Part shown: piece by piece, positions 1 to 64,000 of the stretch | Numbering within the stretch: the stretch's first letter is position 1 | Layout of the letters: each line of letters begins with the position of its first letter | Origin: Desulfurella acetivorans A63 | Lineage (GTDB): Bacteria > Campylobacterota_A > Desulfurellia > Desulfurellales > Desulfurellaceae | Length of the DNA: 64,000 nucleotides | Reading direction: 5' to 3' | Assembly (NCBI GenBank): GCA_000517565.1 | Contig: CP007051.1 | Coordinates: 1,279,949-1,343,948 of the forward strand | The notes under the pieces: model-generated | Told to the model about the DNA's origin: nothing | Database searches by the model: none | What the model saw: only the letters and a program-made list of their open reading frames with translations | Program-made: the position numbers and the translations under genes

Positions 1-320
1 CCTAACGCATAACCGTTTACACATGCAATAAAAGGCTTACCTGAAGTTTCCATTAAATGAAGCGTTTCCTGGCCTAGCCTTGCAAACTCAAGTGCTTGAT
101 TTGGCGTTAGCTTTTGCATGTATTCTATATCTGCACCTGCTACAAATGCTTTTTCACCTGAGCCAGTGATAATTACGCATTTAATCGTTTTATCCTGATC
201 TACTTTTAAGATTGTTTCTTTTAGCTCATTTATCGTATCTATGTTTAGAGCATTAAGCTTATCGGGTCTGTTTATTGTTATGTAGCCTGTGCCGTTTTGT
301 GATTCAAACAGTATATTCAT
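1..320 (-). CDS. enoyl-CoA hydratase/crotonase, partial (C-terminus outside window)
   Basis: About 106 N-terminal residues of a crotonase-fold protein, which would hydrate a trans-2-enoyl-CoA to the 3-hydroxyacyl-CoA. Visible family features are the N-terminal INRPDKLNALN signature, the VITGSGEKAFVAGADI oxyanion-hole segment, and the start of the second segment (ACVNGYALG). The ATG at 318-320 is preceded by AAGGGGG at a good distance. It lies 9 bp downstream of hbd on the same strand, so the pair is the tail of a butyryl/crotonyl-CoA beta-oxidation operon. The residue that would separate hydratase from isomerase lies outside the window, so substrate cannot be assigned. Confidence 0.9.
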   Translation of the reverse strand, partial: MNILFESQNGTGYITINRPDKLNALNIDTINELKETILKVDQDKTIKCVIITGSGEKAFVAGADIEYMQKLTPNQALEFARLGQETLHLMETSGKPFIACVNGYAL

Positions 321-329
321 GGATCCCCC

Positions 330-1184
330 TTACTTTTTTGTATAATCGTAGAAGCCTTTGCCGCTTTTTCTGCCCAGATAGCCTGCTTCTACCATTTTTA
401 CAAGCAAAGGACACGGTCTGTACTTTGAGTCTTTAAAACCTTCATACAGTACATTCTGTATGGCAAGTACTGTATCCAATCCGATAAAGTCTGCCAGTAC
501 AAATGGTCCCATCGGCTGGTTTGTGCCAAGCTTCATAGCCTTATCTATATCCTCAATAGAGGCTATACCTTCATAGTAAGCATATATTGCTTCATTAATC
601 ATGGGTATAAGCACACGGTTTACGATAAAGCCTGGGTAATCCTTTGATAAAGCTGGATTTTTATCAAGTGATTTTGCCAGATCAAGTACAGTGTTATAGG
701 TATCTTGGCTTGTTGCAATACCCCTTATTACCTCTACAAGCTCCATAACAGGTACTGGGTTCATAAAGTGCATACCAATTACCTTATCTGGCCTTTTAGT
801 TTGAAAACCAAGTTTTGTGATGGATATGGAAGAAGTATTTGAAGCAATTATTGAGCCTTCTTTTACAATTGAGTCTAGCTTTGAGAAGAGCTCAAGCTTA
901 AGAGCCTCGTTTTCCGGTGATGCTTCAATACAAAAATCCACATCTGAAACATCATTTAAGTTTGTAGTGGTTTTTATGTTTTTTAGAGTTGCTTCTATCT
1001 GACTTTCCTGTATGGTATTTTTTTTAGCCTGCCTTTTTAAGTTTTCTTCTATTGTTTTTAGTGCTTTGTCAAGCTGGGTTTGAGCTATATCATATAGCAC
1101 GACAGAATAGTTATGCAAAGCAAATACATGGGCTATCCCATTTCCCATCTGGCCTGCACCTACAACGCCTACTTTATTAATCAT
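330..1184 (-). CDS. hbd: 3-hydroxybutyryl-CoA dehydrogenase
   Basis: 284 residues. Oxidises 3-hydroxybutyryl-CoA to acetoacetyl-CoA (or the reverse) with NAD(P). The N-terminal Rossmann motif GVVGAGQMGNGIAH is complete; the catalytic His lies in HFMNPVPVMELVE and the conserved Asn in NRVLIPMINEA. Length matches short-chain 3-hydroxyacyl-CoA dehydrogenases (about 282). I chose the ATG at 1182-1184, preceded by AAGGAGGATAAA, over an in-frame ATG 24 bp upstream that precedes the ribosome site. It is followed 9 bp later by a crotonase. Upstream is only a thiolase stub, so the classic thiolase-hbd-crotonase operon has lost its first gene here. Confidence 0.95.
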   Translation of the reverse strand: MINKVGVVGAGQMGNGIAHVFALHNYSVVLYDIAQTQLDKALKTIEENLKRQAKKNTIQESQIEATLKNIKTTTNLNDVSDVDFCIEASPENEALKLELFSKLDSIVKEGSIIASNTSSISITKLGFQTKRPDKVIGMHFMNPVPVMELVEVIRGIATSQDTYNTVLDLAKSLDKNPALSKDYPGFIVNRVLIPMINEAIYAYYEGIASIEDIDKAMKLGTNQPMGPFVLADFIGLDTVLAIQNVLYEGFKDSKYRPCPLLVKMVEAGYLGRKSGKGFYDYTKK

Positions 1185-1194
1185 TTTATCCTCC

Positions 1195-1260
1195 TTAAAC
1201 ATTTTCAAATATCGCTGCTACTGCTTCACCACCACCTATGCAAAGAGTGGCACAAAACAA
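1195..1260 (-). pseudogene. thiolase 3' remnant (C-terminal ~20 codons only)
   Basis: Reading the minus strand in the frame ending TAA at 1195-1197 gives CATLCIGGGEAVAAIFENV then stop. ATLCIGGG is the near-invariant C-terminal motif of acetyl-CoA acetyltransferases, close to the end of the protein. An in-frame TAA lies four codons upstream of the recognisable part and no start is available, so nothing functional can be made. The stub sits directly ahead of hbd, where a thiolase gene normally sits. It ends where the terminator of the neighbouring 15-gene operon begins, so it looks like a rearrangement scar. Confidence 0.8.
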
Positions 1261-1292
1261 ATAATTTTAAAAAAACATAAAAATAATTTCCA

Positions 1293-1329
1293 AAAAATTA
1301 GCGGATTCTCTTTTTCGAGAAAATCCGCT
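1293..1329 (-). terminator. intrinsic terminator of the 15-gene acyl-CoA operon
   Basis: Inverted repeat AGCGGATT (1300-1307) with AATCCGCT (1322-1329), extended inwards by CTC/GAG. On the minus strand it is followed by a TAATTTTTT tract. It lies about 55 bp downstream of the last gene of the operon and 33 bp before the thiolase stub. Confidence 0.75.
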
Positions 1330-1384
1330 TTAAAAATGTCCGTTAGTAATTCTCCTTAAAAAATTTTGATTTAACTAATTTTAT

Positions 1385-1915
1385 TTAAGGTAAATGATAA
1401 CCTATAGCCGAACATAATGAATAAATAAAAAATAGTATTCCATCAATTGCTGAAAATCCACCTGCTATCTTTCCTAATGAGTGTTTTTCTGTATAACTTG
1501 CTAAAGCTAATAAAAAAGTGATAGGTACTAACAAGCCGAACATAACAGTCAAAAACAAAGCGCCTTTGCTGGCTAAATAAATTGTAGCTCCAGTAAAGTA
1601 AAAAGAAGTTAATAAAACTGCATGATAAGTAACTACTCTATTTGTTCCATTTAAGAGACCAAAAGCCAATGCCCACAATAAAAATACAAATGCTGCTGCT
1701 GATGTTGCTCCAAAGATATTTCCACTTGCAATCACAAACATCATAGCTATGGTTTCCATTATAGCAGCAGTTAACAAAATATACCCAAAATCCTTTACAT
1801 CATGGCGTTTGCTGACACCGAGATCCATCATACCAATTACCCATAAAACAACCGTAGCTTCCCATAAAAGTGTGTTCATTGCCACATGTCCAGCATGCTC
1901 AATCAAATGTTCCAT
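1385..1915 (-). CDS. six-helix membrane protein, probable small-carboxylate transporter (GPR1/FUN34/YaaH-like)
   Basis: 176 residues, almost entirely hydrophobic with about six membrane segments. The segment SGNIFGATSAAAFVFLLW resembles the NTFGAT-type motif of acetate/succinate permeases of the SatP family, and size matches. The N-terminal NPAPLGL signature typical of that family is not present, so an AmiS/UreI-like channel is an alternative. I chose ATG at 1913-1915, preceded by AGGAGG at 8 bp; a GTG 9 bp further upstream overlaps that site. Being the last gene of an acyl-CoA operon, it would plausibly import the carboxylic acid used by the pathway. Confidence 0.5.
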   Translation of the reverse strand: MEHLIEHAGHVAMNTLLWEATVVLWVIGMMDLGVSKRHDVKDFGYILLTAAIMETIAMMFVIASGNIFGATSAAAFVFLLWALAFGLLNGTNRVVTYHAVLLTSFYFTGATIYLASKGALFLTVMFGLLVPITFLLALASYTEKHSLGKIAGGFSAIDGILFFIYSLCSAIGYHLP

Positions 1916-1944
1916 AAAAAACACCTCCTAAAGATATTAATTTT

Positions 1945-2721
1945 TTAACAAAAAATCCCAACTTCGTTTTCTTTTCTCTTTGTAACAAAATCTTCCATTC
2001 TTTTTCTCGCATTTGAGTCTAAAGAAAACATAGTTAATACATTAATCAACTCAATAAATTTGGATTTATCTTTGTGAGTGTTTGACCATTTCTTAATAAA
2101 CTGGACTGAATGCGTGGCATTAGAAATAATTTTCCAGGCAATTTCTAAAGTTTTATTTCTTAAATCATCTTTCTCTGCTATACAATCTACTAAACCAATT
2201 CTTTGAGCTTCATATACATCAATCGCCTCACCTATCAACGAAAGCCTATTGATTTGTTTTATCCCAAGAATTGTATAGCCAAATGACAATGCTGCGGGCG
2301 GTATTAAACCTAATTTTGCTTCTGATAAAGCAAATTTAGATTCTTTAGTCGCAATTACGACATCCATTAATAAAAGTATTTCAAAACCACCACCATAAGC
2401 TAAGCCATTAACCATTCCTATCATAGGCTTTTCAATTTCAAGTAGTGATTCAAAAACTTTTAAAAGTGTGTTAAAAAAATTGTCTGCTTCTTCTTTATTT
2501 TTTAATTCATACGTGGCTTTAATATCATCACCTGCACTAAACGCTCTACCTACACCAGAAACAACAACCACACCTGTTTTACTATTTTTGGCTAATTCTA
2601 CAGTTTCGTAAAATTCTTCCCACATATCCTTTGTAAATGCGTTGAGTTTTTCGGGTCTATTTAGTTGAATCCAACTAATACTGTTTTCTTCAGTATAAAT
2701 GATGTTTGTAAAATCAGGCAT
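1945..2721 (-). CDS. enoyl-CoA hydratase/isomerase family protein
   Basis: 258 residues, full crotonase length. Both acidic residues expected of a true hydratase are present: the Glu in GGGFEI and the Glu in LSEAKLGLIPP. The CoA/oxyanion segments VSGVGRAFSAGDDI and MVNGLAYGGGFE are intact. This is the second crotonase of the operon; the other (11498-12268) looks like methylglutaconyl-CoA hydratase. This one follows the 4-hydroxybutyryl-CoA dehydratase homologue by 14 bp, so hydration of crotonyl-CoA or a similar product of that enzyme is a reasonable guess. Substrate is not readable from sequence. Confidence 0.85.
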   Translation of the reverse strand: MPDFTNIIYTEENSISWIQLNRPEKLNAFTKDMWEEFYETVELAKNSKTGVVVVSGVGRAFSAGDDIKATYELKNKEEADNFFNTLLKVFESLLEIEKPMIGMVNGLAYGGGFEILLLMDVVIATKESKFALSEAKLGLIPPAALSFGYTILGIKQINRLSLIGEAIDVYEAQRIGLVDCIAEKDDLRNKTLEIAWKIISNATHSVQFIKKWSNTHKDKSKFIELINVLTMFSLDSNARKRMEDFVTKRKENEVGIFC

Positions 2722-2735
2722 TATTTGCTCCTTTT

Positions 2736-4163
2736 CTACTTAATTTCTAGTAGTTCTTTTACAAATGACTTTTTTTCATCTACATTTGCTAATCTTTGTA
2801 TAAATATGTTCGGAGTAATAGGAGAACCGCCACCATGGATAGCTCCTGCTAAATGTGGGCCAGCTATCCAATACTCAACAAATTTTATTAGTTTCATTCT
2901 TTCTTCTGTAGTAACAGAATCACTTCCTTTTAAATAATGCTCTATATACTTGCCAATTTCTGGATTTTTTAGATCTTCCTCGGAAGGTGCCGTAACACAT
3001 ACACCACCAGTAATATCTGCAAGATTTATCGCTGCTTGCGCTATGGCTGGTAAACCTAGGGTTTTTGATACATTAGAATACAAAGCATTTGGCAAATATA
3101 CACCTGATTTCGTTTTTATTCCTTCATATCCCGCCGCTAAACCACAAGCATAACAACTTTCTTGACCCTTTACTATATCAGTAATTTTATTTACTATATG
3201 GGACGCATTTTGGATGCCATTGTACTCTGACATCAGCTTTGCAGCTCCAACCATAGTATCTATAAAACCTGCTTTGCAACCTGAACCCACATATCTATGA
3301 ATATCAGTAAAATTACTTACCAATGAACCAGCAAAATTATATTCCTCGCACATAAATACTCTATCCCACGGCACAAATACATTATCAAATATGACTAAAA
3401 AAGTTCCTCTGTCTCCATATGGATTACCAGATTCCCAGCCGGGGGTTTCTCTTTTTTTAGCTTCATATGCATTATTTTGCAAAACATACGTTACACCTTC
3501 CGTGCCAGATTCAATAGCAAAAGCAACAGCATAAGCCTTATCAGATTCTTTTAATGCTATCGTTGGCATAACAACGGTTTCATCTACGACCAACGCTCCA
3601 GATTGACAAATTTTGGCACCTTTTACTACTATACCATCAGTTTTTTTCTCTAAAATTTTTAAATACATATCATCTTGTTGGCTTGGACTTTTAGACCTAT
3701 CGCCCCTTACATCGGTTAGCGCTCCTGATACGGCTAAATCGTTTTGTTGTACATACTTGATATAATCTAATAACCTATTATGATATGTAGTTTTTAAAGT
3801 TTCATCCATATCATAGGTAGTTACATATAAGGCATTTAAAATATCACAACCCACGCAACGGTAATTGCAGGTTGCTAACTTTTGACTTAAAAGCCTTGCT
3901 AATTTAATGCGTTTTATAAGATCTTCTTTTTCCGTATAAATATGCAAAAATCTATTAATTGGTTCATTAACAAATTGTGAATTTGCAACCATTAAATCTT
4001 TAAATTCCTCTTTTAAAGCTAAATCATATGTTAAACCAATTGAGTCAATCATTGGTTTAATGTTGGGATGTTCAACAAAATTATCTATTTTTTTCCCATT
4101 AATATAAAGAGCTGGCTTTTTTTTGGAAATTCTTTTTACATATTCTTGCTTCGAAGATAGCAT
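2736..4163 (-). CDS. 4-hydroxybutyryl-CoA dehydratase / vinylacetyl-CoA isomerase family protein
   Basis: 475 residues, a flavin plus [4Fe-4S] radical dehydratase of the HpaB/AbfD superfamily. The four cluster ligands known from Clostridium aminobutyricum (Cys99, Cys103, His292, Cys299) are all matched: Cys99 and Cys103 in CNYRC, and His289 and Cys296 in HRYVGSGC, with the same spacings. That makes a true dehydratase/isomerase more likely than a flavin monooxygenase relative. The known reaction converts 4-hydroxybutyryl-CoA to crotonyl-CoA and isomerises vinylacetyl-CoA. A CoA-transferase lies immediately upstream and a crotonase downstream. In this operon the substrate could instead be a methyl-branched 3-enoyl or 4-hydroxyacyl-CoA; this is inference. 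Confidence 0.85.
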
Positions 4164-4244
4164 ACACCCTCCTTTCTTTTTAACTTTTTTACCCTTTATT
4201 TTTTAATTTTTTATATTAATTTTTTAACACAAAAATCTAAACTA

Positions 4245-5792
4245 TTAACTGTTGGGGTTCGCTACTCCTTTTGGTGCAATAACCAAATCCATATAACCGT
4301 GTTTATGGTCTTTTAATTCATTTGCACTAGGATATCTTCTATCTGGAGACACATCAAACATCCAGTGTTTTGTTTTAATACCTAATTTTGCCGCTTCTTT
4401 TTCTAATTCTTCTCTATCATCTGGATGAGCAATACTAATTAATTTTCTGGCTTTTTCTGCATCTGTACAAGCCATAAGGTTTACTATCCCATATTCTGTG
4501 GCAACATAGTTAACAAATTGCGATGGAACATCTACAACATCTCCTCTATCAAGCATTCCAACAATACGTGATTTTCCATCTGGTGTTCTAGAAGTTGCCG
4601 CAAGCACTGTTCTTCCACCTCTGGATAATTGCCCCCCTACTGTAAATTGAAATTGCCCACCAGTGTTAGATATAGGCCTGCCACCAACACAACTTGAAAC
4701 AACCTGACCCCTGATATCAATCTTTGCAAAGCTCATTATCCCCATAAAATTATCGACCATAGATAATGTTAAAAAGTTATTTGTGTAATTTATATCATAA
4801 GCAGCAAACATTGGATTATGGTGCATCCATTCAAAATATCTTTCAGGAATAAACGGTACGGCATAAGCCCAAGCGCATCTTCCTTGATCTATAGATTTTT
4901 GAGAATTATCAATCTTTCCTTTTTCTATTAACGTAAAAGCCCATTCTCCTATCATTTCTGTATGCACGCCAAGATGTTTTAAATCAGAATCAGATATAGC
5001 TAAAACAACAGCTGTTGGTAAAGAACCAATTCCTACCTGCAAAACATCACCATTTCGCATTATTGATAGGATATGTTCAGCTATTTTTTTATCTGTCTCA
5101 GATGGAATTATATTGCGTTCGTCAAGGCGTGGATATTGAAAATCAGGATCTGATAAATCTACCTCAATAAAATAATCCACATCATCAATATGTAAATTAA
5201 CATTTCTACCTGGTTCACACCATGCATGATCTTCTCTTATTTCACATACAAATTTTTTACAAGTTTTAGCTGTTATCATAAAATTTGATACACCATAACT
5301 TCCATTTACATAGCTCCCTTCAGGTTTTGCAATTGTAGCAATTCCCCAATCAGCTACTCGTTGCGATTTTTCTTTTCTATAAAATCTTGCAAATTGGTAA
5401 TTCATATGCATTGCCCATCCCCACTGGTACCAATCAAACCCCTGCCAGCCTTGTTTTATCGCATCTTTTGTACCTTTATGGATAAATCCCTGATGCTGGA
5501 TATGATATTTACCTTCTTTATCGTATCTAAGACCAAAATCTGTACCTAAAAATGCATTATCAACTGCCCACATTTCAATATTTTGTAATTTATCTGGACC
5601 ATCACCTAATCTCTGAAATATAGCTTTTCTCGGAGCCACAGCATCTGTTCCAACCATACACCCATAAATCCAATCACCAGATTTAACCATACTGGCAAAC
5701 TTTTCTGCTGTGATTGTCTTGTTTCTAATTTTCTGCATCACAGGATTGCTCTGTGCCAATGATCCGTTTTTAAAATCAGAAAAGTTACTCAT
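4245..5792 (-). CDS. acetyl-CoA hydrolase/transferase family CoA-transferase
   Basis: 515 residues, class I CoA-transferase of the Cat1/4-hydroxybutyrate CoA-transferase type. Recognised by GIGSLPTAV, the HTEMIGEW segment that normally carries the catalytic glutamate, and the C-terminal GGQLSRGGRTVLA/YGIVNLMACTDAEKARKLISIAHPD block. It would move CoA from acetyl-CoA or succinyl-CoA onto a free carboxylic acid in the cytoplasm. The position between the VOC protein and the dehydratase homologue suggests it activates the acid feeding the operon (isovalerate, 4-hydroxybutyrate or similar). ATG at 5792 has an AGGAGG site. Donor and acceptor cannot be told from sequence. Confidence 0.88.
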   Translation of the reverse strand: MSNFSDFKNGSLAQSNPVMQKIRNKTITAEKFASMVKSGDWIYGCMVGTDAVAPRKAIFQRLGDGPDKLQNIEMWAVDNAFLGTDFGLRYDKEGKYHIQHQGFIHKGTKDAIKQGWQGFDWYQWGWAMHMNYQFARFYRKEKSQRVADWGIATIAKPEGSYVNGSYGVSNFMITAKTCKKFVCEIREDHAWCEPGRNVNLHIDDVDYFIEVDLSDPDFQYPRLDERNIIPSETDKKIAEHILSIMRNGDVLQVGIGSLPTAVVLAISDSDLKHLGVHTEMIGEWAFTLIEKGKIDNSQKSIDQGRCAWAYAVPFIPERYFEWMHHNPMFAAYDINYTNNFLTLSMVDNFMGIMSFAKIDIRGQVVSSCVGGRPISNTGGQFQFTVGGQLSRGGRTVLAATSRTPDGKSRIVGMLDRGDVVDVPSQFVNYVATEYGIVNLMACTDAEKARKLISIAHPDDREELEKEAAKLGIKTKHWMFDVSPDRRYPSANELKDHKHGYMDLVIAPKGVANPNS

Positions 5793-5807
5793 ACAAAACC
5801 TCCTATT

Positions 5808-6242
5808 TTAAGTTTTTATTTCTTCAATTAATTCAATTAATACTCCGTGAAATGAAGATGGGTGTATAAATATATAACGTATGGCACCATTAAAAGGAGG
5901 AAGCTTATTTACTTCTATTGGTTGCTGTGGTATTAGTTTGATATTATTCTTTTGTAATTTTTCTATTAATGCATCTAAATTTTTTACTTTTAAAGCTATA
6001 TGATTTAATCCTTCTCCTCTTTTTTGTATAAACTTGGCAACAACACCATCGGGGTAAGTAGATTCAATAAATTGTAATTGTGTGTCACCAATTTTTGCAG
6101 ATTTTACAAATAATTTTTCATCTGGCAATTCCCACTCATAATCAAAATCAATTCCAAACAGCATAGTAAACTCTTCAGCGGTTTTTTTTGCGTCTTCTAC
6201 TGCTATGGCCACTTCTTCTAAACCAACTAAATATTCACTCAT
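5808..6242 (-). CDS. VOC-fold protein, methylmalonyl-CoA epimerase-like
   Basis: 144 residues from the ATG at 6240-6242 (preceded by AGGAGG); a longer in-frame extension overlaps the previous gene and is unlikely. The glyoxalase/VOC fold is seen as two beta-alpha repeats. Of the four metal ligands of methylmalonyl-CoA epimerase, Gln (DTQLQF), the second His (GLNHIALKV) and the C-terminal Glu (GVLIELIEE) are present. The first His is replaced by Glu (LEEVAIAVED rather than DHVGIAV). It sits one base after the biotin carrier gene in a methylcrotonyl-CoA carboxylase operon, so it may epimerise a different branched CoA ester, or be a binding protein. Confidence 0.7.
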   Translation of the reverse strand: MSEYLVGLEEVAIAVEDAKKTAEEFTMLFGIDFDYEWELPDEKLFVKSAKIGDTQLQFIESTYPDGVVAKFIQKRGEGLNHIALKVKNLDALIEKLQKNNIKLIPQQPIEVNKLPPFNGAIRYIFIHPSSFHGVLIELIEEIKT

Positions 6243-6243
6243 T

Positions 6244-6735
6244 TCAATCCTCCTTTGGTTCAATTTCAACCAATAATTCAAGAGGCCCAACCTGAGCTCC
6301 TTTCTCAATATAAATTTTTTTTATGCAGCCATTTACACTGCTTTTAAGTTCGTTTAAAACTTTCATTGACTCTAAAACAACAACTGTATCGCCTTTTTTT
6401 ACTATATCATTTTCCATAAATTTAATTTCTTTTATTATACCAGGCATTGGAGATTTAATATTATTTTCTATCACTTCATGACTTGAAAGTGTTTCATTTT
6501 CTGATATTTCTTCTATTATAAATTCTTCATCTTCCGCCCATATAACTATTTTATTTTTCGCTTTATAAACATCTAGAACAATTGCTGTATTGTCTTCGAT
6601 ATTTAGTACTAAATAATCATTCCCGTATCTAAAAACCTGAAAAGGTAAACTTGAATCTTGATAAGATAATAAATATGAATCGCCTTTTCTTAATAATTCA
6701 TATTCTAGAGATTCATTATTAACTTTTATGTTCAT
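6244..6735 (-). CDS. biotin carboxyl carrier protein of the acyl-CoA carboxylase
   Basis: 163 residues. The C-terminal ~70 residues form a biotinyl domain with the lysine in VVLESMKVLNELKS (ESMK replacing the usual EAMK). The N-terminal ~80 residues look like the BC-carboxyltransferase linker domain (NESLEYELLRKGDSYLLS and following). In most methylcrotonyl-CoA carboxylases this part is fused to the biotin carboxylase as one alpha subunit; here it is a separate gene 1 bp downstream of the carboxylase gene. Biotin would be attached by the BirA encoded at 36974-37939. Confidence 0.9.
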   Translation of the reverse strand: MNIKVNNESLEYELLRKGDSYLLSYQDSSLPFQVFRYGNDYLVLNIEDNTAIVLDVYKAKNKIVIWAEDEEFIIEEISENETLSSHEVIENNIKSPMPGIIKEIKFMENDIVKKGDTVVVLESMKVLNELKSSVNGCIKKIYIEKGAQVGPLELLVEIEPKED

Positions 6736-6736
6736 T

Positions 6737-8233
6737 TTACCCCCTCCATGATCCTATCATTTCCCAACAAGACGGCAAAGTTGCTTCACCAGAAAATGTT
6801 AAATCTGAAGAGCTTTGTTTTAAAAACTCATACAAAACTATTGCTTCTTTTAAGTGAATAGGATTTTGTTTTTGATTGAATAATTCATCTTTATAAATGC
6901 TCAAAAATTGGGTATTATAATCACCTTCTATAAATTTTTTATGTTTGAAAATATTTTTTAAAAGAGGAATCGTAGTTTTAATGGGTGCAATATGATATTC
7001 TGATAAGGCTCTATACATCTTTTTTATTGCCATCATTCTATTTGGAGCTTTTACAATCAATTTAGCTATTAATGGATCATAATGTATTAATACTTCTGAA
7101 CCTTCAAAAAATCCAGAATCCACTCTAATACCGAAACCTGCAGGTTCCCTATAATGTTCTATTTTTCCAATAGAAGGCATAAAATTATTATCTGTATCTT
7201 CGGAATAAATTCGAGACTCTATGGCGTGCCCATTTATACGATTGTTAAGTTCATCTTGAGATAACTCAATAGGTTTTTCTTCTGCAATATCAATTTGGGA
7301 AGCTATTAAATCAAATCCACTAATCTCTTCTGTTACAGGATGTTCAACTTGAATCCTGGCATTAACTTCAAGAAAATAAAAATTTTTACTTTTTTTATCA
7401 TAGATAAATTCAACAGTTCCAGCATTATGATAGCCGGCTTTTTTTGTAACAAGTAAAGCAGCTTCGCCCATCTTTTTGGCTGTCTGTCTATCGATAGTTG
7501 GAGATGGACTTTCCTCGATAATTTTTTGATATCTTCTTTGTACAGAACATTCTCTTTCAGGAAAATATAAACCATTACCAAATTTATCAATTAAAAATTG
7601 TATTTCTATATGATGGGCATCTTCTATGTATTTTTCGATATATACGGTTGGATCAGCAAATGCAGCTTTTGCCTCTTCTCTGGCAACTTTTATTGCATCT
7701 TCTAAGTCTTTATCGTCATAAACAATTCTCATTCCTTTTCCGCCACCACCTGCAGATGCTTTTATTAAGACTGGATAACCTATCTCATTTGCTAATTTAT
7801 GGGCCTGCTCAATTGATTCTATAGTCCCACCTGGAGTCGTCGGTATGCCAGCCGATTGTGCTATAATTCTAGAATTAATTTTATCCCCTAAATTTTTCAT
7901 GCATTCGCTTGGAGGACCAATCCATATTAAACCATTTTCTTGAACCATTTTGGCAAAAACGGGATTTTCAGCCAAAAAACCATAACCAGGATGAATTGCA
8001 TCACAATTAGCTTGCTTGGCTGTATTGATAATTTTTTCCATATTAAGATAACTTTTTATTGCTTCAGGTTCGCCTATATTATAGGCTTTATCTGCAAAAG
8101 AAATGTGTTTAGATAGTTTATCTGCTTCAGAATAAACTCCAATTGACTCAATTCCAAGTAACTTTAATGTTTTCATTATCCTTATAGCAATTTCTCCTCT
8201 ATTGGCCACAAGTACCCTTTTAATCTTTCTCAT
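6737..8233 (-). CDS. biotin carboxylase subunit of (methylcrotonyl-CoA) carboxylase
   Basis: 498 residues, ATP-grasp biotin carboxylase that charges the biotin carrier using bicarbonate and ATP. Seen: N-terminal KRVLVANRGEIAIRI, the glycine-rich loop KASAGGGGKGMRIV, catalytic EVNARIQVEHPVTE, and the C-terminal biotin carboxylase domain. It lacks the fused biotinyl domain of typical MccA/LiuD (about 650 residues), which is supplied by the next gene. It lies 3 bp after the carboxyltransferase gene, whose sequence points to methylcrotonyl-CoA as substrate. Confidence 0.92.
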   Translation of the reverse strand: MRKIKRVLVANRGEIAIRIMKTLKLLGIESIGVYSEADKLSKHISFADKAYNIGEPEAIKSYLNMEKIINTAKQANCDAIHPGYGFLAENPVFAKMVQENGLIWIGPPSECMKNLGDKINSRIIAQSAGIPTTPGGTIESIEQAHKLANEIGYPVLIKASAGGGGKGMRIVYDDKDLEDAIKVAREEAKAAFADPTVYIEKYIEDAHHIEIQFLIDKFGNGLYFPERECSVQRRYQKIIEESPSPTIDRQTAKKMGEAALLVTKKAGYHNAGTVEFIYDKKSKNFYFLEVNARIQVEHPVTEEISGFDLIASQIDIAEEKPIELSQDELNNRINGHAIESRIYSEDTDNNFMPSIGKIEHYREPAGFGIRVDSGFFEGSEVLIHYDPLIAKLIVKAPNRMMAIKKMYRALSEYHIAPIKTTIPLLKNIFKHKKFIEGDYNTQFLSIYKDELFNQKQNPIHLKEAIVLYEFLKQSSSDLTFSGEATLPSCWEMIGSWRG

Positions 8234-8236
8234 AGC

Positions 8237-9844
8237 TCACATCCTAAATATTCCAAATTTTACATCTTCAATTTGTTTGTTAAGTGTTACCTCTAACGCG
8301 AGCATTAAGTACTCTCTTGTTTTTTTTGGATCTATAATCCCATCATCCCACAATCTTGCGCTTGAATAAAGCGCACTTGACTTTTCTTCATATTCTTGAA
8401 GTATAGGTTTTCTTATAGCTTCAATCTCTTCTTGGGTAAGTTTTTTTCCTTCTCTTTCAAGTTGTGCAAGTTTGATACTTGATAATACATCAGCAGCTTG
8501 CTGAGGGCCCATTACAGCAATTTTTGCATTGGGCCACATCCATAAAAACCTTGGGTTATAACCTCTTCCTGCCATAGCATAATTTCCTGCTCCATAAGAA
8601 TTGCCTATTATTATTGTAATTTTAGGTACATTGGTAGTTGAAATAGCTGTAATCCATTTTGCACCATCTTTTGCCATTCCCTGATGTTCATATTTTTTAC
8701 CGATTATAAATCCAGTTATGTTTTGTAGAAAAATTAGTGGTACTTTTCTTAAACTGCATAATTCTACAAAATGTGCGGCTTTCTGAGATGACTCAGGAAA
8801 TATTATTCCATTATTTCCGATAATCCCAACTAAATATCCTCCAATTCTAGCAAAACCAGTTACTAATGTTTGTCCGTATAATGGTTTAAATTCTTCAAAT
8901 TCGCTATTATCTACAATGCGTGCTATAATTTCACGTACATCAAAAGGTATACTTAGATCTTCTGGTAATATACCGTATATCTCGTCAGGATCATATAAAG
9001 GATCTTGTGGTGTAGACCTATCTAATTTAAATTTTTCTTGCTTAGGTAAATGAGCGAAAATTTCCCTTGCTTTTTTTAGAGCTTCTTCTTCATTGTTTGC
9101 AAGATAATCTGCTACACCAGAAATACGCGTATGTACATCAGCGCCACCCAAATTTTCTGCATCTATTTCTTCACCTGTAGCTGCTTTTACTAAAGGTGGA
9201 CCACCTATAAATATTGCACTTTGATTTTTAACCATAATCACCTGGTCGCACATGGCAGGAACATAAGCTCCACCAGCAGTACCAAGACCTGTAACAACAG
9301 CCACCTGTAATAATCCCATACTACTCATAATTGCTTGATTATAAAAGAAATTTCCAAAATGCTCTTTATCAGGATACACTTCATCTTGCATTGGCAGAAA
9401 AACTCCACCTGAATCAACTAAATAAAGACAATGTAAATTATTTTCTCTTGCTATAGTCTGCGCTCTAACATGTTTTTTAATTGTCATAGGGTAATAAGTC
9501 CCAGCCTTTACAGTTTGATCATTTGCAATAATCATTACCTCTTTTCCACTTATTTTACCTATTCCTGTAACTATTCCACCACAGGGAGCCTCATTGTTAT
9601 ACATATTGTAACCTACAAATGGACCAATTTCTAAAAAAGGTGAATTTTTATCTATTACCTTTTCTATTCGTTCTCTACAAAACAATTTTCCTCTTTTTTT
9701 ATTTACTTCATGTGCTTTTTCAGGCCCACCTTTTGCCAATTCTTCTCTAATCTGATTTATTTCCTCAACTTTCTTTTTATTAAATTCGTATCTTTTTTTA
9801 AATTCTTCTGAGTTAGTATTAATATTGGACATAATTTTAGCCAT
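8237..9844 (-). CDS. mccB: methylcrotonyl-CoA carboxylase carboxyltransferase (beta) subunit
   Basis: 535 residues. Transfers carboxyl from biotin to 3-methylcrotonyl-CoA, giving 3-methylglutaconyl-CoA. Signature segments typical of MCC beta rather than propionyl-CoA carboxylase are LYLVDSGGVFLPMQDEVYPD, GGADVHTRISGVADYLA, LVTGFARIGGYLVGI, FLQNITGFIIGKKYE and the C-terminal SSARLWDDGIIDP ending in FGIFRM. Length fits MccB (about 535). The ATG at 9844 has GGAGGAAACAA upstream and overlaps the end of etfA by 8 bp. The MCC assignment of this subunit is the anchor for reading the operon as a leucine/isovalerate-type pathway. Confidence 0.93.
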   Translation of the reverse strand: MAKIMSNINTNSEEFKKRYEFNKKKVEEINQIREELAKGGPEKAHEVNKKRGKLFCRERIEKVIDKNSPFLEIGPFVGYNMYNNEAPCGGIVTGIGKISGKEVMIIANDQTVKAGTYYPMTIKKHVRAQTIARENNLHCLYLVDSGGVFLPMQDEVYPDKEHFGNFFYNQAIMSSMGLLQVAVVTGLGTAGGAYVPAMCDQVIMVKNQSAIFIGGPPLVKAATGEEIDAENLGGADVHTRISGVADYLANNEEEALKKAREIFAHLPKQEKFKLDRSTPQDPLYDPDEIYGILPEDLSIPFDVREIIARIVDNSEFEEFKPLYGQTLVTGFARIGGYLVGIIGNNGIIFPESSQKAAHFVELCSLRKVPLIFLQNITGFIIGKKYEHQGMAKDGAKWITAISTTNVPKITIIIGNSYGAGNYAMAGRGYNPRFLWMWPNAKIAVMGPQQAADVLSSIKLAQLEREGKKLTQEEIEAIRKPILQEYEEKSSALYSSARLWDDGIIDPKKTREYLMLALEVTLNKQIEDVKFGIFRM

Positions 9845-10727
9845 TTGTTTCCTCCAATTCGTTGATTAAAGCCATTGCAAAATCTTTCCAATCAGCAACG
9901 ATATTGTATCGAGCTCGTTTAAATATAGGCGCTTCTTCGTCTTTATTTATAGCAACTACACATTTTACATTTTTTATACCCGATAAATGTTGAGTAGCTC
10001 CACTTATGCCAAAAGCAAAATATAAGCTTGCTGATAACATAGCACCTGATTGACCAATTTGATATTGGTGTGATATCCAACCATTATCAACCGCTGCCCT
10101 TGATGCTCCTACTACCCCTCCAAATAATTTTGCTATTCTTTCTAGAATAGCAAAACCTTCTTTTGAGCCTATACCTCTTCCTCCACCTATTACAATCTTT
10201 GCTTTATCTAATTCAACTTCTTTTTCTATCTTTTCTTCTTTGACAATTTCTATATTGTCTTTTTTGCATTCTAACCACTCAATTTCCATCAATTGGTTTG
10301 TTGTTAGTTGTTCGAAATATTTTTCTTTTAAAATTAAAACCAATGGAAGATGCTCCGGTTTGTAATCAATAACAGCTTTATCGCCATAAGCACTATGTGA
10401 AAAAATAAACTCATCATATTTAATTTCACTAACACCAAAAACACATGATGCACTAAGTTTTAGTGTTAAAATTCCTCCAATATGAGCACCTACTGTACCA
10501 TTCGTTAAAATAACATCATATTTTGATGCAAGTGGCAAAATGGTTTCAATTGAATTCGGCGGTATATTATTGATTCCATATGCTTTTTTTACATCTATTT
10601 CTAATTCTTTTTTGTTTGTAAAAACTATAGCGTCAATGTTATCACTAAATTTTTTTGCAACAAAATTTAACTCACCTAACCTATCTTTGTCATCATCACT
10701 TATTATTAACACATTTTTTATAATCAT
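9837..10727 (-). CDS. etfA: electron transfer flavoprotein alpha subunit
   Basis: 296 residues. The C-terminal FAD domain is clear: GGGRGIGSKEGF, VGASRAAVDNGW, QIGQSGAMLSASLYFAFGISGATQHLSGI and INKDEEAPIF. The ATG at 10725-10727 overlaps the etfB stop as ATGA and has AAGGAG 8 bp upstream; a TTG two codons earlier is less likely. With EtfB it takes electrons from the acyl-CoA dehydrogenase of the same operon (14938-16101). No ETF:quinone oxidoreductase or bifurcating partner is visible within the operon. Confidence 0.92.
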   Translation of the reverse strand: MIIKNVLIISDDDKDRLGELNFVAKKFSDNIDAIVFTNKKELEIDVKKAYGINNIPPNSIETILPLASKYDVILTNGTVGAHIGGILTLKLSASCVFGVSEIKYDEFIFSHSAYGDKAVIDYKPEHLPLVLILKEKYFEQLTTNQLMEIEWLECKKDNIEIVKEEKIEKEVELDKAKIVIGGGRGIGSKEGFAILERIAKLFGGVVGASRAAVDNGWISHQYQIGQSGAMLSASLYFAFGISGATQHLSGIKNVKCVVAINKDEEAPIFKRARYNIVADWKDFAMALINELEETNG

Positions 10728-11488
10728 AAGCAATGCTCCTTCTTTAGATTTTCTAATAGTAGTTTAGCTGTAAAAGATAGATCATCGTTAGGCAGTGTTT
10801 CGTTAATATACTCATACTTTGGAATCTTTGCAGACAATTCCTGTGCCCAGTTAAATTTTTCGAAATTAATTTCTTCTTCTGTTATTAATGGTTTTGTTTT
10901 ACTTTTCATAATTTCTTTTAAGTTAGGAATTCTTGGTAAATTACATGGGGCATCAGTTATTGAAGCCACAAATTTTTCTTTTATAAGCAAGTGTAAATTC
11001 TTATTATCCAATTGTTGAACACATAAAAAAGATTTACCATTAGACTCAGATGAAATTGATACGATATAAGGTAAGTAAATACGATTAAGTATTCCTGCCA
11101 CTAAAGGTGGAACCATTTCTCTTTCTAAATCCGACGATACTCTTCCAAGAATGACTATTTCAATATTATATTTTTCAATTATATTGGCTAGGTTATAAGC
11201 CGTCTGAAATGGATCATCGTTACTCGACTCAATTATTATAAGCTCGTCTGCACCCATTGAAAGAGCTTTTTTTAAGGTTGATACGTATTCTTTTTTAGTA
11301 TAGCTAATTGCATAAAGTTTACTTTCTAATTTTGATCTTAGTTGAAGCCCAACCTCAAGTGCATGTTCATCGTACAATCCTAAAACATATTTATAATCAC
11401 CTGACATTCTGTTGCCTTGTAAATAAAATTTTTCAGCCGGGACTTCATAGTCTGGCACTGCCTTTATACATACACCAATATTTATCAT
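10724..11488 (-). CDS. etfB: electron transfer flavoprotein beta subunit
   Basis: 254 residues of the EtfB family, beginning INIGVCIKAVPDYE. It has the ALSMGADELIIIES segment and the IVILGRVSSDLEREMVPPLVA nucleotide-binding region. Its stop overlaps the etfA start by 4 bp, typical of coupled etfBA translation. It accepts electrons from the isovaleryl-CoA dehydrogenase-type enzyme. The family also includes bifurcating forms; I could not decide this from the loop sequence by eye. Confidence 0.9.
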   Translation of the reverse strand: MINIGVCIKAVPDYEVPAEKFYLQGNRMSGDYKYVLGLYDEHALEVGLQLRSKLESKLYAISYTKKEYVSTLKKALSMGADELIIIESSNDDPFQTAYNLANIIEKYNIEIVILGRVSSDLEREMVPPLVAGILNRIYLPYIVSISSESNGKSFLCVQQLDNKNLHLLIKEKFVASITDAPCNLPRIPNLKEIMKSKTKPLITEEEINFEKFNWAQELSAKIPKYEYINETLPNDDLSFTAKLLLENLKKEHCL

Positions 11489-11497
11489 CCTACCTCC

Positions 11498-12268
11498 TCA
11501 TTTATTTTTCCACTGAGGTTTTTGTTTATTTAAAAATGACTCAATACCTATTTTTAAATCTTGTGCAGAAAAGTTAACTATTCTTAACAAAGATAAATAC
11601 TCACTTTCACAGGAGGAGGGGTTGTGAGAAACATTTATCATATCCATTAGTAGTTTTAAAATTAAAGGGCTTTTTTGAGCAATTTGGCTCGCAATTTCTT
11701 TCGCTTTTTTTAAAGGATTTTCATCAATAAAGTGAACTAAACCAATTCTATAAGCCTCTTGAGAGCTAATAGTTTTGCCCATAAGAGTCAGTAATATAGC
11801 CTCTCTTTCGCCAACTGCTCTCTTAACATATGGAAATATAACATAAGGCAGTATACCTAAATTAATTTCGGTTAAACCAAAACGCGTATCAGGATGCGAA
11901 ACAACTATATGAGCATTTGCAACTAAACCAAAACCACCTCCCAAAGCATATCCAGATACTGCTGCAATTAAAGGTTTTTTCAGTATATCAACTATCCTCA
12001 AAACATCTACATTAATATTTTTCTTTGAATAATGTTCTAATGCTGTTAATTCAACACCTTCTGCAAATTCTTTAATATCGCCGCCAGCACAAAAAACATC
12101 TCCTGCTGAGGTTAATATAACTACATATATAGATTCGTCTTCAGCTAATTTTTTGATACTTTCTAGTAATTCAGACGACAAAGATTCATCTAACGCATTT
12201 TTTTTATCTAAATTATTCATATATACAACCGCTACATTACCTTCTTTTTCAATCAATACTTTACTCAT
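11498..12268 (-). CDS. enoyl-CoA hydratase family, probable methylglutaconyl-CoA hydratase
   Basis: 256 residues. Crotonase fold with oxyanion segments TSAGDVFCAGGDIKEF and VSGYALGGGFGLVANAH. The first catalytic Glu position is Gly (GGGFGL) while the second is kept (GLTEINLGI). The segment LGILPYVIFPYVKRAVGERE closely resembles bacterial methylglutaconyl-CoA hydratases (LiuC), which have a VISPYV..AIGER block there. This enzyme hydrates 3-methylglutaconyl-CoA to HMG-CoA. Lying between DUF35 and etfB, next to MCC and HMG-CoA synthase genes, it joins the carboxylase to HMG-CoA. A generic enoyl-CoA hydratase is the alternative. Confidence 0.8.
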   Translation of the reverse strand: MSKVLIEKEGNVAVVYMNNLDKKNALDESLSSELLESIKKLAEDESIYVVILTSAGDVFCAGGDIKEFAEGVELTALEHYSKKNINVDVLRIVDILKKPLIAAVSGYALGGGFGLVANAHIVVSHPDTRFGLTEINLGILPYVIFPYVKRAVGEREAILLTLMGKTISSQEAYRIGLVHFIDENPLKKAKEIASQIAQKSPLILKLLMDMINVSHNPSSCESEYLSLLRIVNFSAQDLKIGIESFLNKQKPQWKNK

Positions 12269-12279
12269 TTTAACCTCTA

Positions 12280-12300
12280 AAAAGGTAAGGGGGAAACCCC
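12280..12300 (-). other. short GC hairpin with T-tract between DUF35 and hydratase genes
   Basis: On the minus strand GGGG-TTT-CCCC (12290-12300) is followed by CTTACC and a five-T run. It sits in the only non-trivial gap (38 bp) in the middle of the operon. It could act as a weak attenuator or mRNA end that lowers expression of the genes after DUF35. The stem is short, so this is tentative. Confidence 0.35.
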
Positions 12301-12306
12301 TCAGCC

Positions 12307-12702
12307 TTAATCTTCAACTATAGCTTTTGGACCATAAATTATAATACCAGCTTTACCTTCAACAAATAATCTCCTAAATACTACACTTACTTTTTTACCG
12401 ATCTCTATATTGTTAAAATCGGTATCGACAATTTGTAACATTAATCTAGCTCCGTTTGTAAGTTCTACTATAGCTACAGCATAAGGTGAAAAATCTTCAA
12501 AACCCTCGGGTGCTGAATAAATAACAGTGTAAGTAAGAATTTTACCTTCTCTTGGAAGATCAATAATTTCAATATTTTCCGAGTGGCATTTTGGACATAC
12601 TTTTCTGGCAGGATACATTGTGTAACCACAATCTTTACACTTACCACCTTTTAACATGTATCTTTGTGGTTTTTCTCTCCAATTTCTCGGTATAGTTAAC
12701 AT
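12307..12702 (-). CDS. DUF35 OB-fold/Zn-ribbon protein, partner of thiolase-HMG-CoA synthase
   Basis: 131 residues. The N-terminal rubredoxin-like zinc ribbon has two CxxC pairs (CKDCGY and CPKCHS), followed by an OB-fold domain (GKILTYTVIYSAPEGFEDF, PYAVAIVELTNGARLM). In archaea this family bridges acetoacetyl-CoA thiolase and HMG-CoA synthase and lets them share a CoA-binding channel. Here the gene follows HMG-CoA synthase and thiolase in the same order as in archaeal operons and overlaps the thiolase stop by 1 bp, so the same complex is expected. Confidence 0.88.
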   Translation of the reverse strand: MLTIPRNWREKPQRYMLKGGKCKDCGYTMYPARKVCPKCHSENIEIIDLPREGKILTYTVIYSAPEGFEDFSPYAVAIVELTNGARLMLQIVDTDFNNIEIGKKVSVVFRRLFVEGKAGIIIYGPKAIVED

Positions 12703-13862
12703 TAAATCACCTCCAAAATTGTAACTGTAACAGTGGCACCAGAACCACCTAAATTATGGGCCAATCCTACTTTTGCGTTATTAACCTGGAGATCTTTAGC
12801 TTGACCTCTTAATTGTTCTACAAGATTCACAATTTGTGCAATACCAGTTGCACCAACCGGGTGCCCTTTACCTTTTAAACCCCCGCTTGGGTTTACAGGA
12901 ATTTTTCCATCAATCTCTGTTAGACCGTCTTCTGTAGCTTTTGCACCTTTACCTTTTTCAAAAAAACCTAAATCTTCTATTGCACATATTTCTGCGATAG
13001 TAAAACAGTCATGTACCTCAGCAACATTTATATCTTGAGGTGATTTACCAGCCATTTGATAAGCTTTTTTTGCAGCTTCTATTGTAGCTTGAAATGTAAC
13101 AAAATCATTTCTTTGAGCTAAAGCAATTGTATCTGTTGCCTGGGCTATACCAGAAATTTTAATGGGTTTAGCAGCATTTGACAATTTTTTTGCTTTCTCT
13201 AATGGCATTAAAATGACACTTGCTGCCCCATCAGTCATTGGAGAACAATCATACAATCCAAGAGGATCTGCTATTATTGAAGCATTCAAAACATCATCAA
13301 TTGTGATTATGTTGTGAAATTGTGCTTTTGGATTTTTTGAAGCGTTCTTATGATTTTTTACAGCAACTGCTGCAAGTTGTTTTCTTGTAGCATTGAAATC
13401 ATGCATGTATTTTTTTGCTACCAATGCAAATAAGCCAGGAAAAGTAACGCCTTGATAACCCTCATACTCTCTATCAGCAGCCATAGATAATGAATAAACA
13501 CCCTGAGAAGTTACTACATCGGTCATTTTTTCAACACCCGTGACAAGCACTACATCAGACATTCCTGATGCTACTTCCATATAAGCATGTCTTAAAGCCA
13601 CTCCACCCGAAGCACAAGCATTTTCTATCCTAGTGGATGGTATATGTAAAAATCCTAAATAATCAGCTAAAATTGCAGCCATATGCTCTTGTTCTACAAA
13701 AGTACCGCCACTAAAGTTTCCCAAATAAATAGAGTCTATTTTATCAACCCCAGAGCTTTTTATTGCTTCTAAGCTAGCTTCAACAGCCAGATCTCTCCAG
13801 GACTTCTCCCATAAATATCCAAAATTTGTTATTCCAATCCCTACTACGGCTACATCTCTCAT
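12702..13862 (-). CDS. archaeal-type acetyl-CoA C-acetyltransferase (SCP-x/lipid-transfer-like thiolase)
   Basis: 386 residues. Catalytic Cys in ENACASGG, His in [22 protein letters not shown] in place of the usual NEAF motif, and a C-terminal [11 protein letters not shown]. The HDCF form and the lack of a C-terminal CxG motif put it in the archaeal/SCP2-thiolase class, which works with HMG-CoA synthase and DUF35. It interconverts 2 acetyl-CoA and acetoacetyl-CoA. It is not a homologue close to the degenerate thiolase stub at 1195-1260, whose ATLCIGGG end is the classical type. Confidence 0.87.
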
Positions 13863-13864
13863 TA

Positions 13865-14911
13865 TTAATCCTCCCTCATTTTAATTTTACCTCTAAGAAA
13901 AGCATAAGTTGCATAATTTACATACTGTTTTCTATCAGCATAGTACTTCAAAAGAGGCGCATTATTTCGCACTTTTTCAAGTCTTTCTGTTACCCTAAAT
14001 ATAAAGGAATCGCTTCCAGCCCCAGATCCAAACGAAGTCACTAGAATTATATCGTTAGCTTTGGCAATATCTAAAACAGAAGCTAAACCCAATAATGAAC
14101 AGCCTGAATATGTATTGCCAATGTAAGGAGCAACCCATCCTGGTTCAAACTGTTCTTTTGTAAATCCTAGCATCTTTGATGCTCTTAAAGGAAAAGCTCC
14201 ATTTGGCTGATGAAAAACGCAATACGTAATGTCCTTTGGTGTCATTTTCGCTTTTTCCATAACTCCTTTGGCAGAATTTAAGGTATGATGAAAATATGCT
14301 GGAGCACCAGTAAATGGACCGGTGTGAGTAGGATATGATTGACCATCTCTTCTCCAAAAGTCTGGTGTATCTGTGGTATATGAATATGTGGCAATAACCT
14401 CAGCTATAACATTATCGTTTCCCATTATAAATGCCGCTCCACCTGCAGCTGCTGTATATTCCAATGGGTCTTTAGGGGCACCTTGAGAAGTATCCGAGCC
14501 AATACCAAGTCCATATTTAATTTCACCCGATTTTACTAAGCCATAAACCACAAAAACAGTTTCACTGCCAGCTTTGCAGGCAAACTCATAATCAGCCACA
14601 TGAACAGCTGGAGTTATACCTAATGCATCAGCTACAATTGTTGCGGATGGTTTAACTGCATACGGTTTTGATTCAGAGCCAATATACACGGCTCCTATTT
14701 CCTGTGGATCAATTTCAGCTCGCTTTAAAGCATTTCTAGCTGCTTCATAAGCTATAGTTACTGAATCTTCATCTTTTGCAGGAACTGTTTTTTCCCTTAC
14801 TAATAAACCATTTTTTAGAGTTTCTGCATTTTCTCCCCATTGAGCGGCAATTTCTTCTACTTTAATCCTGCGTTTAGGAACATAACACCCATATCCTACG
14901 ATACCTGTCAT
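13865..14911 (-). CDS. hydroxymethylglutaryl-CoA synthase, archaeal type
   Basis: 348 residues. Catalytic triad expected of HMG-CoA synthases is visible: Glu80 ([11 protein letters not shown]), Cys112 (YEFACKAG) and His234 ([13 protein letters not shown]). Further archaeal-HMGCS blocks are [49 protein letters not shown] and [11 protein letters not shown]. Length matches the archaeal enzyme (about 350), not the longer animal/bacterial one. It condenses acetyl-CoA with acetoacetyl-CoA to HMG-CoA, or runs in reverse. It lies 2 bp before the thiolase gene. Use in the mevalonate pathway is unlikely given the MCC/IVD context. Confidence 0.92.
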
Positions 14912-14937
14912 AACTAAAACCTCCTTAAACTAAAATC

Positions 14938-16101
14938 TTATAAATCTGTAAAGCCTTCTTCTATACGTCTTGCAAGCAAAATCTTCATCATTTCTGTTGT
15001 TCCGGCACCAATATCATAAAGTTTTGCATCTCTCCAATACATCTGAACGCGATAATCAGTTGTATAACCATAACCACCAAGAATTTGGATTGCTTCTTCT
15101 GCTGATTTTACTGCAGCTTGAGCTGATGTCATTTTAACCAAAGCAGTTGCTGCTCTCAATTTCTTTGAACCTGGATTTTTTCTCCATGCTTCAGCTAATT
15201 GATATAGATAAAGTCTATTCAATTCAAGTTGAGCTAAAATATAACCAAGTTTTTCTTGAATAAGTTGGTAATTTATAATAGGCTGGTTAAATTGTATTCT
15301 TTCTTTGGCATATTTTGACGCAATATCTAAAGAGCCTTTAATCATACCTAGATTACTGCCTGACAAACCAATTCTTTCTACATCTAAACCTTCCATCATA
15401 ATATGAATTCCCTCTCCTTCAGCTCGTAAGATATTTTCTTCAGGTACTTCTGTGTCATTAAAAGTTACAAAACCTGTAGGAGAAGCTCTCATTCCCATTT
15501 TATGCATTTTTTCTACAGAAATATTTCCAAAATCTTTTTCTACTATAAAAGCAGAAACTCCTCTTTTAGGATCATCTGAAGTTTTTGCGTAAACTACAAA
15601 AATATCTGCAACAGGACCATTAGTTATAAAAATTTTGCTTCCTCGTAATATATATCTATCACCTTTTTTAATAGCTCTTGTTCTAGGATGTGCAGCATCT
15701 GAGCCTATTTCTGGTTCTGTTATGCATATGGCAGCTACTTTATCTCCGGCAGCTATAGGTGGAATATATTTTTCTTTTTGTTGTTTGTTACCAGCTCTAT
15801 TAATAACATTGCCTGCAAGTATAGCATGAGCTCCTAATGTCATAGCAATTGCAGGTGAATATACAGACATTTCTTCATGTATTACAACGCTTGTTAATAA
15901 ATCATCGCCTAATCCACCAAGATCACTATCTAACATCATCCCTGTAAGACCAATGTCACCCATTTTTTTCCATAGTTCAGGTGGCATATACTCTTGTTGA
16001 TCCCATAACAATGTGTCTTTAAATTCACGTTCACAAAAATCTCTTACAGTATTAGCAAATTCAACCACTTCCTCACGTAATCCTAACTTCGAAATAAGCA
16101 T
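14938..16101 (-). CDS. acyl-CoA dehydrogenase, isovaleryl-CoA dehydrogenase-type active site
   Basis: 387 residues, FAD-dependent acyl-CoA dehydrogenase (ICITEPEIGSDAAHPRT; IFITNGPVADIFVV; EEAIQILGGYGYTTDYRVQMYWRDAK). The usual catalytic Glu of short/medium-chain enzymes (YEGTSE) is replaced by Ala366 in IGAGTTE. A Glu is instead present at 242 in GLDVERIGLSG, the position used by isovaleryl-CoA and long-chain dehydrogenases. With MCC in the operon, isovaleryl-CoA to 3-methylcrotonyl-CoA is the best reading. It is the first gene after the sigma-54 promoter; ATG at 16101 follows AGGAGG by 6 bp. Confidence 0.88.
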   Translation of the reverse strand: MLISKLGLREEVVEFANTVRDFCEREFKDTLLWDQQEYMPPELWKKMGDIGLTGMMLDSDLGGLGDDLLTSVVIHEEMSVYSPAIAMTLGAHAILAGNVINRAGNKQQKEKYIPPIAAGDKVAAICITEPEIGSDAAHPRTRAIKKGDRYILRGSKIFITNGPVADIFVVYAKTSDDPKRGVSAFIVEKDFGNISVEKMHKMGMRASPTGFVTFNDTEVPEENILRAEGEGIHIMMEGLDVERIGLSGSNLGMIKGSLDIASKYAKERIQFNQPIINYQLIQEKLGYILAQLELNRLYLYQLAEAWRKNPGSKKLRAATALVKMTSAQAAVKSAEEAIQILGGYGYTTDYRVQMYWRDAKLYDIGAGTTEMMKILLARRIEEGFTDL

Positions 16102-16128
16102 TTTTACCTCCTAAACTTTTAGTTTCTC

Positions 16129-16248
16129 TACTAATTAATATAAGCAAAAACTGTTCCATATTTTAATTTATTATTATTTATTAATTTTTATTTTAGATTA
16201 TTTTAAAAAAATGTTATTTTATAAATATTTTTTTACTAATTAATATAA
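16129..16248. repeat. 15-bp direct repeat pair flanking the sigma-54 promoter
   Basis: TACTAATTAATATAA occurs at 16129-16143 and again, identically, at 16234-16248, 105 bp apart. The first copy spans from the -12 element to the expected start site; the second lies about 80 bp upstream of the -24 box, where activator sites are often found. The core is AT-rich and near-palindromic (TTAATTAA-like), so chance or a nucleoid-protein site remains possible. Confidence 0.45.
16143..16158 (-). promoter_or_regulatory. sigma-54 (-24/-12) promoter of the acyl-CoA operon
   Basis: The minus strand reads TGGAACAGTTTTTGCT. GG (plus 16156-16157) and GC (plus 16144-16145) are separated by exactly 10 bases, and it matches the TGGCAC-N5-TTGCW consensus with one mismatch in the -24 box. 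Transcription would start about 30 bp before the acyl-CoA dehydrogenase ATG. The AAA+ activator gene immediately upstream supports it. Confidence 0.8.
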
Positions 16249-16370
16249 ACCTTTTAAAGCCTAAATATGTAAAATTATTAGATATATTTTAAATTTATTA
16301 AATTAATATAGGACTCATAGAATTGATATGCTTAATAATTTAATGTTATCTAAATAGCATAATTTTAAAA

Positions 16371-16406
16371 GATTACTTTTAAAATCATATGATTACAAAA
16401 GTAATC
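16371..16406 (-). terminator. hairpin at the end of the regulator gene (terminator or activator site)
   Basis: Perfect 10-bp inverted repeat GATTACTTTT (16371-16380) / AAAAGTAATC (16397-16406) with an inner palindrome ATCATATGAT. It overlaps the regulator stop codon and on the minus strand is followed by TTTTAAAAT. It could end the regulator transcript. Its position about 210 bp upstream of the -24 box also allows an enhancer site. The rest of 16102-16404 is AT-rich with no further gene. Confidence 0.5.
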
Positions 16407-17718
16407 ATAATAGACCATATTTTTTCAGCTTTTTGAAAGCACTGGATTGACTGATTTTTAAAGCTTTTGCTAACTTTCTGGTGCTTTTATATAGTTCGAA
16501 ATATTCTTGCAATATACTTTTTTCATAAACTTCAAGATTATATTTCAAGCTTTTTTTGTTATTATTCAATTCATTTTTATCTATGTTGTTTTCATAATAA
16601 TCCTGTATTGTTATAGTGTCATTTTTAGAATAAAAATAAAGCTTTTCTATTATGTTTTTTAATTCCCTTACATTCCCTTCTAAATTTTGTGTTTTAATTG
16701 CATCAATTACATCAGGCATTATAATTTTTCTTGTTTTGTATGTTTCGTTAAGATTATTTAAAAAAAATTTTGTTAATATATTGACATCTTCTAATCTTTC
16801 TCTAAGTGGCGGTATATTTATATAAATTGTGCTAAGTCTATAATAGAGATCTTTTCTGAAACGACCTTCCTCGATAGCTTTTTTAATATCTACGTTCGTA
16901 GCTGCTATAATTCTAACATCCACTTTTGTAGGTTTTGTTGAACCTAATTTTAAAAATTGGTTATCTTCCAAAAATCGTAGTAGTTTTGCTTGAGAAAACA
17001 TTGGCATATCAGCTATTTCATCTAAAAAAACCGTTCCATTGTGCGCAATTTCGAAAATACCTTTTTTCCCTTTCTTATTGGATCCTGTAAAACTACCTGG
17101 CTCGTAACCAAACAACTCAGATTCCAATAAAGATTCAGGTATAGCGGCACAATTTACTGCTACAAAAGGAAAATTTTTCCTTGATCCAGCATAATGAATT
17201 AATTTTGCAACTAATTCTTTACCTACACCAGTTTCTCCACAAATCAAGACGGGTGAATCTACATTAGATGCTTTAACAGCGATATTGACGATTTTTAACA
17301 TTTTTTCACTTTGAGCAACAATATTATAATCTGAAGCTAAATTCTTATTTATGTTTTCTTCTTCAGGTGTTAAAAATATATTTGAAATATCATAAATAGT
17401 ATTCACCACATATTTTAAATTTCCTCTATTATCAAAAACTGGCTTGCCTTGAGATAAAAGTTTTTTACCTGTTTTTGTATTAAAAGAAACTATTGTTGGT
17501 TTTTTGTTTGAAATTACTGACAAAGTAGCAGAATTAGAAAAAAATTTAGCATCAACTAACTCCCTTAGTGTTTTACCTACAACCTCCTCTTTTTTTATTA
17601 AAGAAATTTCTTCAAATACTTTATTGACCCATAATGTCACACCTTTACCATCTGCTAAATATATCCCTACACCTAAAGCATCTACAATGATTTCTAGTTC
17701 TCTTATGTCAAAAGACAC
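16405..17718 (-). CDS. sigma-54-dependent transcriptional activator (PAS - AAA+ - HTH)
   Basis: 437 residues. PAS domain about 1-110 (LGVGIYLADGKGVTLWVNKVF), AAA+ domain about 130-360 with Walker A GETGVGKELVAK and Walker B GTVFLDEIADM, and arginine region NVRELKNIIEK. A C-terminal TyrR-like helix-turn-helix covers STRKLAKALKISQSSAFKKL. The sigma-54 contact loop reads GSFTGS instead of the usual GAFTGA. There is no receiver domain, so the PAS domain probably senses a small ligand such as a pathway CoA ester or acid. It faces the operon from directly upstream and has its own sigma-70-like promoter, so it is the likely operon activator. Confidence 0.93.
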   Translation of the reverse strand: MSFDIRELEIIVDALGVGIYLADGKGVTLWVNKVFEEISLIKKEEVVGKTLRELVDAKFFSNSATLSVISNKKPTIVSFNTKTGKKLLSQGKPVFDNRGNLKYVVNTIYDISNIFLTPEEENINKNLASDYNIVAQSEKMLKIVNIAVKASNVDSPVLICGETGVGKELVAKLIHYAGSRKNFPFVAVNCAAIPESLLESELFGYEPGSFTGSNKKGKKGIFEIAHNGTVFLDEIADMPMFSQAKLLRFLEDNQFLKLGSTKPTKVDVRIIAATNVDIKKAIEEGRFRKDLYYRLSTIYINIPPLRERLEDVNILTKFFLNNLNETYKTRKIIMPDVIDAIKTQNLEGNVRELKNIIEKLYFYSKNDTITIQDYYENNIDKNELNNNKKSLKYNLEVYEKSILQEYFELYKSTRKLAKALKISQSSAFKKLKKYGLL

Positions 17719-17770
17719 ATTTCAACTCCTTAAATTAATTTATAAAATATTTTTAATTTACTATCTTTTA

Positions 17771-17801
17771 ATTATATTAGACTAAAATAAACGATTGTCA
17801 A
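17771..17801 (-). promoter_or_regulatory. sigma-70-type promoter of the activator gene
   Basis: Minus strand TTGACA (plus 17796-17801) with TATAAT (plus 17771-17776) at 19 bp; an overlapping TAATAT gives a 16-bp spacer. It lies about 55-80 bp upstream of the regulator ATG in the 117-bp gap to citrate synthase. Confidence 0.6.
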
Positions 17802-17835
17802 TACTTATTATACTTTAATAAAATCGTAAAAAACT

Positions 17836-19140
17836 CTAAATCCTAGTTTTGTTTAGTTCGAATAATTGACTAATTGTAACTGATTTTGGCCTTTCAATAG
17901 GTAAATTTAAAGCTCTATCCCAAAAAATATTTGCTAAAGAACCAACTGCTATAGAATTACTAAACAAAACTGTAAAAAAGTTTTTATCTATACCATAATG
18001 AGAATGAATAATTCCTGAGATATTATCTACATTTGGCCATGGATTTTTTATTTTTGTGTGTTTTTTTAAAATATGAGGTATTGTATCAAATGCTAAGCGG
18101 GCTATTTTAAAAAGTTCATCGTTTTTTAAATATTCTTCTCCAAATTTCATTTGTGCTAAAAATCTAGGATCTTTATTTCTAAGCACTGCATGACCGTATC
18201 CAGGAATTACTAAACCTTTATTTAACATATCTACACAAATTTGTTCTAATATCTTTTTTGTTAATTGGTTCTTTTTTTGTTGGTATAGATTCATAAACCA
18301 ATTAAAAGATTCTCTTATTGCACCCCCATGCAATGGTCCAGACAAACCGTTTATGCCTGCTGAAATTGAGCAATAAGCATCTGCCAAAGCTGAAGCAACT
18401 AAATGAGTAGTATGAGCAGAAACATTTCCATTTTCATGATCTGATAATAATATCATATAAAGTCTTAGAAACTCATCGTAAGGCTGTTTTATTCCCATCA
18501 TATAGGCAAGATTTCCACCTAGATCTAAAGAATCATCCTCTTTGATGAACATATTGTTTTTATATTTAAGTCTATAAATAAAAGCTGAAATAATAGATAT
18601 TTTAGGGAGTAAATTTAATACATCTTCTAGCATATATTCCCAAGCATTGTATTTTGTCACTTTACCTTTTTGGTATGCTTTCGCAAACACAGATTCATGT
18701 TGCATTGAATTTATAGCAACCGAGAGCATTATATTTGGATCTGTCTCTTTCGGCATAGTTTTTAAAATGTTGTATACATAGTCCGGCAATTTTCTTCTTT
18801 CATTAAATATATCAATTATTTCTCTAACTTCTGTTTCTGAAGGTATATCTCCAGTAATTAAAAGATAAAATTGAGCTTCAACATAAGGCATTTTTGATAA
18901 AGGAGGTTTGGGAAGTTTTTGGAGAACTTCATCTACAGTGTATCCTCGCCATATTATACCTTTTTCAGGATCTACAGAAGATAAATCTGTAAAAAGTACC
19001 TTTAGACCTCTCATTCCATTTATTATTTGTGATATTTTTATTTCTCCGATTTTTATATTTTTATATTGTTGCAAAAAAAGGTTAAATTCTTCTCGTTTTA
19101 TTTCTACAATGCTTTTTATTTTTTCAAAAAATCTTGACAT
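17836..19140 (-). CDS. citrate synthase, mitochondrial-like type
   Basis: 434 residues from ATG 19140 (AAGGA 9 bp upstream; an ATG 9 bp earlier overlaps that site). Catalytic residues of Si-citrate synthase are all present: His271 (GPLHGGA), His317 (IPGYGHAVLR) and Asp372 (NPWPNVDNISG). The blocks GMRGLKVLFTDLSSVDPEKG, SDHENGNVSAHTTHL and FWDRALNLPIERPKSVT are those of the mitochondrial/Geobacter-like enzyme rather than the E. coli hexameric type. It makes citrate from acetyl-CoA and oxaloacetate. In Desulfurella acetivorans, citrate synthase is known to run backwards in a reductive cycle; whether this copy does so cannot be read here. Confidence 0.92.
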   Translation of the reverse strand: MSRFFEKIKSIVEIKREEFNLFLQQYKNIKIGEIKISQIINGMRGLKVLFTDLSSVDPEKGIIWRGYTVDEVLQKLPKPPLSKMPYVEAQFYLLITGDIPSETEVREIIDIFNERRKLPDYVYNILKTMPKETDPNIMLSVAINSMQHESVFAKAYQKGKVTKYNAWEYMLEDVLNLLPKISIISAFIYRLKYKNNMFIKEDDSLDLGGNLAYMMGIKQPYDEFLRLYMILLSDHENGNVSAHTTHLVASALADAYCSISAGINGLSGPLHGGAIRESFNWFMNLYQQKKNQLTKKILEQICVDMLNKGLVIPGYGHAVLRNKDPRFLAQMKFGEEYLKNDELFKIARLAFDTIPHILKKHTKIKNPWPNVDNISGIIHSHYGIDKNFFTVLFSNSIAVGSLANIFWDRALNLPIERPKSVTISQLFELNKTRI

Positions 19141-19158
19141 ATAATACATTCCTTAGAT

Positions 19159-19181
19159 TTTAATTAAGTCCTATAATTAAA
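19159..19181. repeat. AT-rich inverted repeat in the leuA-citrate synthase gap
   Basis: TTTAATTA (19159-19166) / TAATTAAA (19174-19181), perfect 8-bp arms, 7-bp loop, 19 bp upstream of the citrate synthase ATG. On the plus strand a T-run follows, on the minus strand none, so as a terminator it would act only on antisense transcription. An operator site is also possible. Confidence 0.35.
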
Positions 19182-19198
19182 TTTTTTATTAGGCTTTT

Positions 19199-20719
19199 TT
19201 AAGTAATATACATCAGCGCTTTATTAATAGCATCTAGATAAGCTTTGGCGCTTGCTTCTATAACATCTGTTGCAACACCTCTGCCAATTATATTTTTATC
19301 AATATCAGGAAAATATACTTTTACAGTTGCTTCACCCAGGGCTTCTCTGCTTTCTGTTATGGATTTGATTTCATAAAATTTAAGTTGACCTTTGACGAAT
19401 GTAATGCGCTCTAAAGCTTTATAAACTGCATCTACCGGACCATCTCCCAATGCTGCATCTTCAAAGATCTCACCGTTTTTGGATAACTTTATTGTAGCAG
19501 TAGGTGTAATGTTTGTGCCAGAGCTAACCTGCAAGCTAACAATTTCATACACTGATGGACTGAATTTTATTTTATCTTCTACGAGTGCATGTAGGTCTTC
19601 GTCGTATACTTCTTTTTTCTTGTCTGCAAGGACTTTGAATTTTTCAAATATGTCTTCAAGTTGTTCTTTGGTTAACTGATAGCCAAGCTCAACAAGCCTT
19701 TTTTCAAGACCGTGTTTGCCTGAGTGTTTGCCAAGCACAAGTGAACTTGAGTCAATACCTACATCTTCTGGTTTCATGATTTCGTATGTGCTTTTTTCTT
19801 TAATTACACCGTCTTGATGTATACCAGCTTCATGTGCAAAGGCATTTTTACCCACTATAGCTTTATTGCGCTGGATATCTATGCCTGTTAGCTTGCTTAC
19901 AAGCCTGCTTGTGCGGTAGATTTCTTTCGTATTTATATTTGTTGAGGCTTTATATATATCGTTTCTAACCTTTATAGCCATAACAATTTCTTCCAAAGAG
20001 GCGTTCCCTGCACGTTCTCCTATGCCGTTTATAGTACACTCTACCTGATCTGCACCAGCCAAAACTGCAGACAGAGAGTTAGCAACAGCCATACCTAAAT
20101 CATTGTGACAGTGGACAGAAACTTCTGCTTTATCAATATTTGGTACTTTATTTTTTATGTAGGTTATAAGCTCATAGTATTCTTGAGGTGTGGTGTATCC
20201 TACTGTGTCTGGTAAATTTACAACGCTTGCTCCTGCATTAATTACGCTTTCGACAACTTTGCAAAGGTAATCCCAGTTTGAGCGTGTTGCATCTTCTGCA
20301 GAAAACTCCACTTCTTCGCAGCCATTTCTTGCAAATTTCACTGCTTCAACTGCTGCATCAAGCACAGCTTCATAGCTCATTTTCAGTTTCTTTTCTACAT
20401 GTATAGGGCTTGTTGCTATAAATGTGTGCAGTCTTTTGCGTGGAGCTGGTTTTATTGCTTCCAAGCCTTTTTCAATATCTTGCTTTACTGCTCTGGCAAG
20501 GGATGCTATGGTAGAATTCTTTATTATTTTTGCTATTGCATTTATTGCTTCGAAATCACCTGGACTTGCAGCAGCAAAGCCTGCTTCAATAACATCAACA
20601 CCTAATTTTTCAAGTTGTTTTGCAATTGCTATTTTTTCTTCGATATTTAAACTGGCACCCGGTGATTGTTCTCCATCCCTTAGCGTTGTGTCAAATATTT
20701 TTACTATCCTGGAGCTCAT
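19199..20719 (-). CDS. leuA: 2-isopropylmalate synthase
   Basis: 506 residues. Condenses acetyl-CoA with 2-oxoisovalerate in leucine synthesis. TIM-barrel catalytic motifs [13 protein letters not shown] and [13 protein letters not shown] (metal-binding HxH) are present, as is [14 protein letters not shown]. The C-terminal LeuA dimer/regulatory domain is complete (about 390-506), so leucine feedback control is expected. ATG at 20719 follows CAGGAGGG. Its codon and base use look more G+C-rich than the acyl-CoA operon before it and resemble hbd at the other end. Citramalate or homocitrate synthase are alternatives, but the full length and GERAGN context favour LeuA. Confidence 0.92.
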
Positions 20720-20746
20720 GGTTAACCCTCCTGATAAATTTCTACC

Positions 20747-20775
20747 ACACTAACAAATTATTCTGTAAATGTCAA
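20747..20775 (-). promoter_or_regulatory. candidate sigma-70 promoter for leuA
   Basis: Minus strand TTGACA (plus 20770-20775), 17-bp spacer, TAGTGT (plus 20747-20752). The -35 box is perfect and the -10 weak. It is about 30 bp from the leuA ATG. Confidence 0.5.
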
Positions 20776-20872
20776 TTTTTAAGTTTTATAAAAATACAAA
20801 TAAAGTTGAATTTAATAAAATAGATAATAAATACTGAAATAATTAATAAACTTCTTTTGGTTTATAAAGCTT

Positions 20873-20902
20873 TATAATATATTTCAATATAATATATTTC
20901 AA
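20873..20902. repeat. perfect tandem 15-bp duplication
   Basis: TATAATATATTTCAA occurs twice in a row (20873-20887 and 20888-20902). It lies in the middle of the divergent leuA/NlpC intergenic region. Each copy contains a TATAAT box. Confidence 0.7.
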
Positions 20903-21049
20903 AAATTTTATCTAATAATTTACTGATTTTAAATATAATGAAGAATTTAAAATTTAAAAATTACCTGTTTTTTTAATAAATATCGTAAGTAATTATTTTA
21001 TATAATAAAATTTATAATATATATTATTTTTTGAAATTTTATTTTTTGC

Positions 21050-21078
21050 TTTACAAAAATCAAAATTTTTGGTATATA
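21050..21078 (+). promoter_or_regulatory. sigma-70 promoter of the LysM/NlpC hydrolase gene
   Basis: TTTACA (21050-21055), 17-bp spacer, TATATA (21073-21078). AAAGGAGG follows at about 21100, before the ATG at 21112. Confidence 0.6.
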
Positions 21079-21111
21079 AAGTGTAGGTTAATCTATTAAA
21101 AGGAGGCTACT

Positions 21112-22872
21112 ATGAGAAAAACTATACTATCCGCCTTCTTGTTTTTAACATTGACAGCAACCTCTCGAGCAGAGGTTTATATAGTAAAAAAAGGCGATAC
21201 ATTAACAACAATTGCTCAAAAATTAGGCTTACCGTTAGAAAAATTAAAATACGCAAACCCTGGTATTAAAAGCACGGATCTAAGTATTGGTCAAAAGATA
21301 CTTATACCCCAAATAAAAACCACTACTTCAAATTCACAAACTGCGTCAAACGTTATTACATCAAAAGTTTATATTGTACAAAAAGGTGACAATGCCTTTA
21401 ATATATCAAAAAAATTAGGTTGCAGCCTTGATCAATTAAAAAATCTTAATCCAAATATAAACTTATCTAATCTAAACGTTGGCGACAGGATTATTGTACC
21501 AAATAACACAAAAATAGTCTCAAATACTCAATTGACCAATATTTATATAGTTAAAAGTGGTGATACGGCATCAACTATCGCCAATAAATACAATGTTTCT
21601 TTATCAGAATTAGAAAAATTAAATCCTCAATTAAATTTATCAAATATAAATATCGGCGATAGAATTATTTTACCTAATAATGTTTTAAATGGCATCAAGA
21701 ATACTCAAATTGCAGCCCAAAAGAAGACTTTTAAGAATGAGAACTTCTATACTGTTGAACCTGGGGATACCCTCACTGCTATATCGCAAAAAACCGGAAT
21801 TAATATGAATATAATAAAAAGCTTAAATCCCAGTATTGATTGGTCAAACCTACAAATTGGTGAAGAAATTGTTTTAAGGCCTTCTTTACAAAAAGAACAA
21901 ACAAAACTATCCAATAATGATATTTACCCTAAAGAAAATCAAGACATAAACTATATAAAATACACTGTAACACCAGGTGATACGCTTTTTTCTATTGCCA
22001 AAACTTTTTCTACTACAATTAATGAACTTAAAAAAATTAATTCTTTAACCAGCAATAATCTATCTATAGGTCAAACAATACTTGTTCCACCCAAAATAAT
22101 GGCAATAAAATCAATGCAAAACAATAACTCTTCAAACAAAACACCAACATACCAAGCAAAAAATAATACAGACCAGCAACAAAATAATGACCAATCTGTT
22201 GCTTTAGATAACAGTGAAACCAATAATTATTCTTTGTATTTAGATCATTATACAGTTCAAAAAGGTGATACTCTTTATCAAATAGCAAAAAAATTCAATA
22301 TAAGTGTTGATGACATTGTAGCGTTAAATAATCTTCCTAACAAAGAAATTACTGTTGGAGAAATTTTGCTTATACCAAATAATAATAATAAAAATATTGC
22401 CACCATTCAAAAAAACTACTCAACAAGTGAATATTCTCTTATTAACAAAGAAAATCCTTTAAGCGAAAGATTGATAAAGTATGCTAAACTCTTTGTTGGT
22501 ACACCTTATCAATGGGGTGGTACAAATTTAGAAACTGGCGTAGATTGTTCTGGTTTTGTACAAGATGTCTTTGCAAAATTTCATATAGATTTACCTCGAA
22601 CGAGCTCCGAACAATTCAATGTTGGAAAACCTGTATCGCTATCAGACATCAAACCAGGCGATTTATTGTTTTTTCAAACATATCCGGGAACTTATCCTTC
22701 TCATGTTGGTATATATATTGGGGACGATAAATTTATATCTGCATTAAATCAAAATACTGGTGTTGTAATATCACCTTTAGATGGCTATTTCCTAAAGAGA
22801 TTTGTGGGTGCAAGAAGGGTTTTGCCATCTAACCAAAAATTTAATGATAATACTGGGAATAGATCCGGGTAG
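21112..22872 (+). CDS. secreted peptidoglycan hydrolase: six LysM repeats + NlpC/P60
   Basis: 586 residues. Signal peptide about 1-20 (AFLFLTLTATSRA). Six LysM domains follow, each starting with a YxVxxGDT-like block and ending with IGxxIxxP, at roughly 22-67, 84-131, 140-187, 207-253, 278-324 and 371-418. A Ser/Asn/Gln-rich linker precedes the sixth. The C-terminal NlpC/P60 domain (about 445-570) has catalytic Cys in GVDCSGFVQ and His in PSHVGIYIG. It would bind and cleave peptidoglycan stem peptides in the periplasm. Six LysM repeats is a large number for a Gram-negative enzyme. Its 3' end overlaps ruvC by 29 bp. Confidence 0.93.
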   Translation: MRKTILSAFLFLTLTATSRAEVYIVKKGDTLTTIAQKLGLPLEKLKYANPGIKSTDLSIGQKILIPQIKTTTSNSQTASNVITSKVYIVQKGDNAFNISKKLGCSLDQLKNLNPNINLSNLNVGDRIIVPNNTKIVSNTQLTNIYIVKSGDTASTIANKYNVSLSELEKLNPQLNLSNINIGDRIILPNNVLNGIKNTQIAAQKKTFKNENFYTVEPGDTLTAISQKTGINMNIIKSLNPSIDWSNLQIGEEIVLRPSLQKEQTKLSNNDIYPKENQDINYIKYTVTPGDTLFSIAKTFSTTINELKKINSLTSNNLSIGQTILVPPKIMAIKSMQNNNSSNKTPTYQAKNNTDQQQNNDQSVALDNSETNNYSLYLDHYTVQKGDTLYQIAKKFNISVDDIVALNNLPNKEITVGEILLIPNNNNKNIATIQKNYSTSEYSLINKENPLSERLIKYAKLFVGTPYQWGGTNLETGVDCSGFVQDVFAKFHIDLPRTSSEQFNVGKPVSLSDIKPGDLLFFQTYPGTYPSHVGIYIGDDKFISALNQNTGVVISPLDGYFLKRFVGARRVLPSNQKFNDNTGNRSG

Positions 22873-23323
22873 TAAAACCACCGCTTTTGGTATAGTGGAC
22901 TGCTTAAATAAGACATTCGAATACGATTTTATTAGTTTACAAAAGATACAGAATTTTGATGATAAGTTATATGCAGTTTTTTTAAAAACTCAAGAAGTAA
23001 TAAAAAATCATAATATTAACGAAGCTGCGGTTGAGGATGTATTTTATTCTGTAAATATCAAATCATCTTTGAAGCTTAGCGAAATAAAAGGCGCTATACT
23101 TGCTGCAGTAAAGCTTTCTAATATTAATGTTGTTCATTATTCAACAAGAGAGATAAAACAAGCGATATCTGGTTACGGAGCTGCTTCAAAAACTCAGCTT
23201 AAATTTATCATTGAAAAAACATTTAATAAAAAATTAGATAATTTACCTCTTGATGTGTCTGATGCTATTTCTATTGCTTTAGCGCATTGCAGCTACAAGC
23301 ATACCGCAAGCCGCATTAATTGA
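22844..23323 (+). CDS. ruvC: Holliday junction resolvase RuvC
   Basis: 159 residues from ATG 22844, where the protein begins MIILGIDPGSKTTAFGIVD as RuvC does; the frame opens 42 bp earlier but that extension lies inside the previous gene. The acidic catalytic residues are at GIDPGS, AAVEDVFYS and PLDVSDAISIAL. RuvC nicks Holliday junctions symmetrically with RuvAB, which are not in the window. Its last 45 bp overlap the 3' end of rlmN on the opposite strand. Confidence 0.93.
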   Translation: MIILGIDPGSKTTAFGIVDCLNKTFEYDFISLQKIQNFDDKLYAVFLKTQEVIKNHNINEAAVEDVFYSVNIKSSLKLSEIKGAILAAVKLSNINVVHYSTREIKQAISGYGAASKTQLKFIIEKTFNKKLDNLPLDVSDAISIALAHCSYKHTASRIN

Positions 23324-24310
23324 TTCACCTTTAGATTTTCTAACAGTAACAAACATATTTTTATCTCTAAGGCGCTGAGCAAATTCTTCAATAGTTTTGT
23401 TGTCACTGGGTAATAGATTGTCTGTAAAGATGTGTTTGTTTAAAGGTATTAAATTTATTTTACACTTAATTGGTTTTAGCAATTTAATTAAATTTTTTAT
23501 GTCTTCTTGTTTATCATTAAAATCTTTAATCATTACATATTCAAACGTCAGTCTTTTTCGTTCCGGCACAGGAAAATCTTTTACACAGTTAATTAATTCT
23601 TCTATTGGATAAATGTTGTTTATAGGCATCAAATAACTCCGCTTAATGTTATCAGCTGCATTTAATGATATTGCAAGATTAATATAAGCTAAATCTTTTT
23701 TGAGCATTTCAATTTTTGGTATAACACCACAAGTTGATAGTGTTATGCGGCGTCTTGATATACTCAAGCCAAACTCGCTATTAAGTATTAAGATAGCCTT
23801 AATTGTATTATCATAATTATCAAGTGGCTCTCCCATACCCATAAATACTATATTTGGCGTTTTATGTGTTGTCTTTTTAATATAATTATAAATATACCAT
23901 ACTTGATAAACAATTTCCCATGCTTGTAAATTTCTAATAAATCCTAGCTTTGCGGTAGCACAAAATTTACAATTCATTTTACATCCTACTTGAGTAGAAA
24001 CACATATTGTGTTTTTACCTTCTTTCATGGGAATCAAAACAGATTCTACCGCTTGATTATCAAATAACTTAAACAAAAATTTTGTTGTACCATCAAAATC
24101 CTTTGTTGTAATACAATCAAGTTTTGGGATTAAAAATCTCTCACTTAAAAGTTTTCTGTCTATTTTTTTTAAAACACTGATATTTAAAAAGTCATCAAAA
24201 CCTTTAGCATATATAAAGCTAAATAGCTGTTTTGCTCTGTACTTTTCCAATCCTAAATTGGTAATATATTCTTCAAGTTCACTTAAAGTAAAATTAAAAA
24301 AGTTATACAT
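23279..24310 (-). CDS. rlmN: dual-specificity 23S rRNA A2503 / tRNA A37 methyltransferase RlmN
   Basis: 343 residues, radical SAM enzyme. The CxxxCxxC cluster motif is in CKMNCKFCATAKLG and the methyl-carrying cysteine near the C-terminus in NAACGMLVAA. The VFMGMGEPLDNYDN and RRRITLSTCGV blocks are standard for RlmN. It is the last gene of the chemotaxis operon strand (4 bp after cheY), but its role is ribosomal. Its end overlaps ruvC tail-to-tail. Confidence 0.95.
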   Translation of the reverse strand: MYNFFNFTLSELEEYITNLGLEKYRAKQLFSFIYAKGFDDFLNISVLKKIDRKLLSERFLIPKLDCITTKDFDGTTKFLFKLFDNQAVESVLIPMKEGKNTICVSTQVGCKMNCKFCATAKLGFIRNLQAWEIVYQVWYIYNYIKKTTHKTPNIVFMGMGEPLDNYDNTIKAILILNSEFGLSISRRRITLSTCGVIPKIEMLKKDLAYINLAISLNAADNIKRSYLMPINNIYPIEELINCVKDFPVPERKRLTFEYVMIKDFNDKQEDIKNLIKLLKPIKCKINLIPLNKHIFTDNLLPSDNKTIEEFAQRLRDKNMFVTVRKSKGESINAACGMLVAAMR

Positions 24311-24314
24311 TTTT

Positions 24315-24686
24315 CTATTTTAGCCCCATAATAACTTCTATTTTTTCTTTTAATACTTCTGGCGTAAATGGTTTTACTATATAATTGTTTACACCTGCTT
24401 TTAGTGCTTCAAGTATATCTTCTTTTGCAGCTTCTGTTGTAACCATAATTATAGGCACATCATCCCACTCTCTCATACTACGTATTTTTTTTACAAAGGT
24501 CAACCCATCCATATTTGGCATATTCCAATCAGTTATAATAAGATCAACTTTTGTTTGAGACAGTATACCCAATGCTTGCTTGCCATCTTCTGCTTCCAAC
24601 ACATCACTACCGAATCCTATACGAGATAGTGTATTTTTAATAATTCTTCTCATAGTAGAAGAATCATCAATTGTAATAATTTTCAT
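24315..24686 (-). CDS. cheY: chemotaxis response regulator CheY
   Basis: 123 residues, a single receiver domain. Acidic pocket IDDSS, phosphoacceptor Asp in DLIITDWNMPNMDG, Thr in VTTEA and Lys in IVKPF are all present. The TDWNMPNMDGL context is typical of true CheY, which binds the flagellar switch. The start overlaps the cheZ stop by 4 bp. Confidence 0.95.
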   Translation of the reverse strand: MKIITIDDSSTMRRIIKNTLSRIGFGSDVLEAEDGKQALGILSQTKVDLIITDWNMPNMDGLTFVKKIRSMREWDDVPIIMVTTEAAKEDILEALKAGVNNYIVKPFTPEVLKEKIEVIMGLK

Positions 24687-25396
24687 TTAATCTCCCCCTT
24701 TTGAAAACTCTTTACTATATCATCTACTTCTTTGTCAATCTGGTCTTTTTTAGATTCATCTACAATTGTTTTTGCTACGCGGGCTCTAATTTTTTTACCT
24801 GACGAAAACCAGTTATTTAAATACTCGTGTAAAGCTTGAATTACACTTATTACTTTTTCTATCTTTTGTCTTGTAATATCCTGAAATTGCAACAAATCCA
24901 TAGAATCAAATATGTAATTTTTTAATTCTTCATGTGTTGCTTGAATTTCATCAAAAATTTTTAAAACATTTGCAAAATACTCATAATTTTGTTTTACTGC
25001 TGCTTTTGGAAATGCGCTGATAAAAAGATCCATAAATTTTTTATGTTCGTCAAGGTAAGGTTTAATTTTTTTCAATTCCGCATCCATAGTATCAATTCTG
25101 CTTACTGCATTTTCAAGAAGCTCAAATAACTGGTTTACCTTTTCTTCACTTTCTCTTGTAATTTCATCAAGCTTGTCTACAACCCTATGGTCTTCCTGGG
25201 GATAAACCACCCCTTTTAGGTGTTCAATATTTTCCGACTCTTTTTGTTGAATTTCTATAGTTGGTTCTTCAAAAGTTTCTTTTTTAAGCGTATTTTGGTT
25301 ATTTTCTTCAAATCTATCCAAAATATTTTCTATATCTTCTTTTTTTGCTGAATTAAAACTGGCAAGCAATTTATCAATTTCGTCTTGAGTACTCAT
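24683..25396 (-). CDS. cheZ: CheZ-type CheY-P phosphatase with FliM-like N-terminal peptide
   Basis: 237 residues from ATG 25396 (TGGAGGGG site); four extra upstream codons are unlikely. Long helical central region with the CheZ catalytic motif QDITRQ (Asp173, Gln177). The C-terminal VDDIVKSF resembles the CheZ tail that binds CheY. Unusually, the N-terminus STQDEIDKLLASF looks like the CheY-binding peptide of FliM (SQDEIDxLL). The protein would therefore have CheY-docking sequences at both ends. It lies between cheX and cheY. Confidence 0.88.
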   Translation of the reverse strand: MSTQDEIDKLLASFNSAKKEDIENILDRFEENNQNTLKKETFEEPTIEIQQKESENIEHLKGVVYPQEDHRVVDKLDEITRESEEKVNQLFELLENAVSRIDTMDAELKKIKPYLDEHKKFMDLFISAFPKAAVKQNYEYFANVLKIFDEIQATHEELKNYIFDSMDLLQFQDITRQKIEKVISVIQALHEYLNNWFSSGKKIRARVAKTIVDESKKDQIDKEVDDIVKSFQKGEIK

Positions 25397-25411
25397 TTTC
25401 CCCTCCAATTT

Positions 25412-25885
25412 TTAAGCCTTTTTTAATGATGCTTGTATGGCAAAATTTCCAAGCTCAGTTTCAAATGGTATAACTATTGTAGGTATACCTTTGGCTGAGC
25501 TAATAGTATGTTCTTTACCTACAATAACATTTGGTATAGATATTTTAATATGAATTTTTTTCTCATAAAAGATCTTTTTCACTCTACCTGCTATAATATT
25601 TGTTAATTCACCTATTGCATCCCTTGTGTCTGAAGAAAGTCCAAGCACCTCTTCTCCAATAAATCTTGACACTACTTTTAATGCAGTTTGCTTGGGCAAA
25701 GAAAAAGCTATTGAGCCTATTGCCTCACCAGTTATTCCAATGATGCCACTTATGTCAAAAAGTGGTTCATCTGTTTGTTTCACGTATGGTTTTGATAATT
25801 TGGGTTCAACACCTACTATATCTTTAAAAATTTCTGTAGTAGCTAATATAAAAGGATTTATCCAATCTGCACTGATTGTTGACAT
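25412..25885 (-). CDS. cheX: CheX-type chemotaxis phosphatase
   Basis: 157 residues of the CheC/CheX/FliY family. The active-site ExxN helix is GELTN (Glu93, Asn96), followed by IIAGRVKK. The single ExxN motif and size favour CheX over CheC. It would dephosphorylate CheY-P. Located between cheV and cheZ, giving the operon two unrelated CheY-P phosphatases. Confidence 0.88.
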   Translation of the reverse strand: MSTISADWINPFILATTEIFKDIVGVEPKLSKPYVKQTDEPLFDISGIIGITGEAIGSIAFSLPKQTALKVVSRFIGEEVLGLSSDTRDAIGELTNIIAGRVKKIFYEKKIHIKISIPNVIVGKEHTISSAKGIPTIVIPFETELGNFAIQASLKKA

Positions 25886-25894
25886 TTTTAAAAC

Positions 25895-26866
25895 CTATTT
25901 AACATTGTTTGTAACAGCTCTTACAAACTCTTCTGCAATAAATTTTGTACAAAAATCATCAGCTCCTACAGATTTTGCTTTTGCTAAATTAGCACCCCCA
26001 GATAAAGATGTATTAACAACAACAGGCAAAGATTCAAATCTTGGGTCTTCTTTTATCTTTTTTGTCAGCGTAAAACCATCCATGTTTGGCATTTCCACAT
26101 CAGTAATCACCAAATCCACCATAGATTTAATATTTCCATTGGACGATTCATAAAGTGTATTTAAAAGCTCCCAGGCTTCCTGACCATCTTTTGTTTCGTA
26201 GAGTTTTTCTGTTATAGGTTTTATAGCTTCTTTTATAATCTTTCTTGCAATAGATGAATCATCTGCTATTAAAACATTGGCTTTTCTGGAAATTTTAACA
26301 TTTGACATATCTTTTTCTATTCTTTGTACATTTTCTGTTCCAAATATGCCAAGCTCCTCGCAAATTTTTTCAAAGTCAACAATTAAAAGTACTTTCTCTT
26401 TATCATCATCATCTATGTTGTTAATCGTTCCTATAATCTTATTTTCATAATGACTGGATAATACATCATTTGGTGGCTTTATATCACTCCAGGCAAATCT
26501 TCTTATTCTTTTTGCTTCATGTACTATAAATCCAACTGTTACATTATTAAAATTAGCTACGATAATCTTTTTGTTTTTAGTAATTGATGGATCTTGAGGT
26601 TCTTTTATATTTAGCCATTTAGCTAAATTAACAATTGGAATTACCTCTCCCCTTAAATTAATCATACCTTCTAATACATCAGATTTACCATGAATACTTA
26701 TTATTTCTTTTGGGTCTGGATATTTAATTATTTCTTTTATTTTTGCTACATTTATACCGTAAATGTTTTCTTTAATGTAGCCAGATCTATCTTCAAACAT
26801 TCTAAAATCAACAAACTCAACCCTGTTTTCACCTACTCTTAAAACTTCTTTCAATTCATCGTTCAT
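25895..26866 (-). CDS. cheV: CheV: CheW-receiver coupling protein
   Basis: 323 residues. CheW domain about 15-170 (GINVAKIKEIIKYPDPKE; GMINLRGEVIPIVNLAKWL), then a receiver domain about 195-320. The receiver has intact ADDSS, VITDVEMPNMDG, NTSLSG and CTKF pocket residues. Couples receptors to CheA and is tuned by phosphorylation, probably in adaptation since no CheR/CheB is present in this operon. Its start overlaps the cheW stop by 4 bp. Confidence 0.93.
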   Translation of the reverse strand: MNDELKEVLRVGENRVEFVDFRMFEDRSGYIKENIYGINVAKIKEIIKYPDPKEIISIHGKSDVLEGMINLRGEVIPIVNLAKWLNIKEPQDPSITKNKKIIVANFNNVTVGFIVHEAKRIRRFAWSDIKPPNDVLSSHYENKIIGTINNIDDDDKEKVLLIVDFEKICEELGIFGTENVQRIEKDMSNVKISRKANVLIADDSSIARKIIKEAIKPITEKLYETKDGQEAWELLNTLYESSNGNIKSMVDLVITDVEMPNMDGFTLTKKIKEDPRFESLPVVVNTSLSGGANLAKAKSVGADDFCTKFIAEEFVRAVTNNVK

Positions 26867-27315
26867 GACTTATACCCACCTTCTTTTAGTATGGTATTGA
26901 CATCAAGCAAAATAATCAAAGCTTCGTCGAGCTTGCCTACACCTTTGATATATTTTTGAACATTTTCATTTACAGTTTCTGGAGAGTTTTCTATATTTTG
27001 ATTGTTTATATGGTATATTTTTTTTATCCTATCTACGAGGAAACCCACAGTATTATCTTCAACAGAAACAACTATTATTCTGCTATCTTGTGTTATGTCT
27101 TTAAACTTATCAAAAAATTTTTTATTTAAATCAACTATAGGAATAATTTTACCTCTTAAATTTATAACTCCAAGTACAAAATCTAATGTATTTGGTATAA
27201 AAGTTATATTTATGGGCTTTATTATTTCTGAAACATTTAAAATATCTATACCGTATGTCTCATTTTCTAGATTAAATCCCACCGCTTGCGTATAATCTGA
27301 ATTAAAACTCTCCAT
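26863..27315 (-). CDS. cheW: chemotaxis coupling protein CheW
   Basis: 150 residues, single CheW SH3-like domain. It contains YGIDILNVSEIIKPINITFIP and GVINLRGKIIPIVDLNKKF, the two signature blocks. Links receptors to CheA. ATG follows GAGGTGAGC. It sits 10 bp after the MCP gene and overlaps cheV. Confidence 0.93.
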   Translation of the reverse strand: MESFNSDYTQAVGFNLENETYGIDILNVSEIIKPINITFIPNTLDFVLGVINLRGKIIPIVDLNKKFFDKFKDITQDSRIIVVSVEDNTVGFLVDRIKKIYHINNQNIENSPETVNENVQKYIKGVGKLDEALIILLDVNTILKEGGYKS

Positions 27316-27325
27316 TTAGCTCACC

Positions 27326-28186
27326 TCAAAATTTTATCATCTTTTCTATTTTTCTATTTACATCAACCATAGTAGTTATTACACGAACGATTTTTTCTAG
27401 TGCAGTATAAATAATATTTATCCTATAAGCCAAATCATCTACAACCTTTATTTGTTCACTTATTGCTAATGAGTTTTGGGCTAAAGCTTCGCCAATAGAA
27501 TTTGATTCTTTTTGAGATTGGCTAAACAAACTTGCAAATTCATTAAAATCATTTGCAAGCGTCTCTAAAAAATTGTTGACATTTTCTACATTTTCAACGG
27601 CTTCTTCTATTTTGCTGTTAAATGTATCAAGAATTTTATTAATATTTTTTGTCATATTATCTGTTTTTGTTGCAAGTTTTCTAATTTCATCTGCAACTAC
27701 TGCAAAGCCTTTACCAGCTTCACCAACACGTGCTGCTTCAATGGCAGCATTCAATGCAAGCAGGTTTGTTTGTGAAGCAATATCTGATATTGAACCAATT
27801 ACTTCACTAATTTTTTGTGATGAAATGCTTAAGTTTTTTATACTTTCTACAAATGCACTTAGGTTTTCTTTTTTTTCTGTTATATCTTTATTGCGTTCAT
27901 CTATTTTTACTTTTAACGCAACATTATTATTATTAAATTGTTCGAAATCAGTATTTATGGATAGTAAATGCTCTGTCATAGATTTCAAGTTGCCACTCAT
28001 TTCTTCTATCGATGCAGCAAACACGTTCATCTGATCTTTAATGCCTTTTACATCGCTGTGAATTATATTAAAACTACCTTCTGTAGAATTACTAAGAATC
28101 GAATCTTTAACTACACTTTTTGCAAGTTTTGCTATTGTTTGTTTCTCATTTAGCTTATCAATATTGATTAAATTGTTTTTTTTCAT
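27326..28186 (-). CDS. cytoplasmic methyl-accepting chemotaxis protein without sensor domain
   Basis: 286 residues from ATG 28186 (AAGGTGA 5-6 bp upstream); a GTG 9 bp earlier is possible. No membrane segment. Mostly coiled coil, with the MCP signalling hairpin tip around [20 protein letters not shown] and [20 protein letters not shown]. The N-terminal ~60 residues carry no recognisable sensor domain. The gene follows the diiron oxygen-sensor gene with overlapping codons (GTGA), so it probably takes its signal from that protein or from the Cache-HAMP protein of the same operon. Confidence 0.88.
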
Positions 28187-28191
28187 TGGAT

Positions 28192-28971
28192 TCACCTTGA
28201 TATTTCATCTATAATATCGCTTCCACATCTTAAAGATTCTAACCAGCTTAGAAATGTCTTAGCTTCTTCTTTTTTAAATATAGCACCATGTTGTGGAGCT
28301 ATCATATTTATATCATACTTTCTTATGCGATTGACAAAATTTTTACATACAGCATTTGATGCCATATAACGTTTATGGAAACCTTCCATTAAAGAAACAT
28401 GACTATCGAAGTTTTCCACAAAAAGATAGGTTTTGCTGCCAAAAACCGCAGCCCCTATGTCTCCACTAAAAAGTATCTTTGAAGCAGGATCATATAAAAC
28501 ATGCTGGCCTGGTGAGTGCATAAAATGTGCTGGTATTGCTTCAAATGAATCAATTTTACCTCCATTATCTTCAATGGGAATAATACGAGAAAAATCAGTT
28601 ATGCCAAAATGTGGCAAAAATCTAACCCAAAGTTTTGAAATATACACATTAGCGTTTGTTATAGAAAGCCACATTGCAATGCCACTTGAAACATCAGGAT
28701 CTTGATGAGTATAAAAGATATTCTTAATATCATTAAGATCAATATACCTGCTCACATTCGCAACAACTTTTGGGAATACGTGAACGCCACCTGGGTCAAG
28801 TAATGTTCCTTTGCCATTTGATATAATTAAATATTGATTAACCTGGATAAAGCCACCTTTTATATCAGATTCATCCCACCCAAGCCATATAAATTTATGA
28901 CCTGATTCTTCAAATAGTACTTCACCGTTTGATATATTTACCTGTTCGTTTGACAAATTGATATAACCCAT
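28192..28971 (-). CDS. oxygen-binding diiron protein (metallo-beta-lactamase fold), chemotaxis-linked ODP
   Basis: 259 residues. Metallo-beta-lactamase fold of the flavodiiron type without the flavodoxin domain. Metal ligands are visible as His89-x-Asp91-x-Asp93 (THQDPD), His152 (FMHSPG), Asp171 (FSGDIG) and His228 (PQHG). Such stand-alone diiron proteins were described in Treponema denticola as O2/Fe sensors linked to CheA signalling. Here the gene lies between cheA (2 bp upstream) and an MCP lacking its own sensor. Sensing O2 for aerotaxis or oxygen avoidance is the best inference; O2 or NO reduction is less likely without a flavin domain. Confidence 0.85.
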
Positions 28972-28973
28972 AA

Positions 28974-31397
28974 TTATACTCCTCCTTTTTTATCAGGATT
29001 TATTTTTTTGTTTAATAATTTCTTTATATTTTCTATATTTGACTTCTGATTTAAACCTATTAACGCATTCAAACTTGTATCTTCAAAACGGGATTTATCT
29101 GACTGTAAATCTTCACTTAAACCTACAATGTATGATTTTTTAGTTGCAGGAAGCTCTCTTATATCGTTTATTAAATCTATTGCATTTGGCATAGATAGAT
29201 CTAAAAAAACAATACTTGATGGGTGAGAATACAAGGAAGCAATATTATCACTAAAAAGTATATTGTACTCTGCAAAATTTTCTTTTATAAACATAAATTC
29301 TTCAAGATTAGCTTTATTTGAAATAACTAAAGCATTTTGCAAAAATTCTTTTTGATCTGCTGTATGAGAAGCTATATTAACGGATAATTTTGAAGCTTGC
29401 TTTACTATTGAAACTACGTCCAATATTAATGCAACGCTCCCATCGCCCATAATTGTTGCACCGGCAATTGATTTAACTTTACCTAAATAATTTCCAAGAG
29501 GTTTTATTACGACTTCTTCTTGGTTAACAAGTGCATCAACAACTAAACCTAACTGTTTTTCTGCAGATGAAACAATAACAACATATATCTCATCTTTATT
29601 TAGTGTTTTTTTGCCTTGAGATATTCTCAGTATATCACCCAAATAAACAAGTGGTACAATAGAACCTCTTAAGCGTAAAACATCCTTGTTTTGAACATGC
29701 TCAATATCTGATAATGCAATTCTTACGGTTTCTATAACATTTGCTAAAGGTATGGCAAATAGACTTCCTGCCACTTTAACAAGCAGTGACTGAATGATCG
29801 CCAATGTTAAAGGTATTTTTATAATTATTTTTGTGCCTATGTTTGGTTGTGATGTTATTGTTATAATGCCGTTTAGTTTTTCAATGTTTGTTTTTACAAC
29901 ATCCATACCAACTCCACGGCCAGAAATGCTCGAAACTTGATTTGCAGTAGAAAAACCTGGCAAAAAGACAAGATTAAAAATATCGTTTTCACTCATTAAA
30001 GATGCCTCTTGCTCTGTAATAATACCATTTTCTATGGCTTTTTGCTTGATTTTTTCTTTATCCATACCTCTGCCATCATCTTCTACACTAATTACTATAT
30101 GGTTTCCTTCCTGAGAAGCTGAAAGCTTTAAGGTCCCAATTTTATTTTTACCTTTTTGAATTCGCTCACTTGGAGATTCTATACCATGGTCAATTGCATT
30201 TCTAATTAAATGAACAAAGGGCTCATTAATTTCTTCTACAATACTTTTGTCAAGTTCTGTTTCGGCACCTTCTATAACAAGATTTACTTCTTTATTTAAA
30301 TCCCTGCAAATATCCCTTACAACCCTTGGAAATTTATTGAAAACTTTACCTATTTCAACCATTCTGGTTTTCATTATAGCCATTTGTAAATCAGTAGTAA
30401 CAAGCGTTATTTGAGACGAAATATTTGAAAGACTATCTGAAATATCGTCATTTTCATTTTGTTCTGAAACAATATTTGCAAGCCTTACAAGCCTGTTTTT
30501 TGCTAAAACCAACTCACCCGCCAAATCCATCAAATCATCTAACTTTTTAACATCCACCCTAATAGTTTGCTTGTCAAGGTCCTGTTTTGATTTATCCTGG
30601 GGCTCTTTATTGGACATGATTTTTTGAGATTCAACTTCTTCAACCTTGCTTTGTGTTAAGGTTTGCGTATCAATTCTTTCAGATTGTTTGCTGGTTTGAG
30701 TATCTTTTGTTTCTTGAGTTTTATTATTTTGTTGTTTAGCTTTCCTTCGTTCTTTATCTTCTTTTATTCTTTGTTCTAAAAGTTTTTGAATTTCAGCATT
30801 GAGTTCTTCGTCCGTTAAATTTGTTTTTTTGGCTGGCACAGGTTCTTCTTGAATCTCTTCTATTTGAAGTTTAATTATATCATTTTCGCTTTCAATAACA
30901 GATTCTTGCACTTGTTCTTGAAGTTCTTTGGATTCTTGAGGTTGTGAAGGTTCTTCAATAAGTTTTTCTTCAGAGTCTTTTTGTATTGTATCTATCTGGC
31001 TTGGTTTATTTTGGGCTTTTAATAGTTTATGTATTTCTTGCTCTATATCTATATCATCAATGGATTGGTTTTGTTTTATTGCTTCAAGCATTGCCTTGAG
31101 TTTGTCAACACTCATTAGTATTGCATCCATAATTGATGGTGTTAATTCTAACTCAAAGCGTCTAAGAGAATTCAATAAATCTTCAAGCTTGTGCGTAAGT
31201 TCAGTCATCTTTTCAAAACCTAAAAAGCTTGAAGAACCTTTTATTGTATGAAACGCCCTAAAAACTTTGTTTAACAAATCTGCATCTGTCGGTGATTTTT
31301 CAAGTGCTACCAAATCTTCATCAAGACCTTCTAAGAGTTCTTCTGTTTCAACAACAAAATCTTTTAATATTTCATCCATTTCATTAAAACTACTCAT
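28974..31397 (-). CDS. cheA: chemotaxis histidine kinase CheA with C-terminal receiver-like domain
   Basis: 807 residues from ATG 31397 (AAGGAGAATGAAA upstream). Hpt domain with His50 (AFHTIKGSSSF). A Gln/Glu/Lys-rich low-complexity linker (about 125-280) occupies the place where a P2 domain normally sits. Then dimerisation, ATPase (EPFVHLIRNAIDHGIE, GRGVGMDVVKTNIEK) and CheW-like domains. The last ~120 residues resemble a receiver: FLDLSMPNAID keeps the Asp but the acidic pair is lost (VISNK) and the Lys loop is altered. It is therefore a degenerate version of the CheA-receiver fusion common in Campylobacterota. Confidence 0.93.
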   Translation of the reverse strand: MSSFNEMDEILKDFVVETEELLEGLDEDLVALEKSPTDADLLNKVFRAFHTIKGSSSFLGFEKMTELTHKLEDLLNSLRRFELELTPSIMDAILMSVDKLKAMLEAIKQNQSIDDIDIEQEIHKLLKAQNKPSQIDTIQKDSEEKLIEEPSQPQESKELQEQVQESVIESENDIIKLQIEEIQEEPVPAKKTNLTDEELNAEIQKLLEQRIKEDKERRKAKQQNNKTQETKDTQTSKQSERIDTQTLTQSKVEEVESQKIMSNKEPQDKSKQDLDKQTIRVDVKKLDDLMDLAGELVLAKNRLVRLANIVSEQNENDDISDSLSNISSQITLVTTDLQMAIMKTRMVEIGKVFNKFPRVVRDICRDLNKEVNLVIEGAETELDKSIVEEINEPFVHLIRNAIDHGIESPSERIQKGKNKIGTLKLSASQEGNHIVISVEDDGRGMDKEKIKQKAIENGIITEQEASLMSENDIFNLVFLPGFSTANQVSSISGRGVGMDVVKTNIEKLNGIITITSQPNIGTKIIIKIPLTLAIIQSLLVKVAGSLFAIPLANVIETVRIALSDIEHVQNKDVLRLRGSIVPLVYLGDILRISQGKKTLNKDEIYVVIVSSAEKQLGLVVDALVNQEEVVIKPLGNYLGKVKSIAGATIMGDGSVALILDVVSIVKQASKLSVNIASHTADQKEFLQNALVISNKANLEEFMFIKENFAEYNILFSDNIASLYSHPSSIVFLDLSMPNAIDLINDIRELPATKKSYIVGLSEDLQSDKSRFEDTSLNALIGLNQKSNIENIKKLLNKKINPDKKGGV

Positions 31398-32580
31398 TTT
31401 CATTCTCCTTTTTAATGTTAATATCACCTAAGTTAGCAAGTGTTTGAGCTAAAGCATCCATTAAATTATTTACAGATTTAACCAATTCACCTAGTTCATC
31501 ATTGCTTTCGTATGTTATGCGTTTTGATACATCTCCCATGATAATTGAGTTAATTGTATTTGTAGCATCCAAAATTGGCTTTACTATTTTATTTGATGCC
31601 CACATACTGAAAAACAATGCTATCAAAATTGTAATTACACTAAAAAAAGAAAAAATTCCAAGCATCAAAATCGTTTTTGAGTTGATTTGTTTATTAAGTC
31701 TAGTAACATCTTCCATTAGACTATTGATTGGTAATGTTAAGCCTAATCCCCACCCCGTTTTAGGTATTGAAGTATATCCAACGTATTTTTCAACACCACG
31801 AAATGTATAAGAAGATGTACCGGTTTTTCCTTTTAAAATAAAATTTCTCATTAAATATGCTAATTTATCTCCATTTTCAGGGTTTGTTAAATCTACATGG
31901 TCTTTCAACGTAATAAGAGGATGTTCTTTAACCTTTGGATCAAACACAAGCACACCTTTATGGTCTGTCATCCATAGATATTTATCACTCATAGGTCTAA
32001 TTTGTGCACTTTGCAAAATAGAAAATATACCTGAAGGATCTATTTCAAAAAGAATATATCCTTCATCTTTAAATGGAAATAAAAAAGAAAAGTAAGCATT
32101 TTTATCTTTCTCTAAATAAAAATCGACAAAGTAATCATTATTTGAAAACCTTTTATATTCTCCTGCTTTAATTTGATTGATAGCGCCTTCAAAAGTTGCA
32201 CCTTTTGGATATGAATAAATAATAGAAAAATTTTTATCTAACATAGCTATACCTTTTATATTTAAATCTCTACTTGTCACAGTATAAATATTTGGTATGT
32301 ATTTTGTCGGATCTTTTGCGTTTGACAAAAAATTAACAGTAGAAGCACACATTTTTTCTTTTATATTTAAATTTGCTTCTATAATCCTTGCATAACTTTT
32401 AACTTCATCTTCAAGATAATGATTTGCTTGTATTGCAAAAACATTCTTGCTTGAGTTTATAAAAAAGCTTCGAAGAGAAAAGAGGTTATATAATGAAATT
32501 AAACTAAAAAGTACAGAAACTATAAGCATTATAGAAAAAGTATATGCTACTATTTTTGTTTTTATACTTCTTTTAAACAA
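31390..32580 (-). CDS. membrane Cache-HAMP sensor lacking any output domain
   Basis: 396 residues. TM1 about 10-30, extracytoplasmic Cache-type ligand domain about 40-290 (PNIYTVTSRDLNIKGIAMLD; KYLWMTDHKGVLVFDP; VGYTSIPKTGWGLGL), TM2 about 300-330, then a HAMP domain (KIVKPILDATNTINSIIMGD, YESNDELGELVKSVNNLMD). It ends ~20 residues after HAMP, with no MCP, kinase or GGDEF domain. The start is TTG at 32580 with AGAGG upstream, overlapping the histidine kinase stop; its stop overlaps cheA by 8 bp. It looks like the sensor half of a chemoreceptor whose signalling half could be the MCP at 27326-28186. Confidence 0.85.
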   Translation of the reverse strand: MFKRSIKTKIVAYTFSIMLIVSVLFSLISLYNLFSLRSFFINSSKNVFAIQANHYLEDEVKSYARIIEANLNIKEKMCASTVNFLSNAKDPTKYIPNIYTVTSRDLNIKGIAMLDKNFSIIYSYPKGATFEGAINQIKAGEYKRFSNNDYFVDFYLEKDKNAYFSFLFPFKDEGYILFEIDPSGIFSILQSAQIRPMSDKYLWMTDHKGVLVFDPKVKEHPLITLKDHVDLTNPENGDKLAYLMRNFILKGKTGTSSYTFRGVEKYVGYTSIPKTGWGLGLTLPINSLMEDVTRLNKQINSKTILMLGIFSFFSVITILIALFFSMWASNKIVKPILDATNTINSIIMGDVSKRITYESNDELGELVKSVNNLMDALAQTLANLGDINIKKENENE

Positions 32581-33607
32581 CGCTTAACCTCTGTATGCGC
32601 ATTCTCGAGCGCTTTTCTATTGGTAAAATTAACTTTACAGTTGTTGTATTATTGCGTGATATTATACGCAGTCTACCTTTGTGAGCTTGTACTATTAGTT
32701 TTGATATAAATAAACCCAAACCTACATTTTTGGGTTTTGTGGAATAAAACGGTGTAAATAACATGCTTAGTCTTTCTTTATCAATTCCACCGCCATTATC
32801 TTTTATGCTGATTATAATATTATTGTCTTCTTTTTGACAAGACATAAAAATATTACCTTTTTCTTCAATTGATTCATAAGCATTTTTTAAAATTTCTTCT
32901 AAAACTAAACCAAAAAGTTTTTTATCCAAAAAAAGACTACTATTACAATTAAAATTATAACTATAATCAATAAACTTTGCGGTATTTTCTTTCCTAAAAT
33001 TCTCAAAAGCACTATTTAAAAATTCATCAATACTAACTTTTTCTAATTTTAATTCAGAAGCATTGTTTATTATTTCAATATCAAGTACAACTTTCATTAT
33101 TTTTGAAAACTCATTCTGTATGGATTCAATATAAGGCTCAATCTCTTTCTTTAAATCATTTGGTAATTTCTTTTTGATAAGGTTTAAAAAACCACTTATT
33201 GACATTATAGGATTTCTTAGAACATGTGCAATACCTTGAGAAATATATTTTAAATAACTATAATTAAGATTTTTTTGACTTAAACTAAGTTTACTAAATC
33301 CTGAAAGAACTATTATTTCAAAAACAAAAAACTCACTATTTTTAAAAACATTAATATAACAAAACTGTATCTTTTCATTCTTATCAATAAAGCGTATAAA
33401 GTTTTTATATGTACCTTCTTTATTTAATACATCTAATAAATTTTCAAAAAATATTTTTCGATCATCAGGTTGAAAAATATTTCTCACATCATCGTCAACC
33501 TTGATATTGAAACGCTCCTTAGCTTTAGCATTTGAGTACACAACTTTATTATTTTTATCAAAAACTACTATACAGCTTTCAAGAAAATCAAAAATCTCTA
33601 CATTCAC
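32573..33607 (-). CDS. soluble PAS-type sensor histidine kinase
   Basis: 344 residues, no membrane segment. N-terminal PAS-like domain about 5-100 (VVFDKNNKVVYSNAKAKERF). Phospho-accepting helix with His128 in GIAHVLRNPIMSISGF, and an ATPase domain with the N box EEILKNAYESIEE, DNGGGI and GLGLFISKLIVQAH. It is the first gene of the chemotaxis operon, directly ahead of the Cache-HAMP protein that has no output domain. No dedicated response regulator is adjacent apart from CheV and CheY. Confidence 0.88.
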   Translation of the reverse strand: MNVEIFDFLESCIVVFDKNNKVVYSNAKAKERFNIKVDDDVRNIFQPDDRKIFFENLLDVLNKEGTYKNFIRFIDKNEKIQFCYINVFKNSEFFVFEIIVLSGFSKLSLSQKNLNYSYLKYISQGIAHVLRNPIMSISGFLNLIKKKLPNDLKKEIEPYIESIQNEFSKIMKVVLDIEIINNASELKLEKVSIDEFLNSAFENFRKENTAKFIDYSYNFNCNSSLFLDKKLFGLVLEEILKNAYESIEEKGNIFMSCQKEDNNIIISIKDNGGGIDKERLSMLFTPFYSTKPKNVGLGLFISKLIVQAHKGRLRIISRNNTTTVKLILPIEKRSRMRIQRLSVV

Positions 33608-33636
33608 ATAACAATCCTCTTGCTTTGACTAAATTC

Positions 33637-33665
33637 AATATACCATAATTTTACTCATTTATCAA
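33637..33665 (-). promoter_or_regulatory. sigma-70 promoter of the chemotaxis operon, partly inside purB
   Basis: Minus strand TTGATA (plus 33660-33665), 17-bp spacer, TATATT (plus 33637-33642), about 30 bp before the kinase ATG. The -35 box lies in the last codons of purB. Confidence 0.6.
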
Positions 33666-34953
33666 ATACTCTTTTGAATATTTTATCAATATTTCTTATA
33701 AAATAAGTATAATCAAAACATTCATTAAGTTCTTTTTCGGATAAATATTTACCAATTATTTCATTTTTAGCTAAAAGTAATTTATAATCCACCTTATTGT
33801 TCCACGATTCAAATGCCAAACTTTGTGTAATTTTATAAGCAGTTTCTTTATCAAGACCTTTTTCAATTAGCTTTAGCATTACCCTTTGAGAATATATCAC
33901 ACCTCTTGTTAGGTTAAGGTTTTCAAACATTTTTTCTTTATACACAACCAGATTAGACAAAATATTGTTCAGTCTATTTAGCATAAAATCAATTGCTATA
34001 CTTGAATCTGGCAAAATTATTCGCTCATTTGATGAGTGACTGATATCGCGCTCATGCCATAAAGCCACATTTTCAAGAGCGCATAAAGCGTTTGATCTAA
34101 CAAGCCTTGCAAGACCGTCTAAGTTTTCACTCAATACCGGGTTTCTTTTGTGCGGCATACTTGAAGAACCCTTCTGACCACCATGAAAGTACTCTTCTGC
34201 TTCTTGAACTTCCGTTCTTTGATAATGTCTAATTTGTAAAGCAATTTTTTCAATAGTCGCTGCAATTATAGCAAGGGTAGTCATATACTGGGCATATCTA
34301 TCCCTTTGTATTATTTGGTTAGAGATTGGATCCGGCTTTAGCCCCAAAATTTCACAAGCACGCTCTTCTACTTTTATATCAACATTTGCAAATGTCCCCA
34401 TAGAACCAGAAATTTTGCCGTATGAGACTATTTGTTTTGCTTGTTCTACTCTTTGCAAGTTTCTCTTCATTTCTTCATACCAAAGCGCAATTACAAACCC
34501 AAATGTAATAGGTTCTGCATGTATACCATGAGAGCGGCCAATCATTGGTGTATCTTTAAATTCAAATGCCCTTTTTTTAAGTGTTTCAAGTAATTGTTTA
34601 ATATCATCAATTATAATCTCGCATGAACGTTTTAAAAGTAAAGCATTTGCGGTATCAACTATGTCTGACGATGTAACACCATAGTGTAAAAAACTGCCTT
34701 CTTGAGGTATCAAATACTCTCTGACATTTTCATTGAAAGCTACAATATCATGACGTGTAATTTCTTCTATTTCTTTAATGCGTTTTACATCAAATTTTGC
34801 CTTTTTTCTAACGCTTTGGGTTATACCAGCTGGGATTGTACCCATTTCTTCATGAGCTTGCATAATTGCTAGTTCTACTTCAAGCCACTTTTGGTATTTA
34901 TTTTCCAGCGTCCAAACATCTCCCATGATTTTTCTTGTATATCGCTCTATCAT
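33655..34953 (-). CDS. purB: adenylosuccinate lyase
   Basis: 432 residues from ATG 34953 (GAGG 5 bp upstream; a GTG 6 bp earlier overlaps it). Signature SSMPHKRNP and the HGVTSSDIVDTANALL and GRSHGIHAEPITFG catalytic blocks are intact. Acts twice in purine synthesis, on SAICAR and adenylosuccinate. Lies 7 bp after rodA. Its 3' end carries the -35 of the chemotaxis promoter. Confidence 0.95.
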   Translation of the reverse strand: MIERYTRKIMGDVWTLENKYQKWLEVELAIMQAHEEMGTIPAGITQSVRKKAKFDVKRIKEIEEITRHDIVAFNENVREYLIPQEGSFLHYGVTSSDIVDTANALLLKRSCEIIIDDIKQLLETLKKRAFEFKDTPMIGRSHGIHAEPITFGFVIALWYEEMKRNLQRVEQAKQIVSYGKISGSMGTFANVDIKVEERACEILGLKPDPISNQIIQRDRYAQYMTTLAIIAATIEKIALQIRHYQRTEVQEAEEYFHGGQKGSSSMPHKRNPVLSENLDGLARLVRSNALCALENVALWHERDISHSSNERIILPDSSIAIDFMLNRLNNILSNLVVYKEKMFENLNLTRGVIYSQRVMLKLIEKGLDKETAYKITQSLAFESWNNKVDYKLLLAKNEIIGKYLSEKELNECFDYTYFIRNIDKIFKRVFDK

Positions 34954-34960
34954 ACACACC

Positions 34961-36052
34961 TCATCTGTAAATTTGATTTTTTATTTTTATGTTAATCAAA
35001 ATACCTATCGCAATAAAATTTGTTATGACAGCAGAACCACCATAGCTTACAAACGGCAACGGCACACCTACAACAGGTAACAAACCTATAGTCATTCCGA
35101 TATTGAATATCATAGATACAGATAGCATCACAGTAACACCTATTATAACAATTTTTTCAAATATAGAGCTTGCAATATCAATAAATGATAAACATCTAAA
35201 AATTATAAAAAGATACAAGCTAATTAAAAGTACTGCACTAATAAAACCCCATTGTTCGCAAAAAGCGGCAAATATAAAATCCGTATGATTTTCTGGTAAA
35301 AAATTAAGTATTGTTTGTGTTGCACCTGCAGCAGTTTTACCAAAAAGACCACCTGATCCCACAGCAATTTCTGATTGAATAATATGATAGCCATATGTGT
35401 GTGGAGACAAATAAGGGTTGATAAAAGCAATGAGCCGTTCTTTTTGATAATTTTTTAATAAACTCCAAAAAAAAGGCATAGCAATTAGAAAAAATATAAC
35501 AGATTTAATCAAAAATGTCTTTTTAACGCCAACACTTAATATAATTGCCAAACCAATAATAAGAATAATCAAAGCAGTACCTAAATCTGGTTGTTTTATG
35601 ATTAAAACAGCTGGAAACAGTATTAAAGCAAATGGTAGATACAAATCTTTAAAATTATACTTTGAACTTTTTATATACTCATCAAAGTAGGCAGCCAAAA
35701 CCAAAATTATCGCCATTTTCATAAATTCAGATGGTTGTATATTAAAAAAACCCAAAGATATCCAGCGTTTAGCACCATGTCCTACAAAACCTATAAAAAA
35801 CACAACTAACAAAACAAACAAAACAAAAATATAAAAAGCAAAAGCATAAGTTTTAATCAGTTTTAAATCAATATTTGCAACCAATAAACATAAAAAAACT
35901 CCAAGCAATTCCCATATGATTTGTTTATTATAAAATATTTTACCCGCATCTGTTGTGTAAATTAAAAAAACACTCAAAACACCAAGCAAACAAACCGCTA
36001 TAAACAATGGATAGTCAAAATATTTAAATTTTCTTTTGTCAATTTGCAACAT
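34961..36052 (-). CDS. rodA: rod-shape SEDS peptidoglycan glycosyltransferase RodA
   Basis: 363 residues, about 10 membrane helices. The conserved SEDS blocks GHGAKRWISLGFFNIQPSEFMK, KQPDLGTALIIL, PYLSPHTYGYHIIQSEIAVG and PFVSYGGSAVITNF are all present. Polymerises glycan strands with a class B PBP, which is not in this window. The size (about 370) and lack of a long N-terminus favour RodA over FtsW. Confidence 0.93.
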   Translation of the reverse strand: MLQIDKRKFKYFDYPLFIAVCLLGVLSVFLIYTTDAGKIFYNKQIIWELLGVFLCLLVANIDLKLIKTYAFAFYIFVLFVLLVVFFIGFVGHGAKRWISLGFFNIQPSEFMKMAIILVLAAYFDEYIKSSKYNFKDLYLPFALILFPAVLIIKQPDLGTALIILIIGLAIILSVGVKKTFLIKSVIFFLIAMPFFWSLLKNYQKERLIAFINPYLSPHTYGYHIIQSEIAVGSGGLFGKTAAGATQTILNFLPENHTDFIFAAFCEQWGFISAVLLISLYLFIIFRCLSFIDIASSIFEKIVIIGVTVMLSVSMIFNIGMTIGLLPVVGVPLPFVSYGGSAVITNFIAIGILINIKIKNQIYR

Positions 36053-36071
36053 CTAAATTAAACCAAATATT

Positions 36072-36977
36072 TCAATCAAATATAGTTATGGAGTTTTTGC
36101 CAGACCTTTTAGAAGAATATAGTGCAGCATCTACCCTTTCCATTATAGATTCAAACGTATCGTCTTTTCTTACACTTGTTAAACCTATGGAAAAAGTAAC
36201 TTTGAATTCTTCATCTTTTTTTCTAAAAACAACCTTAGATATTTTTTGGACAAATTTTTCTGCAACTTTTTTTGCACTATTTATATCCGTTTCTGGCATT
36301 AGAACAACAAACTCATCACCACCGTAGCGAATGGGTATATCTGAAGTGCGAATATTTTTCTTTATAAGATTTCCTATCTGACAAAGGACATTATCGCCTA
36401 TCTGGTGGCCGAATTTATCATTTATATCTTTAAAATCATCAACATCAATCATTTGAAGACTAAAAATACGACCATAGCGTTGCATAAAATATAGGTTTTC
36501 TTTTAGTTTTATTTGTAGATATTCCCTTAAATATAAACCAGTTAAGCCATCACGGTAGACTTTTACTTTTATTTTTTCTAATGATTGTCTTTCTTGCTCA
36601 ATATTGCGCATTGCCTTTTCCAAATTTATTCTAAGGGATAAATTTATCTTTTTAAGTTTTTCTAGCTCCTCATATGCATTACTTGAATCTTCAAGGTTAA
36701 CATTTTCCTGTGCAGCTATAGTTTTGCTAATATTATTGTTTATCTCTGACATTTCTTTTTTTAAATTTTCAATTATCAGATTAATTTTTTCTTTTATTGG
36801 ATCTAAAAGTTCATCCTGTTTAGTGTATTCCTCGTATAAATAATTTTTTAAACTATTATAATCAATACCTTTTCGCATAGCAATTTCAACAAATAATTTA
36901 TAATAATTGTAGGGTGTTAAACTTACATTTTCTTCTATAGCTTTATTAAGTGTTTCACTAATTAGTTCTTCTATCAT
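36072..36977 (-). CDS. diguanylate cyclase (GGDEF) with coiled-coil N-terminus
   Basis: 301 residues, soluble. The N-terminal ~130 residues are largely helical/coiled coil and have no recognised sensor domain. The C-terminal GGDEF domain has an intact RYGGDEFVVLMPET active site and an RxxD inhibitory site (RTSD) five residues before it, so product-inhibited c-di-GMP synthesis is expected. The start overlaps the birA stop by 4 bp. Confidence 0.93.
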   Translation of the reverse strand: MIEELISETLNKAIEENVSLTPYNYYKLFVEIAMRKGIDYNSLKNYLYEEYTKQDELLDPIKEKINLIIENLKKEMSEINNNISKTIAAQENVNLEDSSNAYEELEKLKKINLSLRINLEKAMRNIEQERQSLEKIKVKVYRDGLTGLYLREYLQIKLKENLYFMQRYGRIFSLQMIDVDDFKDINDKFGHQIGDNVLCQIGNLIKKNIRTSDIPIRYGGDEFVVLMPETDINSAKKVAEKFVQKISKVVFRKKDEEFKVTFSIGLTSVRKDDTFESIMERVDAALYSSKRSGKNSITIFD

Positions 36978-37939
36978 AAAAACCTCAAATTATCACAGGT
37001 AATAATCCTTTGCATACCATGTTGAGTTTCAACCAACAAAAAACCATACTCATCTATATCTTTTGCTACTCCCTGAATTTTTTTATTATCACTTACAATT
37101 TCTACCCTTTTTTTAAGTGTTGTTTCGTATAATTTCCAAAATTTTAGTATATTCTTTTTATAATTATTTTCAATTAATTTAATTAATAAAAATAAATAGT
37201 ACATTATTTTATCTAAAAGATTTAATCTATCTATAATTGTTTTTGTAATTTCATAAGTACTTGTTGCATTTATTTCTTCTGGTATATTTTGCCAATTTAC
37301 ATTAACGCCAAATCCTATTACAAGTTCTTCAATGAAAGACATATCGCTTTTTACATCAACCAAAATACCACTTATTTTTTTGCCATCTACCAAACAATCA
37401 TTTGGCCATTTTATTTTTGCTTGTACGCCAATATCATTTAGTGCCATACAAACAGCAATGCAACCAGCAAACATCACAAATAAACCATCTTGGGGGCCTA
37501 AGTTTTTTGGCAAATAAATATATGAAGCGTATATATTTTGCCCAAATGACAACCAGTGTCTGTTTTTTCTTCCCCTTCCCTCTATCTGGCTTAATGCAAC
37601 AATAAGAGTTTTGTGTGCTAAATCTCTACTATTTTGTAGCAATTTTCCTGCTTCATCCATAGTAGAAGTGGTATTTTCAAAAAAAATTACATTTTCTACA
37701 GCCTTATTTTCTTTAAGTTTATGAATCTCGTAAACATTTAGTAAATCAGGTGGTTTTTGAATTAACTTATAGCCAACACCTCTTTTTGCTTCTATTAAAT
37801 AACCTGCATTTTTTAGCTTTTTAATATGTTGCCATATAGCAATTCTTGAAATTTGGGTTTTTACGCATAAATTCTCACTACTTACAAATTCATTTTTATT
37901 ATTGGATAGTGTTTCTAAAATTATTTGCGTTATATTCAT
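36974..37939 (-). CDS. birA: biotin-protein ligase / biotin operon repressor BirA
   Basis: 321 residues. The N-terminal winged-helix domain (about 1-60, SSENLCVKTQISRIAIWQHI) makes it a two-function BirA. The catalytic domain has GRGRKNRHW, KIKWPNDCLVDGKKISGILVD and a C-terminal SH3-like domain. It would biotinylate the carrier protein encoded at 6244-6735. The start overlaps the thiC stop by 4 bp. Confidence 0.93.
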   Translation of the reverse strand: MNITQIILETLSNNKNEFVSSENLCVKTQISRIAIWQHIKKLKNAGYLIEAKRGVGYKLIQKPPDLLNVYEIHKLKENKAVENVIFFENTTSTMDEAGKLLQNSRDLAHKTLIVALSQIEGRGRKNRHWLSFGQNIYASYIYLPKNLGPQDGLFVMFAGCIAVCMALNDIGVQAKIKWPNDCLVDGKKISGILVDVKSDMSFIEELVIGFGVNVNWQNIPEEINATSTYEITKTIIDRLNLLDKIMYYLFLLIKLIENNYKKNILKFWKLYETTLKKRVEIVSDNKKIQGVAKDIDEYGFLLVETQHGMQRIITCDNLRFL

Positions 37940-39219
37940 CTGTTCCGCAAAGCTTTATTTAATAATTTTATGGCGCAAAATTTACCGCACATTGTACACA
38001 CATCACTTTCTTTTGGCATTGAAGACTCTCTTTGCGATTTTACATAATTTGGGTCGATAGATAGCTCTATCATTTTATTCCAATCAAGATTTTTTCTGGC
38101 TTTAGACATTTCTATATCCCAATCAATTGCGCCAGGGATTTTTTTTGCAATATCTGCAGCATGAGCTGCAATTCGCGTAACAATTACTCCTTCTCTTACG
38201 TCTTCTGGGTTTGGTAGCCTTACATGTTCTGCTTTTGTTACGTAACATAGCATATCTGCTCCATATGAAGCCATTAAAGCACCGCCTATTGCACTTGTTA
38301 TATGGTCATAACCTGGCGCTATATCTGTGACAACTGGACCTAACACATAAAATGGTGCCCCCTCGCACACTGCTTCTTCAATCTTGGCGTTTGTTATAAT
38401 CTGATCTATTGGTACATGCCCTGGACCTTCAATCATAGATTGCACACCTGCTTTGAGTGCTTTCTTATGAAGTTCTCCTAAAATAATCAACTCTTCAATC
38501 TGAGCTCTATCTGTAGCATCGGCTATTGCGCCTGGTCTGAAACCATCACCCAAAGAAATTGTTACATCATATTTTTTAACAATCTCAAGTATATCATCAA
38601 AATATTCATACAATGGATTTTCTTTTTCATGATACAACATCCAGACAGCCAAAAAAGAACCACCCCTAGATACTATGTCTTCTATTCTACCCTGATTAAT
38701 CAGTCTTTCAAGCGAACTCTGGGTTACACCACAGTGAAGAGTCATGTAGTCTATGCCATCTTGGGCTTGTTTTTCTATTGTTTTTAACAAATAATCCTTC
38801 GTTAAATGAACAATCGAGCCTTCTTTCGTTGCTACCTCAACTGCTGCTTGATATATTGGAACATTGCCTACAACTATTGTGGATTCATGTAAAATTTTTC
38901 TCCTAAAAAAATCTAAATCACCTCCTGTTGAAAGGTCCATAATTGAATCAGCTTTAGCTTCAATTGCAGCTTTGACTTTAAGTAATTCAGCATTAATATC
39001 AACTATATCTGAAGAAGTGCCAATATTAGCATTAACTTTTGTTCTCAAACCTTTACCTACGCCCATTGCTTCAATTTGGTGGTTTATGTTTTTTGGTATA
39101 ACTATTGTTCCCTTTATTAAACCTTCCATTATAAATTCAGGGCTTCTTTTTTCTTTTAAAGCAACTTCTTCAATTTGTTTTGTAACAATGCCTTTTTGGG
39201 CATATTCAATTTGAGTCAT
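37936..39219 (-). CDS. thiC: phosphomethylpyrimidine synthase ThiC
   Basis: 427 residues, the short ThiC form. Converts aminoimidazole ribotide to HMP-phosphate by radical SAM chemistry. The C-terminal cluster motif is CTMCGKFCAIK. Body blocks MDLSTGGDLD, TLHCGVTQ, GDGFRPGAIADATDRAQ and EGPGHVPIDQI are typical. I see no TPP riboswitch in the 80-bp leader. A short inverted repeat covers the ribosome site instead. Confidence 0.95.
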   Translation of the reverse strand: MTQIEYAQKGIVTKQIEEVALKEKRSPEFIMEGLIKGTIVIPKNINHQIEAMGVGKGLRTKVNANIGTSSDIVDINAELLKVKAAIEAKADSIMDLSTGGDLDFFRRKILHESTIVVGNVPIYQAAVEVATKEGSIVHLTKDYLLKTIEKQAQDGIDYMTLHCGVTQSSLERLINQGRIEDIVSRGGSFLAVWMLYHEKENPLYEYFDDILEIVKKYDVTISLGDGFRPGAIADATDRAQIEELIILGELHKKALKAGVQSMIEGPGHVPIDQIITNAKIEEAVCEGAPFYVLGPVVTDIAPGYDHITSAIGGALMASYGADMLCYVTKAEHVRLPNPEDVREGVIVTRIAAHAADIAKKIPGAIDWDIEMSKARKNLDWNKMIELSIDPNYVKSQRESSMPKESDVCTMCGKFCAIKLLNKALRNR

Positions 39220-39225
39220 AACACC

Positions 39226-39240
39226 CCCTTAAATTAAGGG
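39226..39240 (-). promoter_or_regulatory. small hairpin that can mask the thiC ribosome-binding site
   Basis: The minus strand reads CCCTTAATTTAAGGG, a perfect 7-bp stem with a one-base centre, followed directly by GG and TGTT before ATG. The AAGGG arm is part of the Shine-Dalgarno sequence. The tight loop means it may be just a palindromic operator. Confidence 0.4.
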
Positions 39241-39299
39241 TATTATTACATTAATTATCAAATTTATCAAGTGGTATATCTAAAAGGCTGTTTTAGAGA

Positions 39300-39386
39300 T
39301 GGTGCCGAGGGCGGGACTTGAACCCGCACGAGGAAACCCTCACTACCCCCTCAAAGTAGCGTGTCTACCAGTTCCACCACCTCGGC
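39300..39386 (-). tRNA. tRNA-Leu(GAG)
   Basis: The minus strand folds as a type II tRNA: acceptor GCCGAGG/CCTCGGC, D-arm with GGTAGAC, anticodon loop TTGAGGG (anticodon GAG), a long variable arm (GAGGGTTTCCTC) and T-loop GGTTCAAGTCC. The 3' CCA is encoded (TGG at 39300-39302 on the plus strand). 87 nt. Confidence 0.96.
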
Positions 39387-39399
39387 TCTAAATTTTATT

Positions 39400-39426
39400 T
39401 TTATAATAGTCTTTAACTTTTGTCAA
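39400..39426 (-). promoter_or_regulatory. promoter of tRNA-Leu
   Basis: Minus strand TTGACA (plus 39421-39426) and TATAAA (plus 39400-39405) with a short 15-bp spacer, 14 bp before the tRNA 5' end. Confidence 0.45.
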
Positions 39427-39463
39427 GTAAGTTCAAATTTTACTTTAATAAAAAATTTTTTTA

Positions 39464-39472
39464 TGCTATACT
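39464..39472 (+). promoter_or_regulatory. extended -10 promoter of the decaheme cytochrome gene
   Basis: TGCTATACT: TG-n-TATACT at 39464-39472 with no strong -35. The ATG is 11 bp downstream of the -10 box and no Shine-Dalgarno sequence is visible, which suggests a nearly leaderless mRNA. Confidence 0.45.
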
Positions 39473-39482
39473 GCAAACAATT

Positions 39483-41063
39483 ATGAGGATTTTGTTTTTT
39501 TTAATTTTTTTACTGTTGCCAATTTTAAGTAATGCGACCGATTTCAACAATTGTCTATCTTGCCACAAAGGTATTGAACAAATGCCAAAACCACATGACT
39601 TTAGTTGTGATAAATGCCACGTACTGCCTCAGGATAGAAATAAACCCATAACATCGCATAAATTAATCGTAAAAAACCCTTCTTCTCCAAAATACTGGAA
39701 TACATTTTGTTATAAATGTCATTCAAAACAAATAAACGATGTTGAGCATTCACTACACTACACTGCTTATGGTGAAATAAATAAAACTCTCTTTACACTG
39801 CTTCATAAAAAAACAAATTACACAGTTCAAGATCTACCTGCAAAGGGTAATAATCTCTTAGAGACACTCTCATTTCAATTTCTTAGACAAAATTGCCTAA
39901 AATGCCATATATCAACTGAAGGCGAAAAAGGTACTGGATTATATAGGCCTTCTGGGTGTGCTGCATGTCATATGCCATTATCAAAAGATGGCATATATCT
40001 TGGAAACGATAAAGCTATGCATGGCAAACCATCAAACATTGCCTATCATAAATTTATAAAACCACAAATGCAAAACTGCCTATCGTGCCACAACAAACAA
40101 TATGTAGGAACAGATTATCTTGGTATGTTTCCAAAAGAATTTGGTGAAACCTACAGAACGCCAATAAACAAAGAAGGTAATTTCCCACCTGTAATCTATG
40201 GAATTGACTATAACTATTTAGCAAAAGATGTACACTACATTGCGGGCATGACTTGCATGTCTTGTCATACAAAACAGGAAGTCATGGGAAATGGCAAATT
40301 TTACCACAACGAAACACAAAGCCTGCAAGTAACCTGCCAAACCTGCCATGGAGGCTACCACACAAAACCAAAACGTTTTTTTAAAAACATAAAATTATTT
40401 AACCCAAACATACCAGGTCACAGGTATCACGAAAATGTTTCATGTAGTGCCTGTCATGCTCAATGGACAATATACGATTTCGGTTTTTATGCACTAAAAG
40501 ATGACACAAAAGACTACACTAAATGGTCAGCCTTTACACTCACAGGTAACCCTCAGGTAGATAAATTTTTATCACATGCAATAGGTCTCATTGAAGAAGG
40601 TAAAAGCGCACCCGCTCCTATGCAAGAAGATTTCTTAACAGGAAAAATGGAGCCAGGATTGTGGCATATTGGGTATTTGTTCACAAGATGGGAATATGTA
40701 ATATTGGGCAAAATGGGCTCTAAATATGTAATTTTGCGACCAATGTACCAGTATTATTTTAGTTATAAAAATGCCCAGGGTAAAGTCATTGTAAACAATA
40801 AATTTATGGGAGCTGATTGGGAACCATACTTTCCTCATACGATTGGAAAAGCAAGAAACTGTCTTTTTTGCCATGGTAATAAAACCGTGGCTGGAGAAGG
40901 TTTTTACCCAATGAAAGACAATTTTGCAACAAACCTCATGAAACCTACTACATGTGCTCAAAGCAATGTTAGGGTTTTAAATAAAAAGGAAAAAGAAAAC
41001 TTAATAAATTATACACCTTTGTTTAAAAAAGAATATTTAAGGCATTTAAACTATAATAAATAA
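39483..41063 (+). CDS. periplasmic decaheme c-type cytochrome
   Basis: 526 residues from ATG 39483; the frame opens at a TTG 63 bp upstream but the signal peptide MRILFFLIFLLLPILSNA starts here. Ten CxxCH motifs (for example CLSCH, CDKCH, CYKCH, CLKCH, CAACH, CMSCH, CQTCH, CSACH, CLFCH). Nine lie in the N-terminal ~340 residues, then a ~125-residue haem-free stretch (DYTKWSAFTLTGNP to GADWEPYFPH) precedes the tenth. No membrane anchor. Likely an electron carrier or terminal reductase in the periplasm; sulfur-compound or metal reduction is a guess. The gene stands alone, without a quinol-oxidising partner. Confidence 0.88.
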   Translation: MRILFFLIFLLLPILSNATDFNNCLSCHKGIEQMPKPHDFSCDKCHVLPQDRNKPITSHKLIVKNPSSPKYWNTFCYKCHSKQINDVEHSLHYTAYGEINKTLFTLLHKKTNYTVQDLPAKGNNLLETLSFQFLRQNCLKCHISTEGEKGTGLYRPSGCAACHMPLSKDGIYLGNDKAMHGKPSNIAYHKFIKPQMQNCLSCHNKQYVGTDYLGMFPKEFGETYRTPINKEGNFPPVIYGIDYNYLAKDVHYIAGMTCMSCHTKQEVMGNGKFYHNETQSLQVTCQTCHGGYHTKPKRFFKNIKLFNPNIPGHRYHENVSCSACHAQWTIYDFGFYALKDDTKDYTKWSAFTLTGNPQVDKFLSHAIGLIEEGKSAPAPMQEDFLTGKMEPGLWHIGYLFTRWEYVILGKMGSKYVILRPMYQYYFSYKNAQGKVIVNNKFMGADWEPYFPHTIGKARNCLFCHGNKTVAGEGFYPMKDNFATNLMKPTTCAQSNVRVLNKKEKENLINYTPLFKKEYLRHLNYNK

Positions 41064-41603
41064 TTATCTTTCGTACAGCAAATTTGAAGGTATTGTTGTA
41101 TAAGATTTGATTTCGTTTTTATCATTTAAATATATGCTATAGCAATATATGCCAACTTGTGTTAAAAAATCTAGCAAGTACTTATCATTATTATTAAGCT
41201 CGCGTCTAATAACTTTATCTATAACAAAAATTATATATATAGAATGCCTGTAGTTTTCATCTGCAATATACATAAAGGTTTGGCCAATTGCATTAACCCA
41301 TGCAGATTGATTTTTTTGTGTATTAAGCTCCATCTCAATAAATATAGAATTTTTAGGGTCATAAAAATCAGCTTGCCAGAATTTGTAACTTTTTGATGTG
41401 AGTGATTTTAGAGTTGTCATGATAGGAATATTTTTATCATTGAGCATTAAACTATGTTTTTTTGCAATCTTTTTAAATTCATCTTTTATATCTTTCATAT
41501 TAACTTTTGATTCATCACTAAAAAAATTATACAAACTAGAAAACTTTACTTGATAGTTAAAGTAAGCATTAAAAACGTCAACTATCGGGTACGATTCAAC
41601 CAT
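41064..41603 (-). CDS. hypothetical protein, weak PD-(D/E)XK-like pattern
   Basis: 179 residues that I do not recognise. No signal peptide or membrane segment. The middle reads FWQADFYDPKNSIFIEMELN followed by AIGQTFMYI. That is a D-(x)n-ExE-(x)n-GQ arrangement seen in some PD-(D/E)XK nuclease-fold proteins, but this is a weak visual match. The stop codon abuts that of the cytochrome gene tail-to-tail. It precedes pilD by 68 bp on the same strand side. Confidence 0.6.
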   Translation of the reverse strand: MVESYPIVDVFNAYFNYQVKFSSLYNFFSDESKVNMKDIKDEFKKIAKKHSLMLNDKNIPIMTTLKSLTSKSYKFWQADFYDPKNSIFIEMELNTQKNQSAWVNAIGQTFMYIADENYRHSIYIIFVIDKVIRRELNNNDKYLLDFLTQVGIYCYSIYLNDKNEIKSYTTIPSNLLYER

Positions 41604-41671
41604 TAAATCACCTTTTTGTATTTTAATTTAAAACTTAACAAATTGTTGCCAATCTTGCAAGAAAAAAATAA

Positions 41672-42421
41672 CTAAATTCCATACAAAAAATGCATTAATT
41701 CTTTACCAAAAAAAATATAAGAAAATGCACTCAAAGCTAAAAATGGACCAAAAGGTATCTTTGCTTTAAATGTTTTACCAAACAAAAAAATCAATAAAAG
41801 CCCAACAATAGAACCTATAAATGATGCAAAAAAAATAGTGTACACCACTCCAACCCATCCTAACCACACGCCTATAACACCAAGTAATTTAACATCGCCA
41901 AAACCAAGAGCTTCTTGTTTTAATATTTTTGAAAATATTTTAGCTACACTATAAAATAGTATAAAACCAAAAACACCACCAATTAAACCCTCTGTAATTT
42001 TGCCATTAAAAATTACAAATAAAATCCCAAAAACCAGTAATAAAATGTTTATTATATCTGGTATAATAAACAATTCTAAATCAATAAAGCTCAAAACAAG
42101 CAAACAGTAACCAAAAATAATCCAAAAAATAGTGTTTAAACTTAAACCAAACTTTAAAAATACACCCAATGCAATTAATCCACCAAAAATCTCAATTATT
42201 GGATATTTAAGAGATATTTTTGATTTACAGTTTCTACACTTGCCTTTTAATATTACATAGCTTAATACGGGTATATTATCGTACCATTTTATAGGAGCGT
42301 TGCATGTAGGACAGCTGGAAGGTGGCGTTATGATGGAAATACCTCGTGGTATTCTGTAAATGCAAACATTTAAGAAACTGCCAAATATTAATCCCATTAA
42401 AAATACAAACACATAAATCAA
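41672..42421 (-). CDS. pilD: type IV prepilin peptidase / N-methyltransferase
   Basis: 249 residues, A24 aspartic peptidase with about seven membrane helices. The N-terminal cytoplasmic zinc site has CPTC and CRNC pairs, so the methyltransferase half is present. Catalytic Asp residues lie in SFIDLELFIIPD and EALGFGDVKLLG. Cleaves and methylates type IV pilins or type II pseudopilins. The start overlaps the tatC stop by 4 bp. Confidence 0.95.
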   Translation of the reverse strand: MIYVFVFLMGLIFGSFLNVCIYRIPRGISIITPPSSCPTCNAPIKWYDNIPVLSYVILKGKCRNCKSKISLKYPIIEIFGGLIALGVFLKFGLSLNTIFWIIFGYCLLVLSFIDLELFIIPDIINILLLVFGILFVIFNGKITEGLIGGVFGFILFYSVAKIFSKILKQEALGFGDVKLLGVIGVWLGWVGVVYTIFFASFIGSIVGLLLIFLFGKTFKAKIPFGPFLALSAFSYIFFGKELMHFLYGI

Positions 42422-43158
42422 TCTTCTTCCTCATTTTTTGGCTTTTGTGCAAGGTAAACTACACCAATACTTACAACATATAGCAAAATCATAGGTATTG
42501 CCATTAAAAACTGAGACAATACATCAGGAGGAGCAAGTATTGCTGCTACTATAAATGCAGCGAGTATTGCATAGTCCCATTTTTTTATAAGCCATTTTGC
42601 ATCTATAATGTCTGCTTTTGCCAAAATAAAACTTAAAACAGGCATCTCAAATATAAGTCCAAACGCAAAACAAATTCTTAAAAAAAATGACACATACTGC
42701 TTAATACTTGGCATCGCAGATATTTCCGCGCCACCATAGCTTACTAAAAATTTTAAACCAATAGGCAATATCACTTTATACGCAAACAAACATCCCAATA
42801 AAAAAAATATGGTAGCAAAAAGCACAAAAGGCAACACAACCTTCTTTTCTTTTTTCGTTAAACCTGGATTTACAAACATCCATATATGATAAAACACATA
42901 AGGCAAACCAAAAAGCAAAGCCGCATACAAGGATACTTCCATTCTAACCCAAAAAGCTTCAGTTATGCCTGTAAATATAACATGGCTTGTTTTAGGTAAA
43001 ACTTTTATTAAAGGCTCCATGATAAATTGCAGAATTTGCAGTGAATAATGAAATGTAATAAGTGCCAATATAACAAGCACAATTGTTACATATATAATCC
43101 TTAGCCTGAGCTCTTCTAAATGCTCAAGCAACGTCATATTATTTGGATCTTTCTTCAT
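42418..43158 (-). CDS. tatC: Sec-independent protein translocase TatC
   Basis: 246 residues, six membrane helices. N-terminal MTLLEHLEELRLRI and the ITEAFWVRMEVSLYAALLFGLPYVFYHIWMF region are typical TatC. The ATG at 43158 overlaps tatB by 20 bp; an ATG at 43137 (MTLLEHLEELR), one base after the tatB stop, is an equally plausible start. Forms the receptor for folded Tat substrates with TatB. Confidence 0.93.
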   Translation of the reverse strand: MKKDPNNMTLLEHLEELRLRIIYVTIVLVILALITFHYSLQILQFIMEPLIKVLPKTSHVIFTGITEAFWVRMEVSLYAALLFGLPYVFYHIWMFVNPGLTKKEKKVVLPFVLFATIFFLLGCLFAYKVILPIGLKFLVSYGGAEISAMPSIKQYVSFFLRICFAFGLIFEMPVLSFILAKADIIDAKWLIKKWDYAILAAFIVAAILAPPDVLSQFLMAIPMILLYVVSIGVVYLAQKPKNEEED

Positions 43159-43486
43159 TTGGGTTATTTTCTTTTTCTTTATTGGCTTCTTGAGTTTTTG
43201 CTTCGTTTAACAAATCTTTCCATTGGTTTTTTAGTTTTTCTGTTGGATTAATGTCTTTAAAATTTGTAAATTTTTTAAGGTCTTTTATTTTTTTGAAATC
43301 ATCAATATAATCACTATCAATATCAATATTTTGTTTTATATCATTTTTTGCTTGTTCATAAGCTTTAATAAAAGCTCGATAAAATTTAGCAAACTCTCTT
43401 GCAATTTCAGGCAAACGTCTTGGCCCAACAATTACAATTAGTATAAATAATATTACAAGAAGTTCACTATCAGATATACCAAACAT
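43139..43486 (-). CDS. tatB: TatA/TatB-family translocase subunit, probably TatB
   Basis: 115 residues. A single N-terminal membrane helix, MFGISDSELLVILFILIVIV, is followed by the GPRRLPEIAREFAKFYR amphipathic helix and a charged tail. The acidic residue after IS and the GPRRLP hinge fit TatB better than TatA. A separate TatA is not in this window. Confidence 0.88.
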   Translation of the reverse strand: MFGISDSELLVILFILIVIVGPRRLPEIAREFAKFYRAFIKAYEQAKNDIKQNIDIDSDYIDDFKKIKDLKKFTNFKDINPTEKLKNQWKDLLNEAKTQEANKEKENNPNEERSK

Positions 43487-43627
43487 TTTAAAAAATTTAT
43501 TCTAAAAAGCACTAGCCAAAAAATTAGCTATAAACTTTTTTAGATTCATATCCAAAATTAGTGATAGACGAGCAAACCTATTTATTTTTCCTTCAAAACG
43601 ATTAAATATTTAACGCATAATAAACTT

Positions 43628-43819
43628 TTATATTACTTTTTCAACTTTACCGGACTTCAAACATGTTGTACAAACAATTATTCTTTTTGGTTTTCCATTT
43701 AATAAAACTTTAACCTTTTGAAGATTTGGATACCATACTTTCTTTGTCTTCCTATTTGAGTGGCTTACATTATTTCCAACATGAACACTTTTTCCACATA
43801 TCTCACATTTCCTTGACAT
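43628..43819 (-). CDS. rpmB: 50S ribosomal protein L28
   Basis: 63 residues from ATG 43819, preceded by AAGGAGGTTGTAAAG. A much longer upstream extension of the frame runs into topA and is not coding. [21 protein letters not shown] and the second CxxC (CTTCLKSG) mark the zinc-binding form of L28. Between rpmB and tatB (43487-43627) I see only a short hairpin, TAGCTAA/TTGGCTA, and no convincing gene. Confidence 0.97.
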
Positions 43820-43862
43820 CTTTACAACCTCCTTCAAATACACATACACTATAAACAATATA

Positions 43863-46055
43863 CTATAATTTTTCAAGTATTTCTTTTTCAATGGGTTCTT
43901 TATAGTCACAATCAGGATTAGCACATTTTAAAGAGTCTTTTAATACTCTAAACAATTCATAGCCGCACTTTGGGCATTTTTTATTGATTATATTACCTTT
44001 AATTGTAAACTTACAATTTGGATAATTGCTGCAGCCGTAAAATTTTCCACGCTTTGATGTCTTTTCAACTAAATCTCCCCCGCAGGCAGGACACTTTAAA
44101 CCTGTGGGATATGGCATAGTGTTTTTACAATCTGGATAATTAGAACAGGCAAGAAATTTACCACCTTTTTTTGAGTATTTAACCACCATTTTAGCACCGC
44201 ATTTATTGCATACTATATCAACAGTTTCTTCGTTTAAAGATTTTGTATTTTTGCACTTTGGATAATTTGAACAAGCAAGAAATTTACCAAAACGCCCCTG
44301 TCTTATAACCATTGGAGCCCCGCAAAGCTCACAAACCATGTCCGTTGGCTCATCTTTTGGTTTTATGCTGTCCATTTGCTCATAAGCTTTATCAAGCATA
44401 ATACGGAATTTTTCGTAAAAATTTTTTAACAATTGAGTCTTATCAACTTTATTTTTTGCTACATTATCCAGGTCCTCTTCAAGTTTTGCAGTAAAATCAA
44501 CATTTATAATATCTTTGAAATAATCATCAAGCGCCTTTGAAACGATTATGCCAATCTGTGTGGGATAAAATTTTTTGTCATTTAGCACCACATACTGTCT
44601 TTCTAATATTGTATCAATGATTGTCGCATAAGTTGAAGGCCTACCAATACCATAAGATTCCAGTGTCTTTATAAGACTTGCTTCACTGTAACGCGGTGGT
44701 GGCTCAGTAAAATGTTGTTTTTCTAAAACTTCTTTTAATATCACTTTATCATTTTGTTTAAAACTTGGTGCTTTTTGAAAATCATTATCTGATAAATCCC
44801 AAATTTTTAAATACCCATCAAAAATAAGCTCATTAAAACTTGCTTTTGATTTAAATCGTTTAGAAGAAAAAATTATATTGACAGAATTGATTTTTGCACT
44901 TGCAGCCTGACTTGCCATAAATTTTTTCCATATGAGATTGTACAATTTATACTCATCTTGAGTTAAATACTCTTTCACCATATCTGGTAAAAGCGAAGGT
45001 TTTGTTGGCCTTATAGCTTCGTGAGCCTCTTGAGCTGTTTTAGATTTTGTTTTGTAAATGTTTGGTTGCTTTGGTGCATAATCTTGTCCATAAAACTTTT
45101 TTATTATATCCAGTGCTTCTTCTTGAGCCTGTCTTGCTACATTTAAAGAATCTGTCCTCATATATGTAATAAGCCCCATACGTTCTTTTTGCAAACTCAC
45201 ACCTTCGTAAAGTTTTTGTGCAATTTGCATTGTCTTTTTCGGAGAAAAACCCAGTATTGTTGAGGCTTCGGCTTGAAGTGTGCTTGTGATATATGGTGGC
45301 TTTGGTTTTCTTATCAATGTTTTTTTTGTTATATTTTCAACAACAAATTGTTCTTTTAAAATTTCTGATTTAATCTGCGATGCTTTTTCAGCATTACAAA
45401 TCGAAAACTTATCTAACTCAACATTATCAATAGTTGTAAGAATTGATTCAACATCCTTATTTGTATCAGAAAAAATCAAATGAAGTGTCCAGTATTCTTG
45501 TTTTGTGAAATTTTTTATCTCTTCTTCTCTTTCCACTATTAGCTTTAGCGCAACAGATTGAACTCTCCCGGCAGAAAGTCCTCGCCTGATCTTTTTTGCC
45601 AGAAGTGGAGAAAGCTTGTAGCCCACTATTCTATCCAAAATACGTCTGGACTCTTGTGAATCCACCATTAATTTATCTATGCTTCTGGGGTTTTTTAATG
45701 CATTTAATATAGCTTCTTTTGTAATTTCGTGAAAGACTATACGTTCTACTTTGTCTTTTGGGACTTTGCCAGCTTCAACAATGTGGTAGCCAATTGCCTC
45801 GCCTTCCCTGTCTTCATCTGTAGCAATATAGACTCTATCTGATTGCTCGCTTAGCGTTTTGATTTTTTCAACTATAGGCTTTTTATCTTTTAAAATAGTA
45901 TATTTTGGTTTAAAATCATGTTCGATATCAACACCAAAGTTGTTTTTAGGCAAATCCCTTATGTGTCCATAAGATGCTATAACCTCATAGTCTTTGCCTA
46001 AAAAACGCGATATGGTTTTTGCTTTTGCAGGAGATTCTACTATAACCAAATTCAT
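43863..46055 (-). CDS. topA: DNA topoisomerase I
   Basis: 730 residues. Toprim domain with [12 protein letters not shown] and [13 protein letters not shown]; active-site Tyr in [15 protein letters not shown]. Four C-terminal four-cysteine zinc modules follow (CELC..CSNYPKC, CNKC..CSNYPDC, CPAC..CSNYPNC, CPKC..CANPDC). Relaxes negative supercoils. Starts with a 4-bp overlap on dprA. Confidence 0.97.
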
Positions 46056-47071
46056 AATTTTCTCACCCTATCAAAGTCAAGACGCTTTATTGCACCTTTA
46101 AGCTCTAAATCAAATATTACACATGTAAGCTCATCAATTGAAAGATTTACCTTACAAGCAATTTCGTCAAGACTTATCTCTCCTTCAATTGCATCTAAAA
46201 CATAAGCTTCCTGTTTTGTTAAAGTAGGCTTTTGTTGATTTTCATCGTTGCGGTTTAAAGTAGTTTTTATTTCTCTATAAAAATAAAACACTATATCTGA
46301 AGGTTCTTGAGCCAAAAATGCTCCATCTTTAATAAGTTGATTGGTGCCATAGCTTCTTTTTGAAAAAATCTCACCCGGTATTGCAAACACAGGCTTTGAT
46401 TGTTCTTGAGCATATTTGGCACTAATTAGAGAACCGCTTTTTATATCCGCTTCTACAACAAGTAACCCTTCACTTAAACCCGTAATTATCCTATTTCTTC
46501 TTGGAAAATTATATGCGTTTGGTGGTGTTTGTATGGCAAATTCGCTTATTATAGCACCCATTTGAGTCATCATATCAAATAATGGCTGATTTTCTTTTGG
46601 ATAAACTATATCAATACCACATCCAAGCACACCTACACTGTATCCTTTATTTTCCAAACAGCTTTTATGCGCAATGCTATCAATGCCTCTTGCCAGACCG
46701 CTTACAATAGAAAAATTTGATAAAGTTAGTTCTTTTGAAAAAATCAAAGCACATTTTTCACCGTAGCCAGATGGATATCTTGTACCAACTATAGAAAAAA
46801 ACAACTTCGAAGAATCAAAATGGCCTTTAACAAACAATACTAAAGGCGGATAATCAATATTTTTAAGATTTTGAGGATAGTTTGTATCAAAGTAGTCTAT
46901 AACTGTAATATTATTTTTGTAAATATAGTCTAAATCAAAATCTATCTTTTTTGTATCTACTTTTGGTTTGTGTTTTTCATAAATTTCTTCTATTGAATGA
47001 AATTGGCTTAGTTCCTTTAAAATTATATTTGAATTTGAAAGAGCAATTACAATTTCATTTCTTTGCAACAA
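46052..47071 (-). CDS. dprA: DNA-processing protein DprA
   Basis: 339 residues. The Rossmann-like DprA core shows GTRYPSGYGEKCA, SIVSGLARGIDSIAHKSCL, GYSVGVLGCGIDIVYPKEN and FPRRNRIITGLS. A C-terminal winged-helix domain (about 275-335) is present. Loads RecA onto incoming single strands in natural transformation. Overlaps topA by 4 bp. Confidence 0.95.
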   Translation of the reverse strand: MLQRNEIVIALSNSNIILKELSQFHSIEEIYEKHKPKVDTKKIDFDLDYIYKNNITVIDYFDTNYPQNLKNIDYPPLVLFVKGHFDSSKLFFSIVGTRYPSGYGEKCALIFSKELTLSNFSIVSGLARGIDSIAHKSCLENKGYSVGVLGCGIDIVYPKENQPLFDMMTQMGAIISEFAIQTPPNAYNFPRRNRIITGLSEGLLVVEADIKSGSLISAKYAQEQSKPVFAIPGEIFSKRSYGTNQLIKDGAFLAQEPSDIVFYFYREIKTTLNRNDENQQKPTLTKQEAYVLDAIEGEISLDEIACKVNLSIDELTCVIFDLELKGAIKRLDFDRVRKL

Positions 47072-47705
47072 GTAACCTCACAAGCCCTTTGTAGTAATAA
47101 TACTCATAAAAACTTTTAAAACCAACGCTTCTTAAAATTTCTTTAATAGGAGTATTGATGAATTCTACAGCCAAAGGGCACTCAAAGTGGTTAAACAATT
47201 TCCTAAACCAAAAAGGTTTACTGTCAAAATCAAATTCATTATAGTCTAAAATACAAAATTCACCACTTGGTTTTAAGTTTGAGTATGCATTTTTTATTAT
47301 CTTAAGCCTGTCTTTGTGATCAAAACCGTGCAAAACAAAAGATATAAATACTTTATCAACCAAAAAAGGCGAAGACACTCTAATATCGTGGTAAAAAATT
47401 TTTACATTTTTGTAGGATTTGCACTTTTTATAAGCTCTATAAAGCATGGTTTTGCCAATATCAAAACCAATGATTTGACCTTGAGATAGTTCTGCAAATT
47501 TGCATAGTGCTATGCCAGAGCCGCATCCATAATCCACAATACTATAATTTCTGCCAATTTCGTTCATTTTAACTGAAGATCCTTCACATGCGTTGAGGAT
47601 GACATTTAGAAAATTTTTGTATGTAAAACCACTAATTAAACTAATAAGCTCATCGTAAAAAAGCGCTTCCAAGCCTTTTACTTCAACTTTGCTCAAACTT
47701 TTCAT
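47055..47705 (-). CDS. SAM-dependent methyltransferase, substrate unknown
   Basis: 216 residues. Class I methyltransferase with motif I VDYGCGSGIALCKFAEL, acidic IGFDIG, and a VFISFVLHGFDHKDRLKIIKNAY segment resembling UbiE/small-molecule methyltransferases. No other distinguishing domain. Its 3' end overlaps dprA by 17 bp, so it is in the same transcript. Substrate cannot be inferred. Confidence 0.8.
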   Translation of the reverse strand: MKSLSKVEVKGLEALFYDELISLISGFTYKNFLNVILNACEGSSVKMNEIGRNYSIVDYGCGSGIALCKFAELSQGQIIGFDIGKTMLYRAYKKCKSYKNVKIFYHDIRVSSPFLVDKVFISFVLHGFDHKDRLKIIKNAYSNLKPSGEFCILDYNEFDFDSKPFWFRKLFNHFECPLAVEFINTPIKEILRSVGFKSFYEYYYYKGLVRLLVAKK

Positions 47706-47748
47706 AAGCTGGCTATAAACTATAGAAATTTTAAAGAAAAGTCAACCA

Positions 47749-48114
47749 TTATTTTTTAATTGCAGGGCATAATTGCTTTAATTCCTCAATGCTTAAATTC
47801 TTCATGCTATCCCAGAAAGGAAAGGTCTTGCACTGACTGGGCCTACTTGGATAGATTTCACACAAACCATCGTTCAAAAAACAACACTTATACTCTCCAT
47901 TAATTTTTACATTTGCAAGTACAATTTTATCATAGAATTTCCTTGTATAAATCTGAATAAATTGCTCAATTTCTAAATTTAAATAAATAGCAATAGATTC
48001 TATATCACTTTGCTCTAAAAACACATAACCCTCGCCTTTGCAACAGTAACCTTTACAAATTTTGCAATAACTGTTATCAAAACAGTAGTTAAAACCTAAA
48101 TGTTTTTGGCACAC
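47749..48114 (-). CDS. YkgJ-family cysteine-cluster protein
   Basis: 121 residues with ten or more cysteines in the family pattern: CKICKGYCCKGEG near the N-terminus and CCFLNDGLCEIYPSRPSQCKTFPFW near the C-terminus. The YPSRPxxCxxFPFW block is the hallmark of the zinc/iron-chelating domain family (CxxCxxxCC type), function unknown. Overlaps the 3' end of nth by 19 bp. Confidence 0.85.
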   Translation of the reverse strand: MCQKHLGFNYCFDNSYCKICKGYCCKGEGYVFLEQSDIESIAIYLNLEIEQFIQIYTRKFYDKIVLANVKINGEYKCCFLNDGLCEIYPSRPSQCKTFPFWDSMKNLSIEELKQLCPAIKK

Positions 48115-48704
48115 AAATCACTTAAAAAACAATTATCACAATGGGCTTTTTTTGCTGTGCAAATATACCTACCATGCAATATCAAACCAGAAAAAAACGC
48201 TACCCAGTATTGCTTTTCGCAAATAGATTTAATCGATTCCTCAACTTCTTTTGGGTCAGTGGTTTTTGAAATTCCAAGCCGCTTGCAAACACGCGCCACA
48301 TGCGTATCTACACCTATTGTGGGCTTTGAAAAACCAAACGCAAGTAAAATATTAGCTGTTTTTTCGCCAACACCAGGCAATTTAATTAACTCATCAAAAT
48401 CATCTGTAACTTTATTATCAAACTTATCACATAAAATTTTTGACAATTCAAAAATACTTTTTGCCTTAGAATTGTGCATGCTGCATGAGGATATTAGCAT
48501 GTTAACCTCATCTGTGCTTGAATTTGCTATATCACAAGGGGTTTTAAATCGCTTAAAAAACTCCTTTGTAATCTTATTTGTTGTTTTATCAAGGCATCTT
48601 GCGGATAAAATCAAAGCTATAAGTAATTCAAACGGATTTGAGTATTCAAGCTCTAACTTTGGTTCTTTGTAGTGTTCAATAACTCTTTTAACTATTTCAT
48701 TCAT
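48096..48704 (-). CDS. nth: endonuclease III
   Basis: 202 residues. Helix-hairpin-helix LPGVGEKTANILL with the catalytic Lys, catalytic Asp in GVDTHVARV, and the C-terminal [4Fe-4S] loop C-x6-C-x2-C-x5-C (CTAKKAHCDNCFLSDLC). Removes oxidised pyrimidines and cleaves the abasic site. Overlaps the MoaE-like gene by 4 bp. Confidence 0.96.
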   Translation of the reverse strand: MNEIVKRVIEHYKEPKLELEYSNPFELLIALILSARCLDKTTNKITKEFFKRFKTPCDIANSSTDEVNMLISSCSMHNSKAKSIFELSKILCDKFDNKVTDDFDELIKLPGVGEKTANILLAFGFSKPTIGVDTHVARVCKRLGISKTTDPKEVEESIKSICEKQYWVAFFSGLILHGRYICTAKKAHCDNCFLSDLCAKNI

Positions 48705-49063
48705 ATTTCTTGCTCTTTAACTATATTTTGCTTTATATATTTAATAAAATCTTCAAAGGGCTTTAAAATATTGCTTCTTCTATCACCAGCAACTATAACC
48801 AGCATAATATCATCGCCAATATTAAGTTTTCCTTCATTTATAAACGCTGATGCATACTCTATGCCAGGTAAAGTTTTTAATTCATTAACTTTTTTATCCA
48901 AAAGTTCTTTATTGTAACTAATAACCATCTCTTTTACAATTTTTGAGCCATCCTTTGAAGTTTTTCTTACAATCCCATTATGGATTAATATCATACCTAA
49001 TCTTTCAGGGTTTGTTTGTTTTTTTATTTTTTTAATAATTTCATCAATACTTGGCATCTTCAT
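48701..49063 (-). CDS. MoaE-like protein (molybdopterin synthase large subunit family)
   Basis: 120 residues from ATG 49063 (AAGGTAGG upstream); a TTG seven codons earlier and an ATG two codons later are alternatives. HNGIVRKTSKDGSKIVKEM, INEGKLNIGDDIMLVIVAGDRR and a lysine-containing C-terminus match the MoaE fold. The usual PIWKKE active-site motif is not evident, so catalysis is unsure. It overlaps the radical SAM gene by 20 bp. No MoaD is adjacent. Confidence 0.65.
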   Translation of the reverse strand: MKMPSIDEIIKKIKKQTNPERLGMILIHNGIVRKTSKDGSKIVKEMVISYNKELLDKKVNELKTLPGIEYASAFINEGKLNIGDDIMLVIVAGDRRSNILKPFEDFIKYIKQNIVKEQEI

Positions 49064-50036
49064 AATATAATTGCCTACCTTCAAAGTTTTTAAATGTATA
49101 AATATTATCTTTTTTTGAAATTATACGGTTTGGTTCTAAAATAATTTTACCTCCATCATCAACATCAAGTGCAAAAAATGGCATACAAAGACCACTAGTA
49201 TTATTTCTCAAAAGACCTATAATTTTTAGCGCATCTTCTATTTTAACTCTGAAGCGCTCATTACCCACCGCCCTATCGCAACCAAACAAATAATACGGTT
49301 TTATACGAAGCCTAACAAGTTTACAAAACAATTCTTTAAGTATAAAAGCGTCATCGTTTATCCCGCGCAATAGCACGGTTTGCGAAACAATCGGAAAACC
49401 ACTATCAATAATTTTACCTGAAGCTTCAATAAAATCATCCGTTATCTCATCTGGGTGATTTATATGGATTGAAAACCAAATAGGCTTATAAGGCTTCAAA
49501 GCTTCAATCAAAGAATCACTTATCCTATATGGTAAAACACTTAAGGCGCGTGTGGCTATTCTTATTAACTCTATATGTTTAATTGACCTAATTTTTTCAA
49601 TAATGTTAGCTAAGCTTTTGTCCTCAAAAGTTAGTGGGTCTCCCCCGCTAATTAGCACTTCTCTTACTTGAGTCTGGCTATTTAAATATTCAATAGCTTT
49701 CTTTAAACTAAAACCTTCATAATTATCCCAATTATTTTTTCTAAAACAAAATCTGCAATTTGCAAAACATTTATTTGTTAAAACAATTAATGCTCTGTCT
49801 GGATATCTGTGAATTAACCCCTTTACTTTTGTGAATTTTTTTTCATACAAAGGGTCTTTTAAGCCTTTTTCATCTTTTTCATTTGTTTCAATAAATTGAT
49901 TTAGTATGGCTTTGCTTTGAAACAAACTAAGCAAATACGGCGTAACAAGTGTATCTTTCGTACTTACAAGACCCAGACTTGATACATTTTTTAAAGAATG
50001 TTTTACTTGCCAATGCCAGTCTTTAAATTCATCCAT
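49044..50036 (-). CDS. KamA-family radical SAM aminomutase (EpmB-like)
   Basis: 330 residues. Radical SAM CxxxCxxC motif in CFANCRFCFRKNNW; the REVLISGGDPLTFEDK and RIATRALSVLP blocks are typical of the lysine 2,3-aminomutase family. The length is close to EpmB (about 340), which acts on the elongation factor P lysine, and shorter than clostridial lysine 2,3-aminomutase (above 400). No EpmA or efp gene is in the window, so a free-lysine enzyme remains possible. Confidence 0.82.
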   Translation of the reverse strand: MDEFKDWHWQVKHSLKNVSSLGLVSTKDTLVTPYLLSLFQSKAILNQFIETNEKDEKGLKDPLYEKKFTKVKGLIHRYPDRALIVLTNKCFANCRFCFRKNNWDNYEGFSLKKAIEYLNSQTQVREVLISGGDPLTFEDKSLANIIEKIRSIKHIELIRIATRALSVLPYRISDSLIEALKPYKPIWFSIHINHPDEITDDFIEASGKIIDSGFPIVSQTVLLRGINDDAFILKELFCKLVRLRIKPYYLFGCDRAVGNERFRVKIEDALKIIGLLRNNTSGLCMPFFALDVDDGGKIILEPNRIISKKDNIYTFKNFEGRQLYYEDAKY

Positions 50037-50039
50037 TAA

Positions 50040-50570
50040 TTAAAAAGATATCCCAATCATTATTGTATTCGAATTTACAGCTCCGTTTGGTTCTTTTATA
50101 GAAGCACAAGACATATGTATAAATCTATCCTCTATAAACATTTTTGTAGATTTACCCACATTAAATTCTATACCTAAACCTACCTGTGGCATAAATAAGT
50201 ATTTTGAAGCTTGGTCTGGATACTGCAAAGTATTGTATGAAACACCCAAACCGCCATCAGCAAATGTCCTGAATGTCGTTTCGTTTAAAAAATAATACCT
50301 CAACAAACCACTCACACCAAAGGACACACCTTCTGTTGGTCTATTTACATACGCAACAAATGGCTCTGCTATAATGCTAAATTTTTTAGTATAAAAATGT
50401 TCAAAATCAACACTTACTTTATAATAATCATAATATTTTTTATCAAGTTTGCTAAAACCATTACCAGAATTTAGTAAGCCAAAACCATAACCCAAATTGT
50501 ATATAATACGAGCGCTAGCTACACTACTAAATGCAAATAAAAACAAAGCAATAAATACAATTTTTTTCAT
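50040..50570 (-). CDS. outer-membrane beta-barrel protein
   Basis: 176 residues with a signal peptide (IVFIALFLFAFSSVASA). Alternating beta-strand pattern rich in Tyr and Gly, and a C-terminal aromatic residue (IMIGISF) as required for barrel assembly. The pattern suggests a small 8-stranded barrel of the OmpX/PagP/OmpW size. Exact family and function not recognised. It ends 3 bp before the radical SAM gene. Confidence 0.75.
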   Translation of the reverse strand: MKKIVFIALFLFAFSSVASARIIYNLGYGFGLLNSGNGFSKLDKKYYDYYKVSVDFEHFYTKKFSIIAEPFVAYVNRPTEGVSFGVSGLLRYYFLNETTFRTFADGGLGVSYNTLQYPDQASKYLFMPQVGLGIEFNVGKSTKMFIEDRFIHMSCASIKEPNGAVNSNTIMIGISF

Positions 50571-50590
50571 TTTACACCCCCATCTTTTGG

Positions 50591-50618
50591 ATTATAGTTA
50601 CTTTTTGTTTTTTTTCAA
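50591..50618 (-). promoter_or_regulatory. sigma-70 promoter of the beta-barrel gene
   Basis: Minus strand TTGAAA (plus 50613-50618), 16-bp spacer, perfect TATAAT (plus 50591-50596), about 20 bp before the ATG at 50570. Confidence 0.65.
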
Positions 50619-50642
50619 CAAATGAACGAAATTTAAGGTTTT

Positions 50643-50648
50643 TATAAT
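50643..50648 (+). promoter_or_regulatory. candidate -10 box for the Ara4N operon
   Basis: TATAAT at 50643-50648, with no clear -35 box, lies 35 bp before the small ORF and divergent from the beta-barrel promoter. Confidence 0.35.
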
Positions 50649-50683
50649 TTTTAAAACAATGTAAGTCGCTAGTTTAATATGTT

Positions 50684-50908
50684 ATGAGTAATTCGAAATT
50701 ATTTGTTTTGCTGTTTGCTATATTTTTTTGCTTAACTCAAGTACAAAGAAATCATATATACTTCATGCATTATACCAGAGATGGAGTAAATACACTTGAT
50801 CATAAGCTCACTCAAAGGCTACCAAGAATTGAACTTGAAACCAATTCTGATGAATTTTTAATATTCAATGAAAAACGAGATATACAAAATCCAAATAAAA
50901 TGTTATAA
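50684..50908 (+). CDS. small hypothetical protein with N-terminal hydrophobic segment
   Basis: 74 residues: a hydrophobic stretch (KLFVLLFAIFFCLTQV) that could be a signal or anchor, then a polar tail. No recognised family and no clear ribosome site before the ATG. It lies 23 bp ahead of arnT on the same strand. It may be a real small envelope protein or just a spurious frame in the operon leader. Confidence 0.35.
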   Translation: MSNSKLFVLLFAIFFCLTQVQRNHIYFMHYTRDGVNTLDHKLTQRLPRIELETNSDEFLIFNEKRDIQNPNKML

Positions 50909-50931
50909 ATATATTTTTGAGGAGCTAAAGT

Positions 50932-52554
50932 ATGGAAGAAAAAAGAGAAAAACTTATTTTTTATGCTTTATTTATAATTATATGCTACTTTGCTCTAATT
51001 TGGTATATGCCATACATGGATCCAGATGAAGCGCGATATGTAGAAATTCCGCGTGAAATGATACAGCTTAGACACTATGTTATACCTTATCTAAACTATA
51101 CGGTATATTTAGAAAAACCTCCTTTGTATTACTGGATGAATATTTTAGCACTTAAAATTTTTGGATTTAACGATTTTGCTGGAAGGTTCTGGACAGTAAC
51201 AATTTCGTTAATTGGAATTTTTTTAAACTACAAATTTGCAAAAAAAATCATAAATCAAAAAACTGCATTTTGGTCATCTTTAATCTTAGCAAGCTCAATG
51301 TACTATTTTATAATAGGCAGGCTAAATCTCATAGATATGACAAATGCATTTGTTATAACTATGTCAACCTACAGTGGTTGTTTATATTTAAAAACTAACA
51401 AAAAATATTTTGTATATCTTATGTATATAGGAATGGCACTTGGGTTTTTATCAAAAGCACTCATTGGCATAATTTTCCCATTTGCAATACTTTTCTTGTG
51501 GTCAATATTTGCAAAACAATTTAAAAGCTTTTTCAGATTGATATCACCAATAGGCATTATATTGCTTCTTGCTTTATGTCTACCATGGATTTATATGGCA
51601 GGACAACAGGTAAGTGATTTTTACTATTACTTCTTCTTAAAACAAGAATTTTTGAGATACCTAGAGCCTTTAGAACACACACAACCTATCTGGACATTTA
51701 TACCTGTTGTAATTTTTGGGTTTTTGCCGTGGATCTTATTTATTTTTAGTATGATAAAAGCGTACAAAATATCAAAATTTAAAGGGATTCAAAAGGATGA
51801 TTTAATATTTTTGTTGACATTTGGTGGCTTTATATTTGTATTTTATAGTCTATCTCAAAGTAAACTTGTGACATATGTAGCACCTTTATTTTTCCCCCTT
51901 TCGATAGTACTTGGCAATATGTTTTCAAATATAAAAAACATAGATAAAAATGATAAGTATATTAACCTTGTGATGTTTAGCATTTTTTTCGTTGCACTTA
52001 TTGGGTTTTGTTTTGTTCAAAATGTATACATGAGCTTAGAAAAATGGTTTATGTTAATAACACCATCTGCTATAGTTTTGATTGTGTTAGCTATTTTACC
52101 GTTTATTGTAAAAGATGCCAAAAAAACATTTTTGAGTATATTTTTTGGTATTATGATTTTTTACAATTTAGCTATTATTCCTACTGCCGCTTATACTATA
52201 TACTACAAAACCACAAAACCCGTTGCTTTATTTGTTAATAAAATATACAAAAAAGGCGACCTTCTTGGACAATACAAACTCTATAGACAATCTTTTAATT
52301 ACTACACACAAAAAAGAACAATACAAATCGATAGCGTAAATGAGCTTGGTTTTGGGCGAAGCCACCTATCACCAAAAGAGAAAGAAAAATGGTTTCCAAG
52401 CATCGAACAATTTAAAAAAGTATGGGATTCAGACAAAAGGGTAATATTGCTTATCAAGACAAACCAAATACCAAAATTTGCATACAAACATTATTACATA
52501 CTATTAAAAGAACCATACTTTAGTATTATATCTAATAAGGGGCAAACAGATTAG
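50932..52554 (+). CDS. arnT: ArnT-like lipid A aminoarabinose/sugar transferase (GT83)
   Basis: 540 residues. About 12 membrane helices followed by a short periplasmic C-terminus. The first periplasmic loop contains YMDPDEARYVEIPREM, matching the DEARYAEISREM motif of ArnT, then LEKPPLYYWM. ArnT moves 4-amino-4-deoxy-L-arabinose (or in relatives another polyprenyl-linked sugar) onto lipid A. ATG follows GAGGAGC. It heads a run of arn genes, which supports the Ara4N reading. Confidence 0.85.
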   Translation: MEEKREKLIFYALFIIICYFALIWYMPYMDPDEARYVEIPREMIQLRHYVIPYLNYTVYLEKPPLYYWMNILALKIFGFNDFAGRFWTVTISLIGIFLNYKFAKKIINQKTAFWSSLILASSMYYFIIGRLNLIDMTNAFVITMSTYSGCLYLKTNKKYFVYLMYIGMALGFLSKALIGIIFPFAILFLWSIFAKQFKSFFRLISPIGIILLLALCLPWIYMAGQQVSDFYYYFFLKQEFLRYLEPLEHTQPIWTFIPVVIFGFLPWILFIFSMIKAYKISKFKGIQKDDLIFLLTFGGFIFVFYSLSQSKLVTYVAPLFFPLSIVLGNMFSNIKNIDKNDKYINLVMFSIFFVALIGFCFVQNVYMSLEKWFMLITPSAIVLIVLAILPFIVKDAKKTFLSIFFGIMIFYNLAIIPTAAYTIYYKTTKPVALFVNKIYKKGDLLGQYKLYRQSFNYYTQKRTIQIDSVNELGFGRSHLSPKEKEKWFPSIEQFKKVWDSDKRVILLIKTNQIPKFAYKHYYILLKEPYFSIISNKGQTD

Positions 52555-53466
52555 TTGAAAAAATTTTTTATATTGCTTGTAATACTGTTTATTATAATAT
52601 CAGCAATAGGTTTTTTCGCAGATTTCAAAAAAGCTGTACAATCTTTGGAATATTTTGATAAAATATATTTGATTGGCGCGGCAATTTTTGGTTTTGGAAA
52701 CGATTTTATAAAATTTTTTAGGTGGCATTTATATATAAAAAAATTGAGCATTAAAGTAAATTTTTTTACAGATTTAAAAATCTTTCTATGCGGTTTGGCA
52801 ATGAGTGTTACACCAGTTAAATTTGGCTATACTATAAAAAACTACATTATAGAAAATATAACAAAAACACCGTTCAAAAAAACGCTATCTGCTACATTTG
52901 CAGAAATTTATGTTGATTTTTTGATACTTTCTGTGATATCTTTAATTGGTATGTTTTATTTGCAAAAATTTTCTATTTTGGGAGCAATTCTCATAATTGC
53001 AGTAAGTATAATTTTTTATCCAAAGATATTTAAACAAATATTTGTAAAACTTAGAACAATTTTGCCATACACCATAAGGAAGTATTATGTTGTTTTAAAA
53101 GATATGGTGTCATTTTTTACCATAGGACTTTTTAGTGAAGTGATTTTAATTACTATACTTGCCTGGACAAGCGAGGGTGTCTCGCTTAGTTTGATTTTGA
53201 AAGGTTTTGGCTTTGATGTAAATATTATAAAAACAACTGTAATATTTGGTTTTGCAACGCTTGTTGGAAGTTTGTCCATGTTGCCTGGGGGATTAATTGT
53301 ATCAGATATTACTTTGTTTGGTTTGCTTATTTATATAGGTATACCTGCCTATGTTAGCTTACCAGCAACAATTTTAGCAAGGATTTGCACATTATGGTTA
53401 TCGGTAATTGTCGGAAATACCGCTTTGTTTGTGAATAGAAAAGCTTTCTTTGGAGTAAAAAAATGA
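52555..53466 (+). CDS. YbhN/AglD-like membrane protein (UPF0104), possible flippase
   Basis: 303 residues, about 8 membrane helices, of the lysylphosphatidylglycerol-synthase transmembrane (UPF0104) family. Family blocks include GFGNDFIKFFRWHLYIKK, SVTPVKFGYTIKNYIIEN and GSLSMLPGGLIVSD. Starts with TTG directly after the arnT stop. In the E. coli arn operon the flippase is ArnEF; no such gene is here, so this protein may replace it. That is inference from position. Confidence 0.75.
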   Translation: MKKFFILLVILFIIISAIGFFADFKKAVQSLEYFDKIYLIGAAIFGFGNDFIKFFRWHLYIKKLSIKVNFFTDLKIFLCGLAMSVTPVKFGYTIKNYIIENITKTPFKKTLSATFAEIYVDFLILSVISLIGMFYLQKFSILGAILIIAVSIIFYPKIFKQIFVKLRTILPYTIRKYYVVLKDMVSFFTIGLFSEVILITILAWTSEGVSLSLILKGFGFDVNIIKTTVIFGFATLVGSLSMLPGGLIVSDITLFGLLIYIGIPAYVSLPATILARICTLWLSVIVGNTALFVNRKAFFGVKK

Positions 53467-54422
53467 TATCTGTTGTTATACCTGTTTACAATGAAGAAGA
53501 AAATATTTTACCTTTACATGAAAGGCTATTGAATGTCTTAAACTCATTAAATGAAGATTACGAGATCATATACGTTGATGATGGCAGCAAAGATAATTCT
53601 CTAAACATTTTAAAAAGCTTAAAAGGCAATGTAAAAGTAGTGGAACTTGCAAGAAACTATGGACAACATGCTGCAATTTTTGCAGGGTTTAGTGTGGTTT
53701 CAGGCGATAAAGTAATCACAATGGATGCCGATCTTCAAAATCCACCTGAGGAAATACCAAAGCTTGTTGAAAAATTTAACGAAGGCTATGATGTCATAGC
53801 AACAATAAGACAGCAAAGAAAAGATTCTATCTTTAGAAAATTTTCTTCTCACTTAAACAATTACATAACAAAAAAAATCACAAAAGTTGATTTAAACGAC
53901 TGGGGTTGTATGCTTAGAGGCTACAGAAAAAAGATAGTTGAACGCATGCTAAATAATGACGAAAAAACTGTATTTATACCAGCTATTGCAACGTACTATA
54001 CAAAAAATATTGTTGAGATACCAATACAGCACAGCCAAAGACAGGCTGGAAAATCTAAATACTCACTTATCAAGCTTGTAAATTTAATGTTTGATTTAAT
54101 GACTTCGTTTTCAAACCTACCGCTTGAGATATTGTTATATGGTGGTATCTTAACTGCAGCTTTTGGTATTTTGCTTGGCATTGTATTGGCGCTTGGAAGG
54201 ATATTTTACGGTGTTGAGTGGGCTTTAGGCGGTGTATTTTCACTTTTCAGTGTCCTTTTTATTCTTATTGGAGCTCAATTTTTTGCATTTGGCATACTCG
54301 GAGAATACATAGGAAGAATTTACAAACAGGTTAAAAACAGACCTGTATTTGTAATTGAAAATATATATGAATCAAAAGATAATTCACTAAAAAAAATTAA
54401 AACAACAGAAGAAAACCAATGA
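53463..54422 (+). CDS. arnC: ArnC-like undecaprenyl-phosphate glycosyltransferase (GT2)
   Basis: 319 residues. GT2 domain with SVVIPVYNEEENILPL, YVDDGSKDNS, and the DxD-type site TMDADLQNPPEEIP; two C-terminal membrane helices (about 230-290) end in GEYIGRIYKQVKNRP. ArnC loads 4-formamido-arabinose onto undecaprenyl phosphate. Overlaps both neighbours by 4 bp. DPM1-like or GtrB proteins share this layout; the arn context decides. Confidence 0.85.
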   Translation: MISVVIPVYNEEENILPLHERLLNVLNSLNEDYEIIYVDDGSKDNSLNILKSLKGNVKVVELARNYGQHAAIFAGFSVVSGDKVITMDADLQNPPEEIPKLVEKFNEGYDVIATIRQQRKDSIFRKFSSHLNNYITKKITKVDLNDWGCMLRGYRKKIVERMLNNDEKTVFIPAIATYYTKNIVEIPIQHSQRQAGKSKYSLIKLVNLMFDLMTSFSNLPLEILLYGGILTAAFGILLGIVLALGRIFYGVEWALGGVFSLFSVLFILIGAQFFAFGILGEYIGRIYKQVKNRPVFVIENIYESKDNSLKKIKTTEENQ

Positions 54423-55318
54423 AAACGGTTGTTTTTGCATATCATAATATGGGCGTAATTGGTTGTTCAGCCCTCAAAAAACATGGATTTGACATTAAAT
54501 GTGTTTTTACTCATAAAAATGATGAAAACGAAAATATATGGTTTGAAAGTGTTCAAGCCTGGTGCGAAAAAAATAATATAGAATATTTTACGCCAGAAAA
54601 TGTAAATACAAAAGAATGGATTGATAAAATTGCAAGCTATAAACCTGATATTATTTTTTCTTTTTACTACAGGAATCTCATATGTGAAGATATTCTAAAA
54701 CTTGCGCCTTTTAAAGCTATAAATTTACATGGATCATGCCTTCCAGCTTATCGTGGCAGAGCTCCTGTTAATTGGGTTTTGGTAAATGGTGAAAAACAAA
54801 CAGGCGTTACACTTCATTATATGGTAAAAAAACCTGATGCAGGCGATATTATTGCTCAAAAGTGCATAGATATAGACTTTTATGATACAGCAAAAACACT
54901 TTATGAAAAACTGGAAAAATTAGCCTTTACACTTTTGGATGAAACTTTGCCACATATTAAAAACAATACAGTAAAGCCAGTAAAACAAGATGAGTCAAAA
55001 GCAAGTTATTTTGGTAGAAGAACTAAGCAAGATGGTCTAATTGATTTTAATAAAACTTCTATAGAAATATACAATTTAATAAGAGCTGTAACAAAACCCT
55101 ACCCTGGTGCATTTTGCTACTATAAAGGTAAAGAACTAATTATATGGTGGGCAATACCTTATAGCATCCAATTAAAACCAAAACAAATTGCCAAAATAGA
55201 CAATAAAGTCTACATTGGATCTAAAGTGGGTTCGTTGGAATTAAAAGAAGTTGAATACGATGGTAAAACATATAAAGAAAAAGAAATTTTAAATCTTTTA
55301 GAAGGGGGATATTTGTGA
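54419..55318 (+). CDS. UDP-Ara4N formyltransferase (ArnA N-terminal half as separate protein)
   Basis: 299 residues, formyltransferase fold. Catalytic Asn and His in AINLHGSCLPAYRGRAPVNW and Asp in KPDAGDIIAQ, plus the C-terminal subdomain. This matches the first half of E. coli ArnA, which formylates UDP-Ara4N using formyl-tetrahydrofolate. In E. coli it is fused to the decarboxylase; here the two are adjacent genes overlapping by 4 bp. Methionyl-tRNA formyltransferase is an alternative but unlikely here. Confidence 0.88.
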   Translation: MKTVVFAYHNMGVIGCSALKKHGFDIKCVFTHKNDENENIWFESVQAWCEKNNIEYFTPENVNTKEWIDKIASYKPDIIFSFYYRNLICEDILKLAPFKAINLHGSCLPAYRGRAPVNWVLVNGEKQTGVTLHYMVKKPDAGDIIAQKCIDIDFYDTAKTLYEKLEKLAFTLLDETLPHIKNNTVKPVKQDESKASYFGRRTKQDGLIDFNKTSIEIYNLIRAVTKPYPGAFCYYKGKELIIWWAIPYSIQLKPKQIAKIDNKVYIGSKVGSLELKEVEYDGKTYKEKEILNLLEGGYL

Positions 55319-56331
55319 AAATCTTAATTTTAGGTGTAAATGGTTTTATTGGCTACCATCTTACAAAAGAAGTACTTGCAAGCACAGATTGGGAAATATA
55401 TGGCATGGATATAGACGATAACCGCATAAGAGACCTTGAAAATTCTAGATTACATTTTGTTGAAGGCGACATTGAAATAAACAAAGAATGGATCGAGTAT
55501 CATATAAAAAAGTGCGATGTTGTAATGCCTCTTGTTGCTATTGCAACGCCAAAAATGTATGTGGAAGATCCTTTGAGAGTATTCCACTTAGATTTTGAAG
55601 CCAATTTAGATATTATAAAAAAGTGCGCAAAGTATAAAAAACGCATTGTTTTCCCATCAACATCGGAAGTTTATGGTATAAGCCCTGATCCAGAATTTGA
55701 CGAAGACAAAAGCCCTCTATGTACAGGACCAATAAACAAAGAACGTTGGATTTATTCTGCATCAAAACAATTGCTAGATAGAGTAATTTGGGCTTATGGC
55801 AATCATGAAAATTTACCTTTTACACTTTTTAGGCCATTTAACTGGATCGGACCAAAACTTGATTCAATAGAAATTGCCAAAGAAGGTTCTTCCAGAGTTG
55901 TTACACAGTTCATAGCATCACTGCTTTTTAAAAAACCTATATATTTAGTAGATGGTGGAAAACAAATGCGTAGCTTCACATACATAAGCGATGGTATTGA
56001 CGCTTTAATCAAAATTTTGAAAAATGAAAACAATGTATGTGATAAACAAATAATAAATATAGGAAATCCAAATAACAATATTTCAATAAAAGATTTAGCT
56101 TACTTAATGAGGGATATTTTTTCAAAACATGAAAAACATAAAAATGACAAAGAGTTTTCGCAAATTATAGAAATAGATTCAAAAGAATTTTACGGAGAAT
56201 CTTACCAAGATATATACAACAGAAAACCTTCTATAAAAAAAGCAAAAGAATTACTTAACTGGGAGCCAAAAGTTGCATTAGGAGATGCATTAAAATTATC
56301 GATAGATGCATTTATAAATGAGTATGAATAA
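55315..56331 (+). CDS. UDP-glucuronate decarboxylase (ArnA C-terminal half as separate protein)
   Basis: 338 residues, extended SDR fold. NAD-binding GVNGFIGYHL, Ser/Thr in FPSTSEVYG, catalytic YxxxK in YSASKQLLDR, and the substrate Arg context GGKQMRSFTYISDG as in ArnA. It makes UDP-4-keto-arabinose from UDP-glucuronate. GTG start at 55315, overlapping the formyltransferase gene by 4 bp. The aminotransferase ArnB that would act next is not in the window. Confidence 0.9.
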   Translation: MKILILGVNGFIGYHLTKEVLASTDWEIYGMDIDDNRIRDLENSRLHFVEGDIEINKEWIEYHIKKCDVVMPLVAIATPKMYVEDPLRVFHLDFEANLDIIKKCAKYKKRIVFPSTSEVYGISPDPEFDEDKSPLCTGPINKERWIYSASKQLLDRVIWAYGNHENLPFTLFRPFNWIGPKLDSIEIAKEGSSRVVTQFIASLLFKKPIYLVDGGKQMRSFTYISDGIDALIKILKNENNVCDKQIINIGNPNNNISIKDLAYLMRDIFSKHEKHKNDKEFSQIIEIDSKEFYGESYQDIYNRKPSIKKAKELLNWEPKVALGDALKLSIDAFINEYE

Positions 56332-57172
56332 CATATGCATTAAAGTAGATGTAGATACTTTTAATGGTCTAAAATACGGCGTTACAAAACTCATTAAGAT
56401 TTTCAATGAATTTAATATAAAAGCTACTTTCTATGTAACACTTGGACCTGATAATTCTGGAAAAGCAATAATAAACCTCTTAAAGCCAGCTTTTTTAAAA
56501 AAGATGTTAAAAACAAAAGCAGTCAGTTCTTACGGTATTAAAACAGCTCTATATGGTACACTACTTAAACCGCCAATGCTTGCGTGGTTGAAAGATATAC
56601 TTATTCAGATAAAATTAAATGGACATGAAGTTGAGTTTCATGCATACGATCATAGGTTTTGGCAAGATAACATAGAAAAATTAACTTACGATGAAATTAA
56701 AGTATGGTTTGAAAAAGGCATCTCAACATACTTTAGCATATACAAAGACTATCCTAAATCATTTGGCGCTCCAGGTTGGGTTTGCTCTAAAAAAGCCCTA
56801 AAATACATCAAAAATTTAAAGTTTATCAAATTTTTAAGTATATCAAGGGCGCAAAAACCATTTGTTGAACAAATCACCCAATTGATTGAAATACCATCAA
56901 ACCTACCATGTCTTGAAGAAAATCCAAAAGATTTTTTAAGTATCGCAAAAAAAACCATTGAAACAACCGAATATGGTATTTTGCCGGTTCATGCAGAAAT
57001 TGAAGGTGGCCCATTCATTGACACATTTGTTAAACTATTAAACGCAATAAAACAAAATACAAACTTTTTAACAATGAATGAGTATTTTTTAAAACTCAAT
57101 AGAAATAATTTAGAAACAAGACAATTTAAATCAAAAATATTGCCAGGGAGGGCTTTTAGCTGTTTAGTATAA
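56318..57172 (+). CDS. arnD: ArnD-like deformylase (polysaccharide deacetylase family)
   Basis: 284 residues. NodB-type fold with KVDVDTFNGLKYG at the N-terminus, TLGPDNSGKA, PAFLKKMLKTKA and HEVEFHAYDHRFWQDN, which follow ArnD closely. Removes the formyl group from undecaprenyl-phosphate-Ara4FN in the periplasm. Starts 13 bp inside the previous gene and overlaps the LptF/G gene by 13 bp. Confidence 0.88.
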   Translation: MSMNNICIKVDVDTFNGLKYGVTKLIKIFNEFNIKATFYVTLGPDNSGKAIINLLKPAFLKKMLKTKAVSSYGIKTALYGTLLKPPMLAWLKDILIQIKLNGHEVEFHAYDHRFWQDNIEKLTYDEIKVWFEKGISTYFSIYKDYPKSFGAPGWVCSKKALKYIKNLKFIKFLSISRAQKPFVEQITQLIEIPSNLPCLEENPKDFLSIAKKTIETTEYGILPVHAEIEGGPFIDTFVKLLNAIKQNTNFLTMNEYFLKLNRNNLETRQFKSKILPGRAFSCLV

Positions 57173-58212
57173 AGCTCTTTGATAGGTACATAATTATAAA
57201 TCTTACAAAGTCTTTCTTTGTAAGTTTAATAATTATCACAATAGTTATGTTAATAGGAGATATGGTTAAATTTTCCGATGTACTTTTTTCTACCGGTACA
57301 AGTCTATTTGATATGCTAACGATTCTTGCTTATATGGCATTGTTTTTAGCAATTTTTACAATACCTATGAGTTTAATGCTTTCAATTAACCTTACATATA
57401 CTCAGATGTCTAAAAACTTAGAAATTGATATCGCAAAAACCATGGGGCTTTCCACGTTTAGAATTTATAAAAGCGCCCTTTTATTTACATTTATTGTTTT
57501 TCTTCTTCTATTTTTTATAGTTACATATCTATCCCCAATAGCAAATGCTGCATATCGAACTAAACTTTACAAACTTGCAAAAAATAATGTCCAGGCTGGT
57601 TTAACAGAAAATACCTTTTTTAAAACAAAAAATTTTACGATTTATGCAGATGCTTTATCCCCCAATCATAACAAAGCTTATAATGTTTTTGTAGATGTAG
57701 AAAATAAAATAATAAAAGCAAAAAGAGTTGAATTTATAGACACAATTGACGGCTTTGCACTTAAATGTTTTGATGGAAATGTTTTTTTTAGAGACAAAAA
57801 TAGTATAAACAATGCTTATTTTAAAGTTTATACAGTAGTTATAAAATTTTCTGACCTTACTTATAACTTTGCAAGCAATCCCGGTTTTATGCCAATCAAT
57901 AAACTGATACATTATATTAAAACTCACCCACAAAGCACAGATGCCTTATTTGAACTACATCAAATGTTTGTTCTATCTACCAGTGTATTTGTTTTATCTT
58001 TAATAGGTTTTGTTTCTGCTTTGAGTTTTTACAGATCCGGAAAAACTTTTGGAATAATTTTTAGCATGTTTTCATTTATAGTATTTTATGTACTTGAAAC
58101 ATTTGGCAAAAGCTTATATTCAAGCAATAATATATATTATGCTATCTGGCTTCCAAACTTAGTATTGTTTCCAATAGCCATAATAGCTTTTGCAATAAAA
58201 GCAAGGAGGTAG
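57160..58212 (+). CDS. LptF/LptG-family LPS export permease, apparent CTG start
   Basis: 350 residues if started at CTG 57160. Six membrane helices around a periplasmic beta domain. In-frame sequence upstream of the first ATG (57247) encodes LFDRYIIINLTKSFFVS, the conserved N-terminal helix of LptF/G, and a TAG directly precedes CTG. No ATG, GTG or TTG is available before this helix. AGGGAGGG lies 8 bp before the CTG. Starting at ATG 57247 would delete most of TM1. Whether it is LptF or LptG cannot be settled. It would move LPS, perhaps Ara4N-modified, out of the inner membrane. Confidence 0.8.
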   Translation: MFSIKLFDRYIIINLTKSFFVSLIIITIVMLIGDMVKFSDVLFSTGTSLFDMLTILAYMALFLAIFTIPMSLMLSINLTYTQMSKNLEIDIAKTMGLSTFRIYKSALLFTFIVFLLLFFIVTYLSPIANAAYRTKLYKLAKNNVQAGLTENTFFKTKNFTIYADALSPNHNKAYNVFVDVENKIIKAKRVEFIDTIDGFALKCFDGNVFFRDKNSINNAYFKVYTVVIKFSDLTYNFASNPGFMPINKLIHYIKTHPQSTDALFELHQMFVLSTSVFVLSLIGFVSALSFYRSGKTFGIIFSMFSFIVFYVLETFGKSLYSSNNIYYAIWLPNLVLFPIAIIAFAIKARR

Positions 58213-58214
58213 TT

Positions 58215-59429
58215 TTGAAAGGTTTCAAAGATATACTACCAGAAACAATAGAAAAATGGCACTTTCTTGAAAAAACAGCTGTTAAAATATTTACTCATTT
58301 AGGCTACAAAGAAATCAGAACACCTATTTTAGAAAAAACTTCGGTATTTGAAAGAGGTGTAGGAGATAGCACGGATATTGTAGAAAAAGAAATGTATACA
58401 TTTTTGGATAAATCCGGAGAATCCGTAACGTTAAGGCCAGAAGGCACAGCAGGTATAGTCAGGGCTTTTATAGAAAATAAACTTGAAACATCTGTATTTA
58501 ATAAACTTTATTATATAGGACCAATGTTTCGCTATGAAAGACCCCAAAAAGGGCGTTTTAGACAATTTCATCAAATTGGAGCAGAATGCTTTGGCATCAA
58601 AAATCCCGCTATAGATGCAGAAATTATATATGTTAATACATTGCTGTTTGAAAAATTGAATATTAAAACAAACTTAGAGATAAATAATATTGGATGCCCA
58701 AACTGTAGACCCCAGTATTCAAAAGCGCTAATTAGTTATTTTGAGCATTACAAAGAATCCCTCTGCATTGACTGTCAAAAAAGGCTTTATAAAAATCCAC
58801 TAAGAATTCTTGATTGCAAAAATGAAAAGTGTAAAATAATTGCAAGGGGTGCGCCTAAATTGAAAGATTACGTATGTAAAGATTGCAAAGAGCATTACAC
58901 AGGTGTAGTAGAGTGTCTAAAAGCTCTTAATATAGAATTTATAGAAAATGAATTGCTTGTTAGAGGCCTGGATTATTACACAAGCTTTGTGTTTGAGTTT
59001 GTAAATAATAATTTGACACTATCTGCTGGCGGACGATACGATAATTTGATTCAAGACTTAGGTGGGAATAACATTTGTGGTGTGGGGTTTGCACTTGGAG
59101 AAGAACGCATTATTGATATTTTAGATATTAAGCCACAAAACAGTATTGATATTTACATTGCAAACCTTGGCGTTACATTGTACGCATTAAATATACTTCA
59201 AAAACTTAGTGATTTACAATTTAAAGTTTATTGCGAATATGAAAATAAAAGTTTAAAAAGTATGTTAAAAAAAGCTGATAAATTAGAAGCCAAAGTTTGC
59301 ATAATAATAGGGGAAAATGAATTAAAAAGTAGCTCGTGTATTGTAAGAGATATGAAAAATTCAACCCAAAAAACAATTGAATTAAACCAATTAGAAAATA
59401 CGTTAAAAGGAGTTTTGTATGCCACTTGA
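58215..59429 (+). CDS. hisS: histidyl-tRNA synthetase
   Basis: 404 residues. Class II motifs: motif 2 MFRYERPQKGRFRQFHQIGAE; HisA/HisB blocks VRGLDYYTSFVFEF and LSAGGRYDNLI; motif 3 GVGFALGEERI. Start is TTG at 58215 preceded by AGGAGG. Four extra cysteines occur in the middle (CPNC, CIDC, CKDC). Overlaps aspS by 11 bp. Confidence 0.96.
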   Translation: MKGFKDILPETIEKWHFLEKTAVKIFTHLGYKEIRTPILEKTSVFERGVGDSTDIVEKEMYTFLDKSGESVTLRPEGTAGIVRAFIENKLETSVFNKLYYIGPMFRYERPQKGRFRQFHQIGAECFGIKNPAIDAEIIYVNTLLFEKLNIKTNLEINNIGCPNCRPQYSKALISYFEHYKESLCIDCQKRLYKNPLRILDCKNEKCKIIARGAPKLKDYVCKDCKEHYTGVVECLKALNIEFIENELLVRGLDYYTSFVFEFVNNNLTLSAGGRYDNLIQDLGGNNICGVGFALGEERIIDILDIKPQNSIDIYIANLGVTLYALNILQKLSDLQFKVYCEYENKSLKSMLKKADKLEAKVCIIIGENELKSSSCIVRDMKNSTQKTIELNQLENTLKGVLYAT

Positions 59430-61188
59430 TAGAACTGCATATTGCGGTAATGTTGATGAAAGCTTGCTTGGAAAAGAAGTTAACCTATACGGTTGGGTCC
59501 AAAATTATAGAGACCATGGTGGAGTGGTTTTTATTGATTTAAAAGATAGAGAAGGCATTGTACAAATTGTTTTTGACCCAGAAGAAAATAAAGAGTTACA
59601 CGAAAAAGCAAGAAGCCTAAGAAGTCAATTTTGTATCAAAGTAAGTGGAATTGTTAGGTTAAGACCCGAAGGCACGCAAAACCAAAATTTAAAATCAGGA
59701 AAAGTAGAAGTTTTAGCTAAAAAAATGGATATCTTATCTGTAAGCGAAGTTGTACCTCTTCCTGTTGAAGAATATGTCAATGCCAGCGAAGAAGCAAGGC
59801 TTAAGTATCGCTACTTAGATCTTAGAAAGCCAACTATGCAAAGAAACCTTATTACAAGGTATAAGGCTGCATTTGCTGCAAGAAAATATTTAGACTCACA
59901 AGGTTTTATTGATATAGAAACACCAATGCTAACAAAAAGCACACCTGAAGGCGCAAGGGATTTTCTTGTACCAAGCAGATTAGAACCAGGCAAATTTTAT
60001 GCCCTTCCTCAATCCCCGCAGCTTTTTAAACAGTTGCTTATGGTTTCTGGGTTTGATAGGTATTACCAAATAACAAAATGCTTTAGAGATGAAGATTTAA
60101 GGGCAGATAGGCAACCTGAATTTACACAAATTGATCTTGAGATGAGTTTCGTTGACGAAGAAGATGTAATGCAAATAACTGAAGGAATTATTTATTCAAT
60201 ATTTAAAGAAACTTTAGGCCTTGAACTTAAAATACCATTTAAGCGTATCTCATACGATGAAGCTATGAGTCGCTACGGTTCTGATAAACCAGACTTAAGG
60301 TATTCTCTTGAGCTTAAAGACATTACAGATATTGCACGCGTTTGCGATTTTCAAGTATTTAGCGCAGCTGCCCAAAAAGGCATAGTATGCGCAATAAATG
60401 CAAAAGGTTGCGAGTGGTTTTCAAGAAAAGAAATTGATGAATTGACAAAACTTGCAAGTGTATTTAAAGCAAAAGGCCTCGCGTGGATTAAAGTCAGAGA
60501 AAATGAACTTCAATCACCTATTGTAAAATTTTTCAAAAAAGAACACATGGATGAGATAATAAAAAGATTAGAAGCAAAACCTGGAGATATTTTATTTTTT
60601 GTTGCTGATAAAAAAGAAATTGTCTATAGCGCACTTGGCGCTTTAAGGGTTGAGCTTGCAAAAAGGCTTAACTTAGCAGACAAAGATGAGTTCAATTTCA
60701 CATGGGTTGTTGATTTTCCATTGTTTGAATACAACGAAGAAGAAAAAAGATGGGATGCCATGCACCATCCTTTTACATCACCAAAGCTTGAAGATATTGA
60801 ATTTTTAGAAGAACACCCAGAACGCGTTAAAGCTCGAGCTTATGATATTACACTAAACGGCACAGAAATTGGCGGAGGAAGCATAAGGATTCACAGAAGC
60901 GACCTTCAAGAAAAAATGTTTAAGGTACTAAATATACCACAAGATCAAGCAAGGTTAAAATTTGGCTTTTTGATTGATGCTTTAAAATACGGAGCACCGC
61001 CACATGGCGGTCTTGCCATTGGTTTTGATAGGCTTGTAACGCTTATTTTAAAAGAAGAATCCATAAGGGAAGTTATAGCATTTCCAAAGACACAAAAAGG
61101 TATTTGCCCTTTAACTATTGCACCAAACGAAGTAGATCAAAAGCAACTTGATGAACTTTCTTTAAGGATTGTTCCAAAAAAACAATAA
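59419..61188 (+). CDS. aspS: aspartyl-tRNA synthetase
   Basis: 589 residues, bacterial type with the extra GAD-like insertion (about 290-420). OB-fold anticodon domain at the N-terminus (LYGWVQNYRDHGGVVFIDLKD), motif 2 CFRDEDLRADRQPEFTQID, and motif 3 GLAIGFDRLVTLIL. Whether it also charges tRNA-Asn depends on residues I cannot score by eye. Confidence 0.97.
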   Translation: MPLDRTAYCGNVDESLLGKEVNLYGWVQNYRDHGGVVFIDLKDREGIVQIVFDPEENKELHEKARSLRSQFCIKVSGIVRLRPEGTQNQNLKSGKVEVLAKKMDILSVSEVVPLPVEEYVNASEEARLKYRYLDLRKPTMQRNLITRYKAAFAARKYLDSQGFIDIETPMLTKSTPEGARDFLVPSRLEPGKFYALPQSPQLFKQLLMVSGFDRYYQITKCFRDEDLRADRQPEFTQIDLEMSFVDEEDVMQITEGIIYSIFKETLGLELKIPFKRISYDEAMSRYGSDKPDLRYSLELKDITDIARVCDFQVFSAAAQKGIVCAINAKGCEWFSRKEIDELTKLASVFKAKGLAWIKVRENELQSPIVKFFKKEHMDEIIKRLEAKPGDILFFVADKKEIVYSALGALRVELAKRLNLADKDEFNFTWVVDFPLFEYNEEEKRWDAMHHPFTSPKLEDIEFLEEHPERVKARAYDITLNGTEIGGGSIRIHRSDLQEKMFKVLNIPQDQARLKFGFLIDALKYGAPPHGGLAIGFDRLVTLILKEESIREVIAFPKTQKGICPLTIAPNEVDQKQLDELSLRIVPKKQ

Positions 61189-61191
61189 AAT

Positions 61192-61266
61192 TGGTGGGCG
61201 ATACAGGTATCGAACCTGTGACCTCTTGCGTGTGAAGCAAGCGCTCTTCCACTGAGCTAATCGCCC
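61192..61266 (-). tRNA. tRNA-Val(CAC)
   Basis: The minus strand gives GGGCGAT acceptor paired with ATCGCCC, D-loop AGCTCAGTGGAAGAGC, anticodon stem-loop CTTGC-TTCACAC-GCAAG (anticodon CAC), and T-loop GGTTCGATACC. CCA is encoded (TGG at 61192-61194 on the plus strand). 75 nt. Confidence 0.96.
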
Positions 61267-61277
61267 ACGTGTTGTTT

Positions 61278-61306
61278 ATTATGATTAAATCTGTTTTGTT
61301 TGTCAA
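61278..61306 (-). promoter_or_regulatory. promoter of tRNA-Val
   Basis: Minus strand TTGACA (plus 61301-61306), 17-bp spacer, CATAAT (plus 61278-61283), 12 bp before the tRNA. Confidence 0.65.
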
Positions 61307-61312
61307 ATACTT

Positions 61313-63592
61313 ATGAAAGAAAAAGTATACTTAATTGATGGAAGTTCATTTTTATACCGATTTTTTTACGCAATCAAAAATTTATCGTACAATAATTTTC
61401 CTACAAGTGTTATATTTGGGTTTGCAAGACTGCTATTGTCTTTAAAAGATGCAAAATATATACTTATTTGCTTTGACTCAAAAGAAAAAACATTTAGAAA
61501 AGAGCTTTTTGACGATTATAAAAAACAGCGTCCTCCAATACCAGATGATTTGGCTATTCAAATTGAGCCTACAAAAGAAATTATTAAAGCCTTTGGTGTA
61601 AAATACTTGGAATTAGCTGGATTTGAAGCTGATGATATTATTGCAACACTTACAAATAAGTTTAAGAAAAATTTTGATGTAGTTATTGTAACACAGGATA
61701 AAGATTTGTTTCAGCTTGTTGACGATAATGTATTTATCTTTGATCCTGTGAAAAATATCACCTATGACTATCAAAAAACAATTGAAAAGTTTGGTGTAAA
61801 ACCTCAACAAATAAGCGATTTGCTGGCTTTAGCTGGAGACTCATCAGATGGCATACCAGGCGTTGAAAACATCGGACCAAAAACAGCAGTTAAACTTTTA
61901 AAAACCTACAACGATATAGAGGGCATTATAAAAAACAAAGACAAGTTGCCTCAAAAAATAAAAGAAAACATTGACGAAGAAAAGCTAAAGCTATATAAAT
62001 CTCTAACAATTTTAGATAAAAATATAAATTTTGACAATATTACAATTGATTCTATAAAAAAATCCGAACCAGATCTTGAATTGCTTACGAAACTCTTTAA
62101 ACAATACAATTTTAAAAGCCTTATGGATAAGCTTGTACCTAATAAAAACAATAATAAAAATTGTAATCAAGCTAATTTATTTGATGAGCAACTACCTTCT
62201 TATCAAACGGACGATTCAGTTTTGCTTGAGCTTGCAGCTTATTTAATCCAGCCAAAAACTGCAGGCAATATTGATAAATGTGCCTTATTTATAGACAAAG
62301 GACTCTACGAAAAGGTATCAGAAATGACCTATAGCCAAAAAGTCTCTTATCTTAAGCCTATTTTTCTAGATTTTATAAAAAAACTCGGTCTGGAATTCTT
62401 GTTATTTGAAGTTGAGCTTCCCTTATCAAAAATTTTAAAGAAAATGGAAAAAGAGGGTATCGGCGTAGATATAGAAAAATTAAAGCAATATAGAGAAACT
62501 ATCAATAAACTAATACAGGAAAAACGCTCTTCAATTGAAAGCATAACTGGTTCAATCAACATAAATTCACCAAAAGAACTTCAAGTGGCGCTTTTTGAAA
62601 AACTTGGTTTAAAACCAACCAAAAAAAACAAAACAGGTTTTTCAACGGATTCTGATACTTTAGAACAACTTGACCATCCAGTAGCAAAATTAATTATAGA
62701 ATACAGGATACTAACCAAACTTTTATCCACATATATTGAACCTCTAATTAAAAATGCAGACAAAAATAATCGTATACATACAACATTCAATCAAACCCTA
62801 ACGCTAACCGGTAGACTATCATCTTCAAACCCCAATATGCAAAATCTTCCTCTTGACAACCCATTTGTTAATATCAGAGAAGCTATTGTTGCAAAAAAAG
62901 ATTTCAGTTTAATCTGTGCAGATTATTCTCAAATTGAATTAAGAGTTTTGGCTGAACTTTCTAAAGATCCGATACTGCTTGAAATTTTTAAAAAAGATTT
63001 AGATATACACACACAAACAGCTGTAGAATTATTTAATATTTTGCCGGAAATGGTAGATTCACACACAAGAAGAATTGCAAAAACAATTAATTTTGGTATT
63101 ATTTATGGGATGGGTGCACAAAGCTTAGCAAAAACGCTTTCAATTCCGGCACAAAAAGCAAGTGAGTATATACAACGCTATTTCGAAAGGTTTTCAAAAG
63201 CAAAAGAATTTATAGATGAAACACTTAAAGAAACAAAAAATTTAGGCTACACACAAACATACTTCAATAGAAGACGCTACTTTGAAAATATAAACAGTCC
63301 TAATAAGAAATTAGCCGAATTTGAAAAACGGGCTGCAGTAAATGCCAAAATTCAAGGCACAGCAGCTGATATTATAAAAATTGCTATGGTTAAATTAGAT
63401 AAAGCACTTGAAAATTTTGATGCAAAAATCATTTTGCAAATACATGATGAACTATTAATTGAATGCAGTGATGCTCAAGTTGAAGAAGTAAAAGATATTG
63501 TAAAAAATTCAATGGAAAAAGTTGTAAATTTTGAAGTACCACTAAAAGTTAACATTGGCATAGGCAAAAATTGGCACGAGGCTAAAGCTTAA
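61313..63592 (+). CDS. polA: DNA polymerase I lacking the 3'-5' exonuclease domain
   Basis: 759 residues. 5' nuclease domain about 1-265 (LAGFEADDIIAT, GDSSDGIPGVENIGPKTA). Polymerase domain about 365-759 with motif A LICADYSQIELRVL, motif B RRIAKTINFGIIYGMG and motif C LQIHDELLIE. Only about 90-100 residues lie between them, too few for the ~190-residue proofreading domain of E. coli Pol I and shorter than the inactive one of Taq. No DxE exonuclease motifs are visible. The polymerase would not proofread. Confidence 0.94.
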   Translation: MKEKVYLIDGSSFLYRFFYAIKNLSYNNFPTSVIFGFARLLLSLKDAKYILICFDSKEKTFRKELFDDYKKQRPPIPDDLAIQIEPTKEIIKAFGVKYLELAGFEADDIIATLTNKFKKNFDVVIVTQDKDLFQLVDDNVFIFDPVKNITYDYQKTIEKFGVKPQQISDLLALAGDSSDGIPGVENIGPKTAVKLLKTYNDIEGIIKNKDKLPQKIKENIDEEKLKLYKSLTILDKNINFDNITIDSIKKSEPDLELLTKLFKQYNFKSLMDKLVPNKNNNKNCNQANLFDEQLPSYQTDDSVLLELAAYLIQPKTAGNIDKCALFIDKGLYEKVSEMTYSQKVSYLKPIFLDFIKKLGLEFLLFEVELPLSKILKKMEKEGIGVDIEKLKQYRETINKLIQEKRSSIESITGSININSPKELQVALFEKLGLKPTKKNKTGFSTDSDTLEQLDHPVAKLIIEYRILTKLLSTYIEPLIKNADKNNRIHTTFNQTLTLTGRLSSSNPNMQNLPLDNPFVNIREAIVAKKDFSLICADYSQIELRVLAELSKDPILLEIFKKDLDIHTQTAVELFNILPEMVDSHTRRIAKTINFGIIYGMGAQSLAKTLSIPAQKASEYIQRYFERFSKAKEFIDETLKETKNLGYTQTYFNRRRYFENINSPNKKLAEFEKRAAVNAKIQGTAADIIKIAMVKLDKALENFDAKIILQIHDELLIECSDAQVEEVKDIVKNSMEKVVNFEVPLKVNIGIGKNWHEAKA

Positions 63593-63594
63593 AA

Positions 63595-64000
63595 ATGTTT
63601 TTTTTGGATAGGTTAAATGGTATAAAAGGACAAGATACGCCTGTATGGCTAATGAGACAGGCAGGCAGGGCGCTAAAAGAATACCGCGATCTAAGACGAA
63701 ATTACTCTTTTTTGCAAATGTGTACAACACCTGAGCTTATAGCAAAAACTACACTTCTTCCAATTGAAACACTTAATGTTGATGCTGCAATATTGTTTTC
63801 TGATATATTGATTCCTCTTTTGGCTTTGAATGCCAAAATTTTCTATCACGAAGGAACATCACCTGTTGTTGATATTGATATCAATAATTTATACTATGAT
63901 GGTTTATTCAATAAATTAAACTTTGTTTTTGAAGGTATAAAACTAATAAAAACATTGACAAAAAAACCACTAATAGGTTTTGCAGCCGCTCCTTTTACAT
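63595..64000 (+). CDS. hemE: uroporphyrinogen decarboxylase, partial (C-terminus outside window)
   Basis: The first ~135 residues are visible. LMRQAGRALKEYRDLR is the HemE signature with the catalytic arginines, and the catalytic Asp lies in AAILFSDILIP. Decarboxylates uroporphyrinogen III to coproporphyrinogen III, a haem step that fits a cell making multiheme cytochromes. ATG at 63595 follows polA by 2 bp. Confidence 0.93.
   Translation, partial: MFFLDRLNGIKGQDTPVWLMRQAGRALKEYRDLRRNYSFLQMCTTPELIAKTTLLPIETLNVDAAILFSDILIPLLALNAKIFYHEGTSPVVDIDINNLYYDGLFNKLNFVFEGIKLIKTLTKKPLIGFAAAPFT

What the first reader, a model, noticed from the sequence alone, without database searches (positions are those of the whole stretch)
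1293..16158. Lyase-free leucine/isovalerate-type operon: HMG-CoA synthase and thiolase take the place of HMG-CoA lyase
One operon holds an isovaleryl-CoA dehydrogenase-type enzyme, ETF, MCC (BC, BCCP, CT), a LiuC-like hydratase, then an archaeal-type HMG-CoA synthase, thiolase and DUF35, but no HMG-CoA lyase. In classic Liu pathways HMG-CoA is split by a lyase to acetyl-CoA and acetoacetate. Here reverse HMG-CoA synthase plus thiolase would give three acetyl-CoA with no free acetoacetate and no reactivation cost. The reverse reading (acetyl-CoA to isovaleryl-CoA) is also possible with the same genes.
Basis: partly seen in the sequence, partly recalled or inferred. Interest (0 to 1): 0.85.

Follow-up and report, generated by a model that had tools for sequence, protein, structure and literature searches.

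The report
Isovalerate breakdown without HMG-CoA lyase
A sulfur-breathing bacterium, and apparently many other anaerobes, carry a leucine/isovalerate-degrading gene set in which the enzyme pair that archaea use to start making isoprenoids seems to run backwards and stands in for the usual splitting enzyme, saving energy.

Summary
A minus-strand operon (16101 to about 330) encodes an isovaleryl-CoA-dehydrogenase-type enzyme, archaeal-type HMG-CoA synthase (HMGCS), thiolase, DUF35, a hydratase, ETF and a split methylcrotonyl-CoA carboxylase (MCC), followed by a 4-hydroxybutyrate-type module. The genome is complete and very likely Desulfurella acetivorans. It has no HMG-CoA lyase above the family cut-off and no HMG-CoA reductase.

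The arrangement is not local. HMGCS-thiolase-DUF35-MCC-hydratase clusters recur in Cloacimonadota, WOR-3, Stahlbacteria, Zixiibacteriota, Aminicenantes, Coatesbacteria and others. Their HMGCS sequences lie in a bacterial clade apart from the archaeal (mevalonate) one. Among 57 MCC-bearing genomes, lyase occurs in 2/13 with bacterial-clade HMGCS and 32/44 without (p=3e-4). That test ignores phylogeny; the phylogeny-aware version lacked power.

Best explanation: MCC drives HMG-CoA formation, and the HMGCS/thiolase/DUF35 complex runs in reverse to give three acetyl-CoA. No open-licence paper searched describes this. In D. acetivorans it would be a second 'irreversible' condensing enzyme run backwards, after citrate synthase. 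Direction, complex formation and growth on isovalerate remain unproven.

The parts
16405..17718 (-). sigma-54-dependent transcriptional activator with PAS-like N-terminus, likely regulator
   Evidence: PrdR/NifA-type, 361 bits to NF041552, below its cut-off; 66-70% identical syntenic copies in G001 and G010
16143..16158 (-). sigma-54 (-24/-12) type promoter TGGAACAGTTTTTGCT, about 42 bp before the first gene
   Evidence: GG-N10-GC core kept in G001 and G010 at 49-56 bp upstream
14938..16101 (-). isovaleryl-CoA-dehydrogenase-type acyl-CoA dehydrogenase
   Evidence: best PDB hits are isovaleryl-CoA dehydrogenases; E242 aligns with human IVD E254; IGAGT motif
13865..14911 (-). archaeal-type HMG-CoA synthase, proposed to run in reverse
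   Evidence: E80, C112, H234 conserved; bacterial clade
12702..13862 (-). thiolase of the HMGCS complex
   Evidence: 361 bits to 6esq_A
12307..12702 (-). DUF35 (zinc ribbon + OB fold) subunit
   Evidence: best hit 6esq_E, 109 bits
11498..12268 (-). enoyl-CoA hydratase, proposed 3-methylglutaconyl-CoA hydratase
   Evidence: crotonase family, no LiuC-specific signal; role inferred from position; 50% identical copy in the G024 operon
10724..11488 (-). electron transfer flavoprotein beta
   Evidence: PF01012
9837..10733 (-). electron transfer flavoprotein alpha
   Evidence: PF00766
8237..9844 (-). methylcrotonyl-CoA carboxylase carboxyltransferase (beta)
   Evidence: MCC-beta 657-662 bits, PCC about 302 bits
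6737..8233 (-). biotin carboxylase subunit
6244..6735 (-). biotin carboxyl carrier protein
   Evidence: PF00364
5808..6308 (-). glyoxalase-fold, methylmalonyl-CoA-epimerase-like protein; role in this pathway unknown
   Evidence: TIGR03081 88 bits, below cut-off 115
4245..5792 (-). CoA-transferase of the 4-hydroxybutyrate/butyrate type; may activate isovalerate and/or 4-hydroxybutyrate
2736..4163 (-). 4-hydroxybutyryl-CoA dehydratase / vinylacetyl-CoA isomerase type enzyme
   Evidence: 395 bits to 1u8v; C99, C103, H289, C296 align with the Fe-S ligands known for that family
1945..2721 (-). second enoyl-CoA hydratase
1385..1924 (-). small membrane protein, possible short-chain acid channel
   Evidence: only a weak, below-cut-off hit to GPR1/FUN34/YaaH; 49% identical homologue in the G024 operon
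330..1208 (-). 3-hydroxybutyryl-CoA dehydrogenase
   Evidence: 433 bits, over cut-off 420

Best explanation
This is a sigma-54-controlled operon for complete oxidation of isovalerate (from leucine or the free acid). Isovaleryl-CoA is oxidised to 3-methylcrotonyl-CoA by the IVD-type dehydrogenase, passing electrons to the co-encoded ETF. The split MCC carboxylates it to 3-methylglutaconyl-CoA at the cost of ATP, and the hydratase gives HMG-CoA. Instead of a lyase, a thiolase/HMGCS/DUF35 complex of the archaeal type works backwards: HMGCS cleaves HMG-CoA with CoA to acetyl-CoA and acetoacetyl-CoA, and the thiolase splits the latter, with CoA, into two more acetyl-CoA. Three acetyl-CoA enter the TCA cycle; no free acetoacetate forms and no thioester has to be rebuilt. 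Shown here: gene content, operon layout, promoter, catalytic residues, absence of lyase and reductase, conservation of the cluster, and a separate HMGCS clade. Inferred: flux direction, physical complex, substrate uptake and activation (perhaps by the operon's CoA-transferase), and the hydratase's identity. The CoA-transferase, AbfD-type, hydratase and HBD genes look like a 4-hydroxybutyrate branch that joins at acetoacetyl-CoA.
For: No HMG-CoA lyase and no HMG-CoA reductase in a 100%-complete genome. IVD and MCC lineage signatures; a separate PCC-type carboxylase exists elsewhere. Cluster conserved with MCC in many phyla: 14/35 bacterial-clade against 0/21 archaeal loci (p=8e-4). All 24 MCC-linked HMGCS lie in a bacterial clade; HMGCS of bacteria with HMG-CoA reductase (G084, G098) lie with archaea. 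Lyase absent from most MCC genomes with this HMGCS: 2/13 against 32/44 (p=3e-4). Reductase 1/16 and lyase 1/16 in genomes with linked clusters. Same species reverses citrate synthase (PMC11861179).
Against: No enzyme assay or growth test exists. HMGCS is usually regarded as irreversible. The phylogeny-aware test was uninformative (6 pairs). The hydratase has no LiuC-specific signal. Nine MCC genomes have neither lyase nor HMGCS, so other routes exist. A predicted methylcitrate operon in this species proved unused during propionate growth (PMC11861179).
Confidence: 0.75

Rival explanations
1. Biosynthetic reading: three acetyl-CoA are built into HMG-CoA, dehydrated, decarboxylated and reduced to isovaleryl-CoA, as in the myxobacterial alternative isovaleryl-CoA (AIB) route.
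For: HMGCS normally runs in this direction; hydratase and dehydrogenase are reversible in principle (general knowledge).
Against: MCC would have to run backwards against ATP hydrolysis; family I CoA-transferases of the AibA/B kind are elsewhere in the genome, none in the operon; a leucine-synthesis gene (LeuA) lies beside the operon; the downstream genes are beta-oxidation-like.
Confidence: 0.08
2. Isovalerate or leucine is degraded by this operon, but HMG-CoA is cleaved by an unrecognised lyase elsewhere, and HMGCS/thiolase/DUF35 does something else.
For: Two LeuA-type and other HMGL-superfamily proteins exist, with weak matches to the lyase model; a class-mate with MCC has neither lyase nor HMGCS, so an unknown cleavage enzyme exists somewhere in the class.
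Against: None of the four superfamily members exceeds 61 bits against a cut-off of 246; HMGCS is placed in the operon and has no reductase to serve; the HMGCS-MCC link recurs across phyla.
Confidence: 0.1
3. The carboxylase and dehydrogenase act on another substrate (for example crotonyl- or propionyl-CoA), and the cluster is not an isovalerate operon.
For: The operon also holds an epimerase-like protein and a 4-hydroxybutyrate-type module.
Against: IVD catalytic signature, MCC-beta lineage, a separate PCC-type set elsewhere, and the presence of HMGCS itself, which acts on the C6 product of this route.
Confidence: 0.05
4. HMGCS, thiolase and DUF35 serve mevalonate/isoprenoid synthesis and are in the operon by chance.
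For: They are homologous to the archaeal mevalonate-entry complex.
Against: No HMG-CoA reductase in the genome or its relatives; separate clade.
Confidence: 0.02

Closest known systems
Liu / classical leucine-isovalerate catabolic pathway; anaerobic example Desulfococcus multivorans (PMC5109826)
   Same: Isovaleryl-CoA dehydrogenase, MCC, hydratase and HMG-CoA as intermediate, in one operon
   Different: HMG-CoA lyase (HmgL/LiuE) is replaced by HMGCS + thiolase + DUF35; three acetyl-CoA instead of acetyl-CoA + free acetoacetate
Archaeal acetoacetyl-CoA thiolase/HMGCS/DUF35 complex (PDB 6esq, 6et9)
   Same: All three subunits, adjacent genes, conserved catalytic residues
   Different: Bacterial clade, no HMG-CoA reductase, embedded in a degradation operon, proposed to run in reverse
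Myxobacterial alternative isovaleryl-CoA biosynthesis (AIB: MvaS, LiuC, AibA/B, AibC; from general knowledge)
   Same: HMGCS and a 3-methylglutaconyl-CoA hydratase connect acetyl-CoA with isovaleryl-CoA
   Different: AIB uses the AibA/B decarboxylase and AibC reductase; here an ATP-dependent carboxylase and IVD/ETF, so the likely direction is opposite
Citrate synthase reversal (roTCA cycle) in Desulfurella acetivorans (PMC11861179 and works cited there)
   Same: A condensing enzyme that hydrolyses a thioester, used in the cleavage direction, very likely in the same species
   Different: Different enzyme, substrate and pathway; for HMGCS the reversal is only predicted

Membership tests
Liu / classical leucine-isovalerate pathway | Isovaleryl-CoA dehydrogenase | tested here: met
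   Best PDB hits IVD; catalytic Glu and IGAGT in IVD positions
Liu / classical leucine-isovalerate pathway | Methylcrotonyl-CoA carboxylase (MCC) | tested here: met
   MCC-beta lineage; BC and BCCP adjacent
Liu / classical leucine-isovalerate pathway | 3-methylglutaconyl-CoA hydratase (LiuC/AUH) | tested here: inconclusive
   Crotonase family, no specific signal
Liu / classical leucine-isovalerate pathway | HMG-CoA lyase | tested here: not met
   None above cut-off in the complete genome
Archaeal thiolase/HMGCS/DUF35 complex | Three homologous subunits encoded together, with catalytic residues | tested here: met
Archaeal thiolase/HMGCS/DUF35 complex | HMGCS falls in the archaeal (mevalonate) clade | tested here: not met
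   Bacterial side of a 100/98 branch
Archaeal thiolase/HMGCS/DUF35 complex | Physical complex with a shared CoA site | not testable with these tools
   Needs purification or structure
Mevalonate pathway | HMG-CoA reductase | tested here: not met
   No match in G000, G001, G002, G003 or G010
AIB isovaleryl-CoA biosynthesis | AibA/B-type family I CoA-transferase decarboxylase in the cluster | tested here: not met
   PF01144 matches lie elsewhere in the genome, none in the operon
AIB isovaleryl-CoA biosynthesis | AibC-type dimethylacrylyl-CoA reductase | not tested
   No reference sequence was searched

The most novel reading that the evidence does not exclude
The archaeal-type thiolase/HMGCS/DUF35 complex has a widespread bacterial branch whose natural job is catabolic: it splits HMG-CoA into three acetyl-CoA in anaerobic leucine/isovalerate degradation across at least seven phyla. 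In Desulfurella it is a second 'irreversible' condensing enzyme run backwards, beside citrate synthase.
Probability: 0.65. Interest if true: 0.85.

Novelty: new variant of a known kind. Interest (0 to 1): 0.76.

Why it matters
HMG-CoA synthase is usually treated as irreversible and is known as a biosynthetic enzyme. A catabolic, reverse-running branch would fill the missing last step of isovalerate oxidation in many uncultured anaerobes. It would conserve one thioester (about one ATP equivalent) per isovalerate over the lyase route, which matters for energy-poor sulfur reducers and fermenters. It would also suggest that channelling within the complex can drive the chemistry both ways. Because the host is very likely the cultured species in which citrate synthase reversal was found, the idea can be tested directly. 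Genome annotation would also change: such HMGCS genes should not be read as evidence of mevalonate synthesis.

Tried and rejected
(1) A lyase/HMGCS swap within the genus: G002 lacks HMGCS and has an HMGL-family gene, but it has no MCC, and the gene sits with a family III CoA-transferase and a regulator-like gene. Rejected as a swap. (2) A swap in class-mates G020/G022/G024, which have orthologous MCC: they have neither a lyase over cut-off nor bacterial/archaeal-type HMGCS of this family, so no clean swap. (3) Phylogeny-aware test of HMGCS/lyase exclusion: only 6 independent pairs, no power. (4) Using the MCC/GCC selectivity residue (Phe191/Gly162, PMC4673880): the residue numbering could not be matched to the alignments with certainty; not used. 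(5) Literature: ten searches of an open-licence library found no description of HMGCS as the HMG-CoA-cleaving step of leucine degradation. This is not proof of absence, since most subscription papers are missing. (7) Naming the small membrane protein UreI/AmiS by eye was not supported by Pfam and was dropped.
Full report
WHAT IS THERE. The window lies at bases 1279949-1343948 of a 1.82 Mb, 100%-complete genome. On the minus strand, genes run from an acyl-CoA dehydrogenase (start 16101) through archaeal-type HMG-CoA synthase, thiolase, DUF35, enoyl-CoA hydratase, EtfB, EtfA, carboxyltransferase, biotin carboxylase and BCCP with gaps of -10 to +38 bp. They continue through a glyoxalase-fold protein, a CoA-transferase, a 4-hydroxybutyryl-CoA-dehydratase-type enzyme, a second hydratase, a small membrane protein and 3-hydroxybutyryl-CoA dehydrogenase. 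Beyond the window start the run goes on with a hydratase, a second acyl-CoA dehydrogenase, a second EtfBA and SucCD-like genes (L163). A sigma-54 regulator gene lies upstream, and a -24/-12-type promoter lies at 16143-16158. The GG-N10-GC core is kept 49-56 bp before the same gene in two relatives whose surrounding sequence differs.

ORGANISM. Two facts point to Desulfurella acetivorans. The genome has two same-genus relatives and a sister family of mostly 1.7-Mb genomes. The order and spacing of its genes also fit the accession order of proteins discussed in D. acetivorans papers: PCC subunits AHF96738/9, CoA-transferases AHF96498 and AHF97294, and citrate synthase homologue AHF97305.

IDENTITY OF THE KEY ENZYMES. 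The HMGCS scores 534 bits against a cut-off of 244 and matches the HMGCS of the solved archaeal complex over its full length, with E80, C112 and H234 conserved. Thiolase and DUF35 match the other two subunits. The carboxyltransferase belongs to the MCC lineage: 657-662 bits to human and Pseudomonas MCC, 440 to geranyl-CoA carboxylase, about 302 to propionyl-CoA carboxylase. One PDB entry (9tps) labelled PCC-beta scores 672 and also looks MCC-like. [quoted passage not shown] A separate PCC-type carboxylase exists at 395 kb. The dehydrogenase has the catalytic Glu in the IVD position (E242 aligned with human E254) and IGAGT in place of the YEGT-type motif. The hydratase is a crotonase without a specific LiuC signature.

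WHAT IS MISSING. No HMG-CoA lyase reaches the curated cut-off; the four superfamily hits, at no more than 60.5 bits, include the LeuA of this window. No HMG-CoA reductase exists in this genome or its close relatives, so HMGCS has no visible mevalonate role here.

IT IS A RECURRENT ARRANGEMENT. A scan of a GTDB species collection with an HMGCS alignment, followed by neighbourhood mapping, found HMGCS-thiolase-DUF35 followed by MCC-type carboxyltransferase, usually with hydratase, biotin carboxylase and BCCP. The hosts include Cloacimonadota, WOR-3, Stahlbacteria, Zixiibacteriota, Coatesbacteria, Aminicenantes and a bin named Puniceispirillum. Of loci with at least 3.5 kb downstream, 14 of 35 bacterial-clade and 0 of 21 archaeal ones carry MCC there (Fisher p=8e-4). 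In 16 genomes with such clusters, reductase was found in one (49 bits) and lyase in one.

PHYLOGENY. In a 104-sequence tree the archaeal sequences, together with bacterial HMGCS from genomes that have HMG-CoA reductase (G084, G098) and their close relatives (G248, G260), form one side of a 100/98-supported branch. All 24 MCC-linked sequences lie on the other, purely bacterial side, with the Desulfurella-order sequences on a long early branch. The function inferred from neighbours thus agrees with the tree. The tree is drawn with a midpoint root, so which role is older is not decided.

EXCLUSION OF THE LYASE. In 292 genomes at least 90% complete, 57 have MCC, 24 archaeal-type HMGCS and 57 HMG-CoA lyase (E<=1e-50). 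Among MCC genomes, lyase is in 3/17 with any archaeal-type HMGCS and 31/40 without (p=5e-5; 3/17 against 26/40, p=0.0014, using the curated cut-off). Restricting to the bacterial HMGCS clade gives 2/13 against 32/44 (p=3e-4). These are counts of genomes. A pairs test on the MCC tree had only 6 independent pairs and was uninformative. Nine MCC genomes have neither enzyme. One class-mate, G024, has an isovalerate-type operon with two family III CoA-transferases, AtuA, thiolase and a homologous membrane protein but neither lyase nor HMGCS, so further solutions exist.

MECHANISM. The most likely flow is isovaleryl-CoA to 3-methylcrotonyl-CoA (IVD, ETF), to 3-methylglutaconyl-CoA (MCC, ATP), to HMG-CoA (hydratase), then HMG-CoA + CoA to acetyl-CoA + acetoacetyl-CoA (HMGCS reversed), then two more acetyl-CoA (thiolase). 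From general knowledge, thiolase cleavage is exergonic by roughly 26 kJ/mol and HMGCS cleavage is endergonic by a comparable or larger amount. The pair would therefore be near or somewhat uphill of equilibrium at standard state, driven by MCC's ATP from above and by a low acetyl-CoA/CoA ratio below. No value was measured or computed here. D. acetivorans is known to run Si-citrate synthase in the cleavage direction (PMC11861179), so its cell chemistry permits this kind of reversal. The gain over the lyase route is one conserved thioester. The CoA-transferase/AbfD-type/hydratase/HBD genes look like a 4-hydroxybutyrate branch meeting at acetoacetyl-CoA.

COMPARISON. The classical route, supported by proteomics in the sulfate reducer Desulfococcus multivorans, uses HmgL (PMC5109826). 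An anaerobic-digester analysis of 2020 also defines isovalerate degradation as 'carboxylation + lyase + beta-oxidation' (PMC7382037). Ten searches of the open-licence library found no account of HMGCS in this role. The operon therefore fails one defining feature of the Liu pathway (lyase) and does not meet the clade and mevalonate setting of the archaeal complex, while working like the first and being built like the second. I rate it a new variant of a known kind.

CAUTIONS. All evidence is genomic. In this very species a predicted methylcitrate operon was not used during growth on propionate (PMC11861179). Growth of Desulfurella on isovalerate was not found reported: of the three papers holding both words none was read in full.

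Noticed in passing
window 17836-19149 (-): A citrate (Si)-synthase homologue directly upstream of the regulator. It probably is AHF97305, which was purified but never showed citrate synthase activity; function unknown (PMC11861179). Its place beside this operon, also in G001 (66% identical), is a lead to its function.
   Followed up: partly
window 2736-5792 (-): CoA-transferase plus 4-hydroxybutyryl-CoA-dehydratase-type enzyme with aligned Fe-S ligands (C99, C103, H289, C296): a likely 4-hydroxybutyrate-degrading module; kept in G001 but not next to the core operon in G010.
   Followed up: partly
window 5808-6308 (-): Epimerase-like glyoxalase-fold protein overlapping the BCCP gene and kept in G001 and G010 at 73-75% identity; no step of the proposed pathway needs an epimerase.
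   Followed up: no
window 1385-1924 (-); L159:8440-8952 (-): Small membrane protein found in two differently built isovalerate-type operons of the class; only a weak, below-cut-off hit to the YaaH acetate-channel family. Possible short-chain acid channel.
   Followed up: partly
L159:113-17278 (G024:C70): Class-mate operon with IVD (71%), MCC (65%), AtuA, two family III CoA-transferases and thiolase, but no HMG-CoA lyase and no HMGCS: perhaps a third way to finish isovalerate degradation.
   Followed up: partly
L160:227-3047 (G002:C35): Same-genus genome without MCC has an HMGL-family gene beside a regulator-like gene and a family III CoA-transferase; perhaps a different acyl-CoA lyase (for example for citramalyl-CoA).
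   Followed up: partly
L037:5966-9645 and L047 (G045, G342): HMGCS-thiolase-DUF35 clusters with a different carboxyltransferase (36% identical) plus hydratase and biotin carboxylase: a variant cluster with unknown substrate.
   Followed up: no
L042, L125 (G084) and L041 (G098): Bacteria with HMG-CoA reductase whose HMGCS groups with archaea, in G084 right beside the reductase gene: probable bacterial users of an archaeal-type mevalonate entry.
   Followed up: partly
L163:4811-12889 (G000:C1:1272811-1280889): Just outside the window start, a butyrate-type beta-oxidation run (hydratase, dehydrogenase, EtfBA, SucCD-like ligase) and a divergent thiolase + DUF35 pair.
   Followed up: no
PDB 9tps: A structure deposited as 'propionyl-CoA carboxylase beta subunit' aligns with the MCC lineage rather than the PCC lineage; the name may be an annotation error.
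   Followed up: no

Follow-up and report, generated by a model that had tools for sequence, protein, structure and literature searches.

Why should a homologue of 4-hydroxybutyryl-CoA dehydratase (4HBD) be encoded in a methylcrotonyl-CoA carboxylase (MCC) operon of the isovalerate type? The question is raised by a 64,000-nucleotide stretch of DNA from the sulfur-respiring Desulfurella acetivorans A63, here called the window, which belongs to a genome of 1.82 Mb (G000). A sequence-only reading of this DNA had placed the homologue, termed 4HBD-A here, and a CoA-transferase inside the MCC operon. Both open reading frames are indeed located there, at the operon end, and are predicted to share a transcript with MCC. 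Two of the genomes used for comparison, G001 and G002, are of the same genus as G000 while the Hippea-type genomes represent a different family. Among named contig records, only two close relatives of G000 were found, one a Desulfurellales MAG and the other a Hippea MAG. The relevant features of the window are as follows.

330..1208, minus strand: hbd, 3-hydroxybutyryl-CoA dehydrogenase; begins a separate, recently duplicated hbd-crt-bcd-etfBA set
1300..1329, minus strand: strong terminator-like hairpin, 12 pairs with a T-rich tail; separates the membrane protein gene from hbd
1385..1924, minus strand: small membrane protein, AmiS/UreI-like by eye
1945..2721, minus strand: crotonase-family protein; both hydratase glutamates present
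2736..4163, minus strand: 4HBD-A, 4HBD-superfamily protein, 475 aa; cluster ligands kept, Pfam matches and a full-length match to 1U8V
4245..5792, minus strand: family-I CoA-transferase, 515 aa; catalytic Glu kept
5808..6308, minus strand: methylmalonyl-CoA-epimerase-like VOC protein; final gene of the conserved operon core
6244..6735, minus strand: MCC biotin carboxyl carrier protein
6737..8233, minus strand: MCC biotin carboxylase subunit
8237..9844, minus strand: MCC carboxyltransferase subunit; 657 bits against 3U9R MCC beta
9837..10733, minus strand: EtfA
10724..11488, minus strand: EtfB
11498..12268, minus strand: crotonase, probable 3-methylglutaconyl-CoA hydratase
12307..12702, minus strand: DUF35-type partner protein of thiolase/HMG-CoA synthase, assigned by position and by eye
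12702..13862, minus strand: archaeal-type acetoacetyl-CoA thiolase
13865..14911, minus strand: archaeal-type HMG-CoA synthase; scores 524.8 bits (cut-off 353)
14938..16101, minus strand: isovaleryl-CoA-dehydrogenase-type (IVD-type) acyl-CoA dehydrogenase; IGAGT replaces the usual catalytic-Glu motif
16405..17718, minus strand: sigma-54-dependent activator with a sensory domain; precedes the operon and is its probable regulator

The operon carries all three components looked for in isovalerate/leucine degradation, namely an IVD-type dehydrogenase, MCC and a methylglutaconyl-CoA hydratase. The closest solved relatives of the dehydrogenase are isovaleryl-CoA dehydrogenases, which share the IGAGT-type replacement. 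The MCC carboxyltransferase scores 643-672 bits against MCC beta chains, AccD1 (4Q0G) and 9TPS, the last deposited as a propionyl-CoA carboxylase, yet at most 302 bits against other named propionyl-CoA carboxylases. The hydratase was assigned by sequence matches and partly by likeness to LiuC-type motifs. Such a combination in one operon resembles liu-type leucine/isovalerate catabolism. However, an archaeal-type HMG-CoA synthase, a thiolase and a DUF35-like protein (no NCBIfam match) are present where HMG-CoA lyase is usual, and no HMG-CoA lyase was found within the operon. The Desulfurella operon additionally contains epimerase-like, CoA-transferase, 4HBD and crotonase genes. Of these, the epimerase-like VOC protein is unlikely to be the propionate epimerase of the genome, as another epimerase, only 26% identical to it, adjoins methylmalonyl-CoA mutase. 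The small membrane protein had no Pfam or NCBIfam match; a 49% identical homologue occurs in a leucine-type cluster of G019. The isovalerate pathway is complete without 4HBD-A, and in the Hippea-type genome G011 the MCC operon begins with the dehydrogenase and closes with the epimerase-like gene. The remark in the sequence-only reading that 4HBD-A has no obvious step in isovalerate oxidation is thus borne out.

The membership of 4HBD-A in the 4HBD superfamily is clear. The protein, which opens with gaaaggagggtgtATG, aligns over residues 1-474 with 1U8V, the Clostridium aminobutyricum 4HBD (E = 3.8e-117, about 41% identity), and also aligns with 6VJR; PF11794 and PF03241 are matched far above their cut-offs. 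The HpaB-type 4-hydroxyphenylacetate 3-monooxygenases were rejected as an identity for it, with scores of 168.7 bits against an NCBIfam equivalog cut-off of 480.2 for HpaB-1 and 82.4 against 885.2 for HpaB-2. All four [4Fe-4S] ligands (C99, C103, H292 and C299 in 1U8V numbering) are retained, as had been observed from the sequence alone, together with K300 and the HGxGSP motif. Moreover, dN/dS between G000 and G001 is about 0.036, within the range of the MCC carboxyltransferase (0.023), HMG-CoA synthase and the CoA-transferase (0.028); all these ratios are rough, with synonymous sites close to saturation. Being under strong purifying selection, 4HBD-A is therefore regarded as functional, though non-canonical.

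Its non-canonical character lies in the active site. An alignment anchored without gaps on the H292-C299-K300 stretch, FDNVF.P and HGxGSP was used to compare it with 12 canonical 4HBDs, comprising 1U8V, 6VJR, the Cetobacterium, Fusobacterium and Bradyrhizobium proteins and those of seven further genomes. Q101, T190, E257, Y296 and E455 are invariant in the 12 canonical sequences. In 4HBD-A these are changed to Q101Y, T190S, E257T, Y296G and E455G, of which T190S is conservative; M149L and a four-residue deletion ahead of the E455 site further distinguish it from 1U8V, as do its gene surroundings. The pattern extends to all 13 members of the subfamily (six in the clade of 4HBD-A, the A clade, and seven in a sister clade belonging to another phylum), which carry Y, S, T, G/C and G at the five positions, with C in place of G at 296 in the sister clade. 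The canonical residues at 190, 257, 296 and 455 are accordingly found in 12/12 members of the canonical clade and 0/13 of the subfamily, from which the AbfD trigger residues are absent.

Zhang's 2015 proposal for these residues reportedly has E455 deprotonating Y296, Y296 reducing FAD, and E257 protonating via T190. Mutants in the same work are said to have had no measurable activity (E257Q, E455Q and Y296W) or less than 1% (Y296F and T190V). In canonical 4HBD, according to PMC13101534 (citing Zhang 2015), substrate binding is proposed to lead through internal one-electron transfer to a flavin semiquinone and then to an allylic ketyl radical. Since the proposed trigger residues are replaced across the subfamily, the known radical trigger is absent in 4HBD-A, which probably works without the Tyr296-Glu455 and Glu257-Thr190 pairs proposed for the C. 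aminobutyricum enzyme. Given this replacement, ligand conservation alone is no sufficient basis for the radical dehydration or isomerisation that had been expected from it. Replacement of E257, Y296 and E455 also argues against dehydration of 4-hydroxybutyryl-CoA. Nevertheless, Tyr101, common to the A clade and its sister, or Tyr294, found in the A clade only, could stand in for Tyr296, and radical dehydration would then still be possible. The larger tree, with 44 rows, unites the A clade with its sister at 96/96 and places both outside the canonical 4HBD clade. Joining the A clade to the canonical one was not rejected by the AU test (p-AU 0.207), so that the distinction leans on residues more than on topology. 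Overall, we consider it an evenly balanced proposition that 4HBD-A is a working FAD/[4Fe-4S] acyl-CoA enzyme of a separate 4HBD-superfamily subfamily and not a 4-hydroxybutyryl-CoA dehydratase.

The partner genes may hint at the kind of substrate to be expected. The CoA-transferase matches 4-hydroxybutyrate/butyrate CoA-transferases (7.6e-43), and its HTEMI motif aligns with HSEMI of 3GK7 and of the Cetobacterium and Fusobacterium proteins, the catalytic Glu lying in the C-terminal half. It thus resembles AbfT/Cat2-type enzymes in the catalytic Glu region and the C-terminal domain. However, it differs from them by insertions in the N-terminal half and a C-terminal extension, and scores 226.7 bits on TIGR03948 (butyryl-CoA:acetate CoA-transferase) against a cut-off of 674.8. 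No match at E<=1e-60 was obtained outside the genus among 386 genomes. The crotonase at 1945..2721 follows 4HBD-A in G000, G001 and G011. With these neighbours, the substrate of 4HBD-A is somewhat more probably than otherwise a short acyl- or enoyl-CoA delivered by a partner CoA-transferase, of family I here and a CaiB/BaiF pair in G391, a genome of another phylum.

Could 4HBD-A, after all, be an ordinary 4-hydroxybutyryl-CoA dehydratase? The CoA-transferase would then activate 4-hydroxybutyrate, 4HBD-A would convert it to crotonyl-CoA, and crotonase and hbd would carry out the oxidation. Full-length homology with every cluster ligand speaks for it, as do the hbd-crt genes adjoining the block and the CoA-transferase beside a 4HBD, as in the canonical Cetobacterium somerae plasmid cluster (L098), which likewise has a sigma-54 regulator and also includes a transporter. 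Unlike the present locus, L098 has a 4-hydroxybutyrate dehydrogenase and a TIGR00366-family protein and no MCC, and its 4HBD carries every canonical residue; no 4-hydroxybutyrate dehydrogenase was recognised among the neighbours of 4HBD-A, where E257, Y296, E455 and Q101 are all replaced. The role of hbd is questionable as well. On the minus strand, no terminator-like hairpin was found at the epimerase/CoA-transferase and CoA-transferase/4HBD-A junctions, and the hairpin at 1329-1300, past the membrane protein and ahead of hbd, is the strongest of the first 18 kb; hence 4HBD-A, but not hbd, is predicted to belong to the MCC transcript. A second copy of hbd-crt-bcd and etfBA, adjoining an IcmF-type mutase, shares 99.3-99.5% DNA identity with the set found here; upstream of hbd, the duplication extends for about 44 bases. 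The corresponding place in G001 holds a thiolase, a DUF35-like gene and broken 4HBD-type open reading frames instead of hbd. With the terminator, the recent duplicate and the missing adjacency in G001, the route through crotonyl-CoA and the "adjacent hbd" suggested by the sequence-only reading has little positional support. Together with the altered residues, these observations make an ordinary dehydratase highly improbable.

The distribution of the genes provides a further line of evidence. The CoA-transferase-4HBD-A-crotonase block has the same order in G001. G011 lacks a CoA-transferase orthologue, and its 4HBD-A and crotonase genes are on a contig other than that of the MCC operon. In G004 (99% complete) and G008, 4HBD-A is present without a linked CoA-transferase or crotonase. 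The 4HBD-A of G391 is 71% identical and is followed by a thioesterase-like protein and the two CaiB/BaiF-type CoA-transferases, which are 41-43% identical to a pair adjoining MCC in G019-G021. No MCC orthologue was found in G004, G008 or G391; the possibility that 4HBD-A adjoins MCC in G391 was thereby ruled out. As 4HBD-A occurs in these three genomes, the enzyme is not confined to MCC pathways, and, with the arrangement in G011, the block is seen to be a module separable from the MCC operon. At an identity of at least 65%, 4HBD-A was detected in 5 of the 25 genomes of the phylum. This patchy distribution and the cross-phylum match suggest spread by horizontal transfer. Desulfurella- and Hippea-type genomes also encode more 4HBD-type paralogues, located in other CoA-transferase/SDR/thiolase clusters.

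Separability allows the possibility that the module is independent and only shares the operon promoter. The CoA-transferase, 4HBD-A and crotonase would then degrade another acid (e.g., a hydroxy or unsaturated C4-C6 compound), merely co-regulated with isovalerate oxidation. The G011 MCC operon without the module, 4HBD-A elsewhere without MCC, and the paralogues in comparable clusters fit this explanation. On the other hand, the identical block order in two Desulfurella-type genomes and a conservation of the CoA-transferase and 4HBD-A equal to that of the core MCC genes suggest a real link with MCC there. Independence of this kind is a possible but not a favoured explanation. A redox role, with 4HBD-A dehydrogenating or reducing an acyl-CoA and passing the electrons via its cluster to the operon Etf, appears more doubtful still. 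The 4HBD family has an acyl-CoA-dehydrogenase-like fold, and Etf genes are present in the operon, but the operon already has an IVD-type dehydrogenase for Etf, and in G004, G008 and G391 the 4HBD-A gene is separate from etf. Such a role is considered highly improbable.

As for the reaction itself, the remaining cluster, its histidine, Lys300, Ser190 and the presumed FAD are better suited to removal of an alpha-proton and a shift of the double bond than to radical dehydration. For this reason a delta-isomerase is tentatively put forward as the leading single reaction. More broadly, isomerisation of a beta,gamma to an alpha,beta enoyl-CoA, or a related proton-shift or hydration step, is a possible reaction of 4HBD-A, with less than even weight. 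In the proposed mechanism, the partner CoA-transferase would make the acyl-CoA substrate, and the [4Fe-4S] cluster would be the Lewis acid for this substrate, with the histidine bound to the cluster as base for the alpha-proton. The product, 3-methylcrotonyl-CoA or another 2-enoyl-CoA, would pass to crotonase and MCC.

The specific form of this isomerase explanation, also raised earlier from the sequence, is that 4HBD-A converts 3-methyl-3-butenoyl-CoA (or vinylacetyl-CoA) and feeds MCC directly. Predicted co-transcription with MCC favours it. Proton shifts would suffice mechanistically, the cluster and its histidine being kept, and vinylacetyl-CoA isomerisation is an established 4HBD activity (Scherf and Buckel 1993). 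However, there is no known source of 3-methyl-3-butenoate in the organism, 4HBD-A occurs without MCC in G004, G008 and G391, and its substrate pocket is altered; an isomerase of this kind is thus rather unlikely. A similarly speculative idea is that of a trigger-free 4HBD class, acting by non-radical redox-neutral isomerisation or hydration or with a relocated Tyr101/294, which would use branched C5 enoyl- or hydroxyacyl-CoA and offer a second entry into 3-methylcrotonyl-CoA metabolism.

In the literature searched, which was largely open-access, no paper was found to connect a 4HBD homologue with an MCC operon of this kind or to describe the residue pattern of the subfamily. The presence of 4HBD homologues is used to mark 4-hydroxybutyrate metabolism and the CO2-fixation cycles of archaea. 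For a subfamily that keeps the cluster but lacks the trigger residues, such an annotation would be wrong. Additionally, 4HBD-A would be a natural variant for testing what Tyr296, Glu257 and Glu455 contribute to the start of the flavin radical, and may represent a new reaction around 3-methylcrotonyl-CoA.

A second gene of the 4-hydroxybutyryl-CoA dehydratase (4HBD) type lies elsewhere in the Desulfurella acetivorans A63 genome.

L006 7356-8850 (G000:C1, about 762.4-763.8 kb): second 4HBD-type gene

This copy carries a frameshift near its start, whereas the copies in the two other genomes of the genus (G001 and G002) are intact. It shares its locus with genes for both subunits of a CoA-transferase, for an SDR, and for transporters. 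Additionally, two further paralogues were found at loci of the compared genomes.

L045 9942-14878; L051 9604-14458; L040 13855-17796: third 4HBD-type paralogue and its neighbours
L048, L049, L050, L046, L047 (Hippea-type genomes): fourth 4HBD-type paralogue

The third differs in the ligand region, where Tyr replaces His292 (1U8V numbering), and its G001 copy is broken. The genes around it encode a CoA-transferase of two subunits as well as thiolase/DUF35 and an acyl-CoA dehydrogenase. The fourth has Met at position 101 and retains Tyr296 but lacks Glu455; it is followed by an SDR and, in three of the Hippea-type genomes, by a crotonase.

The butyrate-type beta-oxidation set is present in two genomic copies.

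Window 1-1252; L007 6580-11201; L114 2706-8630: hbd-crt-bcd and etfBA
L114 9178-14619: fused IcmF-type acyl-CoA mutase (1142 aa), then a membrane Fe-S oxidoreductase-like protein

The copies share 99.3-99.5% DNA identity, and ambiguous bases occur in crt of the copy at the window edge, perhaps as an assembly effect of the duplication. In L114, the set adjoins the IcmF-type mutase, and together they probably constitute an isobutyrate/butyrate route.

Within the MCC operon itself, two further features stand out.

Window 5808-6308, minus strand: epimerase-like VOC protein, conserved last core gene
Window 12307-14911, minus strand: archaeal-type HMG-CoA synthase, thiolase, and DUF35-like protein

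The epimerase located beside methylmalonyl-CoA mutase is a separate gene, 26% identical to the VOC protein. The synthase and thiolase genes are situated inside a degradative operon, within which no HMG-CoA lyase gene was found. HMG-CoA may be split by the synthase/thiolase complex working in reverse. If so, the thioester otherwise spent on acetoacetate would be saved.

Follow-up and report, generated by a model that had tools for sequence, protein, structure and literature searches.

ODP proteins reportedly occur in eight phyla, and in their iron-peroxo form they are said to destabilize phospho-CheA, according to the abstract of the 2019 study of the family. This PNAS work is taken up in passages of PMC7319448, PMC7666581, PMC6978683, and PMC9665402, and PMC10653840 cites it without further description. 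As described in passages of PMC7319448, the 2019 study reported that signaling systems of bacteria and archaea have recruited ODPs: two groups, from two orders, share operons with MCP genes, others share operons with other signaling genes, and fusions also occur. In Treponema denticola, ODP is an oxygen sensor whose genetically coupled MCP can modulate CheA, and deletion of ODP alters the ordering of CheA in the arrays (both from passages of PMC7666581). The main text of PMC9321776, on the chemosensory systems of Campylobacterota, contains neither Desulfurella nor Hippea, and at the level of titles and abstract beginnings we found nothing in the literature on the ODP-containing chemotaxis operon described here.

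This operon lies in a 64,000-nucleotide stretch of Desulfurella acetivorans A63 DNA (the window). A first-pass annotation had placed a diiron sensor gene at 28192-28971, and we confirmed an open reading frame (ORF) there, on the minus strand, with its ATG at 28971 and its stop codon at 28194-28192. The operon is listed below in minus-strand order, beginning with the histidine kinase gene and ending with cheY; intergenic distances range from -38 to +10 nt. A second ODP gene of the same genome is added at the end.

32573..33607, minus strand: histidine kinase (HisKA and HATPase_c by Pfam), with an 8-bp overlap with the dCache-HAMP gene
31390..32580, minus strand: dCache-HAMP membrane protein lacking an output domain, encoded upstream of cheA
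28974..31427, minus strand: cheA, 817 aa from a GTG (Hpt, H-kinase_dim, HATPase_c, and CheW)
28192..28971, minus strand: ODP, 259 aa, stand-alone diiron sensor of the metallo-beta-lactamase fold (ORF, Pfam, PDB sequence matches, ligands, and Foldseek)
27326..28186, minus strand: sensorless cytoplasmic MCP (Pfam MCPsignal, E = 1.5e-32; no predicted transmembrane [TM] span; start placed by the conserved junction)
26863..27315, minus strand: cheW (Pfam, E = 3.1e-38)
25895..26866, minus strand: cheV (CheW plus receiver, by Pfam)
25412..25885, minus strand: cheX (Pfam, E = 1e-23)
24683..25408, minus strand: CheZ-like gene (Pfam CheZ, E = 1.6e-5)
24315..24686, minus strand: cheY (Pfam Response_reg, E = 5.8e-32)
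outside the window (L014 8142-8915; G000:C1:1350638-1351372): second ODP

As the annotation had stated, ODP sits between cheA, immediately upstream with a 2-nt gap, and a sensorless MCP, immediately downstream. This MCP has a full signaling domain; no sensor domain was recognized in it, and no membrane span was predicted. Alternative internal ATG starts of cheA are possible near 31403 and 31397, and the CheZ-like label is tentative because its E value falls below the curated cutoff. A promoter and terminator scan of positions 23200 to 34000 yielded chance-level numbers only. The genome (1.82 Mb; completeness, 100) encodes one CheA (a single PF02895 match), one CheR match, and eight MCPs over the cutoff, and its CheW domains are confined to this operon. 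Beyond residue 677, after the CheW domain, CheA has no Pfam match and resembles, by eye, a degenerate receiver domain. Three of the eight MCPs carry the signaling domain in the middle of the protein, followed by a long C-terminal stretch (L187 1995-3692, L188 2718-4394, and L016 207-1853); the stretch in L187, the one of the three tested, has no Pfam match.

Judged by its sequence, the product of 28192-28971 is an ODP, a member of a known family of diiron O2/Fe(II) chemotaxis sensors. The 259-aa ORF matched PF19583 (ODP; E = 6.9e-75; 251.6 bits against a cutoff of 27.2) and PF00753 (Lactamase_B; E = 2.8e-19), values that rule out chance matches. PF19583 also exceeds its cutoff on flavodiiron-like frames of about 400 aa, so the assignment is carried by PDB and tree evidence. 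The best PDB sequence matches were the ODP entries 6qrq/6qwo (E = 2.1e-96) and 6qnm/6r9n (E = 2.8e-92), with flavodiiron proteins far behind (E = 6e-8 and weaker). In a ColabFold model built from 31 aligned relatives (pLDDT, 91.7), the predicted fold resembled ODP structures more closely than flavodiiron proteins. Among the 50 Foldseek matches listed, T. maritima and T. denticola ODP chains took all of the top 10 places, including the peroxy-diiron form 6r9n (TMq, 0.82 to 0.90; 53 to 57% identity; 1.2 to 2.4 Å), and flavodiiron proteins came next (TMq, about 0.7; about 20% identity).

The annotation had described a full set of metal ligands, and the alignments bear this out: the pattern H-x-D-x-D, H, D, H is present as H89, D91, D93, H152, D171, and H228. 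On the basis of ODP and flavodiiron structures, these six residues are taken to bind the metals. All six are identical in the aligned entries 6qrq/6qwo and 6qnm/6r9n. Together with H149, they were also conserved without exception among the 104 ODP ORFs compared (98 distinct sequences, with some places fetched twice), a count that is partly due to ascertainment because one search seed contained the motif HQDPD. By analogy, we infer both the identity of the metal and the binding of O2. Since the same ligands serve iron and O2, and the title of the 2019 ODP paper names Fe(II) beside oxygen as a signal, the protein could instead sense ferrous iron or metal load, with metal occupancy as the switch acting on the MCP. 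The ODP crystal entries include the peroxy-diiron form, and we regard sensing of iron in place of O2 as doubtful.

Two enzymatic identities were rejected. A flavodiiron enzyme would carry a C-terminal flavodoxin domain and an H-x-E-x-D motif; by Pfam, the protein has no second domain, flavodoxin included, and it has Asp in place of Glu. A beta-lactamase-like hydrolase was dismissed because the Lactamase_B match reflects the fold alone. The two flavodiiron-like proteins of the same genome have Glu at the position of Asp 91, His or Tyr at Val 94, and Pro at His 149, differences that mark the protein as an ODP rather than a flavodiiron protein. A broader possibility is a protective enzyme (scavenging O2 or NO, or a hydrolase) that is merely cotranscribed with the chemotaxis genes. 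Flavodiiron proteins are indeed among its relatives, and flavodiiron-like genes lie elsewhere in the same organism. However, the short length without flavodoxin, the exchanged Glu ligand, and the pairing of ODP with a membrane-free MCP across eight phyla make such a role very unlikely.

Pfam, TM prediction, and the gene junction link ODP to the sensorless MCP. We infer that this MCP is the cognate receptor of ODP and that the two proteins are in direct contact. The annotation had described start codons that overlap the MCP gene. A GTG at 28195 that overlaps the ODP stop codon (GTGA) does exist and would give an MCP of 289 aa. In 10 of 10 ODP-MCP junctions compared (from at least three genera), however, an ATG lies a few bases past the ODP stop, on which a Shine-Dalgarno-like stretch sits (AGGTGA, GGGTGA, or GGGTAA). 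The MCP therefore more likely starts at ATG 28186 (286 aa), an arrangement that suggests translational coupling of the two genes and not a clear overlap. With respect to the heptad length class, MAFFT and profile-profile alignments of the sensorless MCP with the seven other MCPs of the genome placed the gaps inconsistently.

A contig search confirmed 207 ODP loci. We kept the best 80 of these, and the sample therefore leans to close relatives. Gene calling gave 84 ODP ORFs in 77 of the 80 loci (none in L111, L120, or L130). A short MCP followed 55 of the 84; the tip motif identified 49 of these MCPs, and phmmer labels identified another 6, of which 2 are truncated at a contig end. A tree was built from 93 ODPs, and several of its deep branches are weak. 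One clade has 64 rows, of which 61 are MCP-paired proteins. This clade spans eight phyla (Campylobacterota, Nitrospirota, Aquificota, Thermotogota, Synergistota, Spirochaetota, Thermodesulfobacteriota, and Calescibacteriota). Pairing is thus not confined to spirochaetes, and a T. maritima ODP is itself among the solved structures. The annotation had suggested a wider O2-avoidance device in anaerobes; the extent of the clade agrees with this, but the idea is not new, since ODP-MCP pairs in bacteria and archaea had already been surveyed (passages of PMC7319448).

ODP and MCP distances were correlated over 59 pairs (r = 0.884; maximum of 1,000 permutations, 0.128), a value inflated by common ancestry. 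Contrasting two pairs within one metagenome-assembled genome (MAG) is the better test, available in few genomes. L089 and L104, two pairs from one MAG, are 62% identical in ODP and 24% identical in MCP. For L089 and its counterpart in another MAG, L094, the corresponding values are 96% and 91%. In the Aquificales MAGs with two pairs, each MCP tracks its own ODP, not the genome.

The nearest named relatives of our ODP are in Hippea and Desulfurellales MAGs (62 to 64% identity). The second ODP of the same genome is 44% identical, has the full ligand set, and lacks a chemotaxis neighbor; the ODP fold alone therefore does not imply chemotaxis. In the tree, it belongs to a separate clade, together with Aquificaceae ODPs that are not paired with an MCP. 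No strong ODP match was found in two CheA-bearing genomes of the same order, G003 and G015, both incomplete, which held flavodiiron-like frames of about 400 aa alone, plus one weak ODP hit in G015.

Other ODP contexts appeared in the same loci. ODP and GGDEF-type stretches share one 582-aa frame in the sister-family loci L064 and L066 (genomes G004 and G017) and were called as separate frames, 64 bases apart, in L065. Seven Oceanospirillaceae loci (L119, L121, L123, L125, L128, L131, and L134) have two tandem ODP genes followed by a gene of 395 to 401 aa. That gene encodes an HD_5 domain in L119 (the only locus tested), and the arrangement is a possible link from oxygen to c-di-GMP. In Aquificaceae, an ODP lies directly upstream of a SCO1/SenC gene (L144 5423-6013 and L145 1917-2501).

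We compared the position of the pair with other CheA loci of the phylum. The survey gave 19 CheA matches in 18 of 25 genomes: 3 from the source genus, 15 fetched with flanks, and 1, in G012, not fetched at length. All three genomes of the source genus have the same operon, with the ODP-MCP pair between cheA and cheW. Among the genes displayed around the 15 other loci, none beside cheA was labeled ODP. Thirteen of them have the order histidine kinase, dCache-HAMP, cheA, cheW, cheV, cheX, (CheZ-like), and cheY, with cheA adjoining cheW (the CheZ-like gene is unlabeled in one). In the sister family (Hippea type), the pair is placed away from cheA. The simplest reading of these gene orders is that the core operon gained the pair by insertion in the lineage leading to the source genus. 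A linkage of ODP to cheA unique to this genus was ruled out by a Nitrospirota operon, cheA-cheW-MCP-MCP-ODP-cheR (L083). The position in the main chemotaxis cluster is unusual, not unique. With ODP and its MCP located between cheA and cheW, expression of the two is probably coupled to expression of the core kinase.

The dCache-HAMP protein stops just after HAMP and is in the same operon in all three genomes. It could therefore be one half of a split receptor, the membrane protein mainly driving the sensorless MCP and ODP modulating. Yet it is equally placed in 13 of the 15 other CheA loci, in operons without an MCP label, and its gene is also kept by three members of the class that gave no CheA match; we find a split receptor highly improbable. 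Two of these CheA-less members were looked at, and in the one tested with Pfam, a Roadblock/LC7 gene adjoins the dCache-HAMP gene.

Our main reading is that ODP is an O2/Fe(II) chemotaxis sensor that acts through its coupled MCP on the single CheA (probability, roughly 0.85). It builds on what was observed: the family, fold, and ligands, the gene coupling and co-inheritance with the MCP, and the single CheA. The first-pass description, a diiron oxygen sensor within a chemotaxis operon, likewise has good support from the family, the structure, the ligands, and the neighboring genes, with O2 binding resting on analogy. The proposed mechanism follows that of T. denticola. In it, the reduced diiron site would bind O2 as a stable peroxo adduct, whereupon ODP would change shape and act on the translationally coupled, sensorless cytoplasmic MCP. 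The MCP, joined to receptor arrays, would alter how the single CheA of the genome autophosphorylates or how stable phospho-CheA is, and the change would pass through CheY-P to flagellar switching. The direction of the oxygen response, avoidance or attraction, would likewise be read from that analogy. A long shot is that oxygen sensing has become a core part of the chemotaxis machine in the source genus and not an accessory input: co-expressed with the only CheA, ODP-MCP may set its activity in every array, and the outputless dCache-HAMP protein may be a second, extracellular input on the same MCP.

The operon extends a described oxygen/iron chemotaxis sensor to a Desulfurella-like lineage and adds no new class of system. 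It is a naturally simple arrangement, with one CheA and one ODP-MCP pair in the same operon, and would suit the rebuilding of ODP-MCP-CheA signaling. Flavodiiron proteins (e.g., T. maritima TM0755, 1vme) share the metallo-beta-lactamase diiron domain with ODP; ODP differs in lacking flavodoxin and in having Asp for Glu at the second ligand and Val for His/Tyr after DxD. The ODPs of T. maritima and T. denticola (6qrq, 6qwo, 6qnm, and 6r9n; PF19583) share fold, length, ligands, and the stand-alone form with the ODP described here, at structure-alignment identities of 56 to 57% and 53 to 54%, respectively. T. denticola ODP likewise has a coupled MCP that lacks membrane and sensing modules (passages of PMC7666581). 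The Hippea-type pairs away from cheA are orthologous to this pair, with ODP identities of 62 to 66%. Unlike the ODPs of T. maritima and T. denticola, the Desulfurella ODP, with its MCP, lies inside the core cheA-cheW operon.
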